Part shown: piece by piece, positions 1 through 64,000 of the stretch
Layout: every line of letters begins with the position of its first letter
How positions within the stretch are numbered: position 1 is the stretch's first letter
Assembly (NCBI RefSeq): GCF_900129875.1
Contig: NZ_FQXC01000005.1
Location: 186,001-250,000 of the forward strand
Source of the DNA: Marivita hallyeonensis
GTDB taxonomy: Bacteria > Pseudomonadota > Alphaproteobacteria > Rhodobacterales > Rhodobacteraceae
Direction of reading: 5' to 3'
DNA: 64,000 nt
Notes under the pieces: generated by a model
What the model saw: only the letters and a program-made list of their open reading frames with translations
What the model was told of the DNA's origin: nothing
The model's database searches: none
Translations under genes and position numbers: made by a program

Positions 1-1
1 G

Positions 2-454
2 CGGCGCATCTTCGCGTCACTGTCGGTAGAGGAGAACCTGATCGTCGCAGGCACCGCGGTGGCCACTCCGCAAGTGGCTGCCACCCGCCGCGAAGAGATG
101 ATGGAGCGCTTTCCCATTCTCGGCGAACGTCGCCGCCAGCTGGCGGGTCTACTGTCGGGAGGTGAGCAGCAGATGCTTGCCGTGGCCCGTGCCCTGATGG
201 GGGCACCCAAGCTGCTGTTGATGGACGAGCCGTCTCTGGGCCTTGCCCCGCAGATGGTCGACACGATCTTTTCCATCATCGAGGAGCTTCAGCGTGAAGG
301 CATCTCGATCCTTTTGGTCGAACAGAACGCCGCCCTTGCACTCGAGGTCGCAAACCATGCGGTTGTCATGGCCAATGGCGAAATCGCGGGGCAGGGCGCT
401 CCTGCGGATCTGGCGGGAGACACCCTTTTGAAATCAGCATATTTGGCGGCCTGA
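2..454 (+). CDS. livF: ABC transporter ATP-binding protein, LivF type (3' part)
   Basis: This is the C-terminal part of the second ATPase of a branched-chain-amino-acid/amide (HAAT) ABC importer, which powers uptake from the cytoplasmic side. The frame is open from base 2, before any start codon, and reads RRIFASLSVEENL, the usual mid-protein LivF text, so the gene begins outside the window. The signature LSGGEQQML (about codons 50-58 of the visible part), Walker B LLLMDEPSLGLAP and the H-loop region are present; Walker A is upstream of the window. It lies 3 bases before the permease gene. The downstream amidase suggests that short amides or a urea-like compound, not leucine, may be the cargo; that is inference. 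Confidence 0.93.
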   Translation, partial: RRIFASLSVEENLIVAGTAVATPQVAATRREEMMERFPILGERRRQLAGLLSGGEQQMLAVARALMGAPKLLLMDEPSLGLAPQMVDTIFSIIEELQREGISILLVEQNAALALEVANHAVVMANGEIAGQGAPADLAGDTLLKSAYLAA

Positions 455-457
455 GAG

Positions 458-1345
458 ATGGACCAACTTCTGCAGCAGCTCATCAACGCGCTCAGCCTCG
501 GCGGCATCTACGCGATGCTGGCACTTGGCCTCGCCATCGTTTTTTCCATCGTGGGTCTGATCAATTTTGCCCATGGCGACATCATGACCTTCGGCGGCTA
601 TGGCATCTTCCTGTCGATGGTCTTTGGTTTCCCACCAATTGCAGCGCTGTGTATTGGGCTGGGCGCTGCTGTCGTCATGGCGCTGGCGATGGAGCGAACG
701 GCCTTTCGAGTTATGCGCGGGGCGGATGTCATCTCGCTGCTGATCACGAGTTTCGCGGTATCTGAAATTCTCAAGGTTTTGTTCCAAAACGGCATTTCGG
801 CGCGGCCGGTACCGATCTCCTTCCCAGCTGCGTGGTCGGGCTCGTACCAGATCGGTGGCATGACCATCGGGGTAGCCCCTACAGCCTCAATCCTTGTGAC
901 GATCGTTTCACTGGGATGCCTGACCTTTGTGCTGCGGCGTCTGGCCATCGGTATGGCGATGCGCGCCGCGGCGGAAGATTTCGATATGCTGCGCATGCTG
1001 GGCGTGCGCGCCAACCGTGTTGTGGCCGCCGCTTTTGCAATCTCGGGACTGCTGGCCGGGATCGCCGCTGTGATCTGGACGGCGCAACGTGGCTCCGTCG
1101 ACCCAATGATGGGCTTCTTTCCGGTGCTCAAGGCCTTCATCGCTACGGTTTTGGGCGGCTTGGGTAGCCTCGGCGGCGCAGTTCTTGGCGGCTTCGTTGT
1201 GGGCACGCTGGAGGTTCTGACACAGGCGTTCCTTCCCGATGCGCTGGCCCCGTACCGTGACGCCATCGTATTGAGCGCCGTGATTGCAGTGCTTCTGGTG
1301 CGCCCGGACGGTCTTTTGCCGGCGCGCAGCGGCGCTCGGTCCTGA
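458..1345 (+). CDS. livH: Branched-chain amino acid/amide ABC transporter permease, LivH type
   Basis: Integral membrane permease of the same importer, 295 residues. It shows the family N-terminal stretch GGIYAMLALGLAIVFSIVGLINFAHGD, with the NFAHG motif typical of LivH/UrtB proteins, and about eight hydrophobic segments ending in a short cytoplasmic RPDGL tail that is common in the family. ATG start 3 bases after the ATPase stop indicates translational coupling. Having the LivF gene before LivH is a rearrangement of the usual H-M-G-F order; the second permease, first ATPase and binding protein should lie upstream of base 1. Confidence 0.93.
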   Translation: MDQLLQQLINALSLGGIYAMLALGLAIVFSIVGLINFAHGDIMTFGGYGIFLSMVFGFPPIAALCIGLGAAVVMALAMERTAFRVMRGADVISLLITSFAVSEILKVLFQNGISARPVPISFPAAWSGSYQIGGMTIGVAPTASILVTIVSLGCLTFVLRRLAIGMAMRAAAEDFDMLRMLGVRANRVVAAAFAISGLLAGIAAVIWTAQRGSVDPMMGFFPVLKAFIATVLGGLGSLGGAVLGGFVVGTLEVLTQAFLPDALAPYRDAIVLSAVIAVLLVRPDGLLPARSGARS

Positions 1346-1399
1346 GCTGCGCAAAAGCCAAAACGGGGCCAGGCGGTCCCCAATGTTACGGAGAGCACC

Positions 1400-2359
1400 A
1401 TGTGCAAGACCTGCGACTACACCATCCACAGCGCGCAGCATCATTTCGGCTGGGACAATGCGATTGCGCCCGTCGCGACCGTGGCGCCCGGATCGACGCT
1501 ACTGTTTCACTGCATGGATGCGGCCGGCGGTCAGCTTGGACCCTCAAGCACCGTGGACGATGTCGCAGCGCTCGATTTCGGCAAGATCAATCCGGTCTCC
1601 GGCCCGATCTATGTTGATGGGGCCGAGCCGGGCGACGCGCTCAAGGTCACGTTCGAAGGCTTTGCGCCGCGTGAGACCGATGGCAGCGCCTGGGGCTGGA
1701 CCGCCAACATCCCCGGTTTCGGCCTCCTGGCCGATCAGTTCGACGACCCGGCTCTGACGATCTGGACCTACGATGCCCGCACCATGGCACCCGCGCTCTG
1801 GGGCGATATGGGCCGCGTGCCTCTCAAGCCGTTCACCGGCACCATCGGGGTGGCGCTCGCCGAGCCGGGCCTGCATTCCATCGTCCCGCCCCGGCGTACG
1901 GGCGGCAATCTCGATATCCGGGATCTCTCCACGGGGACGGAGATCTACCTGCCGGTCGAGGTGGCAGGTGCGCTCTTTTCCGTGGGCGACACGCATGCTG
2001 CACAGGGTGACGGGGAGGTCTGCGGCACTGCTATCGAAAGCCCGATGGATGTGACGCTGACCCTCGATCTGGTGAAGGGTGCGGAACTGAAAATGCCGCG
2101 CTTCACCACGCCCGGCCCGGTGACGCGGCATCTCGATGCCAAGGGGTATGACGTGACCACGGGCATCGGTCCGGACCTCATGACTGGCGCGCGAGATGCG
2201 GTGGCGGGCATGATTGACCTGCTGACGGCGCGTCACGGCATGTCAACCGTCGATGCCTACATGTTGGTATCCACCTGCGGCGACCTGAGGATTTCCGAGA
2301 TCGTCGATATGCCAAACTGGGTGGTTTCCTTCTACTTTCCGCGCATGGTTCTGGAGTAG
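1400..2359 (+). CDS. Acetamidase/formamidase family protein
   Basis: Predicted cytoplasmic amidohydrolase of the FmdA/AmdA family, which hydrolyses formamide, acetamide or related short amides to the acid and ammonia. The 319-residue length and the all-beta text fit, including the early HFGWDNAIAP segment, the DFGKINPVSGPIYVDGAEPGD block (family signature) and the later GDTHAAQGDGEVCGTAIE stretch that carries conserved acidic and histidine residues. GGAGAG precedes the ATG at 1400. Position 55 bases after the HAAT permease suggests one operon in which imported amide is hydrolysed. The exact amide cannot be read from sequence. Confidence 0.9.
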   Translation: MCKTCDYTIHSAQHHFGWDNAIAPVATVAPGSTLLFHCMDAAGGQLGPSSTVDDVAALDFGKINPVSGPIYVDGAEPGDALKVTFEGFAPRETDGSAWGWTANIPGFGLLADQFDDPALTIWTYDARTMAPALWGDMGRVPLKPFTGTIGVALAEPGLHSIVPPRRTGGNLDIRDLSTGTEIYLPVEVAGALFSVGDTHAAQGDGEVCGTAIESPMDVTLTLDLVKGAELKMPRFTTPGPVTRHLDAKGYDVTTGIGPDLMTGARDAVAGMIDLLTARHGMSTVDAYMLVSTCGDLRISEIVDMPNWVVSFYFPRMVLE

Positions 2360-2965
2360 CTGCTACCACTGGTATGAGCACTGAACGGAAACCTTGTCAG
2401 TTTTTCCAAAGGCAGCATCTTCGGTGACCACAACCAGTCCTTCAAATCCACCTATGGTTATTTTGTCTGTGATTTAAGTACGCAGGAAGCCGACATCTGG
2501 TTGCACTGTTCAAACGTTAGCTTATTCCCGCGTCCGTTTGTTCGGCAGCCATAGAGTTTCGCTGCCTCACCTTTTCTTTGATATCCCGGCCAATGCGAAC
2601 TCGGTTCTTCACCATTTGAACGGGCGAAGCACGAAGAGCTATAGAGCGGAAGTGTTATACGGAGGAGCAAATCATCGGCCAGCTGAAGGAGCGCGAGACT
2701 GGCGCAAAGACCGACGACATCTGTTGCCGCAGCAGCACCAATCAGTGACGTTCTATAGATGCGTTAGAAGTACGGAGGCTTGCAAACTGGGATGCGAAGC
2801 GCCTGGGAGCCTTTCGATCTCCATGCTTTCACTCATCACTGGAAACCAACCGAAAAACCTAGATCAGACCGGTCCTACCTCACATCTGGTAACAAGCGCA
2901 AACGGCCGTATCCGATCACTAATCTAATGCAATCATCAGACGACCCGCGCTTGGCAAAACCGCCA
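2360..2965. other. Gene-poor stretch with IS debris
   Basis: About 600 bases between two convergent genes. No open frame has family text or a ribosome binding site worth calling. The left half is less GC-rich than its surroundings and I recognise nothing in it. The centre holds a decayed IS3 transposase fragment, listed separately. The right end abuts the C-terminus of the ThDP enzyme. It is best read as a scar of past insertion and deletion. Confidence 0.7.
2641..2812 (+). pseudogene. Remnant of IS3-family transposase OrfA
   Basis: Reading from 2641 gives IERKCYTEEQIIGQLKERE then TGAKTDDIC, which closely follows the N-terminal helix-turn-helix text of IS3-family OrfA proteins (usual form KRxRYTEEQIIxxLKExExGxKTxDxC). 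The initiator has become ATA, and a TGA stop falls at 2746. Just past it another frame gives VTFYRCVRSTEA, matching the usual ATFYxWxxKYGG, so there is also a frameshift. The original frame resumes with LEVRRLANWDAKRLGAF, matching the DAKRL segment. No OrfB and no terminal inverted repeats were found. It is a dead fragment of a mobile element. Confidence 0.75.
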
Positions 2966-4702
2966 TCAGTAGAAATGCGGAAGGTTCTTTACTCTGGCTG
3001 CTCGGACCCAGCTTGGGACGAAGGGGACGATTTTGTCTTGGGTTGGGACCATGATTTCGATGAAGTTTGCGCCCGGATTTGAGATGGCATGCGCCAGCGT
3101 GGGTTTGATCTCGGCCTCTGTCGCGATCCGTGCCGTCTGGAACCCGAAGGCGTCCGCGACCTTGAGGTAGTCGACGCCGCCGAAATCGGTCGACCAAGGT
3201 GCATCGACATCGTCGAGGAGGATCGCCTCGCCGCGAATCCAGCCGAAGCTGTCGTTGCGGGTCAGGATGATCGTGACGTTCTTGCCGGAGCGTTTGATCG
3301 TTTCCATGTCGCCGATGACAAAACCGAATGATCCATCACCCGTGAAGCTGATGACGGGGCCGTCTGTGGAATGGCACGCGCCAATCGCGGCGGGCACCGA
3401 ATAGCCCAAAGCGCCCATGGAGTAGTTGGTGATGTAGCGCCGCCCGGCTTTGCGGAAGGTCAAAAGGGCGGAGGGGTAGATTGCGCTCACACCCGGTTCG
3501 GACGTAACGACCGCATCGTCCGGCATGAGTTGATCAAGCACCTGCGACAGCTTCACAGGCGACACCGTGCCCTCCGGCATCGGGATATTCGATTTGAAAA
3601 CCTTGTCGAGCGCGGTCTTCTTGATCTGCGTGAGATCGACCGTTGGGCGGCTGGGGTCGGGGCGGTTCTCTTTAAGAAGCTCAACCATGTAGGTCAGGCT
3701 CGCGCGGGCGTCGCCGACCATGCCAACCTCGACCGGAAAGTTGTTGCCGATATGGGCTTCCGCGATGTCGAGATGCAGGAAGGTCTTTGTCCGCGGGTCC
3801 CCGTAGAGCTTCCAGTGGTCTGTCGCGGCGCTGTCGGTGTTGGAGCCGATAAAGAAGATCACATCCGCGTCGTGGACATACTGGTTCGAGTACTCCATTC
3901 CGCCCCGCCCACCGATCACGCGCAGCGCAAGGGGATGGTCCTCCGGGATTGTGCCTTTGCCGGGTGTTGTGGTGCCAACCGGGATCTGCAGCACCTCGGC
4001 GAGCTCCAGAACAATGTCAGACGCTTGCGAGATCAGCGCTCCCTGACCGCAAACGATCGCGGGTTTACTGGCTGACAGCAGCACGTCAATCGCGGCGCGG
4101 ATCTTGTCGTGATCTGCGACCGGGCGATGTGCGGGGTAGGTGCTGTATTCGGGCTCGGCGTAAAGGTCGCTTAACTCTGCCTCTTCGCCAAAGATATTGA
4201 TCGGCACGCGGATATGCACGGGTGCCGGTCTGCCTGATGTGGCCACGCGAAAGGCGCGGCGCACGAGAAAAGGAATATCGCGGGCGTTCGAAATCACGAA
4301 TGATTCCTTACAGATGCTTTCGTAGAGCGCGGTTTGATTGACGCCGGTCAGCCCATGTTTCTTGTCCTGATTGATAGGAATGTCTGAACTGAAGAAGATC
4401 ACGGGAACAGAGCTGAGAAAGGCCTCGGTGATCCCCGGCGTGCAGTGTGTGACACCCGGGCTTGGCGCTTCGAGCACGGCGGGCTTGCCGGTGATCTTGG
4501 CGTAGGCCTCGGCGGCGAAAGACGCGGTGCGCTCATCTCGCGTGAGGACGAATTCGATATCGGAATGCGCGCGCCATTCCTTGTACCAGCCAATCGTCGT
4601 TTCTCCGGGCAATCCGAACACATGGGTCACGCCGTGCAGTTCGAGCATACGCAAAAGCGCTTGCGCCCCATTCATTCGCGTCGGGTCGGGAATCGTCGGC
4701 AT
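2966..4702 (-). CDS. Thiamine-diphosphate-dependent enzyme, acetolactate-synthase-like
   Basis: Cytoplasmic ThDP enzyme of 578 residues in the acetolactate synthase/sulfoacetaldehyde acetyltransferase/benzoylformate decarboxylase superfamily. The N-terminal Pyr domain has FGLPGE and the catalytic glutamate in TRDERTASFAAEAYA. The C-terminal domain has the ThDP/Mg motif starting TGDGSFGF and ending TRNDS. I chose the ATG at 4702 (MPTIPDPTRMNG), which overlaps the stop of the preceding enolase-family gene by one base (TGATG); the longer frame upstream is only the antisense extension. It is third in a racemase/enolase-family/ThDP operon, so it probably acts on a 2-keto acid made by that pathway. 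The last residues border the IS remnant and may be altered. Substrate unknown. Confidence 0.88.
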   Translation of the reverse strand: MPTIPDPTRMNGAQALLRMLELHGVTHVFGLPGETTIGWYKEWRAHSDIEFVLTRDERTASFAAEAYAKITGKPAVLEAPSPGVTHCTPGITEAFLSSVPVIFFSSDIPINQDKKHGLTGVNQTALYESICKESFVISNARDIPFLVRRAFRVATSGRPAPVHIRVPINIFGEEAELSDLYAEPEYSTYPAHRPVADHDKIRAAIDVLLSASKPAIVCGQGALISQASDIVLELAEVLQIPVGTTTPGKGTIPEDHPLALRVIGGRGGMEYSNQYVHDADVIFFIGSNTDSAATDHWKLYGDPRTKTFLHLDIAEAHIGNNFPVEVGMVGDARASLTYMVELLKENRPDPSRPTVDLTQIKKTALDKVFKSNIPMPEGTVSPVKLSQVLDQLMPDDAVVTSEPGVSAIYPSALLTFRKAGRRYITNYSMGALGYSVPAAIGACHSTDGPVISFTGDGSFGFVIGDMETIKRSGKNVTIILTRNDSFGWIRGEAILLDDVDAPWSTDFGGVDYLKVADAFGFQTARIATEAEIKPTLAHAISNPGANFIEIMVPTQDKIVPFVPSWVRAARVKNLPHFY

Positions 4703-5835
4703 CACGGTTCTCCTGACGAAAACAGGTGTGTGCGGTAGCGGTCGAGCATGTCGGGGTCGGGCGTGGTTCCAAGGCCCGGTGACGTGGGTACGTGAACGTA
4801 GCCGTCTTTGACTGGGAAGGGCGCGAGCGCCAGGTCCGCCTCGGCATAGAAGGTCGACATGTAAAATTCGCATCCAAGCGTCAGGTTCGGGACGGCTGCC
4901 ATCAGGTGGGCACCGGCCATGTGGGCGATGGAGGTTTCAAACATGCAGCCGCCATAAACCTCGATCCCCGCCGCGCGGGCAATCGCCGCGATTTCCAGAC
5001 AACGTCGAATACCGCCTGACTTCGCGGTCTTGAGCGAAAAGATATCGGCGATGCGCATCTGGGCGCCATGCAGCGCATCTCGGACGTCGAACACACTTTC
5101 ATCCGCCATGATCGGCACGTCGACGGCGCGTGTGATCGCCGCCAAGGCCTCGCGTTCGCGCATCCGGACCGGTTGCTCCACAAAGTCGGGCCGAAAGGTT
5201 TCAAGGTCGCGAATGAGCCGGATTGCATCGTAGGCCGGCAGGCCCTGATTATAGTCAATGCGCAGATGGATCGCGTCGCCGTAGAACGCGCGCAGCTTCT
5301 CAAGCCGCATGAGGTCAAAGCTGTGGTCGGCAAACCCGGTCTTGAGTTTGAAAATGCGAACGCCGCTGTCCCAGATTCGGGCGACATCTTCGAGATCAGC
5401 GTCGAAGTCCGGGTTGGCTACCGAGAAGCTGAGCGGGATGCTATCGCGGTGCCGCCCTCCGACGAGTTCCGCAATCGGCAGACCGGCGATTTGCCCCGTA
5501 ATGTCCAGCAAAGCGCATTCCAGCGCCGCCTTTGCCTCTGGGTGACCCACCAACGCTTGCTCCGCATCTGCGAGGATCGGCTCGATCAAAACGGCATCCC
5601 GCCCCACCACATGCGGTCGCAAATGCACATGGAGCGCAGCGGCGTTGCCATCAACTGTGCCAGTGAAGACAGGCCAGGGCGACGCTTCGCCCCAGCCGGT
5701 CAGGCCGCTGTCCGTCACCAGTTCGCAAAGTGCTACGTTGATGCCGCCTACATCTCCCGAACCGTGCGAATGCACGGCGCGCGCCGGGATCGAAACGCAA
5801 TGCACCCGCATGTCGGTGATCCGGTGTGCTGTCAT
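4702..5835 (-). CDS. Enolase-superfamily enzyme, mandelate racemase/muconate-lactonizing type
   Basis: Predicted Mg-dependent enzyme, 377 residues, that abstracts a proton alpha to a carboxylate. The capping domain comes first, then the barrel with the MLE-subgroup set: K163-x-K165, metal ligands D194, E220 and D245, and K269 opposite (SLKTAKSGG). A lysine on each face usually means racemase, epimerase or cycloisomerase chemistry, as in dipeptide epimerases, N-succinylamino acid racemases or betaine epimerases. It overlaps the upstream racemase by four bases (ATGA) and the ThDP gene by one. The divergent DadA-like oxidase and TRAP transporter suggest catabolism of an amino-acid-like compound; that is inference. 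Confidence 0.9.
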   Translation of the reverse strand: MTAHRITDMRVHCVSIPARAVHSHGSGDVGGINVALCELVTDSGLTGWGEASPWPVFTGTVDGNAAALHVHLRPHVVGRDAVLIEPILADAEQALVGHPEAKAALECALLDITGQIAGLPIAELVGGRHRDSIPLSFSVANPDFDADLEDVARIWDSGVRIFKLKTGFADHSFDLMRLEKLRAFYGDAIHLRIDYNQGLPAYDAIRLIRDLETFRPDFVEQPVRMREREALAAITRAVDVPIMADESVFDVRDALHGAQMRIADIFSLKTAKSGGIRRCLEIAAIARAAGIEVYGGCMFETSIAHMAGAHLMAAVPNLTLGCEFYMSTFYAEADLALAPFPVKDGYVHVPTSPGLGTTPDPDMLDRYRTHLFSSGEP

Positions 5836-6623
5836 GGCGCCGACGTTCGCGGGTCATCAAGCTCGGATGGGAAGCGGCGGGGCAGGAGGCCCGCCTGAAA
5901 CCAGAGCAGATAGGTGTAGATTGAGAAGACGGGTCGACCGGTCGCGCGACGGATGTCAGCGGCATAGGGCACCATGTTTGTGCACTCCAGAAGGATTGCG
6001 CCAACCCGGGGATGCGCTTCGACAAGGCGCAGCGCCGCAGCAATGTTGTCCGCGCGGGCACGATCGAAATCGATCTCCTCGGCATCGCCCAGCACCTGCG
6101 TGGTAAAATGGGATGTCGCCCTCGTGCCCATGATGGGTGTATCACCGGCAATGCCTGCCGCATCGAGATGGGCCGAGGTCAGCGTCTCGGACGATATCGT
6201 CAGGATTCCCAGTGAGCGGTCAGCTGGCAATGACTGCTGAATGAGACCCGCTTGGAGCAGCGACGACGACGCGACTGGCACGCCCAACGCATGAGACATA
6301 TGGTCCTGAAAAGGCACCAGAAATCCGCAATTCGTGGCAATCCCATCGCATCCGAGGTCGACAAGTTCTTGCCCGGCCTCGATGAACGCGGCCAGAAGCG
6401 GGGTCGCATCGCCGCGTACGACGTTGTCCGGGGTAGCGGAGCGAACGACCTTGTATTGAACCGGGAAGGGCCAGGTCGCGGCATTTCCGATATCGCCGGG
6501 GATGCGTGGAAACCGGGTGTTCAGCATAAGAATGCCAACCGTCGCGCCGAAGACCGTCTTCCCGCCATGTGTCGTCATTCCGGCATTCCCAAAAGGACCC
6601 ACAAAGCCATCCGTGTGAGCCAT
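5832..6623 (-). CDS. Aspartate/glutamate/hydantoin racemase-family protein
   Basis: Member of the Asp/Glu racemase superfamily, which uses two cysteines to invert or decarboxylate alpha-carboxylates. The segments GKTVFGATVGILMLNTRFPRIPGDIGNA, IATNCGFLVPFQ (first Cys) and ILLECTNMVPYA (second Cys) are where the catalytic pair sits. The start is uncertain. ATG 6623 has an AGG nine bases ahead and gives 263 residues; ATG 6578 fits the usual family N-terminus better; ATG 6674 has no visible ribosome binding site. First gene of the minus-strand trio and divergent from the DadA-like gene. It could be an amino acid racemase, hydantoin racemase or maleate isomerase-like enzyme. Confidence 0.85.
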   Translation of the reverse strand: MAHTDGFVGPFGNAGMTTHGGKTVFGATVGILMLNTRFPRIPGDIGNAATWPFPVQYKVVRSATPDNVVRGDATPLLAAFIEAGQELVDLGCDGIATNCGFLVPFQDHMSHALGVPVASSSLLQAGLIQQSLPADRSLGILTISSETLTSAHLDAAGIAGDTPIMGTRATSHFTTQVLGDAEEIDFDRARADNIAAALRLVEAHPRVGAILLECTNMVPYAADIRRATGRPVFSIYTYLLWFQAGLLPRRFPSELDDPRTSAP

Positions 6624-6735
6624 CTGAGCCAGCCTAGCGTCCGTCTTGCTTTGCGCGCAAGGCTGTGTCTTCATCGACGGCGGGTGTTGTCAGAAGAAAG
6701 ACTGGACCAAGGGGGGTATCACCATTCCGGAACGC

Positions 6736-7965
6736 GTGATCATAGCCGGTGCCGGAATCGTCGGTGTTTCAACCGGGATTTGGTTACGCCGCATGAGCGA
6801 TGCCGAGGTCACGATTATCGACCGTTTGCCCCCCGGCGAAGGCACCTCTCACGGCAACGCGGGTGTTTTGGCTGCCTGTTCGATTGCGCCGGTCACGGCT
6901 CCGGGTCTTGTACGAAAAGCGCCGGGAATGCTCCTGAACCCGGATTTTCCGCTTTTCATGCGCTGGGGCTATTTCCCCAAGCTCGTACCGTGGCTGATCA
7001 AGTATCTGTCAAACGCAAATGACAGCGACACCCGCCGCATTGCGAAAGGCTTGACGCATATCGTCGGTGATACCGTCGACCAGCACAAATCACTCGTCGC
7101 CGGAACCGATGCGGCGGACTGGGTGCACGAAAGCAATTATTCCTTCGCTTACACAAACAGGGCTGCGTTTTCGGCTGATGCCTACACCTGGGGCCTCCGG
7201 CACGAGGCTGGTTTTGAACCCGAAATCCGCGAAGGCGACGCGGCGCGGGAATTTGAACCGAACCTGTCGCCGACTATCGGGCTCTTGGCGACGATGAAAG
7301 ACCACGGATACATCCGTGATCCCGGCGGCTACGTGAAAGCACTGGCACGAGTATTCGAAGGTCTGGGCGGCACGATCCTTCGGGCCGAGATCAAGGATTT
7401 CGAGTTCGAAGACGATCGCATCCGGTCGGTTCTGACCGACGCAGGCCCGCAACCTTGTGACCGCGCAATTCTGGCAACCGGTGTCTGGTCCAAACCGCTG
7501 ATGCAAAAACTCGGGCTAAAAATCCCGCTCGAGACTGAGCGCGGGTATCACATTATCTTCAAGGATGCAGAAGGCATTCCGTCCCACCCGATCATGATTG
7601 CGAGCGGTAAATTTGTTGCTACGCCGATGGATGCGGGGCTGCGCTGCGCCGGTGTAGTCGAGTTCGGCGGGCTGGATGCGGGGCCTGCGCAGGCCGTGTT
7701 CAACCTGTTGCGGAAGCAGGCCAAGGCCGCGCTTCCCAATCTCAGCTATAGCGAAGAGGTGGAATGGCTCGGGCATCGTCCTGCTCCGGCTGACAGCCTC
7801 CCGCTGATCGGACAAGTCCGCCAGACCGGCATCTTTACTGCCTTTGGTCATCACCACATTGGATTGACCGGTGGCCCCAAAACGGGAAGGATCGTGGCAT
7901 CTCTGGTCGCGCACCGACCGCCCAACACAGATATCGGTGCATTTGATCCAATGCGATTTGCCTAA
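6736..7965 (+). CDS. FAD-dependent oxidoreductase, D-amino-acid dehydrogenase (DadA/DAO) type
   Basis: Flavoprotein of about 410 residues predicted to oxidise a D-amino acid or N-substituted glycine to the keto acid. The N-terminal dinucleotide-binding motif IIAGAGIVGVSTGIWL and the C-terminal GHHHIGLTGGPKTGRI text, where DAO enzymes close the FAD site, are intact. No ATG lies near the domain start. The GTG at 6736 fits the protein best but sits 19 bases after the only good Shine-Dalgarno run (GGGGGG, 6711-6716); an ATT at 6724 is ideally placed. Translation from the in-frame ATG at 6646 is unlikely. It precedes the TRAP genes, which may import its substrate. Confidence 0.87.
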   Translation: MIIAGAGIVGVSTGIWLRRMSDAEVTIIDRLPPGEGTSHGNAGVLAACSIAPVTAPGLVRKAPGMLLNPDFPLFMRWGYFPKLVPWLIKYLSNANDSDTRRIAKGLTHIVGDTVDQHKSLVAGTDAADWVHESNYSFAYTNRAAFSADAYTWGLRHEAGFEPEIREGDAAREFEPNLSPTIGLLATMKDHGYIRDPGGYVKALARVFEGLGGTILRAEIKDFEFEDDRIRSVLTDAGPQPCDRAILATGVWSKPLMQKLGLKIPLETERGYHIIFKDAEGIPSHPIMIASGKFVATPMDAGLRCAGVVEFGGLDAGPAQAVFNLLRKQAKAALPNLSYSEEVEWLGHRPAPADSLPLIGQVRQTGIFTAFGHHHIGLTGGPKTGRIVASLVAHRPPNTDIGAFDPMRFA

Positions 7966-8004
7966 GATCGCTTCTAAGAAAAAGACATCAACTGGGAGAA
8001 GACA

Positions 8005-8982
8005 ATGTCAACAATGTCGAAAACGCTGATCGCTTCGGTCACCACGGCCATGCTCGCCGCACCTGCCGTGGCTCAGGAAAAATGGGACCTGCCCATGGCC
8101 TATTCCGGATCGAACTTCCATTCGGTCACGGGGGCTGAGTTCGCCAAATGCGTGACCACCGGTACCGGTGGCGAGATCGAGATCACCACCCACCCGTCCG
8201 GGTCCCTTTTCGCAGGCGCCGATATCAAGCGTGCCGTTCAGACCGGTCAGGTGCCAATCGGTGAGCGCCTTCTGTCCGGCCACCAGAACGAGAGCGCGAT
8301 CTTCGGATGGGACAGCGTGCCGTTTCTCGTGTCGTCCTTCGATGAGCATGAAAAGCTCTATGAAGCCGCCAAGCCGCACATCAACGAGCTGCTGGCCGAG
8401 CAGAACATGACGATGCTCTACTCCGTGCCGTGGCCACCGCAGGGCCTTTACTTCAACAAGGAAGTGAATTCGGCCGCTGACATGGCAGGCCTCAAGTTCC
8501 GGTCCTACAACAACGCCACCGCACGTCTCGCGGAACTGACCGATATGCTGCCGGTTGCGATCGAAGCGGCAGAGATCAGCCAGGCCTTTGCTACCGGAGT
8601 GGCGGAATCGATGATTTCCTCTGGTGCCACGGGCTATGACCGAAAAGTGTGGGAAAGCCTGAGCCATTTCTATTCGGTCGATGCATGGCTGCCGCGCAAT
8701 TACATGCTGGTCAACAACGACGTCTGGGCCGATGTGTCGGAGCAGAACAAGAACGTCATCAACGCCTGCGCCGCCATGGCGGAATACGCAGGAACGTGGC
8801 GCGCGAAGGAATACACCGGCTTCACGCTGGCAGGCCTCGCCGAGGGCGGAATGACGGTTCAGCCGGCGGGCGAGCAGCTGATGAACGACCTGCGCGAAGT
8901 GGGTGCAACCATGACGGCCGAATGGCTCGAAGCGGCTGGTGAAACCGGCCAAGCGATCCTCGACGCCTACAACGCTCAGTAA
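8005..8982 (+). CDS. dctP: TRAP transporter solute-binding protein, DctP family (system 1)
   Basis: Periplasmic solute receptor, 325 residues, delivering ligand to the DctQM membrane pair by ion-coupled transport. A Sec signal peptide ends near AAPAVAQ, residue 24. The family core is present: the GADIKRAVQTGQVPIGE segment, the LYFNKEVNSAADMAGLKFRSYN block with the carboxylate-binding arginine region, then NATARLAELTDMLPVAI. GGGAGAAG precedes the ATG. The preceding DadA-like gene suggests an organic-acid or amino-acid-like ligand. A strong stem-loop follows the stop. Confidence 0.93.
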   Translation: MSTMSKTLIASVTTAMLAAPAVAQEKWDLPMAYSGSNFHSVTGAEFAKCVTTGTGGEIEITTHPSGSLFAGADIKRAVQTGQVPIGERLLSGHQNESAIFGWDSVPFLVSSFDEHEKLYEAAKPHINELLAEQNMTMLYSVPWPPQGLYFNKEVNSAADMAGLKFRSYNNATARLAELTDMLPVAIEAAEISQAFATGVAESMISSGATGYDRKVWESLSHFYSVDAWLPRNYMLVNNDVWADVSEQNKNVINACAAMAEYAGTWRAKEYTGFTLAGLAEGGMTVQPAGEQLMNDLREVGATMTAEWLEAAGETGQAILDAYNAQ

Positions 8983-8994
8983 CCGAGCGATCAG

Positions 8995-9020
8995 GGCCAG
9001 CCTCACCGGGCTGGCCTTTT
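8995..9020 (+). terminator. Stem-loop with T-run between dctP and dctQ (system 1)
   Basis: GGCCAGCC (8995-9002) pairs perfectly with GGCTGGCC (9009-9016) around a six-base loop and is followed by TTTTCCTTT. It looks like an intrinsic, probably leaky, terminator that keeps binding-protein mRNA in excess of the membrane subunits. Confidence 0.8.
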
Positions 9021-9045
9021 CCTTTCCTGCGCTGGAGACGTGCCC

Positions 9046-9582
9046 ATGACCGGTGCCTTGCGCGGCCTGCGCCGCTTTCTTGATTTCCTATACCTGGCTG
9101 CAGGCATTCTTGCCGCTCTCTGCCTGATTGCGATCCTGCTGCTGATCGTGGCGCAAATGGTGGCGCGCTGGACTGGTGAAATCTTTCCCGGTGCCGCCAA
9201 CTATGCGGGCTACGCGATGGCGGCGGCGAGTTTCTTTGCGTTTGCCAACGCGCTCAACCGGGGGTCGCATATCCGCGTGTCCCTATTGTTGAATGCCGTG
9301 CCGAAAGCGTTTCGGCGCGTGTTGGAAATCTGGTGCTTCGGCATCGCCACAGCGGTCATGTGGTACTTCACCTACTACGCCTATTGGTTCGCCTACTGGT
9401 CCTGGAAATTCAACGAGGTCAGTCAGGCACAGGACGCAACTCCGATGTGGATCCCGCAATCGGTCATGGTGATCGGCGGTTGTATCCTTGCCATTTCGCT
9501 GACCGATCACCTGATCCACGTGATCTTCCGGGGCGACCACCGCATCAAGCGCGACCTCGTCGATCAAAGTTTTGCGGAGTAG
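9046..9582 (+). CDS. dctQ: TRAP transporter small permease, DctQ family (system 1)
   Basis: Small four-helix membrane subunit, 178 residues from the ATG at 9046, which has GGAG eight bases before it; a GTG at 9040 is the alternative. Four hydrophobic segments are visible: near residues 17-37, 48-65, 88-110 and 133-153. The second lies in the SFFAFANALNRGSHIRV segment, whose RGxHIRV motif is the DctQ signature. It is encoded between the receptor and DctM genes, the canonical order. Confidence 0.92.
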   Translation: MTGALRGLRRFLDFLYLAAGILAALCLIAILLLIVAQMVARWTGEIFPGAANYAGYAMAAASFFAFANALNRGSHIRVSLLLNAVPKAFRRVLEIWCFGIATAVMWYFTYYAYWFAYWSWKFNEVSQAQDATPMWIPQSVMVIGGCILAISLTDHLIHVIFRGDHRIKRDLVDQSFAE

Positions 9583-9586
9583 GGCC

Positions 9587-10894
9587 GTGGAAGAATTTTA
9601 CGCCATCAGCCTGTTTCTCTTCGTTCTTTTCCTGCTTCTCGGCACCGGGGTCTGGGTCGGTATCGCCCTGATGGGTGTCGCTTGGGTGGGCATGGAGTTG
9701 TTCACCTCGCGCCCGGTCGGCGACACGATGATCACGACGATCTGGGCGTCCTCGTCAAGCTGGACCCTGACGGCCTTGCCGCTTTTCATTTGGATGGGGG
9801 AGATCCTCTTCCGGACGCGGCTGTCCGAGGACATGTTTCGCGGCCTGTCGCCCTGGCTCGCCCGACTGCCCGGTGGCCTCGTCCACACCAACATCGTGGG
9901 ATGTACTGTCTTCGCGGCGGTGTCCGGGTCGTCGGCGGCGACGTTGACGACTGTCGGCAAGATGTCCATCCCAGAGCTCCGTGCGCGCGACTACCCAGAG
10001 CGGATCGTTATCGGCACACTCGCCGGCGCGGCGACGCTGGGCCTGATGATCCCGCCGTCACTGGCCCTTATTGTCTACGGTGTGACGGTCAATGAATCGA
10101 TCACGCAGCTGTTCTTCGCCGGGGTTTTCCCGGGCCTCTGCCTTGCGCTCATGTTCATGGGATACGTGGCGATCTATTCGCGGTTGTCGGGTTCGTGGAA
10201 CCCGAAGCAGGAAACCGGCATGTCCTTCAGCGAAAAGCTCAGCAATTCCCGCTTCCTGATCCCGGTTTTGCTTCTGATCTTCGTGGTCATCGGGTCGATG
10301 TATGCAGGCTACGCCACCGCGACCGAAGCAGCGGCAATCGGTGTGATCGGATCACTGGTTCTGGCGGCGGGTCAGCGGTCGCTGAACTGGACGACCTTTA
10401 CCGAAAGCCTCATGGGGGCCACGCGGACGTCCGCCATGATCGCGCTGATCCTCGCAGGCGCGGCATTCCTGAAGCTTGCGATGGGGTTCACCGGCTTGCC
10501 GCGTGCATTGGCAGACGGAATTGCCTTGATGGAGCTGTCGCGGTTCGAGCTTTTGATGATCCTGATGGTCTTCTACATCATCCTTGGGATGTTCCTTGAC
10601 GGGATTTCGTCCGTTGTGCTGACCATGGCCGTCGTGGAACCGATGGTACGGGAGGCCGGGATCGACCTGATCTGGTTCGGCATTTTCGTCGTCGTGGTGG
10701 TCGAGATGGCGCAGATCACGCCGCCCATCGGGTTCAACCTTTTTGTCCTGCAAGGCATGACCGAACACGAGATGGGCTACATCACGCGCGCGGCCTTCCC
10801 GATGTTCATGATCATGGTGCTGATGTGCTTCGTGCTCATCTGGTTCCCAGACATCGCCATGTGGTTGCCCGAGACCATGCGACAGGCCCCCTGA
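9587..10894 (+). CDS. dctM: TRAP transporter large permease, DctM family (system 1)
   Basis: Large ion-transporter-superfamily subunit, 435 residues and about twelve membrane segments, forming the translocation path. Family motifs are clear: FAAVSGSSAATLTTVGKMSIPE and GTLAGAATLGLMIPPSLALIVYG in the first half, YATATEAAAIGVIG in the middle, and AQITPPIGFNLFVLQG near the end. I prefer the GTG at 9587, with GGAG seven bases ahead, over the TTG at 9572 that overlaps dctQ. Four bases separate it from the dctQ stop. Confidence 0.92.
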   Translation: MEEFYAISLFLFVLFLLLGTGVWVGIALMGVAWVGMELFTSRPVGDTMITTIWASSSSWTLTALPLFIWMGEILFRTRLSEDMFRGLSPWLARLPGGLVHTNIVGCTVFAAVSGSSAATLTTVGKMSIPELRARDYPERIVIGTLAGAATLGLMIPPSLALIVYGVTVNESITQLFFAGVFPGLCLALMFMGYVAIYSRLSGSWNPKQETGMSFSEKLSNSRFLIPVLLLIFVVIGSMYAGYATATEAAAIGVIGSLVLAAGQRSLNWTTFTESLMGATRTSAMIALILAGAAFLKLAMGFTGLPRALADGIALMELSRFELLMILMVFYIILGMFLDGISSVVLTMAVVEPMVREAGIDLIWFGIFVVVVVEMAQITPPIGFNLFVLQGMTEHEMGYITRAAFPMFMIMVLMCFVLIWFPDIAMWLPETMRQAP

Positions 10895-10897
10895 CGG

Positions 10898-11833
10898 GTG
10901 TTCAGCGCTCTGGCCTGGATCGGGCGACATGGGAAATACTTTCTGATCGCCGGGTTGTTCGTTGGGCTTCTCGCGCCCGGGCTGGCAGAAACGCTGCGCC
11001 CGTGGATCGGCACGCTGGTAGCCGTGTTGCTATTCGTGACCGGCGTCCGGGTTGGGGCACGGCAAGCCTTCGGACACCTAAGCGAACTCAGGCCGACCTT
11101 GGTCCGGATCAGTGTTTTGCAAACTCTCTTGCCGCTTGTTGTCATCGCAATGCTTGCTGTTCTCGGAGTGTCGCATTTCCCGATGGCGATGGCCGTCTCT
11201 CTGATGCTGGCGGCACCGTCGCTGACAGGTGCTCCGAATTTCGCGATCATGATGGGACACGATCCGGCACCGGGCATGCGGTTGCTGGTGATGGGAACGG
11301 CCGTGTTTCCAGTGACGGCATTGCCGGTTCTTCTGATCCTCGATCCGGCGGGAGGCGGTATTTTCAGTGCCTTTTCGCTTTCGCTCGGACTACTTGCAGC
11401 GATCCTGGCCGCGGTAAGCCTTGGCTTCACTGTTAGGCGTTTTGTCCCGAATTTGGGTGATCTACGCGCACAAGGCGCTTTGGACGGATGCGCGGCGCTG
11501 CTTCTCGCAATCGTGGTCGTCGGTTTGATGAGCGCCATCGGCCCGCTGTTGCAAGACGATCCATTGGCCTTGGTACTTTGGTTGCTGGCGGCGCTTGCGG
11601 TGAATTTCGTGCTTGTCTTTGTGACCTTGCACGTGTCGCGCCGCGCGCATCTGCAAATGGCAGTGCCCACCGCGATCTACGCAGGCAATCGCAACATCGC
11701 CCTGTTCCTGATCGTACTGCCAGACGAGGTTGCGGCGCCGCTCATGATCTTTGTCGGCTGCTATCAGGTTCCGATGTATTTGACGCCGATCCTGTTGTCC
11801 CGGCTGGCTGGCGAGGGGCCACAGGACAGGTAA
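10898..11833 (+). CDS. Bile acid:sodium symporter (BASS/BART) family transporter
   Basis: Polytopic membrane protein of 311 residues with about ten hydrophobic segments arranged as two five-helix halves, as in BASS transporters that take up organic anions with sodium. The conserved half-ends are recognisable: SLMLAAPSLTGAPNFAIMMG in the first half and PTAIYAGNRNIALFLIVLP in the second, where sodium ligands lie in the family. It starts at a GTG three bases after the dctM stop, so it is co-transcribed with TRAP system 1. It may move a pathway product or a second substrate form; that is inference. Confidence 0.8.
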   Translation: MFSALAWIGRHGKYFLIAGLFVGLLAPGLAETLRPWIGTLVAVLLFVTGVRVGARQAFGHLSELRPTLVRISVLQTLLPLVVIAMLAVLGVSHFPMAMAVSLMLAAPSLTGAPNFAIMMGHDPAPGMRLLVMGTAVFPVTALPVLLILDPAGGGIFSAFSLSLGLLAAILAAVSLGFTVRRFVPNLGDLRAQGALDGCAALLLAIVVVGLMSAIGPLLQDDPLALVLWLLAALAVNFVLVFVTLHVSRRAHLQMAVPTAIYAGNRNIALFLIVLPDEVAAPLMIFVGCYQVPMYLTPILLSRLAGEGPQDR

Positions 11834-11900
11834 CTGCGATGTCAGACGCCACCGCATGATCGACCGAAGAATTCGGAATTGAAGTGGGCTGTATGCCCGG

Positions 11901-13208
11901 CTACAGGCCCGGCAGCCACGTCGCCAGGATCGGGAACAGGATCAAAAGGCCCACGACCATCAGCGAGCAGAAGATGAATGGCATGGCTGCACGGTAGATC
12001 TCGCGCATGGTGGTCTCTGCCGGGGCCACCCCCTTCATCACGAACAACAGCAATCCGAAAGGTGGCGTTGTAAAGCTGATCTCAAGCGCCAGCAGCATGA
12101 TCAGCCCGAACCAGATCGGATCGAATCCAAGTGTCTGCGCCAGCGGGAAAAAGATCGGCACGGTCAGAAGCATGATCGAGATCTGTTCCATGAACATGCC
12201 GAGCACCAGCAGCACACCGAACATTACCAACAGCATCATGGTCGGGTCCAGGTCGAACCCTGTGGCCCAGTTGATCAGGCCACGTGATGCGCCAGAAAAC
12301 GCGAGAAGCTGACTGAACGTGGCCGAGCCGAACACGATCAGGTACGCCATCAGCGTCACACGCAACGCACCTCGCACGGATTTCTTGATCGCGTCCCATG
12401 TGAGGCACCGGTAGATCGCGGCGAGGATGAGCACACCCAATGCGCCAAACGCCGCCGCTTCTGAGGGTGTGACGATCCCGTTGATCATCATGATGACAAT
12501 CGCGACCATGAGCCCGATCATCGGGACAACATCCCGCATCAGGATGCCGAGCTTTTCGCCCGCACTCATTGGGGTGACGTCGTAGGGCGGCGCCGCGTCG
12601 GGATCCAGCCGGGTCTGGATGTAGATCGTCGCAATATAAAAGGCGGCAAGGATCAGGCCGGGGATCACCCCGGCGATCAGCAAAGCGCCCACGTCGATCT
12701 TGGCCAGCGTGGCCAGCAGCACGGCAAGCGCCGAGGGCGGGATGATGATGGCCAGCCCCCCGGTGCCAAGGATTGGGCCGATGGACATATGGCTTTTGTA
12801 CCCGCGCCGCTTCATCTCGGGTACCATCAGCGACCCGAGAAGCGCGGTCGACCCCATCGAAGACCCGGACAGCGTCGAAAACCCGGTACCGCCAAGGACC
12901 GTGACATAGCTAAGGCGTCCAGGCAGTCGACCCAGCAGCTTGTCTATGGCGGAAAACATGCGGCCGCCCAAACCGGTCTGGAAAAAGATCTCTCCCATCA
13001 GCAGGAAAAGCGGAATGGGCACCAGTGCGAAGATCGTCAGCGATCCCCAGCCATTGTTCAAAAGCTGGCTGATCCCCCGCTCGCCCCCCATGAAGACCCA
13101 TGCTCCAAGGATGTTGGCGGCCAGAAACGCCAGTGCCACCGGCATTCCGAGCGCCATGAGAAACATGATGCTGCCAACCAGCAGGCCAAGGGCTTCGTAC
13201 CATTCCAT
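11901..13208 (-). CDS. dctM: TRAP transporter large permease, DctM family (system 2)
   Basis: Large membrane subunit of 435 residues and about twelve helices. The motifs are FSTLSGSSMGSTALLGSLMVPE, GPILGTGGLAIIIPPSALAVLLA, GIVTPSEAAAFGALGV and the late SFTTPPFGLLLFVMKGVAP. Its ATG overlaps the dctQ stop by one base (TAATG). It is the last gene of the minus-strand gntR-leuC-leuD-dctPQM operon and converges on the BASS gene across a 67-base gap with no clear shared terminator. Confidence 0.92.
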   Translation of the reverse strand: MEWYEALGLLVGSIMFLMALGMPVALAFLAANILGAWVFMGGERGISQLLNNGWGSLTIFALVPIPLFLLMGEIFFQTGLGGRMFSAIDKLLGRLPGRLSYVTVLGGTGFSTLSGSSMGSTALLGSLMVPEMKRRGYKSHMSIGPILGTGGLAIIIPPSALAVLLATLAKIDVGALLIAGVIPGLILAAFYIATIYIQTRLDPDAAPPYDVTPMSAGEKLGILMRDVVPMIGLMVAIVIMMINGIVTPSEAAAFGALGVLILAAIYRCLTWDAIKKSVRGALRVTLMAYLIVFGSATFSQLLAFSGASRGLINWATGFDLDPTMMLLVMFGVLLVLGMFMEQISIMLLTVPIFFPLAQTLGFDPIWFGLIMLLALEISFTTPPFGLLLFVMKGVAPAETTMREIYRAAMPFIFCSLMVVGLLILFPILATWLPGL

Positions 13209-13714
13209 TATTCGTGAATCCCCGCCTCGCCGGAATGCATCAGTTCCGGACCAAAGACGAACCGGGCGAATTCAATCGCCATCACGGAAAACGCGATGGG
13301 GAAGGTGATCGTGAGAAGCCACCGGGGATAGTAGTAGGCCCGCACATCGAAATCGTTGCGTTCGATATTGGTCAGGAAGAGGTCCAGCCCGTACCACGCA
13401 AGGATCAGGGACACCGCCACACATGCCAGCGCGACAGCGCGGCTGACGATCCGGCGCAGGGCTGAGGGCAGGGCGGCTGTCACCAGTTCAATGTGCACAT
13501 GCCCCTTTTCGCGCACCAGCCACGGCGCGCCGAGCATGGTCATGTAGAGGATGCCGTATTCGGCGGAGGTAAACAGCCATGCGAAGGGCTGCATCCCCAA
13601 ATTGCGCATCAGGACGGATACGACCACCGACACCATCAGCCAGACGAGCGTCACGGCAGCGATGAAAGCCATCGTGTACAGAAGGGCGTCGTAGGCCCGG
13701 ATCACGGCGCGCAT
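13208..13714 (-). CDS. dctQ: TRAP transporter small permease, DctQ family (system 2)
   Basis: Four-helix membrane subunit of 168 residues. Hydrophobic stretches fall near residues 12-36, 51-68, 89-110 and 131-153. The EKGHVHIELV segment carries the DctQ signature (KGxHIxV-like). It follows the dctP gene after a stem-loop and is directly fused by overlap to dctM, the normal layout for a tripartite system. Confidence 0.9.
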   Translation of the reverse strand: MRAVIRAYDALLYTMAFIAAVTLVWLMVSVVVSVLMRNLGMQPFAWLFTSAEYGILYMTMLGAPWLVREKGHVHIELVTAALPSALRRIVSRAVALACVAVSLILAWYGLDLFLTNIERNDFDVRAYYYPRWLLTITFPIAFSVMAIEFARFVFGPELMHSGEAGIHE

Positions 13715-13736
13715 GAGGTATTCCGTCCGAATTGGA

Positions 13737-13763
13737 AGGGCCGGAACGTGCGGTTCCGGCCCT
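13737..13763 (-). promoter_or_regulatory. Strong stem-loop between dctP and dctQ (system 2)
   Basis: AGGGCCGGAAC (13737-13747) pairs over 11 bases with GTTCCGGCCCT (13753-13763) around a five-base loop. On the transcribed minus strand the following bases are CTTCCAATTC, so the T-run is poor. It may act as an mRNA-stabilising or partial-termination element that sets receptor-to-permease ratio. Confidence 0.7.
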
Positions 13764-13769
13764 ATGGTC

Positions 13770-14783
13770 TTACTGGTCTGCTGCCGGATCGTAGAACTTG
13801 CCGATCAGGTCGTCATAGCTCGCGACCGACTGCGGTTCTGCTTCCATCAGCTCTTTCATCCGTGCCCAAGTGGTCTCGCGTGCAGCGGCAAGATAGTTGG
13901 CGCGCGCCTCACCTTCGAGTTCCACAACCTGCATGCCAGCCGCGTCGAGCGCTGCGAAGTCCTCATCGCGCTTCCCGCGCAGGGCGTTCACGCTGTCGAT
14001 CTCATGCTGGATCGCGGTGTCCTGCAGAATCTGCTTGGCTTCGTCACTCAAGCCGTTCCACGACTCAAGGTTCACGATCACCCCAAGGTCGGTCGAGAAG
14101 AAGCACGGCTCGATCCGGTAGTTGAGGAACTCGTTCCACTTGAGGTCGATGAGGCCAATCTGGGTCCAGCCTGTCGCATCCACGACGCCGTTCTGCAGCG
14201 CCGAATAGACTTCGCCCGTGGGCAGGTCGATGACCTGTGCTTCGAGGTAGTTCGTAAAGAACGCGTTATACACTGCGTTGCCGCGCAGACGCAGACCGTC
14301 CACTTCGAGGTTGCCATCGGCGTCGAAGGACGGCTCGTTCCGCGTCCAAAGGTTGTAGCACACGCCGCTGTCGAACCAGCCAAGGTACTTGAGACCCATG
14401 CGTTCCTGATGGATCTGATCGATCAGGTCGATGCCGCCGTTTTCGCGGGTTTCGATGGCCGTCAGGTTTGACGCCACAAGGGCGTCTTTCTCTGGCAGCG
14501 CGCCGCCATAGAACGACCCGGGCGTATAGACCATGTCCACGATGCCGTCGCGTACCGCGTCGGGCTGCTGGAACATGCCGATGGCTTCGGGGCCGCCCCG
14601 GACTTCGATCTGGATCACGCCTTCGCCCGCTTCGTTTACCTTGTCCACGAAGGACAGGAAGCTTTGCGTGTAGATCAGCGTTTCTGGAAACGCATGGACT
14701 GCGGTGATCGTTTCTTCCGCGTGGGCCACCGAGCCCAGCATCACGCCGCCCGCAAGGCAGCCTTTCAACAGGTTCATATTCAT
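13770..14783 (-). CDS. dctP: TRAP transporter solute-binding protein, DctP family (system 2)
   Basis: Periplasmic receptor, 337 residues, with a signal peptide ending near SVAHA, residue 22. Core features include the IGMFQQPDAVRDGIVDMVYTPG segment, the ESW/EPSFDAD linker with VDGLRLRGNAVYN, and PTGEVYSALQNGVVDATGW, the family block before the ligand-clamping loop. AGGAGGA stands seven bases before the ATG at 14783, a strong initiation signal consistent with high receptor expression. Its place directly after leuCD suggests the ligand is the pathway's carboxylate substrate. Confidence 0.93.
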   Translation of the reverse strand: MNMNLLKGCLAGGVMLGSVAHAEETITAVHAFPETLIYTQSFLSFVDKVNEAGEGVIQIEVRGGPEAIGMFQQPDAVRDGIVDMVYTPGSFYGGALPEKDALVASNLTAIETRENGGIDLIDQIHQERMGLKYLGWFDSGVCYNLWTRNEPSFDADGNLEVDGLRLRGNAVYNAFFTNYLEAQVIDLPTGEVYSALQNGVVDATGWTQIGLIDLKWNEFLNYRIEPCFFSTDLGVIVNLESWNGLSDEAKQILQDTAIQHEIDSVNALRGKRDEDFAALDAAGMQVVELEGEARANYLAAARETTWARMKELMEAEPQSVASYDDLIGKFYDPAADQ

Positions 14784-14823
14784 GGTTAGTTCCTCCTACA
14801 CCCTTCGGCCGGTCTGGCCTTTG

Positions 14824-15471
14824 CTACTGCGAACCGGTGTCCCGCCCCGCGCTCCTGAAGTTGGTCTGTTGGACTGGTATGGCCCACGGTGTGTCCTTGA
14901 CATATTGCGTGCGAAACTCCGCGATGGCCGCTTTGTGGTGTTGGGTCAGGTCGATGTCGTCCCACCCGTTGATCAGTTTCTGTTGCCAGACATCGTCAAG
15001 CGTGAAATCGAGCACGCTGTCGCCGACTCGCATCGTCCGGTCCGTCAGGTTGATACTGACCTCGACCGGGCCTGCGCTCAACTGAGAGATCGCGGCGTCG
15101 ACCTCCGCCTCCGGCACGCGGGCGGGCAAGAGGCCGTTGTTCACAGCGTTGCTGGCAAATATGTCACCAAAGCTTGGTGCAACGACCGCACGGATGCCGA
15201 AATCGACAAGCGCATAGACCGCGGCCTCGCGTGACGATCCGCTTCCGAAGTTGCGGCGCGAAATCAGGATGCTGGCGTCCGGCGTGCTATTCAACGGGAA
15301 ATCGGCAATCGGATTGCCGTTGTTGTCCGTGCGCAGGTCGTAAAGCAGGAAATCCCCGTAGCCCTCGGACCGTGGCGTCGACATGAAGCGCGCCGGGATC
15401 AGCTGGTCGGTGTCCACGTTCTCGCGGTCCAGTGCAACCGCCAGACCCGTATGCTGGGACCATCCGGTCAT
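14824..15471 (-). CDS. Aconitase-superfamily hydratase small subunit, LeuD type
   Basis: Small (swivel-domain) subunit, 215 residues, of an isopropylmalate-isomerase-type hydro-lyase. The text NVDTDQLIPARFM near the start, RRNFGSGSSREAAVYALVDFGIRAVVAPSFGDIF in the middle and NAVNNGLLP are LeuD hallmarks; the GSGSSRE serine binds substrate in the family. The start at 15471 overlaps the large-subunit stop by four bases (ATGA). Sitting in a GntR-controlled catabolic operon with a TRAP importer argues against leucine synthesis and for hydration of an imported or derived unsaturated di-acid, such as a substituted maleate; that is inference. Confidence 0.88.
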   Translation of the reverse strand: MTGWSQHTGLAVALDRENVDTDQLIPARFMSTPRSEGYGDFLLYDLRTDNNGNPIADFPLNSTPDASILISRRNFGSGSSREAAVYALVDFGIRAVVAPSFGDIFASNAVNNGLLPARVPEAEVDAAISQLSAGPVEVSINLTDRTMRVGDSVLDFTLDDVWQQKLINGWDDIDLTQHHKAAIAEFRTQYVKDTPWAIPVQQTNFRSAGRDTGSQ

Positions 15472-16868
15472 GCGACCTTCCTCCCATTCAGCAGGTCGCG
15501 CACATCGGTGAGATGCCCCGTCACGGCGGCAGCGGCGACCATGGCGGGTGACATCAGATGCGTCCGCGCACCCCGTCCCTGGCGGCCACGGAAGTTTCGA
15601 TTGGTCGTGGACGCGCAGCGCTTTCCCGGTTCGACATGATCGCCGTTCATCGCCACGCACATCGAACATCCGGACCCGACCCAATCGAGGCCCGCGTCGA
15701 CAAAGATGCGATCCAACCCTTCGGCCTCGGCCTGGGCCTTGACTTGTCTTGATCCCGGCGACACCAGTCCCGGCACTTTCGCGCGACGCCCGGACAGCAC
15801 GGCCGCCGCAGCGCGCAAGTCTTCGATCCGGGCATTTGTGCAGGACCCGATAAACACCTGATCGACCGCGATATCGGTCAGCGCGCGACCCGGGGTCAGA
15901 CCCATGTACTCAAGCGCATTGCGCGCGCGCTCTGCTGTGTTTCCACTCATTTTCGAGGGGTCGGGAACTGTCGCCGTCACAGGCAAAGCGTCTTCCGGTG
16001 TGGTGCCCCAGGTGACAATCGGGGCAATCTCGGCGGCGTCGAGGGTCACCTCGGTATCGAAAGTGGCGTTCCCATCCGACGGCAAGTCAGACCAGGTTTC
16101 AATCGCCCGGTCCCAATCGGCGCCGCGCGGCGCGAAAGGACGGTCTTTCAGATAGGCAAAGGTTGTCTCATCCGGCGCGACCATGCCAAACCGCGCGCCG
16201 CCTTCGATCGACAGATTGCAAAGTGTCATGCGCCCTTCCATCGACAAGGCCCGCACTGCGGCCCCCGTGTATTCGATGGCGTGACCGCGCCCTCCGTCTG
16301 CGCCCAGTTTCGCAATCCACGCGAGCGCGAGGTCCTTGGCCGTGACCCCCGGTCCAAGCTGTCCCGTCACGTTGATCCGCATTGCCTTGGGTTTGGTTTG
16401 CCAGATGGTTTGCGTCGCCAGCACATGCGCCACTTCGGTTGCGCCGATGCCAAAGGCCAAGGCCCCGAATGCGCCATGTGTCGATGTGTGGCTGTCACCG
16501 CAGTTGATCAGCAAACCGGGCAGTGTGATCCCCTGTTCCGGTCCAATCACATGCACAATGCCCTGCCGAGGGTCGTCAAGGCCGAAGCATTTGATGCCAT
16601 GTGTCCGCGTGTTTTCTTCAAGCGTCGCAATCATCCGCGCGATGGCTTTGGTCGCGGGTCCGCCGCGTGTTGGAGCATAGTGGTCTGCCACACCGAAGGT
16701 CAGGCCCGGCTCCGCAACCGGAACGCCCCGCTCCGCGATCTTGGCAAAGGCGTGATGAGAGCCTTCGTGGACAAGGTGACGATCCACCCACAAGAGGCTT
16801 GTCCCGTCGTCCCGGCGGAGGATTTCGTGCGCATCCCACAGTTTGTCGAGAAGACGCCGACCCGTCAT
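15468..16868 (-). CDS. Aconitase-superfamily hydratase large subunit, LeuC type
   Basis: Large catalytic subunit, 466 residues, carrying the [4Fe-4S] cluster. The ligating cysteines are in NCGDSHTSTHGAFGALAFG, in FIGSCTNARIEDL and in GSGCSMCVAMNGD. The last pair is spaced C-x-x-C as in LeuC/homoaconitase. The length equals bacterial LeuC. I chose the ATG at 16868 (MTGRRLLDKLW), whose four-base overlap with the gntR stop gives ATGA coupling; the longer frame is upstream read-through. Dimethylmaleate hydratase of clostridial nicotinate breakdown is built the same way, which matters because a 2,3-dimethylmalate-lyase-like gene lies at 22703. True substrate unknown. Confidence 0.9.
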   Translation of the reverse strand: MTGRRLLDKLWDAHEILRRDDGTSLLWVDRHLVHEGSHHAFAKIAERGVPVAEPGLTFGVADHYAPTRGGPATKAIARMIATLEENTRTHGIKCFGLDDPRQGIVHVIGPEQGITLPGLLINCGDSHTSTHGAFGALAFGIGATEVAHVLATQTIWQTKPKAMRINVTGQLGPGVTAKDLALAWIAKLGADGGRGHAIEYTGAAVRALSMEGRMTLCNLSIEGGARFGMVAPDETTFAYLKDRPFAPRGADWDRAIETWSDLPSDGNATFDTEVTLDAAEIAPIVTWGTTPEDALPVTATVPDPSKMSGNTAERARNALEYMGLTPGRALTDIAVDQVFIGSCTNARIEDLRAAAAVLSGRRAKVPGLVSPGSRQVKAQAEAEGLDRIFVDAGLDWVGSGCSMCVAMNGDHVEPGKRCASTTNRNFRGRQGRGARTHLMSPAMVAAAAVTGHLTDVRDLLNGRKVA

Positions 16869-17659
16869 AACGCTGCTCCGCCAATCACGGGTTCCCAATG
16901 CCGCGCTTCGCCGGCACCGACACGCGCCAGATCCATTTCGAGGCGGAACAGGTCTGGCCGGTAGAGCGCCGACAGATGCTCGACCCCGCGTCCTCTTGCA
17001 TCGCGCACAATGCGCTGCACGAACAGAAGCGGTGATCCGACCGAAATCTCCAGCGCTTCCGCGACGTCCGGTGTGGCAAGAGCGGCGGTGACACTTTGAT
17101 GCGCGCTCTCAACGCTCACCCCGCTGCGTTCCAGGAGTCGGAACAGCGGTTGGGTGGCGAGATCGGCCTCGTCGTAGTTGATTGCGATGTCTTTCGGGAC
17201 ATAGGTCGTCAGATGCGAAAACGGCTGGCCGCCCGATGACCGGACCCTCACGGCCTTTTGTACTTCCGCACCGTCGGCGAGTTCCAGCGCCTTGGCGACT
17301 GTCGGTGGCGCGCTGTCGTACGAAAAGGACAAAAGACGTGCGGTTGTCGTACGGTCCATTTCGACAAGATGCGGGATCAGTGTCGCGAAATCTGCAGACA
17401 GCTTCTGGCTTTCATGATCTTTTGCCCGCACCACTGAGCCGGCACCGGTTTTCTTCTCAATCCAGCCATCTGCCGCCAGTGCCTCAAGGGCACGCCGCAC
17501 CGTGATGCGCGAGACGTCGAACATGTCTGCAAGCTTGTGTTCGCCAGGCAGGCGCGTTCCGTCCTTGAAAACGCCATTTGAAATTTCGTCGCGCAGCAAC
17601 AGGTAAACCCTGCGGGCCTTACCGCCTTCTGGAAGTCCGGAATGCGCGATGATCGTCAC
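16865..17659 (-). CDS. GntR-family transcriptional regulator, HutC/UTRA type
   Basis: DNA-binding regulator, 264 residues. The N-terminal winged helix covers about residues 12-80 (YLLLRDEISNGVF, PGEHKLADMFDVSRITVRRAL, the classic GntR text). The C-terminal UTRA ligand-binding domain runs from about residue 105 to 255, ending LSALYRPDLFRLEMDL. The start is GTG at 17659 with no strong ribosome binding site. It is the first gene of the leuCD-dctPQM operon and divergent from the tautomerase-hyuBA operon, so it probably controls both directions from the intergenic operator and senses a pathway acid. Confidence 0.92.
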   Translation of the reverse strand: MTIIAHSGLPEGGKARRVYLLLRDEISNGVFKDGTRLPGEHKLADMFDVSRITVRRALEALAADGWIEKKTGAGSVVRAKDHESQKLSADFATLIPHLVEMDRTTTARLLSFSYDSAPPTVAKALELADGAEVQKAVRVRSSGGQPFSHLTTYVPKDIAINYDEADLATQPLFRLLERSGVSVESAHQSVTAALATPDVAEALEISVGSPLLFVQRIVRDARGRGVEHLSALYRPDLFRLEMDLARVGAGEARHWEPVIGGAAL

Positions 17660-17741
17660 GAAAGCGCGGCCCCTGTTGCTTGCTGATCCTTGCCGCCGCT
17701 GTGGCGTTGCGACGAAGGTTCCTGTTGGATTGGCCTTTCAA

Positions 17742-17760
17742 TATACCAAAACCTGTTATA
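17742..17760. promoter_or_regulatory. Imperfect inverted repeat, candidate GntR operator
   Basis: TATACCA (17742-17748) and TGTTATA (17754-17760) form an imperfect palindrome with six of seven positions pairing around a five-base centre, in the 132-base region between the divergent gntR and tautomerase genes. Length and AT-rich half-sites suit a GntR dimer. The right arm overlaps a TTATAT that could serve as a -10 box for the rightward operon. Confidence 0.45.
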
Positions 17761-17791
17761 TGAAAAGTGCAGATTTTGCGGGGAGGATCGT

Positions 17792-18352
17792 ATGCCAATC
17801 GTGGAAGCGCATATCCTTGAAGGGTATAGCGCCACTGAGAAATCCCGGCTGACTTCCGCTCTCACAAATGCGATTCGCTTTGTCGTTCCCGCGCCGGATG
17901 TAGCCATAACCGTGATGCTGCATGAATACCCGTCCGAGGCCTACGCCCGCGGTGGGCAGCATCGCCAGCCCGCTCCGGCGCTGCCCGACCCATCCACGAT
18001 TGTCCGAGACTACCTGACCTCGATGGAGGCGCGCGATCTGGAGGCCGCACAGTCCATGCTGCGGGAGGATTTCCAAATGGTCTTCCCTGCAACCGATCCG
18101 ATGACGCGATTGTCCGAACTGATCGAATGGTCCAAGGCCCGTTACCGATCCGTGAAAAAGACCTACGACGGCTTTGATGCGCTGCACGGCAATGGCGTCG
18201 CGGTTGTTTATGCCCGCGGTACGCTACACGGCGAATGGCTGGATGGTACGCCGTTTGACGGCATCCGCTTCATCGACCGTTTTGAAATTTCGGAAGGCAA
18301 GATCGTACGTCAGGACGTCTGGAACGACATGGGAGAGGTGCGAGCGCAATGA
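17792..18352 (+). CDS. Tautomerase (4-oxalocrotonate-type) fused to SnoaL/NTF2-like domain
   Basis: A two-domain protein of 186 residues. After the initiator comes Pro2 (MPIVEAHILEG), which would become the N-terminal catalytic proline of a 4-oxalocrotonate-tautomerase fold. The text to about residue 55 (SATEKSRLTSALTNAI, then DVAITVMLHEYPSEAYARGG) matches that family. From about residue 65 to the end (TIVRDYLTSMEARDLEAAQSML, then GIRFIDRFEISEGKIV) it reads as an SnoaL-like/NTF2-fold domain. The start at 17792 has GGGGAGGA ahead; longer frames would bury the proline. It leads the operon and overlaps hyuB by four bases. It may isomerise an enol or unsaturated acid early in the pathway; the SnoaL half could be catalytic or binding. 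Confidence 0.78.
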   Translation: MPIVEAHILEGYSATEKSRLTSALTNAIRFVVPAPDVAITVMLHEYPSEAYARGGQHRQPAPALPDPSTIVRDYLTSMEARDLEAAQSMLREDFQMVFPATDPMTRLSELIEWSKARYRSVKKTYDGFDALHGNGVAVVYARGTLHGEWLDGTPFDGIRFIDRFEISEGKIVRQDVWNDMGEVRAQ

Positions 18353-20043
18353 CCGCTGCAATTGACCCGATCACACTGGCGGTTTTGGCCGGGCGCATGG
18401 AGCAGATCGCCGACGAGATGGATGCAACCCTGTTTCGCGCGGCTTTCAACCCTATCATCGCCGAGGCGCACGATGCCTCGCACGGCTTCTACCACGCGTC
18501 CTCGGGCGATACGCTGGTACAGGGCAAGTCCGGTCTACCGATCTTTGTCGGCGTCATGGCGTTTGCCGTTAAGGCGGTCATCGACAAGGCCGCCGAGGCG
18601 GGCGATCTGGCCGATGGGGATATCTACATCTTCAACGATGCCCATATGGGTGGGACTCACCTGTCGGACATGCGGCTTGTGCGACCCTACTTCCGAGACG
18701 GCCAGCTGTTCTGTTACCTGGCCAGTGTCGGGCATTGGCACGATGTCGGCGGTGCGGTGCCGGGGAACTACAACCCGTCCGCGACAGAGGCCTTTCAGGA
18801 GGCGTTCGTCCTGCCCCCGGTCAAACTGGCCAGCGGCGGAGTGATCCAGCAGGACATCATTGACATCCTCATGCGCAACACGCGCCTGCCGCAGTCGGCG
18901 ATGGGCGACCTGAATGGCCAGTTAGGCGCACTCGATCTGGGTGTGAAACGCCTTGATGAATTGCTGGATGAATACGGCGCCGAAACGGTTTCAGCCGCAC
19001 TCGACGCGCTGGGCGACAGGGCGGAGACACTCATGCGGTCCGAATTGTCCGGCCTGCCCGACGGGCGTTGGGAGGCCGTGGATTACCTCGACAATGACGG
19101 GATCACTGATGAGGCTTTGCCGATCAAAGTCGCGCTGGAAATCCATGGCGATCAGATGGTGCTTGATTTCGAGGGCACGGCTCCGGTGACGGCAGGTCCG
19201 GTGAACATTGCCTATCCGACAGCCGTGGCAACGGCCTATGTGGCGATCAAGCACATCTTCCCCGACCTGCCTGCCAATGCAGGCGTCATGCGCCCGATCG
19301 AAGTGCGGGTGCCGGACGGATCACTTCTCTCTGCCGAATTCCCCGCGCCTGTCGGGGGATACACCGAAACCATTTTGCGGATGATCGACGTGATCTTCAG
19401 CGCCGCGTCGCAAGCAGCCCCGGAGCGGGTGGTCGCCAACGCCTACGGCACGATCAATGCCCTTTCCATCGCCGGAAAGCGCGCGAACGGGCAGCGCTGG
19501 GTGATGTTCAGTTTTTACGGCGGTGGTCATGGTGGCAGCATCGAAAGCGACGGCCTGAACCACGGCAACGCGCCGATTTCCACCGCGACCATTCCCCCGA
19601 TGGAGATCCTCGAGGCGGCCTATCCGGTGATGTTCCGTCAATGGGCGCTGCGCCCCGACAGTGCAGGGGCGGGCCAGCATCGCGGCGGGCTTGGGGCGAC
19701 CTACGAGATCGAGGTGCTTGAGGAAAACGCTGAGGCATTCCTGTTCGGTGAACGTGGACGGTTCGCCCCTCAGGGGGTTCAGGGCGGCGGTGACGGGGCA
19801 ATGAACGTGTTTCACTTCGAACAGGCCAGCGGATGGGAGACGCCGCCGCTTGCGTCAAAAATGCTCGGGATCAAGCTAACCAAGGGACAGGCCGTCCGCC
19901 TCGACACACCGGGCGGAGGGGGGTACGGCCCAGCCTCGGACCGCGATCCGCAGCTCGTCGCGCGCGATGTGGCGCTCGGGTATCTGACCGCTGACCTTGC
20001 AACGGAACTCTACGGGTCTGCCTGGCAAGAGGTGTCCGCATGA
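18349..20043 (+). CDS. hyuB: Hydantoinase B/oxoprolinase family protein
   Basis: Subunit of an ATP-dependent ring-opening amidohydrolase of the N-methylhydantoinase/5-oxoprolinase/acetone carboxylase group, 564 residues. HyuB text is clear: DPITLAVLAGRMEQIADEMDATLFRAAFNPIIAEA at the start, GDIYIFNDAHMGGTHLSDM, GHWHDVGGAVPGNY with the metal-binding histidine/aspartate region, and a glycine-rich DTPGGGGYGPASDRDP end. It overlaps its neighbours by four bases at each end (ATGA), so HyuB and HyuA should be made together. The likely substrate is a cyclic imide, lactam or hydantoin, but 2-component HyuAB enzymes are too varied to say which. Confidence 0.92.
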   Translation: MTAAIDPITLAVLAGRMEQIADEMDATLFRAAFNPIIAEAHDASHGFYHASSGDTLVQGKSGLPIFVGVMAFAVKAVIDKAAEAGDLADGDIYIFNDAHMGGTHLSDMRLVRPYFRDGQLFCYLASVGHWHDVGGAVPGNYNPSATEAFQEAFVLPPVKLASGGVIQQDIIDILMRNTRLPQSAMGDLNGQLGALDLGVKRLDELLDEYGAETVSAALDALGDRAETLMRSELSGLPDGRWEAVDYLDNDGITDEALPIKVALEIHGDQMVLDFEGTAPVTAGPVNIAYPTAVATAYVAIKHIFPDLPANAGVMRPIEVRVPDGSLLSAEFPAPVGGYTETILRMIDVIFSAASQAAPERVVANAYGTINALSIAGKRANGQRWVMFSFYGGGHGGSIESDGLNHGNAPISTATIPPMEILEAAYPVMFRQWALRPDSAGAGQHRGGLGATYEIEVLEENAEAFLFGERGRFAPQGVQGGGDGAMNVFHFEQASGWETPPLASKMLGIKLTKGQAVRLDTPGGGGYGPASDRDPQLVARDVALGYLTADLATELYGSAWQEVSA

Positions 20044-22097
20044 GCAAGATGGTGGGCGTGGACGTGGGAGGCACCTTCACTGACGTGTTCGTGCTGGATG
20101 AGGCAACCGGCACAGCCGAAGTGGCCAAGGTGCCCACGACGCGCCCGGATCAGTCGGGCGGGTTTCTGGACGGGATCGGCCAGCAGGTCGACGACCTTTC
20201 CACAGTCGCTGCAGTGGTGCATGGCACCACGGCGGGTACAAATGCTTTGCTTGAACGCAAGGGCGCGAAGATCGGCGTGATCACCACACACGGGCTCCGC
20301 GACGTTCTGGAAATGCGCCGCCGTGACAGACCCCGCACATGGGGTCTCCGCGGCGATTTCGAACCGGTCGTGCCGCGCAATTTGCGCCTGGAGGTGCCCG
20401 AACGCACTTTGGCCGACGGAACGATCCGCACGCCTGTCGATCTGGACGCGGTGAAGGCAGCGGCGCAGGAGTTGATCGATGCCGACTGCAAAGCTGTCGC
20501 CATCCTGTTGGCCAATGCGTATGCCAACCCCGAAAACGAAGCCAAGGCAGTCGAAGCCGTCCGCGCCATGTGGCCGAACGATCATGTGAGCTGTTCGTCG
20601 GAAATTCTGCCGGAGATCCGTGAATTCGAGCGGTTCTCGACCACGGCGCTGAACGCCTATCTGCAACCCGAGGTTTCCGGCTACATCAACCGCCTGGACC
20701 GGGCGCTGACCAAAGGCGGGTTCGACGGCGAATTCATGATCGTGCAGTCGAATGGCGGCGTGATGGGCACGGACACCGCGTGCCGCTTGCCCATCCGAAC
20801 AGCGCTGTCCGGTCCCGCGGCTGGTGTCATCGCCGCAGGGCACATCGCAAAGACAGCCGGTTTTGAGAACGTCATCACGGGCGACATGGGCGGGACGAGC
20901 TTCGACGTGGCGCTGATTGCCAAGGGGCAGTCGATGCTGTCGCCGCAGACCTCCATCGACTTCGGCATGGTGGTCCGCAATCCGATGATCGAGATCACGA
21001 CGATTGGCGCGGGTGGCGGCTCTATCGCTTGGGTCGATAAGGGCGGCCTGCTGAACATTGGCCCCGAAAGCGCAGGATCGACGCCCGGGCCTGTCGCTTA
21101 TGGGCAGGGCAATGATCGACCCACGGTGACGGATGCCAATGTCGTGCTCAGCCGGATTGATCCGGAAAGTCCGATTGGCGGAAAACTGGACCGTTTGGAC
21201 GTGGATGCGGCTGCGACGGCCATCGATACCCATGTCGGGTCTAAACTGGGACTGAGCACCGTCGAAGCGGCTGAAGCGATCCTTCGCGTGGCGAATTCGC
21301 GGATGGCGGGGGCAATCCGGCTTGTCAGCATCGAGCGCGGGTTTGACCCAAAACGCTTTGCCTTCATGCCCTTTGGTGGTGGCGGCGCTTTGCACACCGG
21401 TGCGATCTTGAAAGAGGTCGGGATCGGCAGCGCAATCGTTCCACGCTATCCGGGCGTGACTAGCGCAATGGGGTGTGTCATCGCCGACATGCGGCAGGAT
21501 TTCGTTCAGACGATCAACACTTTGACGGCGACCCTCGACACCGATGCGCTGCGAGATGTGATGCAGCGGCACATCGACGGCGGGATGGCCTTGCTCAACG
21601 CGGCCCGGTCCCGTTTCGAGGCGCGGGACATCGTGGTTGAGCTGGACATGGCCTATGTCGGTCAGACACATACAGTGGCCGTGCCGTTGCCCGTGACGGT
21701 CGATGGCACGACTGTGGCTGCGCCCACCATCGCGGATATCGGTGCGGCGTTCGACGCTGCGTACCAAGCCACGTATGGACGTCTGCTGAAAAACGGCACC
21801 CGCCGGGTGATGAATCTGCGTACTGCGGTGATCGGGCGGCGTCCCAAGTTTGACCTGACAACGCTCGCCCCAAAAGGCGGCGGCGTGGATGCGGCAAAAA
21901 CCGGGACGCGTCAGGTGCATTTCGGCGATACCTGGCACGAGACCACCATCTACAAGCGCCTCGATCTGCCTGTCGGCGCTGAGATATCTGGCCCTGCGAT
22001 CCTCGTGCAGCCGGACACCACGGTGTTGGTGGACCCCGGCTTGTCCGCGCGGGTGGACACCTACGGCAACACGATCATCACAAGGGACGAGGAGTGA
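20040..22097 (+). CDS. hyuA: Hydantoinase A/oxoprolinase family protein
   Basis: ATP-binding partner of HyuB, 685 residues, of the actin-like ATPase fold. Phosphate-1 motif VDVGGTFTDVFVLDE stands at residues about 5-19, followed by VHGTTAGTNALLERKGAKIGVITTHGLRDVLEM, then QSNGGVMG, SGPAAGVIAAGHIA and the phosphate-2 motif GDMGGTSFDVALI near residue 281. Activation of the amide oxygen by ATP permits opening of a stable ring. The gene runs directly from hyuB and is followed after three bases by the isochorismatase-fold gene, recalling the N-methylhydantoin to N-carbamoylsarcosine route where a similar pair is followed by an amidase of that fold. Confidence 0.93.
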   Translation: MSKMVGVDVGGTFTDVFVLDEATGTAEVAKVPTTRPDQSGGFLDGIGQQVDDLSTVAAVVHGTTAGTNALLERKGAKIGVITTHGLRDVLEMRRRDRPRTWGLRGDFEPVVPRNLRLEVPERTLADGTIRTPVDLDAVKAAAQELIDADCKAVAILLANAYANPENEAKAVEAVRAMWPNDHVSCSSEILPEIREFERFSTTALNAYLQPEVSGYINRLDRALTKGGFDGEFMIVQSNGGVMGTDTACRLPIRTALSGPAAGVIAAGHIAKTAGFENVITGDMGGTSFDVALIAKGQSMLSPQTSIDFGMVVRNPMIEITTIGAGGGSIAWVDKGGLLNIGPESAGSTPGPVAYGQGNDRPTVTDANVVLSRIDPESPIGGKLDRLDVDAAATAIDTHVGSKLGLSTVEAAEAILRVANSRMAGAIRLVSIERGFDPKRFAFMPFGGGGALHTGAILKEVGIGSAIVPRYPGVTSAMGCVIADMRQDFVQTINTLTATLDTDALRDVMQRHIDGGMALLNAARSRFEARDIVVELDMAYVGQTHTVAVPLPVTVDGTTVAAPTIADIGAAFDAAYQATYGRLLKNGTRRVMNLRTAVIGRRPKFDLTTLAPKGGGVDAAKTGTRQVHFGDTWHETTIYKRLDLPVGAEISGPAILVQPDTTVLVDPGLSARVDTYGNTIITRDEE

Positions 22098-22100
22098 CAC

Positions 22101-22706
22101 ATGGCACATGAGATCGACCCAAAACGCACCGCTCTCCTGACCATCGATCTGCAAAACGACTTTCTGCATCCCGAAGGTGCCTACGGCCGTGCCGGACAGA
22201 CGGCTGAGGCAATCGCGGCCTTACCCGCCCGGATCAAACCCGTGGTCGATGCGCTGCGGACCAAAGGCGGGACGTACATCAGCGCACAGTTCACGTTGGT
22301 GCCTGGACCGGGGGAGGAACCACTGATCGCGCCGCACCTGAAAGAGCTGCGACCGTTCCTTGGCAAGGGCGACTTCGCACCGGGGAAATTCGGCCATGCG
22401 CTGGTCAATACACTTGCTCCGGCGGATTACACGGTCGAGAAGGTGGCCTATTCCGCCCTCTACCAGACCCGGTTGGAATACATTCTCCGGGCGTTGAACA
22501 TCGATACGCTGATCATCGGGGGGATTGTGACCAATGGCGGTGTCGCAAGCACCGTACGTGACGCCCATCTACGCAACATTCACACGATACTGCTTTCGGA
22601 CGGTTGCGCAGCGTTCAAGCAAGAGGTGCATGACGCCACACTCGTTTCCCTCGGTTCGATTTGTCCGAACGTTACCTGCGCCGAAATGGTGGACTTGCTG
22701 TCATGA
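22101..22706 (+). CDS. Isochorismatase-fold hydrolase lacking the catalytic cysteine
   Basis: Cytoplasmic alpha/beta protein of 201 residues. Family text LLTIDLQNDFLHPEGAYGR gives the acidic residue D16; K114 lies in TVEKVAYSAL. The position normally holding the nucleophile (T-[ND]-x-C-V) reads T144-N-G-G147-V, so glycine replaces cysteine. Amidases of this fold (N-carbamoylsarcosine amidase, nicotinamidase, maleamate amidase) need the cysteine; true isochorismatases do without it. The neighbours predict an amidase, the active site does not. It may cleave an enol ether or otherwise act by acid-base catalysis. Overlaps the next gene by four bases. Confidence 0.85.
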   Translation: MAHEIDPKRTALLTIDLQNDFLHPEGAYGRAGQTAEAIAALPARIKPVVDALRTKGGTYISAQFTLVPGPGEEPLIAPHLKELRPFLGKGDFAPGKFGHALVNTLAPADYTVEKVAYSALYQTRLEYILRALNIDTLIIGGIVTNGGVASTVRDAHLRNIHTILLSDGCAAFKQEVHDATLVSLGSICPNVTCAEMVDLLS

Positions 22707-23572
22707 ACCTGAAAACGCGCCTTTCGTCGAATGAGATCCTGGTCGCGCCAGGCGTTTTTGACGCGCTGACCGCCGCGCTTGCCGAACAGGCTGGGTTCGA
22801 AGCGCTTTACCTCAGCGGCGCCGCAGTGGCCTATACCCGGCTCGGCCGCCCGGATATCGGTCTGACATCGGTCAGCGAGATGGCGGACACCATGGCGTTG
22901 ATCCGGGATCGCGTAGACCTGCCGGTCATCATCGATGCCGACACAGGTTTCGGGAACGCCTTGAACGCACAGCGCACGATGCGTGTGTACGAACGGGCTG
23001 GGGCAAATGCGTTGCAAATCGAAGATCAGACCTACCCCAAGCGCTGCGGGCACCTTGCGGACAAGTCTCTCATTCCGAAGGCGGAAATGGTCGGCAAGAT
23101 CGCCGCGATGGCCGATGCGCGGGCGCGTGAAGAAACGCTGATCATCGCGCGTACGGATGCGGTGGCTGTAGACGGGTTTGACGCAGCGATGGACCGGGCG
23201 GACGCCTATGTCGCGGCCGGGGCAGATGTTCTGTTTATCGAAGCTTTGCGTTCTGTTGATGAAATGAAAACGGTGACAGAACGGTTTAAAGACCGCGTAC
23301 CTTTGCTGGCGAACATGGTTGAAGGTGGAGCAACGCCGATTCAGAGCGCCGAAGATTTGCAAGCGATGGGTTTTTCCGTCGTGATCTTTCCCGGCGGCAT
23401 CGTGCGTGCGCTGGCCCGCACGGCTGAAGCGTATTTCGGCAGCCTGAAGGCAAACGGCAGCAACCGCCCGTTTGCAGACCGCATGTTCGATTTCGGCGGG
23501 TTGAACGACCGACTTGGCACAGATGCCATGCTGGCTGCGGGCAAGCGCTACGAACACGGGGGCGGCGACTGA
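22703..23572 (+). CDS. Isocitrate lyase/PEP mutase-family C-C lyase
   Basis: Mg-dependent lyase of 289 residues in the family of methylisocitrate lyase, 2,3-dimethylmalate lyase, oxaloacetate decarboxylase and PEP mutase. Seen are APGVFDALTAALAEQAGFEALYLSGAAVA at the N-terminus, metal-site DADTGFGN (D78, D80), IEDQTYPKRCGHL with C115 of the KRCGH catalytic loop found in true lyases, and ARTDA. The KRCGH loop argues for a C-C bond cleavage giving pyruvate or glyoxylate plus an acid. It starts at 22703, overlapping the previous stop. With the LeuCD-type hydratase it could form a hydration-then-cleavage pair. Confidence 0.9.
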   Translation: MNLKTRLSSNEILVAPGVFDALTAALAEQAGFEALYLSGAAVAYTRLGRPDIGLTSVSEMADTMALIRDRVDLPVIIDADTGFGNALNAQRTMRVYERAGANALQIEDQTYPKRCGHLADKSLIPKAEMVGKIAAMADARAREETLIIARTDAVAVDGFDAAMDRADAYVAAGADVLFIEALRSVDEMKTVTERFKDRVPLLANMVEGGATPIQSAEDLQAMGFSVVIFPGGIVRALARTAEAYFGSLKANGSNRPFADRMFDFGGLNDRLGTDAMLAAGKRYEHGGGD

Positions 23573-23575
23573 TCC

Positions 23576-24967
23576 ATGCCCGTTTTGCCGCCCCCATCGA
23601 CTGGTTTCGATCTTGACGTGCCGATCTTAATCGTCGGCGCGGGTGCATGTGGCTTGGTGGCCGCTCTTTCCGCAACGGATGCCGGTGCAGAGGTGCTGGT
23701 GGTCGAGGCGGATGCGGCACCTTCGGGGTCAACCGCGTTGTCTGCGGGGCTCATCCCTGCCGCCGGAACGCGATTTCAAATCGACGCCGGGATCGACGAC
23801 AATGCTCGTCTGTTTGCTCAGGACATCCAGAAGAAGGCGAAGGGCGAGAATCCACAGGCCTTGGTCGATTTGCTTGCCGATCGTTCGGGGGATGTGATCG
23901 AATGGCTGGCGGACCGGTTCGATCTTCCCTTCTCGGTGGTGACCGATTTCGACTATCCCGGCCATTCCCGCCGCCGCATGCATGGACTTCCCACCCGCGC
24001 CGGACGCGAGTTGGTCGACCGATTGCGAAGCGCCTGCGAAGCGCAGGGGATCGATATCATCTGCAATCGCCGCGCAACGTCGCTTTTTGTCGAAGGCGAC
24101 CGTATCCTGGGCATCCAGTTGGAAAGCCCGACCGGCACGGAAACCTTGGGGTGCAGCGCGCTGATCCTCGCGTGCAACGGGTTCGGCGGGAACCGCGACA
24201 TGGTCCGCGAGTACATGCCTGAGATCGAAAATGCAGTTTGGTTCGGCCATGACTTTAATCAAGGCGATGCCGTCACCTGGGGCGACGCGCTGGGCGCGGA
24301 AACGCTGCATCTGAGCGCGTATCAGGGCCACGGAAATGTCGCGCATCCGCAGGGCATACTGATCACCTGGGCGGTGATCACGCAAGGCGGGGTGCAGGTG
24401 AACCTGAGGGGAGGGCGCTTCTGGGACGAGAGCCAGGGCTATTCCGAAGCCGCACGCGCAGTTCTGGCCCAGCCAGATAGCGTTGCTTGGACGATTTTTG
24501 ACAGCCGTATCGCGGCCATCGCGCGCCAATTCCAGGATTTCAAGGACGCTGAGGCCGTCGGTGCGATCCGTACCGCAGAGACGCTTGCAGACCTCGCAAA
24601 CGTTACCAACCTGCCGGAAGACGCGCTGGCAACGACGCTAAACGCGCTTCCGACGGATGGAGAAGACGTGTTCGGACGCCAATTTTCTGCCCCCCCGCTT
24701 CGATCACCGTATTGCGCGGTCAAGGTGACCGGCGCCTTGTTTCACACGCAAGGGGGGCTCAAGATTGATGACACCGCGCGGGTCATCCGCAAGAGCGGCG
24801 GCGTTTTCCCGAACCTGTTTGCGGCGGGTGGGGCTGCTGTGGGCGTCTCGGGATCAGGCGACAGCGGATATCTTTCAGGAAACGGACTTCTGGCCGCAAC
24901 GGTCCTCGGGCACATCGCCGGAGCTGAAGCGGCGTACGACATGAAAAAGGAGATGCCAAATGCTTGA
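23576..24967 (+). CDS. FAD-dependent oxidoreductase, fumarate reductase/3-ketosteroid dehydrogenase type
   Basis: Flavoprotein, 463 residues, of the FAD_binding_2 group (fumarate reductase, succinate and ketosteroid dehydrogenases). Rossmann motif [29 protein letters not shown] begins near residue 17; [17 protein letters not shown] follows, and the C-terminal FAD contact reads [26 protein letters not shown]. No signal peptide or heme motifs, so it is probably a soluble cytoplasmic dehydrogenase or reductase of an alpha,beta C-C bond. It starts three bases after the lyase gene and overlaps the acyl-CoA dehydrogenase by eight bases. Confidence 0.87.
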
Positions 24968-26174
24968 TGCATCACACTCGGGCCACGGCCCATCGCTTGC
25001 GAAATTCGACTGGGAAGACCCGCTTCACCTGCGGGCTGCGCTTGAAGAAGAAGAGCGCATGATCGCAGACAGCGCTGCTGCTTATGCGACGGACAAGCTG
25101 CTGCCGCGGGTGTCCGACATGTATCTGAACGAAGGCGTTGCGCCCGAGATCTTTGCGGAGATGGGCGAGATGGGTCTGCTCGGCGTGACCATCCCCGAAG
25201 ACTTCGGCGGGCTGGGCGCGGGCTATGTGAGCTACGGCCTTGTCGCGCGCGAGGTTGAACGGATCGACAGCGGCTTCCGGTCGATGATGAGCGTGCAAAG
25301 CTCTCTCGTCATGTACCCGATCCACGCCTACGGCACCGAAGAGCAACGTCGGAAATACCTGCCCGGACTGGCGGCCGGTACGTTGATCGGGTGCTTTGGC
25401 CTGACCGAACCCGATGCCGGGTCCGATCCCGCGGGCATGAAGACCGTCGCGCGCAAAACGGACGGCGGCTATGTTCTGAACGGTGCGAAAATGTGGATCT
25501 CGAACAGCCCGATTGCGGATGTGTTCGTCGTCTGGGCCAAGTCTGACGCGCACGGCGGCAAGATCCGGGGTTTTGTTCTCGACAAAGGGATGAAGGGCCT
25601 CTCTGCACCGAAGATCAATGGCAAGCTGTCCCTTCGCGCGTCCATCACGGGTGAGATCGTGATGGACAACGTGGAAGTCGGCGAAGACGCTCTGCTTCCC
25701 GGTGTTGAGGGCCTGAAGGGTCCGTTCGGCTGCCTCAATCGCGCGCGCTATGGCATCGCCTGGGGCGTGATGGGCGCAGCCGAGGATTGTTGGCATCGTG
25801 CGCGTCAATATGGTCTGGACCGGACGCAATTCGGTCGCCCGCTGGCACAGACGCAATTGTTCCAGAAGAAGCTCGCCGATATGCAGACCGAGATCACACT
25901 CGGTTTGCAGGCGGCATTGCAGGTGGGTCGGATGCTTGACGCGGGCACTGCCGCGCCAGAGGCCATCAGCCTGATCAAGCGCAACAATTGCGGCAAGGCG
26001 TTGGACATCGCCCGTCACGCGCGCGACATGCATGGTGGCAATGGCATCATGGCCGAATACCATGTCATGCGCCACGCGCAGAACCTCGAAACGGTGAACA
26101 CCTACGAAGGCACGCATGATGTGCATGCGTTGATCCTTGGTCGTGCGCAAACGGGACTGCAGGCGTTTTTCTGA
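24960..26174 (+). CDS. Acyl-CoA dehydrogenase, glutaryl-CoA dehydrogenase-like
   Basis: FAD enzyme of 404 residues that introduces a double bond into an acyl-CoA, and in the glutaryl-CoA subgroup also decarboxylates it. Features in order: [20 protein letters not shown] (GcdH-like N-terminus), [59 protein letters not shown], and the C-terminal [15 protein letters not shown] with catalytic base E383. Pairing with a class III CoA-transferase, overlapped by one base, is the classic glutarate arrangement, so the pathway may pass through glutarate or a close relative. The cognate ETF is not in the window. Confidence 0.93.
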
Positions 26175-27328
26175 TGCCGGCACCGCTCGAAGGTCTCAAG
26201 GTTCTCGAATTGGCCCGCATCCTTGCCGGGCCAATTGTCGGACAGACGCTGGCTGACCTTGGCGCAACCGTTATCAAGGTCGAAAGCCCCAAAGGCGACG
26301 ATACGCGCAGCTGGGGCCCCCCGTTCATCGAACGCGAGGGCGAGGATGCGCCGTCCGCCGCGTATTTCTACAGCTGCAACCGGGGTAAGTACTCTGTCAC
26401 GGCGGACCTTGCGACGGAAGAGGGCAGGGCATTCGTGACCGATCTCGCCCGCGACGCGGATGTGTTGATCGAGAACTTCAAGGTGGGCGGGCTCGCGAAA
26501 TACGGTCTGGACTATGCCAGCTTGTCCAACGCAAACCCGCGATTGGTGTATTGTTCAATCACGGGGTTCGGACAGACCGGCCCCTACGCTGACCGAGCGG
26601 GATACGACTACCTTGTTCAAGGCATGTCGGGTCTCATGTCGATCACCGGCGATCCCAACGGCGAGCCGCAGAAAGTCGGCGTTGCCGTGACAGACATCTA
26701 CACCGGGCTCTATTCCGTCATCGCGATCCAAGCTGCGTTGACCGCGCGCGAAAAGACCGGAAAAGGCCAGCATATCGACATGAGCCTTTTGGATGCCGGC
26801 ACCGGCTCTTTGGCCAATCAGGCGATGAACTTTCTTGCAACGGGTCAGTCGCCCAAACGAATGGGAAACCAGCATCCAAACATCGTACCCTACGAGGTGT
26901 TCCCGGTCTCCGACGGCGATATCATCATCGCGGCGGGCAACGATCGCCAGTTTCAGGGTCTATGCGAGGTGCTTGGCCGACAGGACCTTGCCACCGTTCC
27001 CGACTATGAAACCAACGCAGGCCGTGTCAAAAACCGCGAGCTCTTGGTGCCGCTTCTGAAAAATGAGACAGCCAGTTGGACGAAGTCCGACCTGCTCGCG
27101 GCATTGAAAGGACAGAAAGTGCCCGCATCGCCGATCAACACGGTCGAAGAGGTCTTCTCCGATCCCCAGATCGCTCACCGCGAGATGCAGATCACTCCCG
27201 AAGGCATCCCAGGCGTCCGTACCCCCATTACCTTCAGCGACGCCGACCTCGCCCTCACCAAATCCGCGCCACTTCTTGGCGCCCATACCGAGGAGGTGCG
27301 CCAGAGGGGGTGGTTCATTGGCGGCTAA
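26174..27328 (+). CDS. CaiB/BaiF family (class III) CoA-transferase
   Basis: Transfers CoA between acids, 384 residues. Text at the start (LEGLKVLELARILAGPIVGQTLADLGATVIKVE) is diagnostic, D174 in VTDIYTGLYS is the family's catalytic aspartate that forms the mixed anhydride, and GKGQHIDMSLLDA follows as usual. Next to a glutaryl-CoA-dehydrogenase-like gene, the nearest known role is succinyl-CoA:dicarboxylate CoA-transferase (glutarate type). The start overlaps the previous stop by one base (TGATG). It ends the eight-gene operon; only 97 bases separate it from the convergent iclR-type gene. Confidence 0.92.
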   Translation: MPAPLEGLKVLELARILAGPIVGQTLADLGATVIKVESPKGDDTRSWGPPFIEREGEDAPSAAYFYSCNRGKYSVTADLATEEGRAFVTDLARDADVLIENFKVGGLAKYGLDYASLSNANPRLVYCSITGFGQTGPYADRAGYDYLVQGMSGLMSITGDPNGEPQKVGVAVTDIYTGLYSVIAIQAALTAREKTGKGQHIDMSLLDAGTGSLANQAMNFLATGQSPKRMGNQHPNIVPYEVFPVSDGDIIIAAGNDRQFQGLCEVLGRQDLATVPDYETNAGRVKNRELLVPLLKNETASWTKSDLLAALKGQKVPASPINTVEEVFSDPQIAHREMQITPEGIPGVRTPITFSDADLALTKSAPLLGAHTEEVRQRGWFIGG

Positions 27329-27425
27329 GGTCGACTTCTGAAACCGGCCGTACTTTGCGTGTCGAGTATTCGGCGGCCGAACCAAAAACTTGCCCGAGTT
27401 GCCAGCCTTTTTGAACTTCCCGCAG

Positions 27426-28211
27426 TCACTCAGCGTCGATCAACTCGGACAGGCGTTGTGCTGCTTGGCGGAGTTGGGGGAGCATTTGCTCTAGGCTCTC
27501 TTTGTTATGCCGCTGTAGCGGGGCGTGGATTGAGAGTGTGGTCAGCAATCGCCCGCGGTTGTCGGTGATCGGCACGCAGACGGCGGCCATGCCTTCCATG
27601 AATTCCTCGTTGTCTGTCGAATAGCCCCGCGCGCGGGTCAGGTGGAGTTCCTCGCGCAACTGGTCCGGGTCCGTCAGTGTTTTCTCAGTCTGCCGGTCGA
27701 AGCTTAACGATGCGAGGATGCGGTCGAGGCGGTCGTTGCGTAGCGAGGACAGGTACATCTTGCCGCTCGCCGTGCAGTGAAACGGGACTTGCGTGCCAAC
27801 CGGGAGTTCGATGCGCAGCGGCCAGTGGGTGTCCACGCGATCGAGGTAGACCATGCCCTCGCGGCCCGGCGCGGCCAGGTTGCAGGTCTCGCCAACCTCC
27901 TGCGCCAAAGCGCGCATGATCAGAAGGCGCTCCGTCCGGATGCGCTGTGAGGATAACGTGTTGGCCGCCAGTCGTCGCAGACGTTTGCCCGGGCCAAAGG
28001 AGCGACCATCGACGTCGCGCTGCAAGAACCCCTGTTCCTCTGCCGTTACCAGAAGCCGGTGAACAGTGGGTTTCGGAAGATCAAGGGCATCGGCCAGCGC
28101 CGAAGGAGACACCGCAACTCCCGCGCTTGCGACCTCCTCCAATATCAGGAGGAGGCGCAAATTCGTGGGAATATGACCTTTCGCCGAAACGGCGTGATCA
28201 TCCGGCATCAC
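27426..28211 (-). CDS. IclR-family transcriptional regulator
   Basis: Regulator of 261 residues. The winged helix-turn-helix occupies about residues 17-80 (LLLILEEVASAGVAVSPSALADALDLPKPTVHRLL, IclR-typical), followed by the effector domain with ETCNLAAPGREGMVYLDRV, PFHCTASGKMYLSSL and GYSTDNEEFMEGMAAVCVPI. It is co-directional with and only seven bases after the dctM of TRAP system 3, so it lies in the operon it probably controls. A candidate operator lies upstream of dctP at 31609-31633. Confidence 0.92.
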   Translation of the reverse strand: MMPDDHAVSAKGHIPTNLRLLLILEEVASAGVAVSPSALADALDLPKPTVHRLLVTAEEQGFLQRDVDGRSFGPGKRLRRLAANTLSSQRIRTERLLIMRALAQEVGETCNLAAPGREGMVYLDRVDTHWPLRIELPVGTQVPFHCTASGKMYLSSLRNDRLDRILASLSFDRQTEKTLTDPDQLREELHLTRARGYSTDNEEFMEGMAAVCVPITDNRGRLLTTLSIHAPLQRHNKESLEQMLPQLRQAAQRLSELIDAE

Positions 28212-28218
28212 TACATCC

Positions 28219-29577
28219 TTATCGGTCCGGTAGCAGGAAGAGGGCGAGTTCCGGTGTCAATGACACCAGGATCCAAACACTGATCAACGCGACAAGGTAG
28301 GGCACCGTGTAGCGCAGCAGTCGGAAATACGGCACGCCGGTCACGCCCGAGGCCACATACAGATTGAGCCCGTAGGGTGGGGTGATGAACCCGATGGACG
28401 CTCCGACGAGGAAGATCACAGAGAAATGGATCGGGTCCACGCCCACGCTTGCTGCAATCGGTGCAAGGATGGGGGCAAGGATGATCGTCACGGGAAGAGA
28501 CTCGAGCACCATGCCCGAGAAGAAGACGATCACCATCGCGGTGAAGAGCACGGCGTAGTAGCCGCCCATCGAAGTCACGAAATCGCCGATAACCTGTTGC
28601 GCACCGAGAAGCGAGAGGATCTGCTGCATGACAACGGATATCGCGATCAGAGGTGCAAGAATGCCTGTGATCTCGGCCGACCGCATGGTGATCCCCGGGA
28701 TTTGCCAGAGCGTGAACCCCTCCACCACGATCATTTCGCCGTAGCTCTTTTCTTCCCAGGTTTTCTCGGACTTCAGACGCAGCGCCTTGGTCACGGCCCA
28801 GGACAGAAGACCCGCGATGATGCAGAAGCCGACGGTGACACCCGCAGCCTCGGTCGGGGAAAACTTGCCGGTATAGATGCCCCAGAGCACAAGTCCGATG
28901 GCGAAGAAGCCAAGCCATGCGCCGAAGGCGGTTTTGAGAACCCGGTTGAGTTGCAACGGGATCAGATAGCCCCAGCCGTTGATGCGGCAGATGATCCAGC
29001 AGGCGACCTGCATGCCAACAACCATGAGCGCACCGGGCAGGATGCCCGCGACGAACAGGTCCGAGATCGGCAGGTTCATCAGGAAGCCGTAGACAATGAA
29101 GATGATCGACGGCGGGATGATGATCCCAACGGTGCCACCGGCCGCAGCCGTCGCCGCCGAGAAACGTTCGTCGTAGCCGCCCTTGACCATTTCAGGGTGT
29201 AGCATCGAACCGATCGTCGCGGTTGTGGCCGAGTTCGATCCAGAGATCGCCGCGAAAAGACCGCACGCGCCAAGTGATGCCATGGCCAGACCGCCTCGCA
29301 ACCAACCCAGGCAGGCGTAGGCGAAGTCGGACAGCCGTCGCGCAATCCCCGACTTGTTGATGAGGTCTCCGGTCAGGATGAAGAGCGGCATCGCAAGGAG
29401 CGCGAAGCCCTTGTTGAACACGTTGAGAAGTTCCGCGCCCATGTTGTCGAGGGTCAGACCAAGGACAAAGGAACATCCGATGACCCAGTAGGCGATCACC
29501 AGAAGAACCGGGACGCCGAGCATGAACAAAAACGTCACGCCCAGCGAGATGAGTGTAATCAAGGTTCCGTCGGTCAT
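28219..29577 (-). CDS. dctM: TRAP transporter large permease, DctM family (system 3)
   Basis: Large membrane subunit, 452 residues, with about twelve helices. Motifs include FAAISGSNSATTATIGSMLHPEM, GGTVGIIIPPSIIFIVYG, KFSPTEAAGVTVGF and a late IGFITPPYGLNLYVASGVTGVPY. A longer cytoplasmic loop rich in charged residues follows the central helices (RLKSEKTWEEKSYGEMIV). It overlaps dctQ by one base and precedes the iclR gene in the same operon. Confidence 0.92.
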   Translation of the reverse strand: MTDGTLITLISLGVTFLFMLGVPVLLVIAYWVIGCSFVLGLTLDNMGAELLNVFNKGFALLAMPLFILTGDLINKSGIARRLSDFAYACLGWLRGGLAMASLGACGLFAAISGSNSATTATIGSMLHPEMVKGGYDERFSAATAAAGGTVGIIIPPSIIFIVYGFLMNLPISDLFVAGILPGALMVVGMQVACWIICRINGWGYLIPLQLNRVLKTAFGAWLGFFAIGLVLWGIYTGKFSPTEAAGVTVGFCIIAGLLSWAVTKALRLKSEKTWEEKSYGEMIVVEGFTLWQIPGITMRSAEITGILAPLIAISVVMQQILSLLGAQQVIGDFVTSMGGYYAVLFTAMVIVFFSGMVLESLPVTIILAPILAPIAASVGVDPIHFSVIFLVGASIGFITPPYGLNLYVASGVTGVPYFRLLRYTVPYLVALISVWILVSLTPELALFLLPDR

Positions 29578-30245
29578 CAGGTGTCCCCCCCGATCACGGC
29601 TTGCTGTATAAGGGGTTTGCCCTCGCGGTAGTTTTTCACGTCATCCTGAATGTTCTCTACCGCGCGTGCTGCCATCAGGGTCGCGGCCAGCGGCGCTCCA
29701 AGGATGAACCACCACTGCATGGTGTTATCGGTGCCAAGGACGATCTGGAAATTTGAAGCGGAAAGCGCCACCACCCGCAATGTCGTCACGAGGAAGATCA
29801 GGGCGAAGCCGAACCACAGGAAGAAATCAAGCCAGAGGCAGAGCAATTGTCCACCGCGTGCCATGCGCGTTCTGAATTCGGAAAAGCTGAGATGCGTTCT
29901 GACGCGGACGTTATATGCCGCCCCGAACCATGCCATGATCATAAAAAGGAACGGAGGAATGGTGGTCGACCACGGTTGTTGGTTCGAAAAGACGAACCGG
30001 TCGATCACTCCCCAGAAAATGATCCCAGCGATCGCAAGGTAGCAGGTGATCATCACTGTGCGTTCGAAATAGCGTTCGATGAGTGGAAAGTGGTGGTACA
30101 CCCACGACAGGGCCAGACCACTCAAAATCAGGAACACTGCGCAGAAGATGTAGACTGTATTTGGTGACAATGCCTGACGGATTGTCCACGAATCCTGGCT
30201 CGCAAAAGCGCTGATCAAGGCGCTCAGATCAGACCAGATCTCCAT
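29577..30245 (-). CDS. dctQ: TRAP transporter small permease, DctQ family (system 3)
   Basis: Membrane subunit of 222 residues, longer than the usual 160-190 because of an N-terminal extension. Four main hydrophobic segments start near residues 31, 71, 96 and 140. The segment YNVRVRTHLSFSEF occupies the place of the RxGxHIxV signature, in a divergent form seen in large DctQ proteins. GGGAGGAAGG precedes the ATG. It lies between the receptor gene (after a terminator-like hairpin) and dctM. Confidence 0.87.
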   Translation of the reverse strand: MEIWSDLSALISAFASQDSWTIRQALSPNTVYIFCAVFLILSGLALSWVYHHFPLIERYFERTVMITCYLAIAGIIFWGVIDRFVFSNQQPWSTTIPPFLFMIMAWFGAAYNVRVRTHLSFSEFRTRMARGGQLLCLWLDFFLWFGFALIFLVTTLRVVALSASNFQIVLGTDNTMQWWFILGAPLAATLMAARAVENIQDDVKNYREGKPLIQQAVIGGDT

Positions 30246-30300
30246 CGGCCCTTCCTCCCATAATCTGACTGTGTCGGGTTTTCCCGATCTCGATATTGTT

Positions 30301-30332
30301 AGACAAAACAGCCCCGACCGTGCGGGGCTGTT
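30301..30332 (-). terminator. Intrinsic terminator between dctP and dctQ (system 3)
   Basis: On the minus strand AACAGCCCCG (30332-30323) pairs over ten bases with CGGGGCTGTT (30316-30307) around a six-base loop, followed by TTGTCT to 30301 (read TTTTGTCT with the stem end). It is a convincing terminator directly after dctP, so the membrane genes depend on read-through or their own promoter. Confidence 0.8.
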
Positions 30333-30357
30333 CCGGTGTCACGATAACCGCGCGGCG

Positions 30358-31587
30358 TTAGCCTCTCCACCAGCGACGTGGTTCGACGTTTTCGGCCAGG
30401 GTGTGCGGATTGTTGCGGACCTCGTTGTAGATGTCTTGGTAGGTGTCGATGCCACCCGCCCAGCCGTTGATCCGCTCGCGCCACTGCTCCCACAGTTGCG
30501 GCTGGAACTCGGGCGAACACATCTCTTCGGCCTTGCGGACCTCTGCATCGCTGAGATTTGCGACGCGCACGTCGTTCTGGGCAAAGATAGTATCCGGCAG
30601 TTGCGGGGTCGAGAAGCCGACTGTGTTCACCAGCGCCGCTTCGTTCGCCGCCTGTACATGAACCTGCGTAAGGTACGAGGATTCCATGACCGCGTCCTGC
30701 AAGTCTCCGCCCAGCCCGTCGAACGTCTCGGCACGCATCGCCGTATGTTCCGTACCACAGAAGAAACGCAGGTCCACACATTGGCTGACCACCGGCGACA
30801 TGTTGGCATAAGCCACCGCAGACGCCCATGTTTCCGCGCCGTCGATCAGACCTTGCTTCAGACCATCAAGCGTTTCTTCCCATGCAACCGGAACCGGGTT
30901 GAGGTTCAGAGCCTCCATCGCGATCCGGCCAAGCTGAGTGCCGGTCACACGGTTCTTGGTGCCCATGATCTCTTCGAGGGTGGTCACCGTCGGTTTGTCG
31001 GCAAAGTTCTGACCCATCATGATCCCGCGCAGTTCGGCATGGGTGAACAGGAACTTCAGGCCGTGACGCTGTTCGAATGGATCGCGCAGGATGCGCTGGG
31101 ATTCCGGGCTGTACATGAAGTAGTACTGATCCGCACGCGTCCGGAACATATAGGCGTAGTCGAGCACGTTCAGGTACGGCGCACCGCCGGCCGAGTTCTG
31201 CGTCGAGGCAGCGTAAAGGTCGATGATGCCCTGCTGGGCTTTCTCGACGCAGGAAAGCTGACCGCAAATCTGGTTGTTGCCGATGAATTCGATGCGGATC
31301 TCACCGTCCGTGCGCTCTTCGAGATCGCGTGCGAATTCGAGACAGCCCGCCCGTTCGATCAGCAGGTTTTGCGGGTTGAATCCCGCCGCGCCAAACTTGA
31401 GCGTGTGTTTGGCTTCTTTGGAGAAGCGCTTGTTGTAGGTCGATTCCGCCGCTTTCGCGAGGTTGGCGGCGGTCATCACTCCTCCAAATGTGCCCGCAGC
31501 CAACAGTGTGGAACTCATGCCGTAAGTCCCCGCAATGCGGAAGAAATCCCGGCGTGAGATTCCCTTGATACGATCCCTGATCTTCAT
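30358..31587 (-). CDS. dctP: TRAP transporter solute-binding protein, Tat-exported (system 3)
   Basis: Periplasmic receptor, 409 residues, larger than most DctP proteins. The N-terminus holds a twin-arginine signal, SRRDFFRIAG, near residue 12, followed by a long hydrophobic region ending at about AKAAES, so it should be exported folded. Receptor text follows: GNNQICGQLSCVEKAQQGIIDLYAAST, NRVTGTQLGRIAMEALNLNPVPVAWEETLDGLKQGLIDGAETW. Several cysteines (FIGNNQICGQLSC, VSQCVDLRFFC) are unusual and might be disulfides. I chose the ATG at 31587 (MKIRDRIKG), with GGGAGG ahead of it. Confidence 0.91.
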   Translation of the reverse strand: MKIRDRIKGISRRDFFRIAGTYGMSSTLLAAGTFGGVMTAANLAKAAESTYNKRFSKEAKHTLKFGAAGFNPQNLLIERAGCLEFARDLEERTDGEIRIEFIGNNQICGQLSCVEKAQQGIIDLYAASTQNSAGGAPYLNVLDYAYMFRTRADQYYFMYSPESQRILRDPFEQRHGLKFLFTHAELRGIMMGQNFADKPTVTTLEEIMGTKNRVTGTQLGRIAMEALNLNPVPVAWEETLDGLKQGLIDGAETWASAVAYANMSPVVSQCVDLRFFCGTEHTAMRAETFDGLGGDLQDAVMESSYLTQVHVQAANEAALVNTVGFSTPQLPDTIFAQNDVRVANLSDAEVRKAEEMCSPEFQPQLWEQWRERINGWAGGIDTYQDIYNEVRNNPHTLAENVEPRRWWRG

Positions 31588-31608
31588 TGCAATCCTCCCT
31601 TTGAGCAA

Positions 31609-31633
31609 TTTTTGAGACGTTTGTTTTCAAAAA
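31609..31633. promoter_or_regulatory. Inverted repeat in divergent region, candidate IclR operator
   Basis: TTTTTGA (31609-31615) and TCAAAAA (31627-31633) are perfect inverted arms separated by 11 bases, in the 105 bases between divergent dctP (system 3) and the GMC oxidoreductase gene. IclR-type proteins bind such AT-rich palindromes, and an iclR gene ends the dctPQM operon. Poly-A/T tracts make chance likelier than usual. Confidence 0.35.
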
Positions 31634-31692
31634 AGACTAGAAGGGGATTTTCGTTCTGCATAGAGTTTTTTTCGTCAGGGAGGATTCCATCG

Positions 31693-33288
31693 GTGGACGC
31701 AGACTATGTGATCGTGGGCGCGGGCTCGGCGGGCTGCGTGATCGCCAATCGCCTGAGCACGGATCCGAAGACCAAGGTTGTCCTGCTCGAAGCGGGCCCG
31801 CCTGATCGGAATCCGTGGATCCACATCCCCGTTGGTTACTTCAAAACCATGCACAACCCGACGGTCGACTGGTGCTACAAGACCGAACCGGATCCGGGGC
31901 TGAACGGACGCTCCATCGATTGGCCACGCGGCAAAGTGCTTGGCGGGTCGTCTTCGCTCAACGGGTTGCTCTACGTGCGCGGGCAGCCTCAGGATTACGA
32001 CCGCTGGAGGCAAATGGGCAATCCTGGCTGGGGCTGGGACGACGTGTTGCCACTATTCAAGCGAGCCGAGAACAACGAGCGCGGTGCCGACGAATTCCAT
32101 GGCGACAAGGGACCGTTATCCGTGTCTGACATGCGCATTCAGAGAGCGATCTGCGATGCCTGGGTCGCGGCGGCACAGGCGGCGGGGTATCCCTTCAACC
32201 CCGATTACAACGGGGCGGAACAGGAAGGCGTTGGGTACTTCCAACTGACCACCCGCAACGGGCGGCGGTGCAGCGCGGCGGTGGCCTATCTCAATCCGGT
32301 CAAGTCGCGCCCGAATTTGCACATCGAAACCCGGGCCCTGGCGAGCCGCGTGCTTTTCGAGGGCAAGCGCGCCGTTGGCGTTGCGTATCTCGATGCGTCG
32401 GGGACGGAACAGATCGTCAAGGCGAGACAGGAAGTCATCCTGTCGGGCGGCGCGTTGAATTCTCCACATTTGTTGATGCTGTCTGGCGTCGGCAATCCCG
32501 AACACCTGAAGGCGCAAGGCGTGGAGCCGGTTCACGAGCTGACGGGTGTCGGACAAAACCTGCAGGACCATTTGCAGGCGCGTCTCGTTTTCAAATGCAA
32601 CGAACCCACGCTGAATGACGAAGTGCGCAGTCTTGTCGATCAGGCGCGGATCGCGTTGAAATACGCGCTGTTCCGATCAGGGCCGATGACCATGGCCGCC
32701 AGTCTTGCCACCGGTTTCCTCAAAACGCGCGAGGACGTGGAGACACCGGACATTCAATTCCACGTTCAACCGTGGTCTGCGGACAGCCCAGGGGAAGGGG
32801 TGCATCCGTTCTCTGCCTTCACCATGTCGGTGTGCCAGCTTCGGCCCGAAAGCCGGGGTGAGATCACGCTCGACGGTCCGAATCCGCGGACCTACCCGAA
32901 GATCCATCCTCGCTATCTTTCGACCGAGACGGACTGCCGGACTATCACCGAAGCCGTGAAGATCGCCCGCCGTATTGCGCGTCACGCGCCTTTGACGTCG
33001 AAAATATCAGAGGAGTTCCGCCCGACCGCAGAGCTTGATCTTGACGACGACACCGGGACACTCGACTGGGCGCGCAACAACAGTGCGTCGATCTATCACC
33101 CGACCGGGACATGCAAGATGGGGCAGGACGCGCGCTCTGTGGTGGATGCGCAACTGCGCGTGCACGGGATCGGCGGTCTGCGTGTGGCCGACTGTTCGAT
33201 CATGCCCGAGATCGTGTCGGGCAACACCAATGCTCCTGCCATCATGATCGGCGAAAAGGCGTCTGACCTGATTTTGGAATCCGCCTGA
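31693..33288 (+). CDS. GMC-family FAD oxidoreductase (choline/alcohol dehydrogenase type)
   Basis: Soluble flavoprotein, 531 residues, oxidising an alcohol to aldehyde or acid. It shows YVIVGAGSAGCVIANRLS at the start, GMC signature 1 region PRGKVLGGSSSLNGLLYVRG, signature 2 region SGGALNSPHLLMLSGVG, and the C-terminal active site SIYHPTGTCKMG (catalytic His) with NTNAPAIMIGEKASD. I chose the GTG at 31693, nine bases after GGGAGG; the longer frame from 31612 has no such signal and no family text. Divergent from TRAP system 3, which probably imports its substrate or a precursor. Confidence 0.9.
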   Translation: MDADYVIVGAGSAGCVIANRLSTDPKTKVVLLEAGPPDRNPWIHIPVGYFKTMHNPTVDWCYKTEPDPGLNGRSIDWPRGKVLGGSSSLNGLLYVRGQPQDYDRWRQMGNPGWGWDDVLPLFKRAENNERGADEFHGDKGPLSVSDMRIQRAICDAWVAAAQAAGYPFNPDYNGAEQEGVGYFQLTTRNGRRCSAAVAYLNPVKSRPNLHIETRALASRVLFEGKRAVGVAYLDASGTEQIVKARQEVILSGGALNSPHLLMLSGVGNPEHLKAQGVEPVHELTGVGQNLQDHLQARLVFKCNEPTLNDEVRSLVDQARIALKYALFRSGPMTMAASLATGFLKTREDVETPDIQFHVQPWSADSPGEGVHPFSAFTMSVCQLRPESRGEITLDGPNPRTYPKIHPRYLSTETDCRTITEAVKIARRIARHAPLTSKISEEFRPTAELDLDDDTGTLDWARNNSASIYHPTGTCKMGQDARSVVDAQLRVHGIGGLRVADCSIMPEIVSGNTNAPAIMIGEKASDLILESA

Positions 33289-33302
33289 GGCGCACCCGGT
33301 CC

Positions 33303-34955
33303 CTAAGACAGCCATTTCCCCGGCGATAGGAGTTTAGGGTCCATCGGGACCTCGATCAATTTCACTCCGGGTCGTCCTCGCGCGTCGGACAACGCGTCTT
33401 TGAAGGCATCAATGTCCGGAGTTCGGTAGGCCTCTGCCCCAAAGGACTTGGCAAAGGCGCAGAAGTCCGGATTGGTCAGGTCGGTACCGGAAATCCGGTT
33501 CGGGAACTCCCGCTCTTGATGCGCCCGAATGGTTCCATACCGGCTGTTGTTGATAACGATGACGGTCAGGTTGAGCTTGTGGTGCACAGCTGTGGCGAGT
33601 TCCTGACAGGTCATCATGAGACACCCATCCCCGGCAATGGCAAAGACTTCTCGGTTCGGGGCAAACGTGGCTGCGCCGATGGCGGCTGGAAGGCCATAGC
33701 CCATGGATCCTGAAGTCGGCGCAAGTTGTGACCCCGGGGCGCGGTAGCGATAAAACCGGTGCAGCCAGGCCGCGTAGTTTCCGGCACCGTTACAGAGGAT
33801 CGCGTCATCCGGCAGGTTCGAGGCGAGACGTGCAAAAAACGGGGCGAGCGGATCACCATCGACCGAGGTCGGGTTGTTGAACGTCTCGTAGTCCGCGCGC
33901 AAGGTGGACAGGGTAGCGGCGAACCGCTCTGGCGCAATCGGCTCCCAAGCCGCGACGCTCTGGCAAAAGGTTTCCGTGTCTGCCACAAACGACAGAGTTG
34001 GTTCGAATACGCGCCCGAGTTCCTCGGCCTGCGGAAAGACATGGACCAGATCGACGTCCGGCACAGGCGGGGTGAGCAATGTGTAGCCACCCGTCGTCAT
34101 TTCACCCAGCCGCGGGCCGATGGCGATCAACAGGTCCGTCGTCTTCAGCGCCTGCGCCAAATAGGGCGTCGATCCGATGCCGAAATGCCCCACGTAATTC
34201 GGGTGGTCATTGTTCATCACTCCCTGAGACCGAAGAGAAACCGCAACCGGCAGCCCTTGGGTTTCCGCGAAAGATCGAAGCGCGTTAATGCCTTGTGACG
34301 TCCAGCCTCCTCCACCAGCGATGACAAGCGGACTTTGCGCAGCTGCGATCTTGTCTTTCAGATCATCAAGCGCCTGCAAATCCGGTCCAAACCGCGGTGT
34401 TTCTGCGCGTGCGGCTGGTTTCGGCGGCGACAGATCGTCGTACAACATGTCTTCCGGCAAAGAGAGCACCACCGGGCCCGGCCGCCCCGAAAGCGCGGTG
34501 CGAAATGCACGGCTGATGTATTCCTGCAACCGCGATGCGTCATCGATTTCGGCCACCCATTTTGCCATCTGGCCGAACATTCGGCGGTAGTCGATTTCCT
34601 GAAACGCCTCGCGCTCAACCATGTTGCGGGCAACCTGTCCGATGAAAAGGACCAACGGCGTGGAGTCCTGAAAAGCGACATGCACCCCGGCGCTTGCGTT
34701 CGTCGCGCCGGGTCCGCGCGTGACAAAGCAAACACCCGGACGCCCGCTTAGCCGCGCATAGGCGTCCGCCGCCATCGTCGCACCGCCTTCCTGACGACAG
34801 GTGACGAAGCGGATCTGGTCGTCTCGTCCGTGCAGCGCGTCAAGAACCGGCAGGTAGCTTTCCCCGGGCACACCGAAGGCGGTATCAATTCCTTGCGCCA
34901 CCAACTGGTCAACGAGGTGGTCGGCGGCACGCACGGTGTTCGGACGAGACGTCAT
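33303..34955 (-). CDS. Thiamine-diphosphate-dependent enzyme, acetolactate-synthase-like (second copy)
   Basis: ThDP enzyme of 550 residues with the three usual domains. The Pyr domain has FGVPGESYLPVLDAL and the catalytic glutamate in CRQEGGATMAADAYA; VTRGPGATNASAGVHVA follows; the PP domain has the metal motif AGDGCLMM to INNSRYGTI. Start ATG at 34955. It differs clearly from the other ThDP gene here (2966-4702), so it is not a duplication. It converges on the GMC gene with a 14-base gap. Without a regulatory subunit nearby, it is more likely a catabolic lyase, decarboxylase or carboligase than biosynthetic acetolactate synthase. Confidence 0.88.
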   Translation of the reverse strand: MTSRPNTVRAADHLVDQLVAQGIDTAFGVPGESYLPVLDALHGRDDQIRFVTCRQEGGATMAADAYARLSGRPGVCFVTRGPGATNASAGVHVAFQDSTPLVLFIGQVARNMVEREAFQEIDYRRMFGQMAKWVAEIDDASRLQEYISRAFRTALSGRPGPVVLSLPEDMLYDDLSPPKPAARAETPRFGPDLQALDDLKDKIAAAQSPLVIAGGGGWTSQGINALRSFAETQGLPVAVSLRSQGVMNNDHPNYVGHFGIGSTPYLAQALKTTDLLIAIGPRLGEMTTGGYTLLTPPVPDVDLVHVFPQAEELGRVFEPTLSFVADTETFCQSVAAWEPIAPERFAATLSTLRADYETFNNPTSVDGDPLAPFFARLASNLPDDAILCNGAGNYAAWLHRFYRYRAPGSQLAPTSGSMGYGLPAAIGAATFAPNREVFAIAGDGCLMMTCQELATAVHHKLNLTVIVINNSRYGTIRAHQEREFPNRISGTDLTNPDFCAFAKSFGAEAYRTPDIDAFKDALSDARGRPGVKLIEVPMDPKLLSPGKWLS

Positions 34956-35059
34956 TGGGAAACCTTCGGTTCTGAAACGTGATCGATCCACGCTAACGAT
35001 GATCTTTTGTCAGGGCAAACAGCGCGTTGCCGCTCTTGGCCGGACGCCGGTGAAAAGAA

Positions 35060-36508
35060 CTATCGTTGCAGCTTCAACAGCGCACGGATTCCCGACTTGC
35101 CGTCCTCAAACCCAAGGGTGCCGCCGTGCAACTGCGCGATGGTGGCGACAATCGTCAGGCCAAGCCCGTAGCCTTCTATCGCGTCGGTCGCGGCCCCCCG
35201 CGTGAAGGGCGCGACAAGCGCCTCAAGATCAGCCGCCGCCGTCTCGGACCCCTGATCCTCGACGACGATCGTCGCCCAGTCGGCGTCAGTTCCAAGCGAA
35301 ACCGTCGCGCGGCGACCGTACTTCAACGCGTTGTCGATCAGGTTCGTGATCGCCCGCTGTAATGCGATGGGACGCCCATGAATAATAACGTCCCGATCCC
35401 GCGAAACGATGCTTTGGCCCTGTCGGGACATGAAGACAGAGCTCGCGCCATGCACAATCTGATCCTCAGGTTCGCGCAGCGTGACCGCTTGCCCCATGTC
35501 CTGATAATCATCCACAATCGACGTCACCAAGGCGTTCAGAGACAACCGCCGCGGCTCTTCGATACTCATCTCTGCGCGGGTATAGGTGAGCACGCTTTCG
35601 ATCATGCCGGTCATGCTGTCGATATCCGCGTTCAGTTTCTCGCGCAGGTTCGTGTCGGGGATCAGTGCGGTGCGCAGGCGCAGGCGAGTCGCAGGCGTGC
35701 CAAGATCATGGCTCACACCCGACAGAACGGCAGCACGGCTTTCCAGCTGCGCGCGTTCCGCTTCGAGATAACTGTTCACGGCACTTACGATGTCCTGCAG
35801 CTCTTTGGGGCCCTCCGCCTCGTAGCTCGCCGGACCACCGATGCGCCGACGATTGCGAAGCTTCTCTGCGAATTGAGAAAAGCTCGCCGACATGTTCAGC
35901 GCCAGCGTGACGAGGATAGCCATCGCGAGGATCGCAAGCAGCGCGATGAGCAAGCGCTGGTCCGCCGGCGCAACAGCACACCCCCACACGGATGCGCCAT
36001 CAATCGCCACCCAGCGTTCGTCGCCCATATGCGCGATGACCAGCGGATCACTGCAGAAGGATGCCAACAGGCGAAACACGGCACCCGTGGTTTCGGCGGC
36101 GGTCTGGCCTTCTCGGATCGGCAGGTCGGCCAGTCGGTAGACTAGGTCTGGCGACAGGATCACGAGCGTCAGTGGCACACCCGTGACGGCGTTCGCCGCA
36201 TCAGCGAGGATGGGAACATTGGTGATGCGCGCTGCGCGGGGCGCTTCTGACAGCCGCGCGAAATTGCCCGATTGGGCGAGGTCCTGATCGTCTGAGCTCA
36301 GGGGGACAACGCTCACACCTGCGGAGGGGGCTGTCCCGTTTTGCAGGGCGTTGAACAAAGTGATCCCCGCGACGTAAGCTCTGTTCTGGTGGGCCTTCCA
36401 GTTCGCATTGGACTGCATCCACAACCAAGTCGCCAGCGCGCCGGTCACAAAGGCCAGAAGCACAAGCAGCGTGCTTATGGTGCGAAGGCTGCGCAACCGG
36501 TCGATCAC
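35060..36508 (-). CDS. Sensor histidine kinase of two-component system
   Basis: Membrane kinase, 482 residues. Transmembrane helices near residues 10-30 and 185-206 enclose a periplasmic domain of about 150 residues with three cysteines (two likely disulfide-forming). A HAMP-like stretch leads to the dimerisation box VLSGVSHDLGTPATRLRLR with H267 as phospho-acceptor, then N-box NLIDNALKYG, G1 VVEDQGSET and G2 GYGLGLTIV. It starts at a GTG overlapping the regulator stop (GTGA). The divergent sugar importer suggests it senses sugar or periplasmic state; that is inference. Confidence 0.92.
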   Translation of the reverse strand: MIDRLRSLRTISTLLVLLAFVTGALATWLWMQSNANWKAHQNRAYVAGITLFNALQNGTAPSAGVSVVPLSSDDQDLAQSGNFARLSEAPRAARITNVPILADAANAVTGVPLTLVILSPDLVYRLADLPIREGQTAAETTGAVFRLLASFCSDPLVIAHMGDERWVAIDGASVWGCAVAPADQRLLIALLAILAMAILVTLALNMSASFSQFAEKLRNRRRIGGPASYEAEGPKELQDIVSAVNSYLEAERAQLESRAAVLSGVSHDLGTPATRLRLRTALIPDTNLREKLNADIDSMTGMIESVLTYTRAEMSIEEPRRLSLNALVTSIVDDYQDMGQAVTLREPEDQIVHGASSVFMSRQGQSIVSRDRDVIIHGRPIALQRAITNLIDNALKYGRRATVSLGTDADWATIVVEDQGSETAAADLEALVAPFTRGAATDAIEGYGLGLTIVATIAQLHGGTLGFEDGKSGIRALLKLQR

Positions 36509-37242
36509 GTGTCTTCGGCCGTCACATCAACTGAGAACACGTATCCGACGCCGCGCTCGGTTCTGAGGATATGCGGATCTTTCGGATTGCGTTCGATCTT
36601 GCCGCGCAACCGTCCAACAAGAACATCGATGGCACGGCCTTCGGCATCGGCGTTGTGCGCATTGTCGCCCGTCACATCCAATGCCGCCGCGATCTCTTCG
36701 CGTGTGAGCGGAATGTGGGGATTTGCGAGGAATGCCTTGAGCAAAGCCGTTTCGCGTTTGGACAATGCGACCTGTACGCCGTCCGGTGACAGGATCTCAT
36801 CGCGTTTTGCATCGTAGGTCCATCCGTCGAAGCGGAAGGTCTTGGTCGTTCGGCGATGCACCAGCGAAGACGAACGTCGCGCGCGCGACAGCACCGCCTT
36901 GATCCGCGCCAGAAGCAGCTCGGGATTGAAAGGTTTGGCGATATAGTCATCGGCGCCAACCTCGTAACCCGACATCCTTTGATGGTCGGCGGACAAGGCC
37001 GAGACCATGATAATCGGCACATCCTGTTCGTGGCGCAGTTTCGCACAGATGTTCAGCCCGCTTTCGTCACCCAGCATCACGTCCAGCAGGATCAGATCGA
37101 CACGCCCGTCTGCGAGATGCTTCAGAACTTCGGATTCATTGGCGGCGGGCAGGGCGATCGTCCCGCTTTGACGCAGGAATTGCACCATCATTTGGCGCAT
37201 GTCCGGGTCGTCATCGACAACCAAAAGCCTGGGAATCGCCAC
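36505..37242 (-). CDS. OmpR-family response regulator
   Basis: DNA-binding partner of the kinase, 245 residues. The receiver domain has acidic pocket VVDDDPD and phospho-acceptor D54 in LILLDVMLGDESG, with the K of IAKPFNPELLLARI completing it. The C-terminal winged helix starts near residue 140 and ends RGKIERNPKDPHILRTERGVGYVFS, typical OmpR/PhoB text. I prefer the GTG at 37242, with GGAGAG six bases ahead; the longer frame adds an unrelated leader. Repeats at 37294-37338 are plausible binding sites. Confidence 0.93.
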   Translation of the reverse strand: MAIPRLLVVDDDPDMRQMMVQFLRQSGTIALPAANESEVLKHLADGRVDLILLDVMLGDESGLNICAKLRHEQDVPIIMVSALSADHQRMSGYEVGADDYIAKPFNPELLLARIKAVLSRARRSSSLVHRRTTKTFRFDGWTYDAKRDEILSPDGVQVALSKRETALLKAFLANPHIPLTREEIAAALDVTGDNAHNADAEGRAIDVLVGRLRGKIERNPKDPHILRTERGVGYVFSVDVTAEDT

Positions 37243-37293
37243 CGAAATCTCTCCGCTGTTTACGTGATTACGCACGTCATGCATGCGTCATAC

Positions 37294-37338
37294 GTAACAC
37301 CATGCAACAAAATCGAGGGGCAGGTAACAACGTGTAAC
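37294..37338. promoter_or_regulatory. Two pairs of GTAAC-type direct repeats, candidate response-regulator sites
   Basis: GTAACACCATGCAAC (37294-37308) and GTAACAACGTGTAAC (37324-37338) each hold two G(T/C)AAC half-sites at a 10-base period, and the pairs are exactly 30 bases apart, three helical turns on one face. OmpR-family regulators bind tandem direct repeats with this spacing. They lie between the divergent regulator and sugar-receptor genes. The 219-base intergenic region also has a TGCAAGG repeated 22 bases apart (37368, 37390). Confidence 0.55.
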
Positions 37339-37461
37339 GAACCGCAGGAAAATCTGCATGTCCGCCATGCAAGGCGGCTATGTTGATGTTGCAAGGTGTC
37401 GGCCCGCAGCCTCAGAATATCCCCATCTGTGCCCATGACGGGCAGATTTGGGAGGAAAACC

Positions 37462-38706
37462 ATGAAAAACTTTGTACTGGGCGCAACGTCCAGCATCGCA
37501 ATCCTTGCATCCACCGTGGCCTTCGCCGGCCCCGAGGCTGAAGTCCTGCATTGGTGGACGTCCGGCGGTGAAGCCAAGTCCGTTGCGGTTCTTCAGGAAG
37601 AGTTCGCGGCCAATGGCGGCACATGGACGGATATGCCGGTTGCCGGTGGCGGCGGTGACGCGGCCATGACGGCCCTGCGCGCCCGTGTTCTGTCCGGCAA
37701 CGCGCCCGCAGCGGTGCAGCTGAAAGGTCCGGCGATCCAGGAATGGTACGAAGAAGGCGTCCTTGCCGATATCTCGAGCGTGGCCGAGGCCAACAACTGG
37801 GCAGAGGTGCTGCCCGCATCCATTGCGGGTCATATGATGTGCGAAGGCACATGGTGCGCGGCACCGGTGAACGTGCACCGCGTGGACTGGATCTGGGCCA
37901 ATGCCGACGTTCTGGAAGCCAACGGCATCGAGATGCCGAGCACGTGGGACGAATTCAACGCGGCAGCCGAGAAGCTGCAGGCGGCTGGTGTCATCCCGCT
38001 CGCACATGGCGGTCAGGCCTGGCAGGACGCGACTGTGTTCGAGGCCGTGGCGCTGGGCATCCTTGGGCCAGACGGCTTCCGCAAGGCGTTTGTCGATCTC
38101 GACATGGATACGCTGAAGTCCGACGAGATGAAGGCTGTCTTCGACCAGATGCGCACCATGCGCGGCTATGTCGACGACAACTTTTCGGGTCGTGACTGGA
38201 ACCTTGCCACGGCAATGGTCATGAACGGCGAAGCGGCGTTCCAGATCATGGGTGACTGGGCCAAAGGCGAATTCCTTGCAGCCGGCAAAGCTCCGGGCGA
38301 AGACTTTCTCTGTGCCTCTACACCGGGTGATGGCTTCCTCTACAACGTGGACAGCTTTGCCATGTTCGCCGTGGAAGGCGACGACAAGCGCGCCGGTCAG
38401 GAACTTCTGGCCGAGCTGGTCGTGGGCCCGAACTTCCAGAAGGTCTTCAACCTGAACAAGGGTTCGATCCCGGCCCGCACGGACGTGCCTCTGGACGAGT
38501 TCGACAGCTGTGCGGTTCTGTCTTCGGAAGACATGGCGGCAAGCTCCGACGGCGGATCGCTGCTTCCCAGCTACGCCCACGGCATGGCGCTGCGCGGCGC
38601 GCAGTCCGGCGCGATCACCGATGTCGTGACCGCGCATTTCAACTCGGACATGTCCTCCGATGAGGCGGTCCAGATGCTCGCGGACGCTGTCGCAAACAGC
38701 ATGTAA
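37462..38706 (+). CDS. Sugar ABC transporter substrate-binding protein
   Basis: Periplasmic receptor, 414 residues, for a CUT1-type sugar importer. A Sec signal ends near STVAFA, residue 22; the mature protein begins with EAEVLHWWTSGGEAKSVAVL, a sugar-receptor opening resembling the glucose/mannose-binding group, and later has NGEAAFQIMGDWAKGEF, a conserved sugar-contact block. The start at 37462 has GGGAGGA ahead. It is followed by a stem-loop and then two permeases and an ATPase. Glucose/mannose is my best guess from resemblance. Confidence 0.9.
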   Translation: MKNFVLGATSSIAILASTVAFAGPEAEVLHWWTSGGEAKSVAVLQEEFAANGGTWTDMPVAGGGGDAAMTALRARVLSGNAPAAVQLKGPAIQEWYEEGVLADISSVAEANNWAEVLPASIAGHMMCEGTWCAAPVNVHRVDWIWANADVLEANGIEMPSTWDEFNAAAEKLQAAGVIPLAHGGQAWQDATVFEAVALGILGPDGFRKAFVDLDMDTLKSDEMKAVFDQMRTMRGYVDDNFSGRDWNLATAMVMNGEAAFQIMGDWAKGEFLAAGKAPGEDFLCASTPGDGFLYNVDSFAMFAVEGDDKRAGQELLAELVVGPNFQKVFNLNKGSIPARTDVPLDEFDSCAVLSSEDMAASSDGGSLLPSYAHGMALRGAQSGAITDVVTAHFNSDMSSDEAVQMLADAVANSM

Positions 38707-38718
38707 GCTGAGCATTCG

Positions 38719-38756
38719 CTCGCTCCGGCGTCTTCTCCACCCCACGCCGGGGCGAG
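38719..38756 (+). promoter_or_regulatory. Stem-loop after sugar-receptor gene
   Basis: CTCGCTCCGGCGT (38719-38731) pairs with ACGCCGGGGCGAG (38744-38756), 13 pairs including one T-G, around a 12-base loop, followed by TTCCTCT. It probably stabilises receptor mRNA or attenuates permease transcription. Confidence 0.7.
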
Positions 38757-38780
38757 TTCCTCTGACTTCAGGATATTTCC

Positions 38781-39653
38781 ATGACCAAATGGCTTGAAGA
38801 ACACACGCCAAAATTGGTGCTGGCCCCCTCGTTCATCGCGATCCTTGTGTTTGTATACGGGTTCATTGCGTGGACGGCCTGGGTTTCTCTTACCCGGTCG
38901 AGGCTGCTGCCGCGCTACGAGATCGAAGGCTTCATCCAGTATGAGCGTCTTTTCGATTCCCCGCGCTGGGACACGGCGCTGAACAATCTCTTCATCTTCG
39001 GTTTGCTCTTTATCCTGATTGCGATGTTCCTCGGGTTGATCCTTGCGATCCTGCTCGATCAGAACATCCGCACCGAAGGCGCTATCCGCACGATCTACCT
39101 CTACCCGATGGCGCTTTCGATGATCGTCACGGGGACGGCGTGGAAATGGATATTGAACCCCGGTTTGGGCATCGAGGCGATGGTGCGCAGTTGGGGATTT
39201 GAGGATTTTACCTTCGACTGGCTCGTGAACCCCGAAATGGCCATCTACACCGTCGTCCTTGCCGCGATCTGGCAAAGCTCCGGCTTTGTGATGGCGCTGT
39301 TTCTGGCCGGTCTTCGATCGGTCGATGGCGAGATTATCAAGGCCGCACAGGTGGACGGTATCCCGACATGGCGTGTCTATACGGCGATCATCATCCCGTC
39401 GATGGCCCCGATCTTTCTGTCCGCCTTCATCGTGTTGTCCCACCTCGCAATCAAGAGCTTTGACCTTGTCATCGCGCTGACGGGCGGTGGCCCCGGATAC
39501 GCGACCGATCTGCCTGCAACCTACATGTATGCGATGGCGTTTTCGCGCGGCGATATCGGTCAGGCGGCCAGCTCTGCCATGATCATGATGATGGTCGTCT
39601 TCGCAATCGTCGTTCCATATCTTTACTCCGAACTGAGGTCCAAAGATGGCTGA
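38781..39653 (+). CDS. Sugar ABC transporter permease, MalF type
   Basis: Membrane permease of 290 residues and six helices. The ATPase-contact EAA loop reads DGEIIKAAQVDGIPTWRVYTAIIIPSMAPI (conserved A-x3-G). Early text APSFIAILVFVYGFIAWTAWVSLT is typical of the first CUT1 permease. It overlaps the second permease gene by eight bases, so both should be made in equal amounts and form the heterodimeric channel for the receptor encoded at 37462. Confidence 0.92.
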   Translation: MTKWLEEHTPKLVLAPSFIAILVFVYGFIAWTAWVSLTRSRLLPRYEIEGFIQYERLFDSPRWDTALNNLFIFGLLFILIAMFLGLILAILLDQNIRTEGAIRTIYLYPMALSMIVTGTAWKWILNPGLGIEAMVRSWGFEDFTFDWLVNPEMAIYTVVLAAIWQSSGFVMALFLAGLRSVDGEIIKAAQVDGIPTWRVYTAIIIPSMAPIFLSAFIVLSHLAIKSFDLVIALTGGGPGYATDLPATYMYAMAFSRGDIGQAASSAMIMMMVVFAIVVPYLYSELRSKDG

Positions 39654-40539
39654 TCTATCGATGACCCAGGGCGTGCGCCAAAGCCAGGCCAGCAAGATTG
39701 CCTTGCGCTGGCTGCTCTACAGCCTGCTCGTGCTGTTCGCGCTCTTTTACCTGATGCCGCTGTTCGTGATGATCACGACCTCGCTCAAAAGCCTCGACGA
39801 GATCCGCACCGGCGATCTGATCGCCTTGCCACGGGAAGTGACCTTCGATGCATGGTCGACCGCATGGTCAAGCGCCTGCACCGGCATTCAATGCGAAGGT
39901 GTCCGGCCGTATTTCTGGAACTCCGTGCTGATTGCGATCCCGGCCGTTGCGATTTCGACTCTGCTTGGCGCCATGAACGGATACGTGGTTGCGCAGTGGC
40001 GGTTCCGCGGCGCGAACATCATCTTCTCGCTCATGCTCTTCGGGTGTTTCATTCCGTTTCAGGTGGTGCTGCTGCCGATGGCGCGGACACTTGGGATCAT
40101 GGGCATCGCGGGCACAATCCCGGGTCTGATCTTTGTCCACGTCATCTATGGGCTTGGTTTCACCACGCTGTTTTTCCGCAACTTCTATGTGTCGATACCC
40201 GCAGAGCTGACAAAAGCGGCGAAGGTGGACGGCGCAGGGTTCTTCCGCATCTTCTGGTCGATCTTCCTGCCGCTGTCCCTGCCCATCATCGTTGTAACGG
40301 TCATCTGGCAGTTCACGCAGATCTGGAACGACTTCCTGTTCGGCGTGTCGTTCAGCCAGGCCGGTACGCAGCCCGTGACTGTGGCCCTGAATAATATCGT
40401 CAATTCGACCACTGGCGTCAAAGAATACAACGTCGACATGGCCGCCGCGATCATCGCCGCGCTGCCAACCCTCTTCGTCTATGTCGTCGCCGGCAAATAC
40501 TTCATCCGCGGTTTGACCGCCGGATCCGTGAAAGGATAA
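39646..40539 (+). CDS. Sugar ABC transporter permease, MalG type
   Basis: Second membrane permease, 297 residues, six helices. An N-terminal cytoplasmic tail of about 20 residues is followed by LLYSLLVLFALFYLMPLFVMITTSLKS, a MalG hallmark. The EAA loop is PAELTKAAKVDGAGFFRIFWSIFLPLSLPI. It lies between the other permease (eight-base overlap) and the ATPase (five-base gap). Confidence 0.92.
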   Translation: MADLSMTQGVRQSQASKIALRWLLYSLLVLFALFYLMPLFVMITTSLKSLDEIRTGDLIALPREVTFDAWSTAWSSACTGIQCEGVRPYFWNSVLIAIPAVAISTLLGAMNGYVVAQWRFRGANIIFSLMLFGCFIPFQVVLLPMARTLGIMGIAGTIPGLIFVHVIYGLGFTTLFFRNFYVSIPAELTKAAKVDGAGFFRIFWSIFLPLSLPIIVVTVIWQFTQIWNDFLFGVSFSQAGTQPVTVALNNIVNSTTGVKEYNVDMAAAIIAALPTLFVYVVAGKYFIRGLTAGSVKG

Positions 40540-40544
40540 GTCTC

Positions 40545-41642
40545 ATGTCTCCGATCCTTGAAATCAACAATCTCTACAAGAACTACGGATCGACGGAGAT
40601 CCTCAAGGACATCAACGTGTCCATCGAACCGGGTGACTTTCTTGTGTTGGTCGGCCCTTCCGGCTGCGGCAAGTCCACCTTGTTGAACTGCATCGCCGGG
40701 CTTGAGCCGATTACCAGCGGGTCGCTGAAGATCGGCGGGCAGGACATGACCCATGTCAGCCCAAAAGACCGCGACATCGCGATGGTGTTCCAATCCTATG
40801 CGCTTTACCCAACGATGAGCGTTGCCAAGAACATCACCTTCGGCATGAAAGTGCGCGGTGTCGATCAGGCCACGCAGGAGCGGAAGCTGGCACAGGTGGC
40901 GCAGCAGCTGCAGATCGAACCGCTTCTGAACCGTCGCCCGGGCCAGCTTTCCGGTGGGCAGAGACAGCGCGTGGCGATGGGCCGCGCTCTGGTCCGCGAC
41001 CCGAAACTGTTCCTGTTCGACGAACCGCTGTCGAACCTCGATGCGAAGCTTCGGGTCGAGATGCGGACCGAGATCAAGGCGCTGCACCACAACCTTGGCG
41101 CTTCGATGGTGTACGTGACCCACGATCAGATCGAAGCGATGACGCTGGCCACCAAGATTGTCGTGATGAAAGGGGGTGTGATCCAGCAGATCGGGTCGCC
41201 CTCCGAGATCTACAACCGGCCCGCGAACCTCTTCGTGGCGGACTTCATGGGCAGCCCGGCGATGAACCTGATCCCGGCAAAGGTGCGGAAGAACGGCGCG
41301 GGCACCCATATCGAGATCACGCGAAAGGATGGCGTGCCGATCGTTCTGACCGATACGAAGACGGAAAACCTGCCCGAAGACGTCATCCTTGGCGTGCGCC
41401 CCGAGGATATCGCCGATCCGGCCGTGCGCATTGGCGGCCATGCCCAAGAGGCCGAGTGCCTCATCGACATGGTCGAACCCGCGGGGGCTGATACGTTTGC
41501 CGTGATGCAGCTGGGCGGGAAACACGTCACCGCCCGACTGCATGCCGAGACAACCGCGCGCCCCGGGCAGCTTCAAAAGCTCGCATTTGACCTTGGCAAG
41601 GTGTCCTACTTCGCCCCCGACACCGGCTTGCGGCTGAATTAA
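40545..41642 (+). CDS. Sugar ABC transporter ATP-binding protein, UgpC/MsmK type
   Basis: CUT1 importer ATPase, 365 residues. Walker A GPSGCGKST near residue 38, Q-loop FQSYALYPTMSV, signature LSGGQRQRVAMGRAL, Walker B LFLFDEPLSNLDAK and switch H in VTHDQIEAMTL. A C-terminal regulatory (TOBE/OB) domain from about residue 235 ends with TGLRLN, as in the MalK/UgpC group, which allows regulatory-protein contact. Last gene of the receptor-permease-permease-ATPase operon. Confidence 0.94.
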   Translation: MSPILEINNLYKNYGSTEILKDINVSIEPGDFLVLVGPSGCGKSTLLNCIAGLEPITSGSLKIGGQDMTHVSPKDRDIAMVFQSYALYPTMSVAKNITFGMKVRGVDQATQERKLAQVAQQLQIEPLLNRRPGQLSGGQRQRVAMGRALVRDPKLFLFDEPLSNLDAKLRVEMRTEIKALHHNLGASMVYVTHDQIEAMTLATKIVVMKGGVIQQIGSPSEIYNRPANLFVADFMGSPAMNLIPAKVRKNGAGTHIEITRKDGVPIVLTDTKTENLPEDVILGVRPEDIADPAVRIGGHAQEAECLIDMVEPAGADTFAVMQLGGKHVTARLHAETTARPGQLQKLAFDLGKVSYFAPDTGLRLN

Positions 41643-41652
41643 CGGTGCCCTA

Positions 41653-41674
41653 GGGCGAGGTTCGCCGCGATTTT
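41653..41674 (+). terminator. Weak possible terminator after sugar ABC operon
   Basis: GGCGA (41654-41658) and TCGCC (41662-41666) form a short stem with a three-base loop, followed by GCGATTTT. An adjoining GCCCTAGGGC palindrome could extend the structure. It is the only terminator-like element before the next operon. Confidence 0.35.
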
Positions 41675-41733
41675 GACTGGCATTTTCCCTTTGCTCCGGA
41701 CTAGCGTTCGGACAAGGGGAGGATCGCCGGTCG

Positions 41734-41746
41734 ATGCGTGACGCAT
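41734..41746. promoter_or_regulatory. Palindrome upstream of dipeptidase operon
   Basis: ATGCGT-G-ACGCAT is a perfect 13-base palindrome, 67 bases before the dipeptidase start, in a 171-base intergenic region. It could be an operator for this operon; no regulator gene is adjacent. Confidence 0.35.
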
Positions 41747-41813
41747 ACATTCAATCGAAGCTATTGCTATCCGCCGGATCTGCGTTGCCAGATGGCCTTC
41801 AGGTGCACGCTTG

Positions 41814-42788
41814 ATGCGGATCGATTGTCTGCAATACGCCAACTGGTCGGAAAAGATTTTCCGTCAGATGCGCGAAGGTGACGTCGACGCGGTGCACGTC
41901 ACGATCGCTTATCACGAGACCTTTCGTGAAACGGTTTTGAACTTCGAACGCTGGAACCGCTGGTTCGAACGCTATCCCGACCTGATCCTCAAAGGTTCAA
42001 CGGCGGTGGACATCGACCTGGCCCGTGAGACCGGTCGCACAGCGATCTTCTTTGGGTTTCAGAACCCAAGCCCAATCGAGGATGACATTGGCCTGGTCGA
42101 GATCGTGCACACACTGGGCGCGCGGTTCATGCAACTCACGTACAACAACCAGTCGCTTCTCGCGACCGGATGCTACGAGACCGAGGACACAGGGATCACC
42201 CGCATGGGGCGTCAAGTCATCAAAGAGATGAACCGCGTCGGGCTGGTGGTCGATATGAGCCATTCGGCGGACCGCTCTACCATCGATGCCGCGGACCTCT
42301 CGGAACGCCCTATCGCCATCACTCACGCCAATCCGTATGAGTGGGCTCCGGCCTTGCGGAACAAAAAGGACGATGTCATCCGGGCGGTCACAGAGAACGG
42401 CGGCATGCTCGGGTTCTCTCTCTACCCGCACCACTTGCGTAACAAGTCAGACTGCACATTGACTGACTTCTGCGCAATGATCGCGCTTACGGCGGATACC
42501 TTTGGCACCGCGCATCTCGGCATCGGATCGGACCTGTGTCAGGATCAACCGGACAGCGTGGTTGAGTGGATGCGCACCGGTCGATGGACCAAGGACATCG
42601 ACTATGGTGAAGGCTCCGCTGCCGCTCCCGGGTTCCCGCCGATGCCTGCTTGGTTCAAGGACAACAGGGATTTTGGAAACATCGAAGATGGCTTGCGCGC
42701 CGTTGGCATGTCGCCGGATGAGGTGGAGGGGATTATGGGTGGCAACTGGTATCGCTTCTTTGCTGAAAACTTTGGACCTGCACCATGA
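41814..42788 (+). CDS. Membrane dipeptidase (peptidase family M19)
   Basis: Zinc-dependent amidohydrolase-fold protein, 324 residues, of the renal dipeptidase family. VHVTIAYHETFRETVLNF near the start replaces the usual DxHxD metal pair with a less typical H-x-T text. Later blocks are normal: LQLTYN-like FMQLTYNNQ, NRVGLVVDMSHSADRSTIDA with the metal/substrate histidine, ITHANPYEW, and HLGIGSDLCQD with the conserved GSD aspartate. The ATG at 41814 is preceded by a TTG at 41811. No signal peptide, so it may work in the cytoplasm. Relatives occur beside betaine-demethylation genes in pseudomonads, to my recollection; its natural substrate may not be a dipeptide. Confidence 0.85.
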   Translation: MRIDCLQYANWSEKIFRQMREGDVDAVHVTIAYHETFRETVLNFERWNRWFERYPDLILKGSTAVDIDLARETGRTAIFFGFQNPSPIEDDIGLVEIVHTLGARFMQLTYNNQSLLATGCYETEDTGITRMGRQVIKEMNRVGLVVDMSHSADRSTIDAADLSERPIAITHANPYEWAPALRNKKDDVIRAVTENGGMLGFSLYPHHLRNKSDCTLTDFCAMIALTADTFGTAHLGIGSDLCQDQPDSVVEWMRTGRWTKDIDYGEGSAAAPGFPPMPAWFKDNRDFGNIEDGLRAVGMSPDEVEGIMGGNWYRFFAENFGPAP

Positions 42789-44470
42789 ACGCGCCCTTCA
42801 CCAATAACCGGTGGCGACCGCCCGAAACCGTGATGCGGCTCAAGCGGTTGGGATCGCTGCATCAATGCCGCCTGAGCTTCATGCGGGTTCTGACCCGGCG
42901 CATGGCATCCGAGAAATGGCAGTTCTCGCGCGCCGTTTTCGATGTCGACACCCGCGGCGTCGGACACGCGGTGTACACAGCCACAGGGCCAGAACGGTCG
43001 TATTCATTGGTCGCCTTCGCCCATGACTTGCCACCAGAACAACGATCCGACCGCGTGATCGCAGAGGCTTGGGACGCCACCTTTGCGCTGTTCGATGGTG
43101 TGCCCACGCAAGCAGATGTCGACCGCCTGTCCCAGAATGTGCCTTTGCAAGAGGCGGGACGCGTCAGCGAGAGAGAACTGACATTGTCGCGCGCCAACCG
43201 GTCGGTGCGCTTGTGGACGCATGTCGTGGACGCGCTTGCCTCGGGGCGGCAACCCGACATCGCGCAGATCGATGACGTCGGCTATCTGATGCGAACAACG
43301 GCGGTTTACGGGTCGGGCAAATTCGGGGCCGCCGACCGCGATGTGATCGCGGATCGACCCGAAATGCACGGGCCGTTTCAGGCCGAGATGCTGACGGTCT
43401 ACTTTATCCGAACCTTCGTTCGCGATCTGGTGCAGCACATGGCGCAGAACCAAGGCGGCGATGCAGCCGTGGCACTGGACCCGGCGATCGCACGGCGGCT
43501 TGGGATCGGGAATTCCACCGGATTGGGCATGGCGCCGTATCTCGTCAATCATCCGGTCCTGTTCAACAACTGGATTGCCGCCCGAGAAGAGGCCATTGCG
43601 CGGGTCCGCGCCATTCAGCGCGCAAGTGCAGTAGAGATTTCGGTTTTCGAAAAACTGCTGAACCGCGCGGAACTGTCCATCACGCGATGGCGCTCTGCAC
43701 ACGTGGCGCAGCTTCAGAAGCTTGCCGATCTGCGCACCGACCTTCAGGCGCTCCGTACCTATCTGGCAGACAACGCCCTGACCTCGGACTACCCATGGGA
43801 CCGCCTTCATGTCTGGGCTGAAAGCGCCCTGAACGAAGAAGGGCAGGAGTTCTTGGCGTCGCTCATGCTTGAGCCATACGGCGAGCTCATAGATGGTCTG
43901 GCGCATTGCATGTCCGATACCAATGCGGACGCGTTTCGGATCGATGGCGCTATGTCGGTTCGAGAGGTGCGCGCACTGCTGGAGGCGTCTTTCGGCTGGG
44001 CGCGTGACATGGACTGGTCTGCGAGAAAGAACATTGCTCGGGCTTGGTACACGTCCGAAGAAAAGCTGGAGCCGCGCTTGGGGGAACGGTTCGAAGAGCC
44101 GATTGCGGAATATGAACAACCGCTCGCGCCAGCACGTGACGCGGCCCTCGCAATGCGCGCGCTTGAAGGCTGGTCGGACACAGTTCCCATTGCCGAATTC
44201 CTGCTGGAACACGCCGAACACCGTCACACGATCCGCCGTGCACAGATGCACCGTGTCGCGCCATATGGAGAAATCCACGACAACACGATCGGAGCCGACG
44301 TGCTTCCCATCGACATGCTGCGTGCGAAGCTGTCGTTTTTTGGCGCAACCCATTTCGATCCGCGCTCAGACAGATGGGTGCGCATCTGCATGTATGCCGG
44401 TGCGCCGTACCCGGAGGATTTGACGCCTGAAAACGCCGATCTCTGGGTATACCCGGAAACGGCATCTTGA
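42785..44470 (+). CDS. Unrecognised 561-residue protein
   Basis: I do not recognise this protein. It is a full-length, translationally coupled gene (ATGA overlap with the dipeptidase before it, TTGA with the DUF3726-type gene after it) and shares the codon use of its neighbours, so it is real. It has no signal peptide or membrane helix and looks soluble and largely helical. Distinct segments are FSRAVFDVDTRGVGHAVYTATGPERSYSLVAFAHDLPPEQRSDRVIAEAWDATFALFDG (residues about 45-105), GNSTGLGMAPYLVNHP (about 236-251) and a C-terminal GEIHDNTIGADVLPIDMLRAK followed by ATHFDPRSDRWVRICMYAGAPYPED. The WD/NSTG/HD-rich pattern suggests an enzyme but no known fold could be named. Confidence 0.85.
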   Translation: MNAPFTNNRWRPPETVMRLKRLGSLHQCRLSFMRVLTRRMASEKWQFSRAVFDVDTRGVGHAVYTATGPERSYSLVAFAHDLPPEQRSDRVIAEAWDATFALFDGVPTQADVDRLSQNVPLQEAGRVSERELTLSRANRSVRLWTHVVDALASGRQPDIAQIDDVGYLMRTTAVYGSGKFGAADRDVIADRPEMHGPFQAEMLTVYFIRTFVRDLVQHMAQNQGGDAAVALDPAIARRLGIGNSTGLGMAPYLVNHPVLFNNWIAAREEAIARVRAIQRASAVEISVFEKLLNRAELSITRWRSAHVAQLQKLADLRTDLQALRTYLADNALTSDYPWDRLHVWAESALNEEGQEFLASLMLEPYGELIDGLAHCMSDTNADAFRIDGAMSVREVRALLEASFGWARDMDWSARKNIARAWYTSEEKLEPRLGERFEEPIAEYEQPLAPARDAALAMRALEGWSDTVPIAEFLLEHAEHRHTIRRAQMHRVAPYGEIHDNTIGADVLPIDMLRAKLSFFGATHFDPRSDRWVRICMYAGAPYPEDLTPENADLWVYPETAS

Positions 44471-45078
44471 ACGTCTCGCTCAACGAGGTTGAGGCACTCG
44501 CCAAGAAGGCAACACGCGGTGCCGGGTATCCATGGGGCCTGGCCGAGGACGCGGCAAAAGCAGTCCGGTTCCTCTGCTCAAATGGTGTCGACGGGTGCGC
44601 TGCGCTTGCCGGGACTCTGAGGGTGTTCGATGGGGCACAGCTGCACAACAGAATGCCAAGACAGGTCGACGGGTTTTGGCAGGCAGAAACCGGTGATGCC
44701 TGCCCCATCGCGCTGGGCGCGGCATTGCTCGACCGGGCGGGGTTGACGACGGGCCAGGTGCAAACCGTGGGACCAATTGTGCACCCCATCCTGCTCGTGC
44801 CGTTCATCGCTCAGATCGCGTTGGTCAACGGCTGCGCGATGCGCTTCCACGCGGGAAGTTTCCAGGTGGTGACTGACGGCAAATTCATTGAAACCCTGGG
44901 TGCTATATCCGAGCACGCCGACACGGCGCGCGTTGAGCAAGAGGGTAAGCTCAAGGCGCCCAACTCACACGTTTCGCGGGCAACGCCTGATGCCGCCGTC
45001 TGGGACGTGCTCAACGCCTTTGCGCACAAAACATACGCGCCTGCGACCGAAGAAAGCCGTCGCAAGGGGGCAGGGTAG
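44467..45078 (+). CDS. DUF3726-type protein
   Basis: Protein of 203 residues starting at TTG 44467, which overlaps the previous stop (TTGA). The opening NVSLNEVEALAKKATRGAGYPWGLAEDAAKAVRFLC is the recognisable text of the DUF3726 family. The function is unknown. From memory, such genes occur in glycine-betaine/dimethylglycine catabolic neighbourhoods alongside dipeptidase-like genes; that link was not checked. No signal peptide or membrane segment. It closes the three-gene operon; a 220-base gap follows before the molybdenum hydroxylase. Confidence 0.8.
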   Translation: MNVSLNEVEALAKKATRGAGYPWGLAEDAAKAVRFLCSNGVDGCAALAGTLRVFDGAQLHNRMPRQVDGFWQAETGDACPIALGAALLDRAGLTTGQVQTVGPIVHPILLVPFIAQIALVNGCAMRFHAGSFQVVTDGKFIETLGAISEHADTARVEQEGKLKAPNSHVSRATPDAAVWDVLNAFAHKTYAPATEESRRKGAG

Positions 45079-45174
45079 CAAGCTCGATCAATCATGAGCG
45101 GATTGCTGCCATTCTAAGGTAGCGCGGCGCGCTCACGCTATCACGCTGAAAAGTTTTCGATTGTCTCGCGACAG

Positions 45175-45223
45175 GGTGCGCCGCCTTTGCCGAATTCCCC
45201 AAATCCGTGCCTGTGGGCGCACC
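45175..45223. repeat. Inverted repeat GGTGCGCC/GGCGCACC in intergenic region
   Basis: GGTGCGCC (45175-45182) and GGCGCACC (45216-45223) are perfect eight-base inverted arms separated by 33 bases, between the DUF3726-type gene and the molybdenum hydroxylase. It could be the base of an RNA hairpin or a looping site; there is no T-run. Confidence 0.35.
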
Positions 45224-45301
45224 GGCAACAGAATAACTTGTTAGGGTCATCGAAGGGGCTACCTTTCTAAAAACTGATAAAGACACAGGGAGGCGTTGGA
45301 T

Positions 45302-45760
45302 ATGACGCGAATTATTCTCAATGGCACCGAGACGGACTTGGATGTGTCCCCGGATATGCCGCTTCTTTGGGCCTTGCGCGACAGCCTGCAGATGACCGGC
45401 ACAAAATTCGGTTGCGGTGTTGCGTTTTGCGGAGCCTGCACCGTTCATATCGATGGCATTCCGGCGCGCGCATGTCAGACCTATATCGGCGATATCGAAG
45501 GGGCAGAGGTCACAACGATCGAGGGTGTTTCGTCGCCGGAAGCGCAAGCCATTCAGGCGGCATGGGTCGAACTGCAGGTACCGCAATGCGGGTACTGCCA
45601 GTCCGGTCAAATCATGTCGGCCTCCGCATTGCTGAAAGAGACACCGAAGCCAACCGACGAAGACATCGATTTCGCGATGGATGGAAACCTGTGCCGTTGC
45701 GCCACTTACGCGCGGATCCGCAAAGCGATCCATCGCGCGGCCGAAATCTTGGAGGCCTAG
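45302..45760 (+). CDS. iorA: Molybdenum hydroxylase [2Fe-2S] subunit, IorA type
   Basis: Small electron-transfer subunit, 152 residues, of a xanthine-oxidase-family enzyme with isoquinoline-1-oxidoreductase-type architecture. The plant-type ferredoxin cluster reads [16 protein letters not shown] with the fourth cysteine at RACQT; the second, helical cluster domain has [13 protein letters not shown] and [12 protein letters not shown]. The ATG at 45302 has AGGGAGG eight bases ahead. It lies three bases before the large subunit. No FAD subunit is present, so electrons probably pass to a cytochrome or membrane acceptor. Confidence 0.92.
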
Positions 45761-45763
45761 GAC

Positions 45764-47953
45764 ATGTTTCACTACCTAGAGAAGACACTCGCGTCTCAGG
45801 TCGTTGCACCGACGCGGCGGACATTTCTAAAACTCAGCGCGGGTGCGGTCGGTGGCCTGCTGATCGGTGGCGGTGTTGCACCGATCCGCGACGCACAGGC
45901 ATCCACACCAGCCGAGGCCTTCGTTCAGCCCTTCGTGCACATTACGCCTGACAATCAAGTGACGGTCATCGTCAAGCACTTGGACATGGGACAGGGCTCT
46001 GCAAACGGCCTCGCCACGCTTGTGGCCGATGAGCTTGACGCCGATCTGTCACAGCTTAGCGTACAGCACGCACCGTCCAACCCTAACGTTTACAAGAACC
46101 TCCTCTTTGGCGTTCAGGGGACCGGCGGGTCGACGGCAATTGCCAACTCTTTTGAACAATACCGGCAGGCGGGGGCTGCGGCGAAGGCGATGATCGTGCA
46201 GGCCGCGGCCGAACGCTGGGGTGTGGAACCGGGCACGATTACGGTCTCGGCGGGCACGGTATCGGGCGGCGGTAACTCGGCGACGCTCGGAGAGCTTGCA
46301 AGTGCAGCGGCAGAACAGCCTGTTCCTGAGACCGTGTCGCTGAAAGCGCCGGAGCAATGGGTCTATATCGGCAAGGAAACACAACGCTTGGATTTGCCGG
46401 TGAAGACCCAAGGGTCCGTCGGTCTTTTCGGGATCGACCTGCAGCAGGCCGATGCGCTGACGGCGGTCACGCTGCGGCCCCCGCGCTTTGGCGCGACGGT
46501 GGCGTCGGTGGATGACGGCTCGGCCCGCGCCGTGGATGGTGTTGTCGAAGTCCTGCAGACCCCGGCAGGCGTCGTCGTTGTCGCGCAGAACATGTGGTCT
46601 GCCATGCAAGGACGGACTGCGCTTGAAGTGACATGGGACGAAACCAACGCAGAGATGCGCGGCACGGATGAGCTGGCGGCGGAGTTCTCGGCGCTTTTGG
46701 ATCAGCCCGGTAACGCGGCTCCCGCACGTGGCGATGCAGCGGGCAAGCTGGCATCAGCTGCCACGGTCATCGAAGCGGATTACAGCTTTCCCTATCTAAA
46801 CCATGGCCAGATGGAGCCGCTGAACGCGACCGTGATGTTCGACGGGGAAAAGGCCGAATTCTGGTTTGGATCTCAGATTCAGACACTGGACCACAACGTG
46901 GCTGCCGCGGTTCTGGGGATCGACTTCCCGAATGTCTCGATCAACACGATGTTTGCGGGCGGGTCCTTTGGTCGTCGCGCGACACCGGACGCCCACCTGA
47001 CCGCCGAGGCGGCGATGGTGGTCAAGGCGTGGTTCGACGCGACGGGCGAAGCGCGCCCGATTAAGCTTGTGTTCACCCGTGAAGACGACATGGCATCCGG
47101 ATATTTCCGGCCGATGCATATGCACCGCGTGCGCGCCGGAGTGGACGAGAATGGCATGATCTCGGGTTGGGAGCATCGTGTCGTTGGACAGGGCATCATG
47201 ATCGGCACCCCGTTTGAGGCCTTCACGGTCAAGGATGGCGTCGACCATTCCTCGGTCGAAGGCGCTGCAGATACGACTTATGATCTGCCGGATTTCGCGC
47301 TGGACACCCATCATCCCACGGTCGGAATCCCGGTCCTGTGGTGGCGGGCGGTCGGCCACACCCATACGGCCTTCGTGATGGAGACCATGATGGACGAACT
47401 GGCCGAGGCGGCGGGGATCGATCCTGTGGCGTTCCGCCTCAACCACCTGACTTCGGATGCGCGCCTCGCGGGTGTTCTGCGCGAAGCCGCCGACCGTGTC
47501 GGTCCGGCTCCGGACGGCACACACCGGGGCATCGCCGTGCACAAGAGCTTCAACACCTATGTGGCGGAAATCGCCGACGTTCGCCTGCGCGAAGACGGCA
47601 CGGTGAAAGTCGAGCAGGTGACCTGTGCGATTGATTGCGGTGTCGCTGTGAACCCGGACAATATCCGCGCACAGGTTGAAGGGGGTCTAGGCTTCGGCCT
47701 GTCCGCGGTTCTGCGCGAAGAGATCACTCTGACCGATGGGCAGGTGGATCAGTTGAACTATCCCGACTATCCGCCCTTGCGGATCAGCGACATGCCAACC
47801 GTGGACGTCCACATCGTCGCCTCCGCCGAGGCACCCACCGGGGTAGGGGAGCCCGCGACGCCGCCTATCGGACCGGCAGTTGCCAATGCAATCTACCGCG
47901 CGACCGGTCAACGTATCCGGTCACTGCCGCTGACGAAACACGGGTTGGCATAA
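45764..47953 (+). CDS. iorB: Molybdenum hydroxylase large subunit, IorB type, Tat-exported
   Basis: Catalytic subunit of 729 residues binding molybdenum cytosine-dinucleotide cofactor and hydroxylating an aldehyde or N-heteroaromatic. A twin-arginine signal, [13 protein letters not shown], near residue 16 and a hydrophobic stretch to about AQA, residue 46, predict periplasmic export with IorA carried along. Cofactor text includes [42 protein letters not shown] and the late [17 protein letters not shown] with the catalytic glutamate (GVGE). No cofactor-insertion chaperone (XdhC-like) is in the window. Substrate unknown. Confidence 0.92.
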
Positions 47954-47970
47954 CCGGGCAACATCCGATC

Positions 47971-48004
47971 AAGACGGTCCTCAGGGGCCGTCTTTTCCTT
48001 TTGG
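47971..48004 (+). terminator. Intrinsic terminator after iorB
   Basis: AAGACGGTCC (47971-47980) pairs with GGGCCGTCTT (47985-47994), ten pairs with one T-G, around a four-base loop and is followed by TTCCTTTTGG. It sits 18 bases after the iorB stop. Confidence 0.85.
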
Positions 48005-48135
48005 ACCACCCGCATCCGGATGACGCCGGGGCGTTTCACCTCTTGTTCTCCGATTTTCCCGAACGTCACAATCGACACGCCACAGAATATGCGTAGTGTC
48101 CCTGAAAATGCGTGTGACCGATCGGGGAGGGATTG

Positions 48136-49857
48136 ATGACACTTGAGGATCGGCCTTGGACGGCGTTTTACGGCCCGGGCGTACGAACCGATATTGAAAG
48201 CCCATCGTATCGTACGATCGGCGATTTGATCGGTTCTGTCGCGGACACGTTTGGATCGGCCCCGGCCTTTACGACCTGTTTACCCAACGGGATGAACGGC
48301 ACACTGACCTTCGACCAAGTCGACGAGATGTCCGACGCCTTTGCGGTCTATCTGCGTGAGGTGGCGGGTCTGACACAGGGCGACCGCGTCGCGCTGCAGA
48401 TGCCGAACTGCCTTAGCTTTCCGGTCGCGGCTTTCGGTATTCTGAAGGCGGGCTGCATCCTCGTTAACGTCAATCCGCTCTACACGGCCGACGAGATGGC
48501 GAAGCAATTCTCGGATGCGAAGCCGCACGCGCTGGTGATCGTCGACATGTTCGCGGACAAGATCCCGCAAGCCACCCGGGGACATCCGATCCCGAATATT
48601 GTGGTAACACGGGTTGCCGAATTCCTCCCGTCCATGCCGCGTGGCATCGTCGGCTTGGTGCAGAAATACTGGGACAAGTCCGTCAAACCGATCGAGGTCG
48701 CCCATATCCGCCTTCCCGACGCGCTCGAAGCGGGTCGTGCACACAAACAGGCGGAGAAGGTCGAGGTGGACGGCTACAATCAGTCCGTGAAGCCCGACGA
48801 CGTCGCATGCCTTCAATACACTGGTGGGACCACAGGCGTGGCCAAAGGTGCGATGCTGACGCACTCTAATCTGATCATGAACATGGAACAGACGATGGAG
48901 CTCATCGCGGGGGTCAAGAAGGGTGAGGAAGTGGCCCTGACTGCCCTGCCGATGTACCACATCTTTGCGTTCACAGTGAATTTGCTGGGGTTCTATTGGC
49001 TTGGGGCGCAGAACATCCTGATCCCGAACCCGCGGCCTCTGTCGAACCTCAAACGGGCGTTCGAAAACTACAAGATCACCTGGATGAGCGGCGTGAACAC
49101 CTTGTTCAACGGGCTGACCAACGAGGTGTGGTTCAATGACAGCCCGCCGAAGTATCTCAAGTTTGCGTCGGCCGGTGGCATGGCTTTGCAGTCCGCTGTC
49201 GCAGAAAAATGGGAAGCGGTGACAGGTAAGCCAGTCCTGCAAGGGTATGGTCTGACCGAAACCTCTCCGGTTCTGACCTTCAACCCGCTTGGCAAGACGC
49301 GTGACGGGTCCATCGGTGTGCCGGTGCCGTCGACTCTGGTGACATGCCTGTCGGATGATGGCGTCCCGGTCCAGATCGGCCAAAGCGGTGAGATCGCGGC
49401 CAAAGGCCCGCAGATCATGGCGGGTTACTGGAACAAGCCCGACGAAACCGCGAAGGTCATGAAGGACGGCTGGTTCCTGACCGGCGACATCGGCGTGATG
49501 GACACGGACGGGTACTTCCGGATCGTGGATCGCAAGAAGGACATGGTCGTCGTCTCGGGCTTCAACGTCTATCCAAACGAGATCGAAGATTGCCTGGCCA
49601 CCCACCCGGGTATCCTTGAAGCCGCCGTGATCGGTGTCCCGGATGACGCAACCGGTGAGGCAGTCAAGGCCTTCGTCGTAAAGCGCGACAGTGGCTTGAC
49701 GGAAGCAGAGATCAGGACCCACTGCAAAGAGCATCTGACCGCCTACAAAGTACCCAAACGCGTCGAATTCCGCGATGAGCTGCCGAAGTCGAACGTTGGG
49801 AAGATCCTCAGAAAAGACCTGCGCGCCGAAGAGCTTGCGCAATTGGCGGCGGAGTAA
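48136..49857 (+). CDS. fadD: Long-chain acyl-CoA ligase (AMP-forming)
   Basis: Activates a fatty or aryl acid with ATP and CoA, 573 residues. ANL-family motifs are complete: P-loop LQYTGGTTGVAKGAML near residue 225, GYGLTETSPVL near residue 375, GWFLTGDIG, DRKKDMVVVSGFNVYPNEIE and the C-terminal catalytic lysine in KSNVGKILRKDLR. GGGGAGG stands five bases before the ATG at 48136. The gene precedes a BASS symporter by five bases, so uptake and activation of an organic acid may be linked. The text resembles bacterial FadD, but chain length cannot be read. Confidence 0.9.
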   Translation: MTLEDRPWTAFYGPGVRTDIESPSYRTIGDLIGSVADTFGSAPAFTTCLPNGMNGTLTFDQVDEMSDAFAVYLREVAGLTQGDRVALQMPNCLSFPVAAFGILKAGCILVNVNPLYTADEMAKQFSDAKPHALVIVDMFADKIPQATRGHPIPNIVVTRVAEFLPSMPRGIVGLVQKYWDKSVKPIEVAHIRLPDALEAGRAHKQAEKVEVDGYNQSVKPDDVACLQYTGGTTGVAKGAMLTHSNLIMNMEQTMELIAGVKKGEEVALTALPMYHIFAFTVNLLGFYWLGAQNILIPNPRPLSNLKRAFENYKITWMSGVNTLFNGLTNEVWFNDSPPKYLKFASAGGMALQSAVAEKWEAVTGKPVLQGYGLTETSPVLTFNPLGKTRDGSIGVPVPSTLVTCLSDDGVPVQIGQSGEIAAKGPQIMAGYWNKPDETAKVMKDGWFLTGDIGVMDTDGYFRIVDRKKDMVVVSGFNVYPNEIEDCLATHPGILEAAVIGVPDDATGEAVKAFVVKRDSGLTEAEIRTHCKEHLTAYKVPKRVEFRDELPKSNVGKILRKDLRAEELAQLAAE

Positions 49858-49862
49858 GCGCA

Positions 49863-50744
49863 ATGGTTGGAGCATTCGAACAGGCGCTTCTGGCGCTCAT
49901 GATCTTCGTCATCATGCTGGGCATGGGCGCGTCCCTGACCCCGCGGGACTTCTACCTCGCCCTGCGCCGGCCCTACGGCCTCGCCATCGGTGTGATTTCT
50001 CAATACGGCTTCATGCCGTTTATCGGGTTCCTGCTGATCACGCTCTTGCCTCTGCCCGAGGCGATTGCAGTCGGCGTGCTGATCATGGCCTGCATGCCGG
50101 GTGGAACTACGTCCAACATCTTCACCTATTTCTCGAAGGGCAATCTCGCGCTTTCGGTGCTCATGACCGTCACTTCGACCGTCTTCGGCGTACTTCTGAT
50201 CCCGATCATCCTCGTGATTTATTCGGCGGCGCTTGACCTCGAAATCCCGCGCGAGAACATCATCGCGACGCTGGTCCTGCTGCTCGTGCCTGTTGCCATC
50301 GGCATGCTGCTGCGCAAGTTCAATGCAAATGTCGGCGCGGTGACCGAATTCATGGGTTCGGCGCTCGCGCTGTTCTTCATTCTCTTCATCATGCTCAGCT
50401 GGATCCCGCGCAACTGGCAGTTCCTCGTGACAACGACGCCAGCGACCTATGTCGCCGCCATTGGTCTGGGTCTTTTCGGGATCACCATCGGGTATCTCTT
50501 TGCGCGCGCTTTGAAACTGCACCCGCGCAATGCACGCACTGTGGCGTTGGAGACAGGTATCCAGAATGGCCCGCTTGCCATCGCGATCATCGCCTTCACC
50601 TTTGCCGGCTCCGAGGCGCAAAGCTACATGGCGGTGCCGGCGCTCTATTCGCTGTTCATCGTGATCGTATCGACGCTGGTCACGCTCGTCTTCCGCCGGG
50701 CCAACACAGCGGCGGAACAGAAGATGCCGGACAGCCTTCTTTAA
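49863..50744 (+). CDS. Bile acid:sodium symporter (BASS) family transporter
   Basis: Membrane symporter of 293 residues with nine or ten hydrophobic segments. Family blocks are MLGMGASLTPRDFYLALRRPYGLAIGVISQYGFMPFIGF, LIMACMPGGTTSNIFTYFSKGNLALSV (first-half crossover region) and VALETGIQNGPLAIAI (E-x-G-x-Q-N sodium-site motif in the second half). It is co-transcribed with the acyl-CoA ligase. Its stop codon overlaps that of the convergent TetR gene within TTAA. Confidence 0.9.
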   Translation: MVGAFEQALLALMIFVIMLGMGASLTPRDFYLALRRPYGLAIGVISQYGFMPFIGFLLITLLPLPEAIAVGVLIMACMPGGTTSNIFTYFSKGNLALSVLMTVTSTVFGVLLIPIILVIYSAALDLEIPRENIIATLVLLLVPVAIGMLLRKFNANVGAVTEFMGSALALFFILFIMLSWIPRNWQFLVTTTPATYVAAIGLGLFGITIGYLFARALKLHPRNARTVALETGIQNGPLAIAIIAFTFAGSEAQSYMAVPALYSLFIVIVSTLVTLVFRRANTAAEQKMPDSLL

Positions 50745-51361
50745 TCCTTGGGATCGTGCATCACGCGATGCGCGATCTCTCGCAGCACACTCTCGTGATC
50801 AATCTGCAGATCTGTCTTGGTCAGTTTTCCGTCGATCTGCAGGAACGACAGCCCGTGCACAAAGCTCCACAAAAGAAACGCCTTGTTGATGTCCGACGCG
50901 GTGACCTCGTTACGCCCAAAGCATTTCGCAACCTCTTTCTGCACATCCGAGAAGATCTGATCGCCCATCTGGACCAGTTCCTCGTGTTCGTCGTGGTCTT
51001 CGGAAAGCCCGAACATCAAACGAAACACTCCTGGTTCGGCCGCCGCGAAGCGCGTGTAGACGCGACCCAGGGCGATGATCCGTTCGATCGAACCCGGCGG
51101 ATGGGGTTCCAGTTCTTCCATCATTTGCTGGTGCTGACGAAGCATTCCACCCAACGCCACGGCCCGAAGCATTTCACCCTTGTTTTTGAAATGCTTGTAC
51201 GGTGCGGCTGTCGATACGCCAGCTTCGCGGCATGCCTCCGAAACCGAAAAATGATCGGGCCCCTTGGTCTCGACCAGACGACGGGTTGCTTCGATAAGCT
51301 GTGCCCGCAGATCGCCGTGGTGGTAGGTGCCTCTTTTCGCGTCGATTTCCAGTTTTTCCAT
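50741..51361 (-). CDS. TetR-family repressor, probable regulator of adjacent RND pump
   Basis: Repressor of 206 residues. The N-terminal helix-turn-helix is YHHGDLRAQLIEATRRLVETKGPDHFSVSEACREAGVSTAAPYKHFKNKGEML (TetR text, residues about 11-63); the C-terminal ligand and dimer domain resembles the TetR_C_33/WHG type (AAEPGVFRLMFG). I chose the ATG at 51361 (MEKLEID); the longer frame would run into the operator. Divergent from the efflux operon with clear palindromes between, so autoregulation and pump repression are likely. The effector is probably a pump substrate. Confidence 0.92.
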   Translation of the reverse strand: MEKLEIDAKRGTYHHGDLRAQLIEATRRLVETKGPDHFSVSEACREAGVSTAAPYKHFKNKGEMLRAVALGGMLRQHQQMMEELEPHPPGSIERIIALGRVYTRFAAAEPGVFRLMFGLSEDHDEHEELVQMGDQIFSDVQKEVAKCFGRNEVTASDINKAFLLWSFVHGLSFLQIDGKLTKTDLQIDHESVLREIAHRVMHDPKD

Positions 51362-51390
51362 GATCTGATGTCTTTCAGACAGCGTAATGC

Positions 51391-51432
51391 TTGTCAAAGT
51401 AAGAGTGACTAACATATGTTAGAGTCTCTAAC
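51391..51432 (+). promoter_or_regulatory. Promoter with overlapping TetR operator palindromes
   Basis: TTGTCA (51391-51396) and TATGTT (51415-51420), 18 bases apart, look like -35 and -10 boxes for the efflux operon. Over them lie CTAACATATGTTAG (51409-51422), a perfect 14-base palindrome, and GTTAGAGTCTCTAAC (51418-51432), a perfect seven-base-arm palindrome sharing GTTAG. Half-site axes repeat at about ten bases. A bound repressor would cover the -10 box and the start of transcription. Confidence 0.75.
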
Positions 51433-51450
51433 ATTGCGAGGGCTGCCGCC

Positions 51451-52590
51451 ATGAGTGACGCAACAAAACCATCTTTTCTCAGACGCGCAGGGCGATGGGT
51501 GATCTCAACAACACTCACTCTAAGCGTCGTCGCAGCAGCCGGTGCAGCGGTTTTCTTTGGAGCCAATACACTTGCAGAGCGTGCCGAGGCGATTGAACCA
51601 CCGGTCGAAGCGGACCTGACGAAAGTGTCTGTGTCCCCGATCCGCATCGAAAGCAGATACACTGTCCCGCGCCGGTTCGTTGGCCAAGTCGAATCCGGTG
51701 CAAACGTTGCGCTTTCGTTCGAACTCGGTGGGCGGTTGACTGATCTGCTCGTCGAAGAAGGGGACAGCGTCACCAAGGGACAGGAAATAGCACGTCTCGA
51801 TACGGCCCTGCTCGAAGCGGAACGTACACGTCTTGGGGCGTCACGCTCGGCCACTGCCTCGCAGCTCGACTTCGCGGAAAGCCGCGTTGTGCGGGCGGAG
51901 GCACTTCGCGAGGAAGGCTTCGCCAGTCAAGAGGCGCTGGACCAGGCGCGCTCCACCCGGGATGAGTTGCGCAACCGGATTGCTGAAATCGATGCGGCCC
52001 TGACGTCGGTGCGTATCAATATCGATAAATCCGTTTTGTACGCGCCGTTCGACGGTCAGGTTGGTGCACAGTCGGTCGATGGCGGTGAAACACTTGCCGC
52101 CGGTCAGGCGGTTTTGACGCTGCTGGAAACGGGCACGCCGGAAGTTCGCGTTGGCCTGCCGTTGTCATTGTCCCCGGACATTCTGAAGGACGCGCAAGTC
52201 GATGTGGGCGGTACGGTTTATCCTGCCCGTCTGCGCCATTTGCGCCCTGACATTGATCCCGTCACACGGACCCGGACCGCGCTGTTCGAGATCGAAGCGA
52301 CGAGTGCGCCAATTTTTGGACAGACAGCAACTCTGATGCTGCAAACCGAAAAGGCCATTGAGGGTGCCTGGGTGCCGCTTGATGCACTGCGCGAAGGCTC
52401 TGGCAGTGTCTGGACCGTTCTGGTCGTGGAGGACGGTGTTGTGCGTAACGCGGCTGTCGAAGTGCTGCATGCGGAAGAAACTCGCGTGTACGTGCAGGGC
52501 ACATTTGAGGACGGCACACCTCTGATCGACACGGGCGCCCATCGCGTGGTGCCGGGACAAGCGGTTCAAGTCCTCGACGCGGAAGGCTGA
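51451..52590 (+). CDS. RND efflux periplasmic adaptor (membrane fusion protein)
   Basis: HlyD/AcrA-type adaptor, 379 residues, linking the inner-membrane pump to an outer-membrane channel. A single N-terminal hydrophobic segment (STTLTLSVVAAAGAAVFFG, residues about 20-38) anchors it and no lipobox cysteine is present. The lipoyl half-motif RRFVGQVESGANVALSFELGGRLTDLLVEEGDSVTKGQEIARLD is followed by a coiled-coil hairpin of about residues 115-190, then VLYAPFDGQVGAQSVDGGETLAAGQAVLTL. First gene of the TetR-controlled operon, four bases before the pump gene. No TolC-type gene is nearby. Confidence 0.93.
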   Translation: MSDATKPSFLRRAGRWVISTTLTLSVVAAAGAAVFFGANTLAERAEAIEPPVEADLTKVSVSPIRIESRYTVPRRFVGQVESGANVALSFELGGRLTDLLVEEGDSVTKGQEIARLDTALLEAERTRLGASRSATASQLDFAESRVVRAEALREEGFASQEALDQARSTRDELRNRIAEIDAALTSVRINIDKSVLYAPFDGQVGAQSVDGGETLAAGQAVLTLLETGTPEVRVGLPLSLSPDILKDAQVDVGGTVYPARLRHLRPDIDPVTRTRTALFEIEATSAPIFGQTATLMLQTEKAIEGAWVPLDALREGSGSVWTVLVVEDGVVRNAAVEVLHAEETRVYVQGTFEDGTPLIDTGAHRVVPGQAVQVLDAEG

Positions 52591-52594
52591 TCAA

Positions 52595-55500
52595 ATGCAA
52601 ACCCTGACCTTCCGCCAGCCCCGTCTTGTCGCTCTCATCCTTCTGGTGCTGATCTCTGCCGGGCTGTCATCTTTCCTATCGCTAGGGCGTCAGGAAGACC
52701 CGACAATCACCAACCTTTTCGCAACCGTGACAACCAGCTTCCCCGGCGCCGATCCGGCACGGGTCGAAGCGCTTGTCACAAGTGAGATCGAAGAAGAATT
52801 GCGCGAGATCGCCGAGGTCGATGTCATCGAATCCGTGTCACGCACCGGAGTGTCTGTGGTGTCGGTCGAGCTTCTGGAAACGCTGGACGAAGCCACCATC
52901 GAGCAGATCTGGTCCGAAGCGCGCGATGCGGTGGAGGACGCGCGCCGAAATTTCCCGGCAGGCGTGCAGCCGCCCGAATTCAACGCAGAAGGCATCAGCG
53001 CCTACTCCGCCGTCATCGCAGTGACCGCAGATCACGTCGGTGTGCCGATCACGCTGGCCCATGCGCACGCGGAAGCCTTGGCCGATCGTTTGCGCGCGAT
53101 CCCGTCGACCCGCGCAGTGGACCTGTTCGGAGAGCCGGACGAAGAAGTGCTCATTCAGGTGGACCCCGAAGCGGCGGCAGCTCTTGGGCTGACCACAGCA
53201 GAAATTTCGCAACGCATTTCCGCCGCAGATGGCAAGGTACAGGCGGGGCGGGTGCAAGGGGCGCAATCCGACCTGACGATCAATATCTCGGGCGAAATCG
53301 AGGCTCTGGATCGCGTCGGTCGAGTGGTTCTGCGCGAAAACGAAGACGGCGCGTCCGTTGTGCTCTCCGACATTGCCACGATCACGCGCGGCGCGCGTGC
53401 CCCTGCCGAAGAACTGGCCTTGGCCAACGGCCGGCCGGCCGTTCTGGTCGGTGTCTTGGCGCAAGACGGCGTTCAGATTGACCGCTGGATGGGGTTCGTT
53501 CGCGATGAGCTTGCCGCTGGAGAGGACATGATCCCGGTCGGGTTGTCCGAAATCCTCATGTTCGATCAAAGCACCTATACGGCGGATCGCTTGGCCGAAG
53601 TCGGTTTCAACATGGCCATTGGTGTTAGCCTCGTTGTTGCAGTGCTCTTCATCACGCTAGGGGTGCGGGCCGCAGCCATTGTGGCGTTGGTGCTGCCCGT
53701 TGTGTCACTTGCGACCTTGGCTTCGATGAACTTCATCGGTCTGCCAATTCATCAGATGTCGGTGACCGGTCTCATTGTGGCGCTGGGCCTCTTGGTGGAC
53801 GCGGCTATCGTCATGGTCGATGAAGTGCGGCAACGGCTCGCGAAAGGCATGGCGCGCGAAGAGGCGGTGGGGGACGCCGTCAAACGGCTTGCAGCACCGC
53901 TTTTGGCGTCAACTGTAACCACGGCGCTCAGCTTTACGCCGATGATCCTTCTGCCCGGCCCGGCGGGCGACTTCGTCGGCTCCATCGCAATTGCCGTGGT
54001 GCTGATGCTGATCTGGTCGCTCATCGTGGCGCTGACAGTGACCCCGGCTCTGGCAGGGTGGTTCCTGCGAGAGAACAAGGCCGCAGGTCTCTCCGTTCCG
54101 ATGTTTGGGCGCGCATTCGAGGCGTCCATTCGGTGGTCTGTCGCGAACCCCGTCAAATCCATCGCTCTGGCGTTGATCCTCCCGGTGACGGGGTTCGCGG
54201 CATTCCCGACCCTTACCGCGCAGTTCTTTCCCGGGGTGGAACGCGATCAGTTCTACCTTGAGGTTGAAATGCCCCCGGGCACTGCAATTGCGGAAACCGC
54301 CGAGGTGGCAAAAGGCATCGACCGGTTGCTGCAAGACGAGGCAGGGATCGACCGTGTGTATTGGTCCATCGGTAAATCAGGACCTGCGTTCTACTACAAC
54401 ATCACTGGCGGGCGCAGTCAGGAGCCGGGTTACGCGCAGGCGATGATCAAGACCGCGACAGCAGAGGACGCCGCGCGCCTTGTGCCTGGTCTGCAGGCCG
54501 AACTCGACAGCAGCTATCCGCAAGCCCGGATCATCGTGCGTGACCTGGTGCAGGGACCGCCGGTCGCGGCACCGGTCGAGGTCCGTCTCGTCGGGTCCGA
54601 CCTCGACACGTTGCGCGATCTGGGGGCTGAGGCGCGGGCGCTGATGGCGGACTTGCCACTGGTCACACAGGTGCGGGCTGGCGTCACTGGTGGCGCGCCG
54701 CAGGTGCGGTTCGAGATCGATGAGACGAAGGCCCGCCTTCTTGGCTTCAACGTGACCGATATCGCGGCGCAGTTGGAGACGAGCCTTGTTGGCAGCGAAG
54801 GCGGCAGCCTTGTCGAGGGCACAGATCAGCTTTCCGTCCGCGTACGCCTCGGTGACGCGACGCGCAGCGACCTGGCGGCGATCAGTGACCTCCCGATTCT
54901 GTTGCCCGGCGCCGGTGCCGTGTCAGCGGGCGGCGCGATGCCCGTTGTGCCATTGTCAGAGCTTGCAACGCCGGTCATCGAACCGGCGGAAAGCGTGATT
55001 ACCCGCCGCAACGGCGAACGCGTGAACACCGTGCAGGCTTACATCGTGCCGGGAGTTCTGCCGGAGGAGGCATTGCAATCAGTGCTGGCGTCACTGGACG
55101 AACGCGGGTTTGAGATGCCCGCCGGTTACCGCATGGAATTGGGCGGCGACTCTGACGCGCGGTCGAACACGGTGGGCAACCTGTTGGCTTCCGTAGGTCT
55201 TATCGTCACCCTGACCATCGCGGCGATCGCGTTGACCTTCAACTCCTTCCGTTTGACGGCCGTTGCTCTGGTCGTCTGCGTGCTCTCGGCTGGGCTTTCG
55301 ATGCTGTCGCTTGCCGTGATGCAATACCCGTTCGGGATCAATGCGATCATCGGCGTGATCGGCTCTATCGGCGTGTCCATCAATGCGGCGATCATCATTC
55401 TGACAGGCTTGAAAGCTGATCCCGAGGCACTTTCCGGCGACCATGACGCGATGGCTCGGGTCGTGACCGGGTCCAGTCGACACATCATCTCGACGACGAT

Positions 55501-55729
55501 CACGACGTTCGGCGGTTTCCTTCCCCTGATCCTTGCCGGCGGCGGCTTCTGGCCGCCCTTTGCGGTGGCAATTGCCGGAGGCGTGCTGTTGTCGGCAGTG
55601 GTGTCCTTCTACTTTACGCCGCCGATGTTCGCGCTGCTCTACCGTGGCAAGCGACGGAAAACAGAGGAAATGCACCCTGAAGGCGAAACAGAGTCACCGA
55701 AAAACACGCTGAGATTGGCCGCGGAATGA
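52595..55729 (+). CDS. RND efflux transporter, inner-membrane pump
   Basis: Pump of 1044 residues, the usual RND length, with one N-terminal helix, a large periplasmic loop, helices 2-6 (about residues 335-475), a second loop and helices 8-12 (about 865-1015). The HAE-family text GLLVDAAIVMVDEVRQRLAKGMAREEAV is in helix 4, but where AcrB has D407-D408 this protein has D402-A403. In helix 10, where AcrB has K940-N941, it has I929-N930. Two of the standard proton-relay residues are thus missing, so coupling differs or this is a different RND subgroup. Probably exports hydrophobic drugs or membrane-active compounds. Confidence 0.92.
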   Translation: MQTLTFRQPRLVALILLVLISAGLSSFLSLGRQEDPTITNLFATVTTSFPGADPARVEALVTSEIEEELREIAEVDVIESVSRTGVSVVSVELLETLDEATIEQIWSEARDAVEDARRNFPAGVQPPEFNAEGISAYSAVIAVTADHVGVPITLAHAHAEALADRLRAIPSTRAVDLFGEPDEEVLIQVDPEAAAALGLTTAEISQRISAADGKVQAGRVQGAQSDLTINISGEIEALDRVGRVVLRENEDGASVVLSDIATITRGARAPAEELALANGRPAVLVGVLAQDGVQIDRWMGFVRDELAAGEDMIPVGLSEILMFDQSTYTADRLAEVGFNMAIGVSLVVAVLFITLGVRAAAIVALVLPVVSLATLASMNFIGLPIHQMSVTGLIVALGLLVDAAIVMVDEVRQRLAKGMAREEAVGDAVKRLAAPLLASTVTTALSFTPMILLPGPAGDFVGSIAIAVVLMLIWSLIVALTVTPALAGWFLRENKAAGLSVPMFGRAFEASIRWSVANPVKSIALALILPVTGFAAFPTLTAQFFPGVERDQFYLEVEMPPGTAIAETAEVAKGIDRLLQDEAGIDRVYWSIGKSGPAFYYNITGGRSQEPGYAQAMIKTATAEDAARLVPGLQAELDSSYPQARIIVRDLVQGPPVAAPVEVRLVGSDLDTLRDLGAEARALMADLPLVTQVRAGVTGGAPQVRFEIDETKARLLGFNVTDIAAQLETSLVGSEGGSLVEGTDQLSVRVRLGDATRSDLAAISDLPILLPGAGAVSAGGAMPVVPLSELATPVIEPAESVITRRNGERVNTVQAYIVPGVLPEEALQSVLASLDERGFEMPAGYRMELGGDSDARSNTVGNLLASVGLIVTLTIAAIALTFNSFRLTAVALVVCVLSAGLSMLSLAVMQYPFGINAIIGVIGSIGVSINAAIIILTGLKADPEALSGDHDAMARVVTGSSRHIISTTITTFGGFLPLILAGGGFWPPFAVAIAGGVLLSAVVSFYFTPPMFALLYRGKRRKTEEMHPEGETESPKNTLRLAAE

Positions 55730-55866
55730 CACCTTCGCCAGCTTTCGCGAAAAGCTACATCTTAAAAGTGCCTAATAAGACTGCATAATTCGGCCTGAAG
55801 CGCTCGCCAAGCCGCAAGAACAGGCCATCTGCTTGCGGTCAGGCAACCATGCGTTAATTCTTAGGC

Positions 55867-57291
55867 ATGTCAGAGAACACCATTTTTGATGAGATGTGGG
55901 GCCACGACGCGCAACTGCGCGCGCCCTACCAAAACTTTCACAGCTGGTTCGATCAGGAAGATCCCAAGCGATTACGAGCCAAGAACCGCGAGGCCGAAGA
56001 GCTTTTTCGCCTGACCGGGATTACCTTCAACGTCTATGGGCGGGCCGAAGCCGAAGAACGGCTGATCCCGTTTGATATCATCCCGCGCATCATCTCGGGT
56101 GCTGAATGGGCCAAGCTGTCCCGGGGGATCGAACAACGCGTGCGCGCGATCAACGCGTTTCTGCATGACATCTATCACACTCAGGAAATCCTGAAGGCGG
56201 GTCGCATCCCGGCCGAAATGATCTCGCAGAACGAGGCATTCCTGCCGCAAATGATCGGCGTCGATGCACCGGGAGGTGTCTACACACACATCGTCGGAAT
56301 CGACCTTGTGCGGACCGGGCCGGGCGAGTTTTACGTTCTGGAAGACAACGCTCGCACACCATCGGGCGTCAGTTACATGCTCGAAAACCGGGAAACCATG
56401 CTGCAAATGTTTCCGGAGTTGTTCTCCAAAAACCGTGTGCAGTCGGTGCAGCAATATCCGATTGATTTGCGCCGATCGCTTGCCGCCTGTGCGCCCAACG
56501 CGACGAATGGCACCCCGACCGTCGCGGTCCTGACGCCGGGTATCTACAACTCCGCTTATTTCGAACACGCCTTCCTCGCCGACCAGATGGGCGTCGAGCT
56601 GGTCGAAGGCCACGACCTTCGCGTCGTCGACGGTCGCGTCGCCATGCGGACCACGAAAGGGTATGAGCCGATTGACGTGCTCTACCGTCGGGTCGATGAC
56701 GATTTCCTCGATCCGCTCAACTTCAACCCGGAAAGCCAACTGGGTGTGCCGGGGATCATGGATGTCTACCGCGCCGGCGGAATCACGATTGCGAATGCGC
56801 CGGGCACAGGGATTGCCGACGACAAGGCGATCTATTCCTACATGCCCGAGATCGTCGAGTTCTACACCGGCGAACGCCCCCTGCTGCAGAACGTGCCGAC
56901 ATGGCGCTGCTCGGAGCCTGATGCGTTGGCTTACGTGCTCGACAACCTCGAAGACCTCGTGGTCAAGGAGGTACATGGCTCTGGCGGCTACGGCATGCTG
57001 ATCGGGCCAACCGCGTCGAAAAAGGAAATAGCGGAGTTCCGGAAAAAGCTGAAGGCGAGACCCAAGAACTATATCGCGCAGCCGACGCTCAGCCTCTCCA
57101 CAGTTCCGATCTTCGCGCAGAAAGGCCTGTCCCCACGCCACGTGGACCTGCGCCCCTTTGTTCTGGTCAGTCCCGACGGGATCAAGATCACGCCCGGAGG
57201 ATTGACGCGCGTCGCTCTGAAGAAAGGCTCACTCGTCGTGAATTCGTCACAAGGTGGCGGGACAAAAGACACTTGGGTACTGGAGGAGTAG
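55867..57291 (+). CDS. Circularly permuted ATP-grasp protein of Anbu operon
   Basis: Predicted ATP-dependent carboxylate-amine ligase, 474 residues, of the circularly permuted ATP-grasp type 2 family (older names DUF404/DUF407). Text SAEWAKLSRGIEQRVRAINAFLHDIYHTQEILKAGRIP, IDLVRTGPGEFYVLEDNARTPSGVSYMLENRETM and VKEVHGSGGYGMLIGPTASKKEIAEFRKKL (lysine and glycine-rich loop of the ATP site) is characteristic. Three bases separate it from the alpha-E gene. In Anbu operons it is proposed to make peptide-like bonds, a role not experimentally settled. Confidence 0.92.
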   Translation: MSENTIFDEMWGHDAQLRAPYQNFHSWFDQEDPKRLRAKNREAEELFRLTGITFNVYGRAEAEERLIPFDIIPRIISGAEWAKLSRGIEQRVRAINAFLHDIYHTQEILKAGRIPAEMISQNEAFLPQMIGVDAPGGVYTHIVGIDLVRTGPGEFYVLEDNARTPSGVSYMLENRETMLQMFPELFSKNRVQSVQQYPIDLRRSLAACAPNATNGTPTVAVLTPGIYNSAYFEHAFLADQMGVELVEGHDLRVVDGRVAMRTTKGYEPIDVLYRRVDDDFLDPLNFNPESQLGVPGIMDVYRAGGITIANAPGTGIADDKAIYSYMPEIVEFYTGERPLLQNVPTWRCSEPDALAYVLDNLEDLVVKEVHGSGGYGMLIGPTASKKEIAEFRKKLKARPKNYIAQPTLSLSTVPIFAQKGLSPRHVDLRPFVLVSPDGIKITPGGLTRVALKKGSLVVNSSQGGGTKDTWVLEE

Positions 57292-57294
57292 AGA

Positions 57295-58236
57295 ATGCTG
57301 GGTAAAACGGCAAACGGGCTCTTCTGGATGTATCGCTACATGGAAAGAGCCGAAAACACCGCGCGCCTGATCGAAACCGGGCAACGCATCGCACTCACAC
57401 GGTTGACCGAAACGGACGACGAATGGCTGTCAGTGCTGCAATCGGCGGATTGCCTGTCCGGTTACAACGCCACTCATGACGAGGTGTCACGCGAACTTGC
57501 CGTCGACTGGATGCTGCGGGCCAAGGAAAACCCGTCGTCGGTCCTGTCGAGCATTAACGCCGCGCGTCAGAATGCACGTCTGGTGCGCACCGCCATTACC
57601 GGTGAAGTGTGGGAAGCGGTGAATTCGGCGTATATGCGCTTGAAAGACGGACTTTCGCGCAAGGTCAGCGAACGTGACCTGCCAGCGACCTTGCGCCTGA
57701 TCCGGCAACACGCGGCCCTGGTGCGCGGTGTCACATTGGGCACGATGCTGCGCAACGAGATTTACGATTTCGCCCGGCTCGGTACGTTTCTGGAGCGGGC
57801 CGACAACACCGCGCGCATTCTCGACGTGAAATACTACGTCCTTCTTCCGTCAGCCCGCGCTGTCGGCACCTCGCTGGACAACGTGCAGTGGGAGACGATC
57901 CTTCGCTCCGTATCCGCGCGCGGAGGGTTCCGCATGGAACACGGCGCTGGAGGTGGACCAAAGGAAATCGCGGATTTCCTGATCCTCGATAAACGCATGC
58001 CGCGGTCCTTGGCGTTCTCGGTCAGCAAGCTGTGCGACAATCTTGGGTACCTGAGTGACGGCACCGATCAAGGTCTGGCGTCGCGTGATCGCGTGATTGC
58101 GCTTCAGGACGGTCTTCTGTCAAAGAGCATTGACGATATCTTTGACTTTGGCTTGCATGAGTTCCTACAGAAAACTCTCGAAGAGCTGTCCGGCATCTCC
58201 AGCCAGATCGAACAGGACTTCCGCTTCTACGCTTAA
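57295..58236 (+). CDS. Alpha-E domain protein of Anbu operon
   Basis: All-helical protein, 313 residues, of the alpha-E family (older name DUF403). Typical segments are LGKTANGLFWMYRYMERAENTARLIETGQRIALTR at the start, RENPSSVLSSINAARQNARLVR-type text and ARLGTFLERADNTARILDVKYYVLLP in the middle. The paired ER-x-x-N-x-A motifs with glutamate and arginine give the family its name. It is thought to partner with the ATP-grasp enzyme, in the same cytoplasmic complex or pathway. It stands 19 bases before the transglutaminase gene. Confidence 0.93.
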   Translation: MLGKTANGLFWMYRYMERAENTARLIETGQRIALTRLTETDDEWLSVLQSADCLSGYNATHDEVSRELAVDWMLRAKENPSSVLSSINAARQNARLVRTAITGEVWEAVNSAYMRLKDGLSRKVSERDLPATLRLIRQHAALVRGVTLGTMLRNEIYDFARLGTFLERADNTARILDVKYYVLLPSARAVGTSLDNVQWETILRSVSARGGFRMEHGAGGGPKEIADFLILDKRMPRSLAFSVSKLCDNLGYLSDGTDQGLASRDRVIALQDGLLSKSIDDIFDFGLHEFLQKTLEELSGISSQIEQDFRFYA

Positions 58237-58255
58237 TTGATCGCGACCAAGGCTT

Positions 58256-59053
58256 ATGCGACTGAAAATCGAACACACGACCCGATACCGGTTCGACACA
58301 CCGGTCGTTTACGGCTTGCAGCAGCTGCGCAAGACGCCCAAAAGCACGTTCAATCAAAAGGTTGTCTCGTGGGAGACGCGGATCGAGGGCGGCAAGAAGG
58401 AAACCTCGTTCGAGGATCACCACCGCAACACGACCGAACTCATCAGTTTCGATCCCAACACGCTTGAACTGTCCGTGATAAGCGAAGGCGAGGTTGAACT
58501 GGAAGACAACGGCGGGATTCTTGGTCCGCATCAAGGCTGCGCGCCGCTGTGGCTCTACGACATGACCACGCCGCGCACCCAGGCCGGTGCCGGGACGCGG
58601 GCCTTGATAAAGGGCCTCGGCGACCCGAATGACGTCTCGACCCTCCACAAGCTGAGTGAGCGCATTCGTGACGCCGTGCCTTACACGCTCGGCGCGTCGA
58701 ACCCGGATTGGTCCGCCGAAGATGCGTTGGAAGCGGCGAAAGGGGTGTGCCAGGATCACTCGCACATCTTCATCACCTGTGCCCGCGCGATGGGTCTGCC
58801 CGCGCGCTACGTGTCTGGCTACCTGATGCTGAACGATACGACGACGCAGGAAGCAATGCATGCTTGGGCCGAAGCCCATGTTCCGGGTCTTGGTTGGGTA
58901 GGTTTTGACGTGTCGAACGCGATTTCGCCGGATACGCGCTACATTCGCGTCGCAACGGGGCTGGACTATTCCGACGCCGCACCGATATCTGGAACACGGA
59001 TTGGCGGGGCAGGCGAAGACCTGAACGTTCAGATCCACGTGATTCAGCAGTAA
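58256..59053 (+). CDS. Transglutaminase-like cysteine peptidase of Anbu operon
   Basis: Cytoplasmic papain-fold protein, 265 residues. It begins with the transglutaminase N-terminal domain (MRLKIEHTTRYRFDTPVVYGLQQLR) and has the triad C165 (GVCQDHSHIF), H202 (MHAWAEAHV) and D218 (GFDVS) intact, so it should be active as a protease or cross-linking enzyme. It has no signal peptide. It lies between the alpha-E and Anbu genes, eleven bases before the latter, the conserved order in many Anbu operons. Confidence 0.93.
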   Translation: MRLKIEHTTRYRFDTPVVYGLQQLRKTPKSTFNQKVVSWETRIEGGKKETSFEDHHRNTTELISFDPNTLELSVISEGEVELEDNGGILGPHQGCAPLWLYDMTTPRTQAGAGTRALIKGLGDPNDVSTLHKLSERIRDAVPYTLGASNPDWSAEDALEAAKGVCQDHSHIFITCARAMGLPARYVSGYLMLNDTTTQEAMHAWAEAHVPGLGWVGFDVSNAISPDTRYIRVATGLDYSDAAPISGTRIGGAGEDLNVQIHVIQQ

Positions 59054-59064
59054 AGGCCGTCTCA

Positions 59065-59805
59065 GTGACATATTGCGTAGGAATGATGCTTCGCAGGGGG
59101 CTGGTCTTCATGTCCGACACCCGCACAAACGCGGGTCTCGACAACATTTCGACCTTCAAGAAGATGACAATCTGGGAAGAACCCGGTGAACGCGTCATCA
59201 CACTGATGTCTGCGGGCAACCTCGCCACAACTCAGGCGGTGATCAGCCTTCTGGACGAGCGCAGCAAACTGCCGGAGGATCGAACGTCTTCCTTGATGAA
59301 GGCGCCGTCGATGTTTCAAGCGGCGTGCATGGTCGGAGATACGCTGCGTGAGGTCATCGGTGACCTCACGGATGGCGGTCAGCGCGCCGATAGCGGGTTC
59401 GATGCCACGCTTATCCTTGGCGGCCAGATTGACGGAAGCCCGCCGCGCATGTTCCTCATTTATCCCGAGGGCAATTTCATCGAGGCGGGAGACGACACAC
59501 CGTTTTTCCAGATCGGCGAGATCAAATATGGTCGCCCGATCCTCGTGCGCGCCTTTGATCCCGATCTGACATTCGAAAGCGCATTGAAGCTGCTCATGGT
59601 GAGTTTCGATTCGACGCTGAAGGCCAATCTGTCGGTTGGTATGCCGCTCGATTTCTTCTGCTACGAAACGGACAGCCTGGAAAAACGCCACGTTGGTCGC
59701 GTGACCGCCGACAACGAACGGTTTCAGACCATCTCGAAAGGCTGGGGCGAGGCGCTGAAGCAGGCGCTGGATACTTTGCCGGATGTTGGTATGGAATCGA
59801 TCTGA
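59065..59805 (+). CDS. Anbu, proteasome-type N-terminal-threonine peptidase
   Basis: Proteasome-fold Ntn hydrolase, 246 residues, of the bacterial Anbu (BPH) family. GTG at 59065 is followed directly by ACA (Thr), so removal of the initiator leaves Thr1 as the nucleophile, as in MTYCVGMMLRRGLVFMSDTRTNAGLDNISTFKKM. Lysine and aspartate in the SDTRTN/TFKKM segment fit the catalytic positions, and LMSAGNLATTQAVISLL is the usual helix-1 text. Anbu forms open helical rings; its substrate is unknown. Fourth gene of the operon, 12 bases after the transglutaminase. Confidence 0.95.
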   Translation: MTYCVGMMLRRGLVFMSDTRTNAGLDNISTFKKMTIWEEPGERVITLMSAGNLATTQAVISLLDERSKLPEDRTSSLMKAPSMFQAACMVGDTLREVIGDLTDGGQRADSGFDATLILGGQIDGSPPRMFLIYPEGNFIEAGDDTPFFQIGEIKYGRPILVRAFDPDLTFESALKLLMVSFDSTLKANLSVGMPLDFFCYETDSLEKRHVGRVTADNERFQTISKGWGEALKQALDTLPDVGMESI

Positions 59806-59832
59806 CGTGATTAACGGATCAGGGAGGATGCC

Positions 59833-60780
59833 GTGACCAACAGCCCAATCATCTGCGTAGGCGGCGAAAACCTGATCGATCACGTGACGCGCGAAAGCAA
59901 CGTATCCGCACTTCCGGGCGGGTCCCCGTTCAACGTCGCCATGGCGCTGGGCCGCCAAGACGTCGATGTCCGCTACATCACGCCGATTTCGACCGACAGC
60001 TGGGGCGACTTGCTGGCCGATACGCTGACACGCTCGGGCGTCACACTCAGTGGCGGTCGCGTGGACGCGCCGACCACCGTCGCCCGTGTCACCGTCACCG
60101 ACGGGATCCCGTCCTACGAGTTTGAACGAAACGGTACGGCAGAGCGCCGCGTGACAGAGCAGTCGTTGTTCGACGCCATGCCAGCGCAAACGCGCGCGCT
60201 CCACACCGGCTCTCTGGCCGTGTCCGAAGGGGCGGATGGTGCGGCATGGGAAGACGCCTGCAAGCGGGCCTTCGACGACGGCACTTTGGTGTCTTTCGAT
60301 CCCAATGTGCGCCTGTCCGTTATCTCGGATCCGGAACGCTACCGCGCCCGCGTACTTCGGATGATGGCGACGACCCATCTGTTGAAGTTGAGCGATGAAG
60401 ACCTGGAAGGTCTGTTCCCCGATTTGGCAGCTGTCGACGCTTTGACCGAAGTAAGAGCCCTCACCTCTGCACCGCTGGTCGTGATGACCAAGGGCCCCGA
60501 TGGTGCGATGGCCTGGATCGGTGAGGACGTCGTGGATATGGCTGCGCCGCCAGTGCCAAACTTGGTCGACACCGTCGGTGCGGGGGACACGTTCATGGCC
60601 ACGCTTCTGGCCGGTCTGGTTCGGATCGACGCCCTGTCTCCGACCGCCGTGGCTGATCTGAGCAGGGACGATGTCGAGACACTTATTCGCCGCGCCGGGA
60701 TGGCGGCGGCGATCAACTGCGGACGCGCCGGGTGCAACCCGCCGACGGTCGCAGAACTGGACGCGGCTCTCGGGATTTGA
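59833..60780 (+). CDS. PfkB-family carbohydrate kinase
   Basis: Ribokinase-fold sugar kinase, 315 residues, resembling fructokinases. The N-terminal IICVGGENLIDHV and PGGSPFNVAMALGRQ (PfkB signature 1 region) and the C-terminal signature NLVDTVGAGDTFMATLLAGL with catalytic aspartate in GAGD are present. GTG start with AGGGAGG five bases ahead. It follows Anbu by 27 bases and may be co-transcribed, but I know of no reason to link it to Anbu function. It probably phosphorylates a ketose such as fructose in the cytoplasm. Confidence 0.9.
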   Translation: MTNSPIICVGGENLIDHVTRESNVSALPGGSPFNVAMALGRQDVDVRYITPISTDSWGDLLADTLTRSGVTLSGGRVDAPTTVARVTVTDGIPSYEFERNGTAERRVTEQSLFDAMPAQTRALHTGSLAVSEGADGAAWEDACKRAFDDGTLVSFDPNVRLSVISDPERYRARVLRMMATTHLLKLSDEDLEGLFPDLAAVDALTEVRALTSAPLVVMTKGPDGAMAWIGEDVVDMAAPPVPNLVDTVGAGDTFMATLLAGLVRIDALSPTAVADLSRDDVETLIRRAGMAAAINCGRAGCNPPTVAELDAALGI

Positions 60781-60935
60781 GGCCTTGGAAGGCGGAGAGT
60801 TCTTGCACTGGCGAAGCATCTGTTTCACCTGTCTTGGCGAGCCGATGCATTCCGTAAGAGGCTGATAATTTGACTTAAATCGTCTGTGTCGGGTAACGAA
60901 GCTTTAAGAGCTGAGTACGTAATAAGGGCAGGAAA

Positions 60936-60951
60936 GAGGCGTTGCCGCCTC
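60936..60951. terminator. Possible terminator in convergent region
   Basis: GAGGCG (60936-60941) and CGCCTC (60946-60951) form a six-base stem with a four-base loop followed by CTTCGTTTT on the plus strand. On the minus strand the stem is followed by TTTCC. It lies in the 274-base gap between the convergent kinase and RTX genes and could serve both. The rest of the gap holds nothing I recognise. Confidence 0.55.
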
Positions 60952-61054
60952 CTTCGTTTTCTTGGGTCCTTTTTGCGGATGTCTCATGCCGGCCTTGTTG
61001 TTCATTCTGCAGTTATTCCGCTACCTCATGCGGCGACGGATGGCATTGGCGGTG

Positions 61055-64000
61055 TCAGACCAGAAACACATCAGGACTGATCCCGACGACCTGCATGAGA
61101 AACCCGCTCTCGCTGCCGTCGAGGATCGATTGATAGACCATGTCGCTTTGGGCAATGCCTGCGTCAAGGCTGGCATCCGTTCCGTCAAATCCGTGCATGA
61201 CGGCCCGTGCATCTTCGACGTCGGACATGCCCCGCATGACGGCGAAATGGCCGCCCAGCATGACCTTGTTGGCCAAATATTCGGCGTCCGCAGCGCTGCC
61301 TGTCTCGGCCTTGGCACCGGCCAATATGGCCTGGATAAACGTCGGCGGCGTGATGGCCGTGTCGTTCTGAAGCACATCCAGCCAATAAAGCAATCCCGAC
61401 ACATCCGGATCACGCCCGAGGACGTTTTGGTAGACCGCCGTCACGAAGGCCGGCAAATTTTCCATCGACCCATAAAGCGCCCGTGTCTCCGGTTGGTCGA
61501 AAAACAGCGCTGCAATCTCATCCATGCCGAGACCTTGGGCAAGCTGATCGCCCCAGAAGAAAAGCCCAACCGCGTCCGGCGCACGATTGAAATACGCGAT
61601 GTAAAGCTCGGTCAGTTCAGCCATCTGAACCGGGGAAAGCGTCGCCATACCGTCGAACATTCCGATCGGAATCCCGTCAGTGGCAAATGGGGAGATCTCT
61701 TCTGCGAAATCAATCCATTCGATATTGCTCAGCATAGTAAGTTCGTTGCCCGCTCCATCCCGGTTCTCCACCAGAATCGTCGGGCCATCGAATCGCAGTG
61801 TGTATCCCGATTGCGTGCCTTCGAAAGCGGCAATGTCGATACCGCGTCCACCATCCACGATGTCGCGACCGCCACTTATGAGAATGACATCATCACCATC
61901 CAAAGCGTCAATGCGATCGTCTAAGAGGGTGCCGTGCAACATGTCGTTACTGTTGCTACCCTCCAACAGACTTACAGACGGATCGTCGCCATCTGGCACA
62001 TCGGAATTGTGGTCACCGTCACGAAACGGGTCCACGATCGGTGCGGGCAAATCGCGAATATCCGCGGACAGAAACGACATGATGCCGTCTAGGTTTGACC
62101 TGACCGCAGGGTGGATATCGTCTGGCAATTCGACACTGCTGAGCGGTAACTCTCCGAAAACAGTGATGTAGTGAACCAGCGACGCAAGGAAGTAGAGCGT
62201 TGCGGTGCCGTGAGCATCCTCGTCAACGAACAGATCGGATGCACTGATCTGCTCAAGCCCGAGTGAGGGGGTATCCAGCAGACGCGCGATCTGTGACCCG
62301 GCACTTACAAGGCGAACGTCCAGATCAGACCGCTCAGATTGGATGATTTCGGTCAGTGAGACCCACCAGTCATGCCATTCACCGGCCATATAGTTCTTCA
62401 ACGCATCGAATTCGGAAGTGGTCAGCATCCCATCGGTCGCAAACTGGTTCAGTTCAGGCCAAGTTTCGAAGATGTTGACCGTAACACCTGGGGCTTGCTG
62501 TGTTGTCCACTCAATGACCTGCAGCGCGGCGTGTGCTGGGGATGTATTCGGGTCGATCCAATAAGCCTCATCGGGGGCAAGGTCTTGAACGAAATTTACG
62601 GGCGAAATCGTGATTTGATTGAAACCAGCGTCTGCGAAGGACTGTCCAACACCCGGTGTCCAAGCGTCCTGCACGCCGTCGATCTGCAATTCCGGGGCCG
62701 CCGCAGATATTGCATGTTCCCGCATCATCCCGCTTTGCGTGGAGTTCGCGTAGCCGTTATCTGCGAGATCCGCCATCACGCTGATCCAATACGGCACCGT
62801 CAGAAGAGGGTCGTCATTTCCGCGTGCGAAATGGGTGTTTGCGAAAGCGTATTCGACCACGTCATCGAAACGCGGTGTCGGAGAAGGTGTCGGGTCCGGA
62901 TCAGGTTGCGGGTCGGGCGCCGGACCGGGTTGCGGAACTGGCGTCGGCTCGGGGTCCGGTTCAGGATCGGGCTCGGGTCGCGGCGCCGGGCCGAAGTCTG
63001 ATGGTGTCGAGCTCCAAGTCCCGTCTTTCATGTGATCCGGCGCCGGATGGTCGCGCATGAAATCCTCCAGCGCGTTGTACCGGGCCGTTTCATCTTCGAG
63101 ATGCCGGAGTGTTCCCCAGCTGCCCCATTTCGTGGGGCGCGACACATCGACAAAGGCATTGAAAAGCGTACCGCCGGCGTCTTCCCAGCCTTGCAGCAAT
63201 TCCCTGTAAAGCTGACCCATCCCTTCTGAATAATTGAGATGTGCGAAGAAGTCGGACAACGTCTCATTGTGAACCCACTGGCCGATCCCGACCACGTGTG
63301 TTCCGCCTTCATACATCACCAAATCCAGCCCGTGCGCGTCGGCAACCTGTTTGTGATAGCGAAACAGGTCGAACAACGCGTCAAGCGAGTCTCCTCTGTC
63401 CCCGGTGACAGACCCGTCCCGCAGTTCACGGATTGCGAGCGCTTCCGCATGATCGTACCGATGCTCTTCGACATACGCCTCCGCAGCCGATCCGCGAAGA
63501 CCGCGTGCCGCCGCTTCGTCGCGCGCCCGGTCTTCGCTCTCCTCGATCCAACCCAGAACGATCGGAGCTTTTCCGTCGGTGCCGAGGCCGCTGGCAAAGT
63601 ATCCGGTGATCGCATAGGTGTCGAAGGACAAGTACGGCGCGTGGTTCGCACCGCCCTGTGCTTGCCACGCCGGTGCTTCGAGGATCGGCTCTTCGAGACC
63701 AGGCCAATTCGTGTGCGTCGCGATGACTTTGACAAGCCGGTCGTCGGCGCCTGCGTATACACTGTCGAGCACCCTGGCCATCTCTGCAGATCGTGCGCCG
63801 TATTCCTGAACCCAGCCATCGCCGTGATCCTGTCCGAAGCGGTCGCGCGCCGACTGTTGTGCGTCTTGCGCCTGTTCGAACATCCAGTTCCACACCTCGT
63901 TCGACAGTTCAAAATGCGCGCGCAAATCCGGGTTCAGATTGTCCCGGACATATGTCGCGAATTCGCGGATGTAGGTGGCATCGGCATGCCAGGGGATATT
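61055..64000 (-). CDS. Secreted RTX-type protein with glycosidase-like N-terminus and DUF4214 C-terminus (5' end beyond window)
   Basis: At least 981 residues; the frame is open to base 64000 with no start, so the N-terminus lies outside. The order is: a glycosidase clan-A-like part with SNEVWNWMFEQ (possible acid/base Glu in NE) and MYEGGTHVVG; a Pro-Asp-Glu-rich linker (about 62869-62990); a second such barrel part (ITISPVNFVQD, WTTQQAPGVTVNIFETWPEL); RTX calcium-binding nonapeptides (NSNDMLHGTLLDDRIDALDGDDVILISGGRDIVDGGRGIDIAAFEG); and a DUF4214 domain (LYIAYFNRAPDAVGLFFWGDQLAQG, NVLGRDPDVSGLLYWLDVLQ). Type I secretion without a cleaved signal is expected. It probably degrades or binds a polysaccharide. 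Confidence 0.85.
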   Translation of the reverse strand, partial: NIPWHADATYIREFATYVRDNLNPDLRAHFELSNEVWNWMFEQAQDAQQSARDRFGQDHGDGWVQEYGARSAEMARVLDSVYAGADDRLVKVIATHTNWPGLEEPILEAPAWQAQGGANHAPYLSFDTYAITGYFASGLGTDGKAPIVLGWIEESEDRARDEAAARGLRGSAAEAYVEEHRYDHAEALAIRELRDGSVTGDRGDSLDALFDLFRYHKQVADAHGLDLVMYEGGTHVVGIGQWVHNETLSDFFAHLNYSEGMGQLYRELLQGWEDAGGTLFNAFVDVSRPTKWGSWGTLRHLEDETARYNALEDFMRDHPAPDHMKDGTWSSTPSDFGPAPRPEPDPEPDPEPTPVPQPGPAPDPQPDPDPTPSPTPRFDDVVEYAFANTHFARGNDDPLLTVPYWISVMADLADNGYANSTQSGMMREHAISAAAPELQIDGVQDAWTPGVGQSFADAGFNQITISPVNFVQDLAPDEAYWIDPNTSPAHAALQVIEWTTQQAPGVTVNIFETWPELNQFATDGMLTTSEFDALKNYMAGEWHDWWVSLTEIIQSERSDLDVRLVSAGSQIARLLDTPSLGLEQISASDLFVDEDAHGTATLYFLASLVHYITVFGELPLSSVELPDDIHPAVRSNLDGIMSFLSADIRDLPAPIVDPFRDGDHNSDVPDGDDPSVSLLEGSNSNDMLHGTLLDDRIDALDGDDVILISGGRDIVDGGRGIDIAAFEGTQSGYTLRFDGPTILVENRDGAGNELTMLSNIEWIDFAEEISPFATDGIPIGMFDGMATLSPVQMAELTELYIAYFNRAPDAVGLFFWGDQLAQGLGMDEIAALFFDQPETRALYGSMENLPAFVTAVYQNVLGRDPDVSGLLYWLDVLQNDTAITPPTFIQAILAGAKAETGSAADAEYLANKVMLGGHFAVMRGMSDVEDARAVMHGFDGTDASLDAGIAQSDMVYQSILDGSESGFLMQVVGISPDVFLV
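62869..62990 (-). repeat. Repetitive coding for a Pro-Asp/Glu linker
   Basis: Low-complexity stretch inside the RTX gene encoding alternating proline and acidic residues (PEPDPEPDPEPTP, then DPQPDPDPTPSPTP). It is a flexible or rod-like spacer between the two catalytic-type regions and is prone to slippage in length between strains. Confidence 0.85.

Follow-up and report, generated by a model that had tools for sequence, protein, structure and literature searches.

A conserved gene cluster of Alphaproteobacteria predicted to break down a carboxylated cyclic imide, possibly hematinic acid

The existence of a conserved module in which a cyclic-amide hydrolase is joined to a hydratase and a carbon-carbon lyase is well supported, and in the literature searched, with most subscription journals outside it, we found no description of this gene combination, in agreement with an earlier note on the same DNA that did not know it as a described pathway. 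Whatever its substrate, it represents a catabolic block of many Alphaproteobacteria and some Betaproteobacteria. The reading that we prefer, at a probability of roughly 0.37, is that the cluster encodes a conserved route for the breakdown of a five-membered cyclic imide bearing a carboxylate, with hematinic acid and/or its dihydro form as the likeliest substrate. All the reactions, as well as the substrate, are predicted from the genes present and their conservation, from the enzyme families and from key residues.

Gene organisation and conservation

In the window, the 64,000-nucleotide stretch of Marivita hallyeonensis DNA that was analysed, all 14 ORFs between positions 11901 and 27328 were found in the order and on the strands given in the earlier note, and Pfam agrees with the gene names proposed there for 14 of 14. 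ORFs, strands and coordinates likewise bear out two operons that diverge from a 132-bp control region (17660-17791): gntR-leuC-leuD-dctPQM leftward, and tautomerase/SnoaL-hyuB-hyuA-isochorismatase-lyase-flavoprotein-glutaryl-CoA dehydrogenase (GCDH)-CoA transferase rightward. Eight of the 12 within-operon junctions are overlaps of 1-8 bp, two are 3-bp gaps, and the remaining two are longer gaps between dctQ and dctP (55 bp) and between dctP and leuD (40 bp); the overlaps are therefore real, but to say that they couple nearly all genes was slightly generous.

The two operons, whose co-occurrence elsewhere had been proposed as a check, are co-conserved: the isochorismatase homologue, HyuA, HyuB, the lyase and a hydratase are co-located in 29 of 31, 7 of 8 and 19 of 30 loci obtained by three fetching routes, in carriers that range from Rhodobacterales to Azospirillum, Neorhizobium and Paraburkholderia. 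The eight are plasmid loci picked among the 30 matches listed of 633 records, and the last 30 come from 33 distinct places, of which the window locus and those in two genomes (G260 and G033) from a Tistrella-like genus were left out. Eleven loci of this third set lack the five-gene set, a recognised hydratase being the sole missing part in five of them. Across many genera, loci retrieved with one gene as query also contain the other genes of the block, so these genes are not neighbours by chance. GCDH and the CoA transferase are optional elsewhere: the former lies in 12 of 31, 1 of 8 and 1 of 30 loci and the latter in 11 of 31, 1 of 8 and 2 of 30, and the absence of GCDH from most copies counts against the route proposed below.

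Predicted ring opening and nitrogen removal

The genes hyuB (18349..20043, plus strand) and hyuA (20040..22097, plus strand) code for the B and A subunits of a hydantoinase/oxoprolinase, with a Hydantoinase_B domain in the former and Hydant_A_N and Hydantoinase_A domains in the latter, the presence of all three in adjacent subunits being what distinguishes the family. This fits a predicted hydrolase of a cyclic amide, with the same two-subunit architecture as N-methylhydantoinase, 5-oxoprolinase and caprolactamase. The solved matches of HyuA rank from N-methylhydantoinase (7hk5) through 5-oxoprolinase to carboxylases, an order that disfavours a carboxylase role for HyuAB. The nearest NCBIfam equivalog is the caprolactamase CapAB, with scores of 308 and 510 bits where the cut-off is 1000. 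HyuAB thus falls far under the caprolactamase cut-offs and, unlike the known ATP-dependent hydantoinases and oxoprolinases, has a hydratase and a C-C lyase encoded beside it.

The next gene (22101..22706, plus strand) codes for a homologue of the isochorismatase family, to which NicF (maleamate amidohydrolase), RutB and N-carbamoylsarcosine amidase belong. Like these, it follows ring-opening genes and its product keeps the Asp and Lys of the family (Asp16 and Lys114, 69 of 69). Unlike them, it lacks the catalytic Cys, as TNGGVAS replaces the TNxCV motif and the position holds Gly in 68 and Ala in one of the 69 sequences, which are best matches and may include two (L102 and L112) without hyuBA. 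We therefore rejected a plain Cys-dependent half-amidase, and treating the protein as an ordinary Cys amidase is not supported. As the Cys nucleophile of the family amidases is missing, the proposed nitrogen-removal step has no direct precedent; if the substrate is a maleimide, the enzymes upstream may be free of Cys because maleimides alkylate thiols. Several records name this Cys-less protein 'cysteine hydrolase', an annotation that can now be corrected.

The missing Cys also bears on hydantoin or ureide catabolism, where HyuAB would open a hydantoin, the isochorismatase homologue would act as a carbamoylase and the flavoprotein would oxidise the resulting amino acid, with a racemase in some copies. 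Such a route would agree with N-methylhydantoinase as the best solved match of HyuA, and with the Asp/Glu/hydantoin racemase-family genes seen in the Neorhizobium cluster and in the second module of a Tistrella-like genome. However, a carbamoylase without Cys in 69 of 69 sequences is hard to reconcile with it, and LeuCD or PrpD, the C-C lyase and GCDH would presumably not be needed, so that we consider it unlikely.

The first rightward gene (17792..18352, plus strand) codes for a tautomerase fused to a SnoaL/DUF4440 domain, with an N-terminal Met-Pro and a full-length match to PDB 9mua at 220 bits. This protein has no required place in a simple route, which counts against our best explanation. 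In the literature searched, most subscription journals lying outside, we found neither the combination of the tautomerase superfamily with SnoaL nor a report of methylhydantoinase together with succinimide.

Predicted hydration and carbon-carbon cleavage

The leuC-type large subunit (15468..16868, minus strand), assigned by family match, and the leuD-type small subunit (14824..15471, minus strand), whose start was placed at an internal ATG, score above the leuC and leuD model cut-offs, and isopropylmalate activity would thus be possible. Leucine synthesis was nonetheless rejected as their main role, since the genome has another leuC (57% identity to that of the cluster) and another leuD (39%), and since the cluster pair is co-conserved with hyuBA and the lyase. 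That the cluster LeuCD should not be the only one in the genome had been singled out beforehand as a point to check. The other LeuC is the genome's strongest Aconitase match, and it and the other LeuD are located at G000:C13.

The hydratase is interchangeable between copies of the cluster, being a bacterial LeuCD, a DmdB/HacB-type LeuCD with a small subunit that scores above the cut-off of the LeuD/DmdB family, or an MmgE/PrpD protein. The LeuCD-type, DmdB and PrpD families act on 2-alkylmaleates or methylaconitate.

The PrpB/PEPM-type lyase (22703..23572, plus strand) matches the PrpB model TIGR02317 at 298 bits, below the equivalog cut-off of 354.4, and carries the catalytic motif KRCGH in 61 of 62 sequences and KxCGH in one. 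The methyl-pocket positions, which we take to be Phe, Leu and Pro in PrpB, read Phe-Ile-Pro in the window, and would favour pyruvate over glyoxylate as product, the pocket pattern being unmatched in 10 of the 62 lyases.

These enzymes could also serve another ring, a lactam or imide that would feed an alkylmaleate or a homoaconitate-like tricarboxylate, from which the lyase would release glutarate with either pyruvate or glyoxylate. The glutarate and hydratase/lyase evidence leaves the ring unfixed, and homoaconitases are among the LeuCD-type models matched. However, the Phe-Ile-Pro pocket favours pyruvate, and we know of no natural imide that would lead to the glyoxylate version; we regard this alternative as conceivable but rather improbable.

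Putative glutarate-processing genes

The last two genes of the cluster code for the two enzyme types of glutarate catabolism, a GCDH (24960..26174, plus strand) and a class III CoA transferase (26174..27328, plus strand) nearest to the succinate-glutarate type (SUGCT), and here the pair sits inside a cyclic-amide operon. The CoA transferase reaches 546 bits with NF052585 (SUGCT), the best of 7 models, under its cut-off of 750. The label of acyl-CoA dehydrogenase given to the other gene of the pair was right as to family and can be narrowed to GCDH by similarity to solved relatives (704 bits to 4w9u, 591 to the Burkholderia-type GCDH 3gnc and 553 to the GCDH 1sir), although it scores 214 bits with NCBIfam NF045552, short of the cut-off of 470. 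The active-site motifs R-S and NTYEGT are present in 7 of 7 cluster GCDHs checked, and the motif pattern in 19 of 22 rows overall, the three misses being non-cluster GCDHs (L122, L123 and L125).

The genome has two GCDH-type copies, the other being 80% identical to that of the cluster. In a midpoint-rooted tree of 21 rows, window-type cluster GCDHs form one clade of 5 rows (support 100/98), and the Tistrella-type cluster GCDH lies across a 100/100 split from it, suggesting that GCDH probably joined the cluster twice. In a third lineage (G247), the CoA transferase is present at the locus without GCDH.

A conversion of valerolactam, caprolactam or glutarimide to glutarate, with LeuCD and the lyase belonging to another pathway, would account for these two genes and for CapAB as the nearest equivalog. 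It has very little probability in our view, as lyase and hydratase accompany HyuBA across lineages and an aminotransferase and a semialdehyde dehydrogenase are absent among the 14 window genes.

A putative desaturase

The FAD_binding_2 flavoprotein (23576..24967, plus strand) has Tyr289 and Tyr432, conserved in 53 of 53 sequences, aligned with two fumarate-reductase arginines that we take to be the catalytic Arg402 and the carboxylate-binding Arg544 (Fcc3 numbering). It matches the TcuA model at 171 bits, below the cut-off of 369, and with both Arg replaced by Tyr throughout, a fumarate-reductase/TcuA role was rejected. The TcuA match would be expected of a pyridine carboxylate route from citrazinate through tricarballylate, cis-aconitate and isocitrate, with the lyase yielding glyoxylate and succinate. 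However, the two Tyr, the fact that an ordinary aconitase would be enough and the lack of a role for GCDH and SUGCT make this route highly improbable.

We sought equivalents of Tyr318, Tyr487 and Gly491 of 3-ketosteroid dehydrogenase (KSTD) in the flavoprotein by comparing it with one KSTD-like sequence (L146, itself below the family cut-off; L144, read in a wrong frame, and L145, with an in-frame stop, were left out): the first Tyr of the flavoprotein aligns with that of L146, and the second is three columns off. Together with the KSTD mechanism (PMC5348764), this comparison suggests that the flavoprotein may be a ring-carbonyl desaturase.

Proposed route and substrate

The outline put forward in the earlier note (import, ring opening, hydration, and lysis to pyruvate and an acid) fits the gene families and their conservation, its reactions being predicted. 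From the interchangeable hydratase, GCDH with a glutarate-type CoA transferase, and the PrpB-like lyase, we would predict the formation of pyruvate and glutarate from 2-methyl-3-(2-carboxyethyl)maleate. The carboxylate would be imported via TRAP or, in relatives, a LIV-type ABC transporter; the flavoprotein would desaturate the ring next to a carbonyl if the imide is saturated, and the tautomerase/SnoaL protein may shift a double bond. HyuAB would then open the imide in an ATP-dependent manner, and the Cys-less isochorismatase homologue would release the nitrogen of the amide, perhaps through acid-base catalysis aided by the neighbouring cis carboxylate, an assistance that we propose because dialkylmaleamic acids are labile. 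Finally, LeuCD would hydrate 2-methyl-3-(2-carboxyethyl)maleate, the PrpB-type lyase would cleave the product into pyruvate and glutarate, and the CoA transferase and GCDH would convert glutarate to crotonyl-CoA.

Hematinic acid, 2-methyl-3-(2-carboxyethyl)maleimide, is released on oxidation of heme, chlorophyll and bilins. It or its dihydro form is our tentative candidate substrate, and the mass balance closes (hematinic acid C8H9NO4 + 3 H2O = NH3 + pyruvic acid + glutaric acid). Tetrapyrroles rank with the most abundant nitrogen pigments, and what becomes, in soil and sea, of the one-ring compounds formed on their oxidation is explained by no bacterial pathway known to us; a gene marker would let this fate be measured in genomes and metagenomes. 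Hematinic acid is reported to occur in leaves, in samples from herbivores and in the sediments of lakes, and to be formed by E. coli ChuS (PMC7318184; PMC10343206). Bacterial catabolism of hematinic acid was not found among the literature matches listed, and no genes for heme, bilin or chlorophyll were recognised beside the cluster copies, most neighbours being judged on their first residues alone. It is possible, though doubtful, that the cluster represents the first dedicated bacterial route mineralising monopyrrolic maleimides, an ATP-driven imide hydrolase grafted onto a dialkylmalate (methylcitrate-like) cleavage module.

Comparison with known systems

In clostridial nicotinate fermentation, dimethylmaleate hydratase (DmdAB) is followed by 2,3-dimethylmalate lyase, and the predicted route shares with it LeuCD-type hydration of a dialkylmaleate and PEPM/ICL-family cleavage to pyruvate and a carboxylic acid. 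It differs in starting from an ATP-opened cyclic amide and in yielding glutarate rather than propionate, and nicotinate reductase, enamidase and B12 mutase are absent among the 14 window genes. The 2-methylcitrate cycle, with PrpD, an aconitase-type hydratase and PrpB, likewise resembles the clusters in its PrpB-type lyase, PrpD/aconitase-family hydratases and predicted pyruvate product, whereas here the predicted acid is one carbon longer, HyuAB is coupled to the module and methylcitrate synthase is absent among the 14 genes. Racemase-like and extra PrpD proteins, without a required place in a simple route, are also encoded in relatives' clusters.

Transport and regulation

The TRAP genes, of which dctM lies beside the core in TRAP-type copies, are all on the minus strand: dctM (11901..13208, large permease, DctM domain), dctQ (13208..13714, small permease, DctQ domain, 1-bp overlap with dctM) and dctP (13770..14783, solute-binding protein). 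The nearest solved relative of DctP is 4mnc, which presumably binds an aromatic 2-oxo acid; to our knowledge, this clade has no experiment and no ligand-bound binding protein. No inverted repeat with arms of at least 5 and a spacer of at most 8 was found in the 132-bp control region, and 12-mers around CAAAACCTGTTATA are common to 13 of the 22 control regions examined, a raw count without chance control in which many are close relatives. The regulator itself (16865..17659, minus strand) is of the GntR/UTRA type, and a homologue with at least 30% identity is present in 29 of 31 loci.

A conserved catabolic gene cluster

The cluster comprises 14 genes (window 11901-27328) in two operons, gntR-leuC-leuD-dctPQM and tautomerase/SnoaL-hyuB-hyuA-isochorismatase-lyase-flavoprotein-GCDH (glutaryl-CoA dehydrogenase)-CoA transferase, which diverge from a shared region whose length of 132 bp we confirmed. 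All genes lie where the earlier note had placed them, and Pfam agrees with the names it had given (14/14); the starts of leuD (14824-15471), leuC (15468-16868) and the tautomerase/SnoaL gene (17792-18352) were corrected. The overlaps it had described as near-universal hold for eight of the 12 junctions, by 1-8 bp, whereas the other four do not overlap.

A scan of the genome collection with the tautomerase/SnoaL protein as query yielded 31 loci, onto which the window proteins map with their order mostly kept, the exceptions being L032, which is rearranged, and L034, which lacks the core. By thresholded counting, a five-gene set (isochorismatase homologue, hyuA, hyuB, lyase and hydratase) is present in 29 of these loci, the misses being L004, where the stretch starts at the tautomerase gene, and the 5.9-kb contig L034. 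The isochorismatase homologue used as query gave a match in 26/385 genomes of the class (E up to 1e-30) and 8/398 of the phylum (E up to 1e-25), own genome counted, and 19 of the 30 loci cut around its matches contain the set. Five of the other 11 (L090, L096, L097, L105 and L110) are short of a recognised hydratase alone, and a separate protein comparison did reveal a LeuD match in L097 despite the thresholded count; L084 reaches a contig edge before hyuA, neither lyase nor hydratase was seen in L092 and L104, L102 and L112 are without hyuBA, and the Tistrella-like L113 has its lyase elsewhere. The set is also found in seven of the eight plasmid loci inspected. The two operons, read as one system in the earlier note, are thus co-conserved elsewhere, and the cluster is a real, widely conserved catabolic module. 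No description of this gene combination was found in a literature search that had most subscription journals outside its scope; as far as searched the module is undescribed, the literature covered being no proof of novelty.

A candidate substrate

Leucine biosynthesis was rejected as the main role of the cluster LeuCD, which is not the genome's sole pair: another leuC and leuD are present at C13, 57% and 39% identical to the cluster genes, respectively.

The best model for the lyase is of PrpB type (298 bits, cut-off 354), and its motif is KRCGH in 61/62 and KxCGH in 1/62. At the positions of the PrpB methyl pocket, which we take to be Phe186, Leu234 and Pro236, it carries Phe, Ile and Pro, which points to pyruvate as product. 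Pyruvate and glutarate as products would make 2-hydroxy-2-methyl-3-(2-carboxyethyl)succinate the lyase substrate, and therefore 2-methyl-3-(2-carboxyethyl)maleate the compound before hydration. Hematinic acid is the cyclic imide of this maleate, the mass balance closes (C8H9NO4 + 3 H2O = NH3 + pyruvic acid + glutaric acid), and the closest solved structures to HyuA are N-methylhydantoinase and 5-oxoprolinase. There is reasonable support for an alkylmaleate-lyase logic that yields glutarate, and hematinic acid is our best single guess for the substrate. Two publications report this compound in leaves, herbivore material, lake sediments, and oxidised heme and chlorophyll, and describe its formation by E. 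coli ChuS (PMC7318184, PMC10343206). Its bacterial catabolism did not appear among the literature matches listed, most subscription journals being outside the scope of that search.

Isochorismatase homologue, tautomerase/SnoaL protein and flavoprotein

The isochorismatase homologue is the weakest step of the proposed route. All 69 sequences compared keep Asp16 and Lys114, and 68 of them have Gly, the remaining one Ala, at the Cys position; the name 'cysteine hydrolase' given in six of the annotated records finds no support in the sequence. We presume that it resembles EntB, PhzD and YecD more than amidases; it may act on a labile maleamate by acid-base catalysis, or have another function. The tautomerase/SnoaL protein has a solved relative (9mua, 9mup) deposited as 'Tautomerase', for which our literature search found no paper.

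In an alignment with flavocytochrome c3, Tyr289 and Tyr432 of the flavoprotein, both invariant (53/53), occupy the positions of Arg402 and Arg544, in what we take to be the numbering of that enzyme. Tyr289 also aligns with a Tyr of a single KSTD-like sequence (L146; 424 bits, under the family cut-off of 789), and Tyr432 lies three columns away from the second Tyr of that sequence. According to PMC5348764, tyrosines and a glycine of KSTD activate a ring ketone for desaturation. This one comparison suggests that the flavoprotein might be a ring-carbonyl desaturase, converting for example succinimide to maleimide; dihydrohematinic acid would fit.

A proposed glutarate branch

Bit scores of the acyl-CoA dehydrogenase are 704 with 4w9u, 591 with GCDH 3gnc and 553 with GCDH 1sir. 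The enzyme is plausibly dedicated to the cluster, since the genome has another GCDH-type copy, 80% identical. A GCDH is present somewhere in the genome of all 16 cluster carriers tested (carriers alone were sampled). In a tree of 21 rows, the cluster copies of the window, of L006 and L008 (Marivita cryptomonadis, close relatives of the window), and of L024 and L026 group in a single clade (100/98), and the Tistrella-type cluster copy falls on the opposite side of a 100/100 split; GCDH was therefore probably recruited into the cluster at least twice. In a third lineage (G247, locus L085), the CoA transferase is at the locus and GCDH on another contig. On our reading, glutarate would be an end product, processed locally in some lineages. 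GCDH is found in 12/31, 1/8 and 1/30 of the tautomerase/SnoaL, plasmid and isochorismatase loci, and a CoA transferase of succinate-glutarate (SUGCT) type in 11/31, 1/8 and 2/30. The glutarate reading is weakened by the absence of the pair from most copies and by the score of the CoA transferase, which is under the SUGCT cut-off.

Variation between copies and flanking genes

Most relatives of the window cluster have a TRAP importer, replaced by a LIV-type ABC importer in Azospirillum, Roseomonas, Neorhizobium, Variovorax and Paraburkholderia. No TRAP genes were found beside the core in L020-L023 and L025 (three Ruegeria, a Sulfitobacter and an Aestuariivita MAG); L023 does have a DctP (61%), located where its locus ends. 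Two more TRAP permease sets (DctQ/DctM), outside the protein set used for the conservation counts, flank the window cluster at 9040-10894 (+) and 27426-30245 (-), the latter accompanied by an IclR-type regulator. A 311-aa frame 3' of the left permease (10898-11833, +) matches no Pfam or NCBIfam model and may be no gene.

Three hydratase types occur across copies: LeuCD of the bacterial kind; a LeuCD of shorter length, in which the small subunit scores 152 bits and so exceeds the LeuD/DmdB threshold of 109; and MmgE/PrpD. The Tistrella pathway is in two parts. Plasmid pTM2 carries gntR-hyuB-hyuA-isochorismatase-GCDH-CoA transferase-leuC-leuD, and the Tistrella-like genome G162 has a cluster GCDH and CoA transferase 97-100% identical to these. 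Its second half-pathway (L141 7919-14931), located on a separate contig from the hyuBA-GCDH operon, reads gntR-LIV-PrpD-lyase-tautomerase/SnoaL-flavoprotein-two racemase-family genes-PrpD, with two PrpD homologues and no hyuBA. Paired Asp/Glu-racemase-family proteins are encoded in two clusters (L077 14497-15923; L141 12135-13591); inspection by eye suggests other residues at what we take to be the usual catalytic Cys sites, and these pairs may be Cys-less too. Molybdenum-hydroxylase (xanthine-dehydrogenase-family) genes lie near two copies, by annotation in L081 (22143-24573) and as similar frames in L091 (16741-19950).
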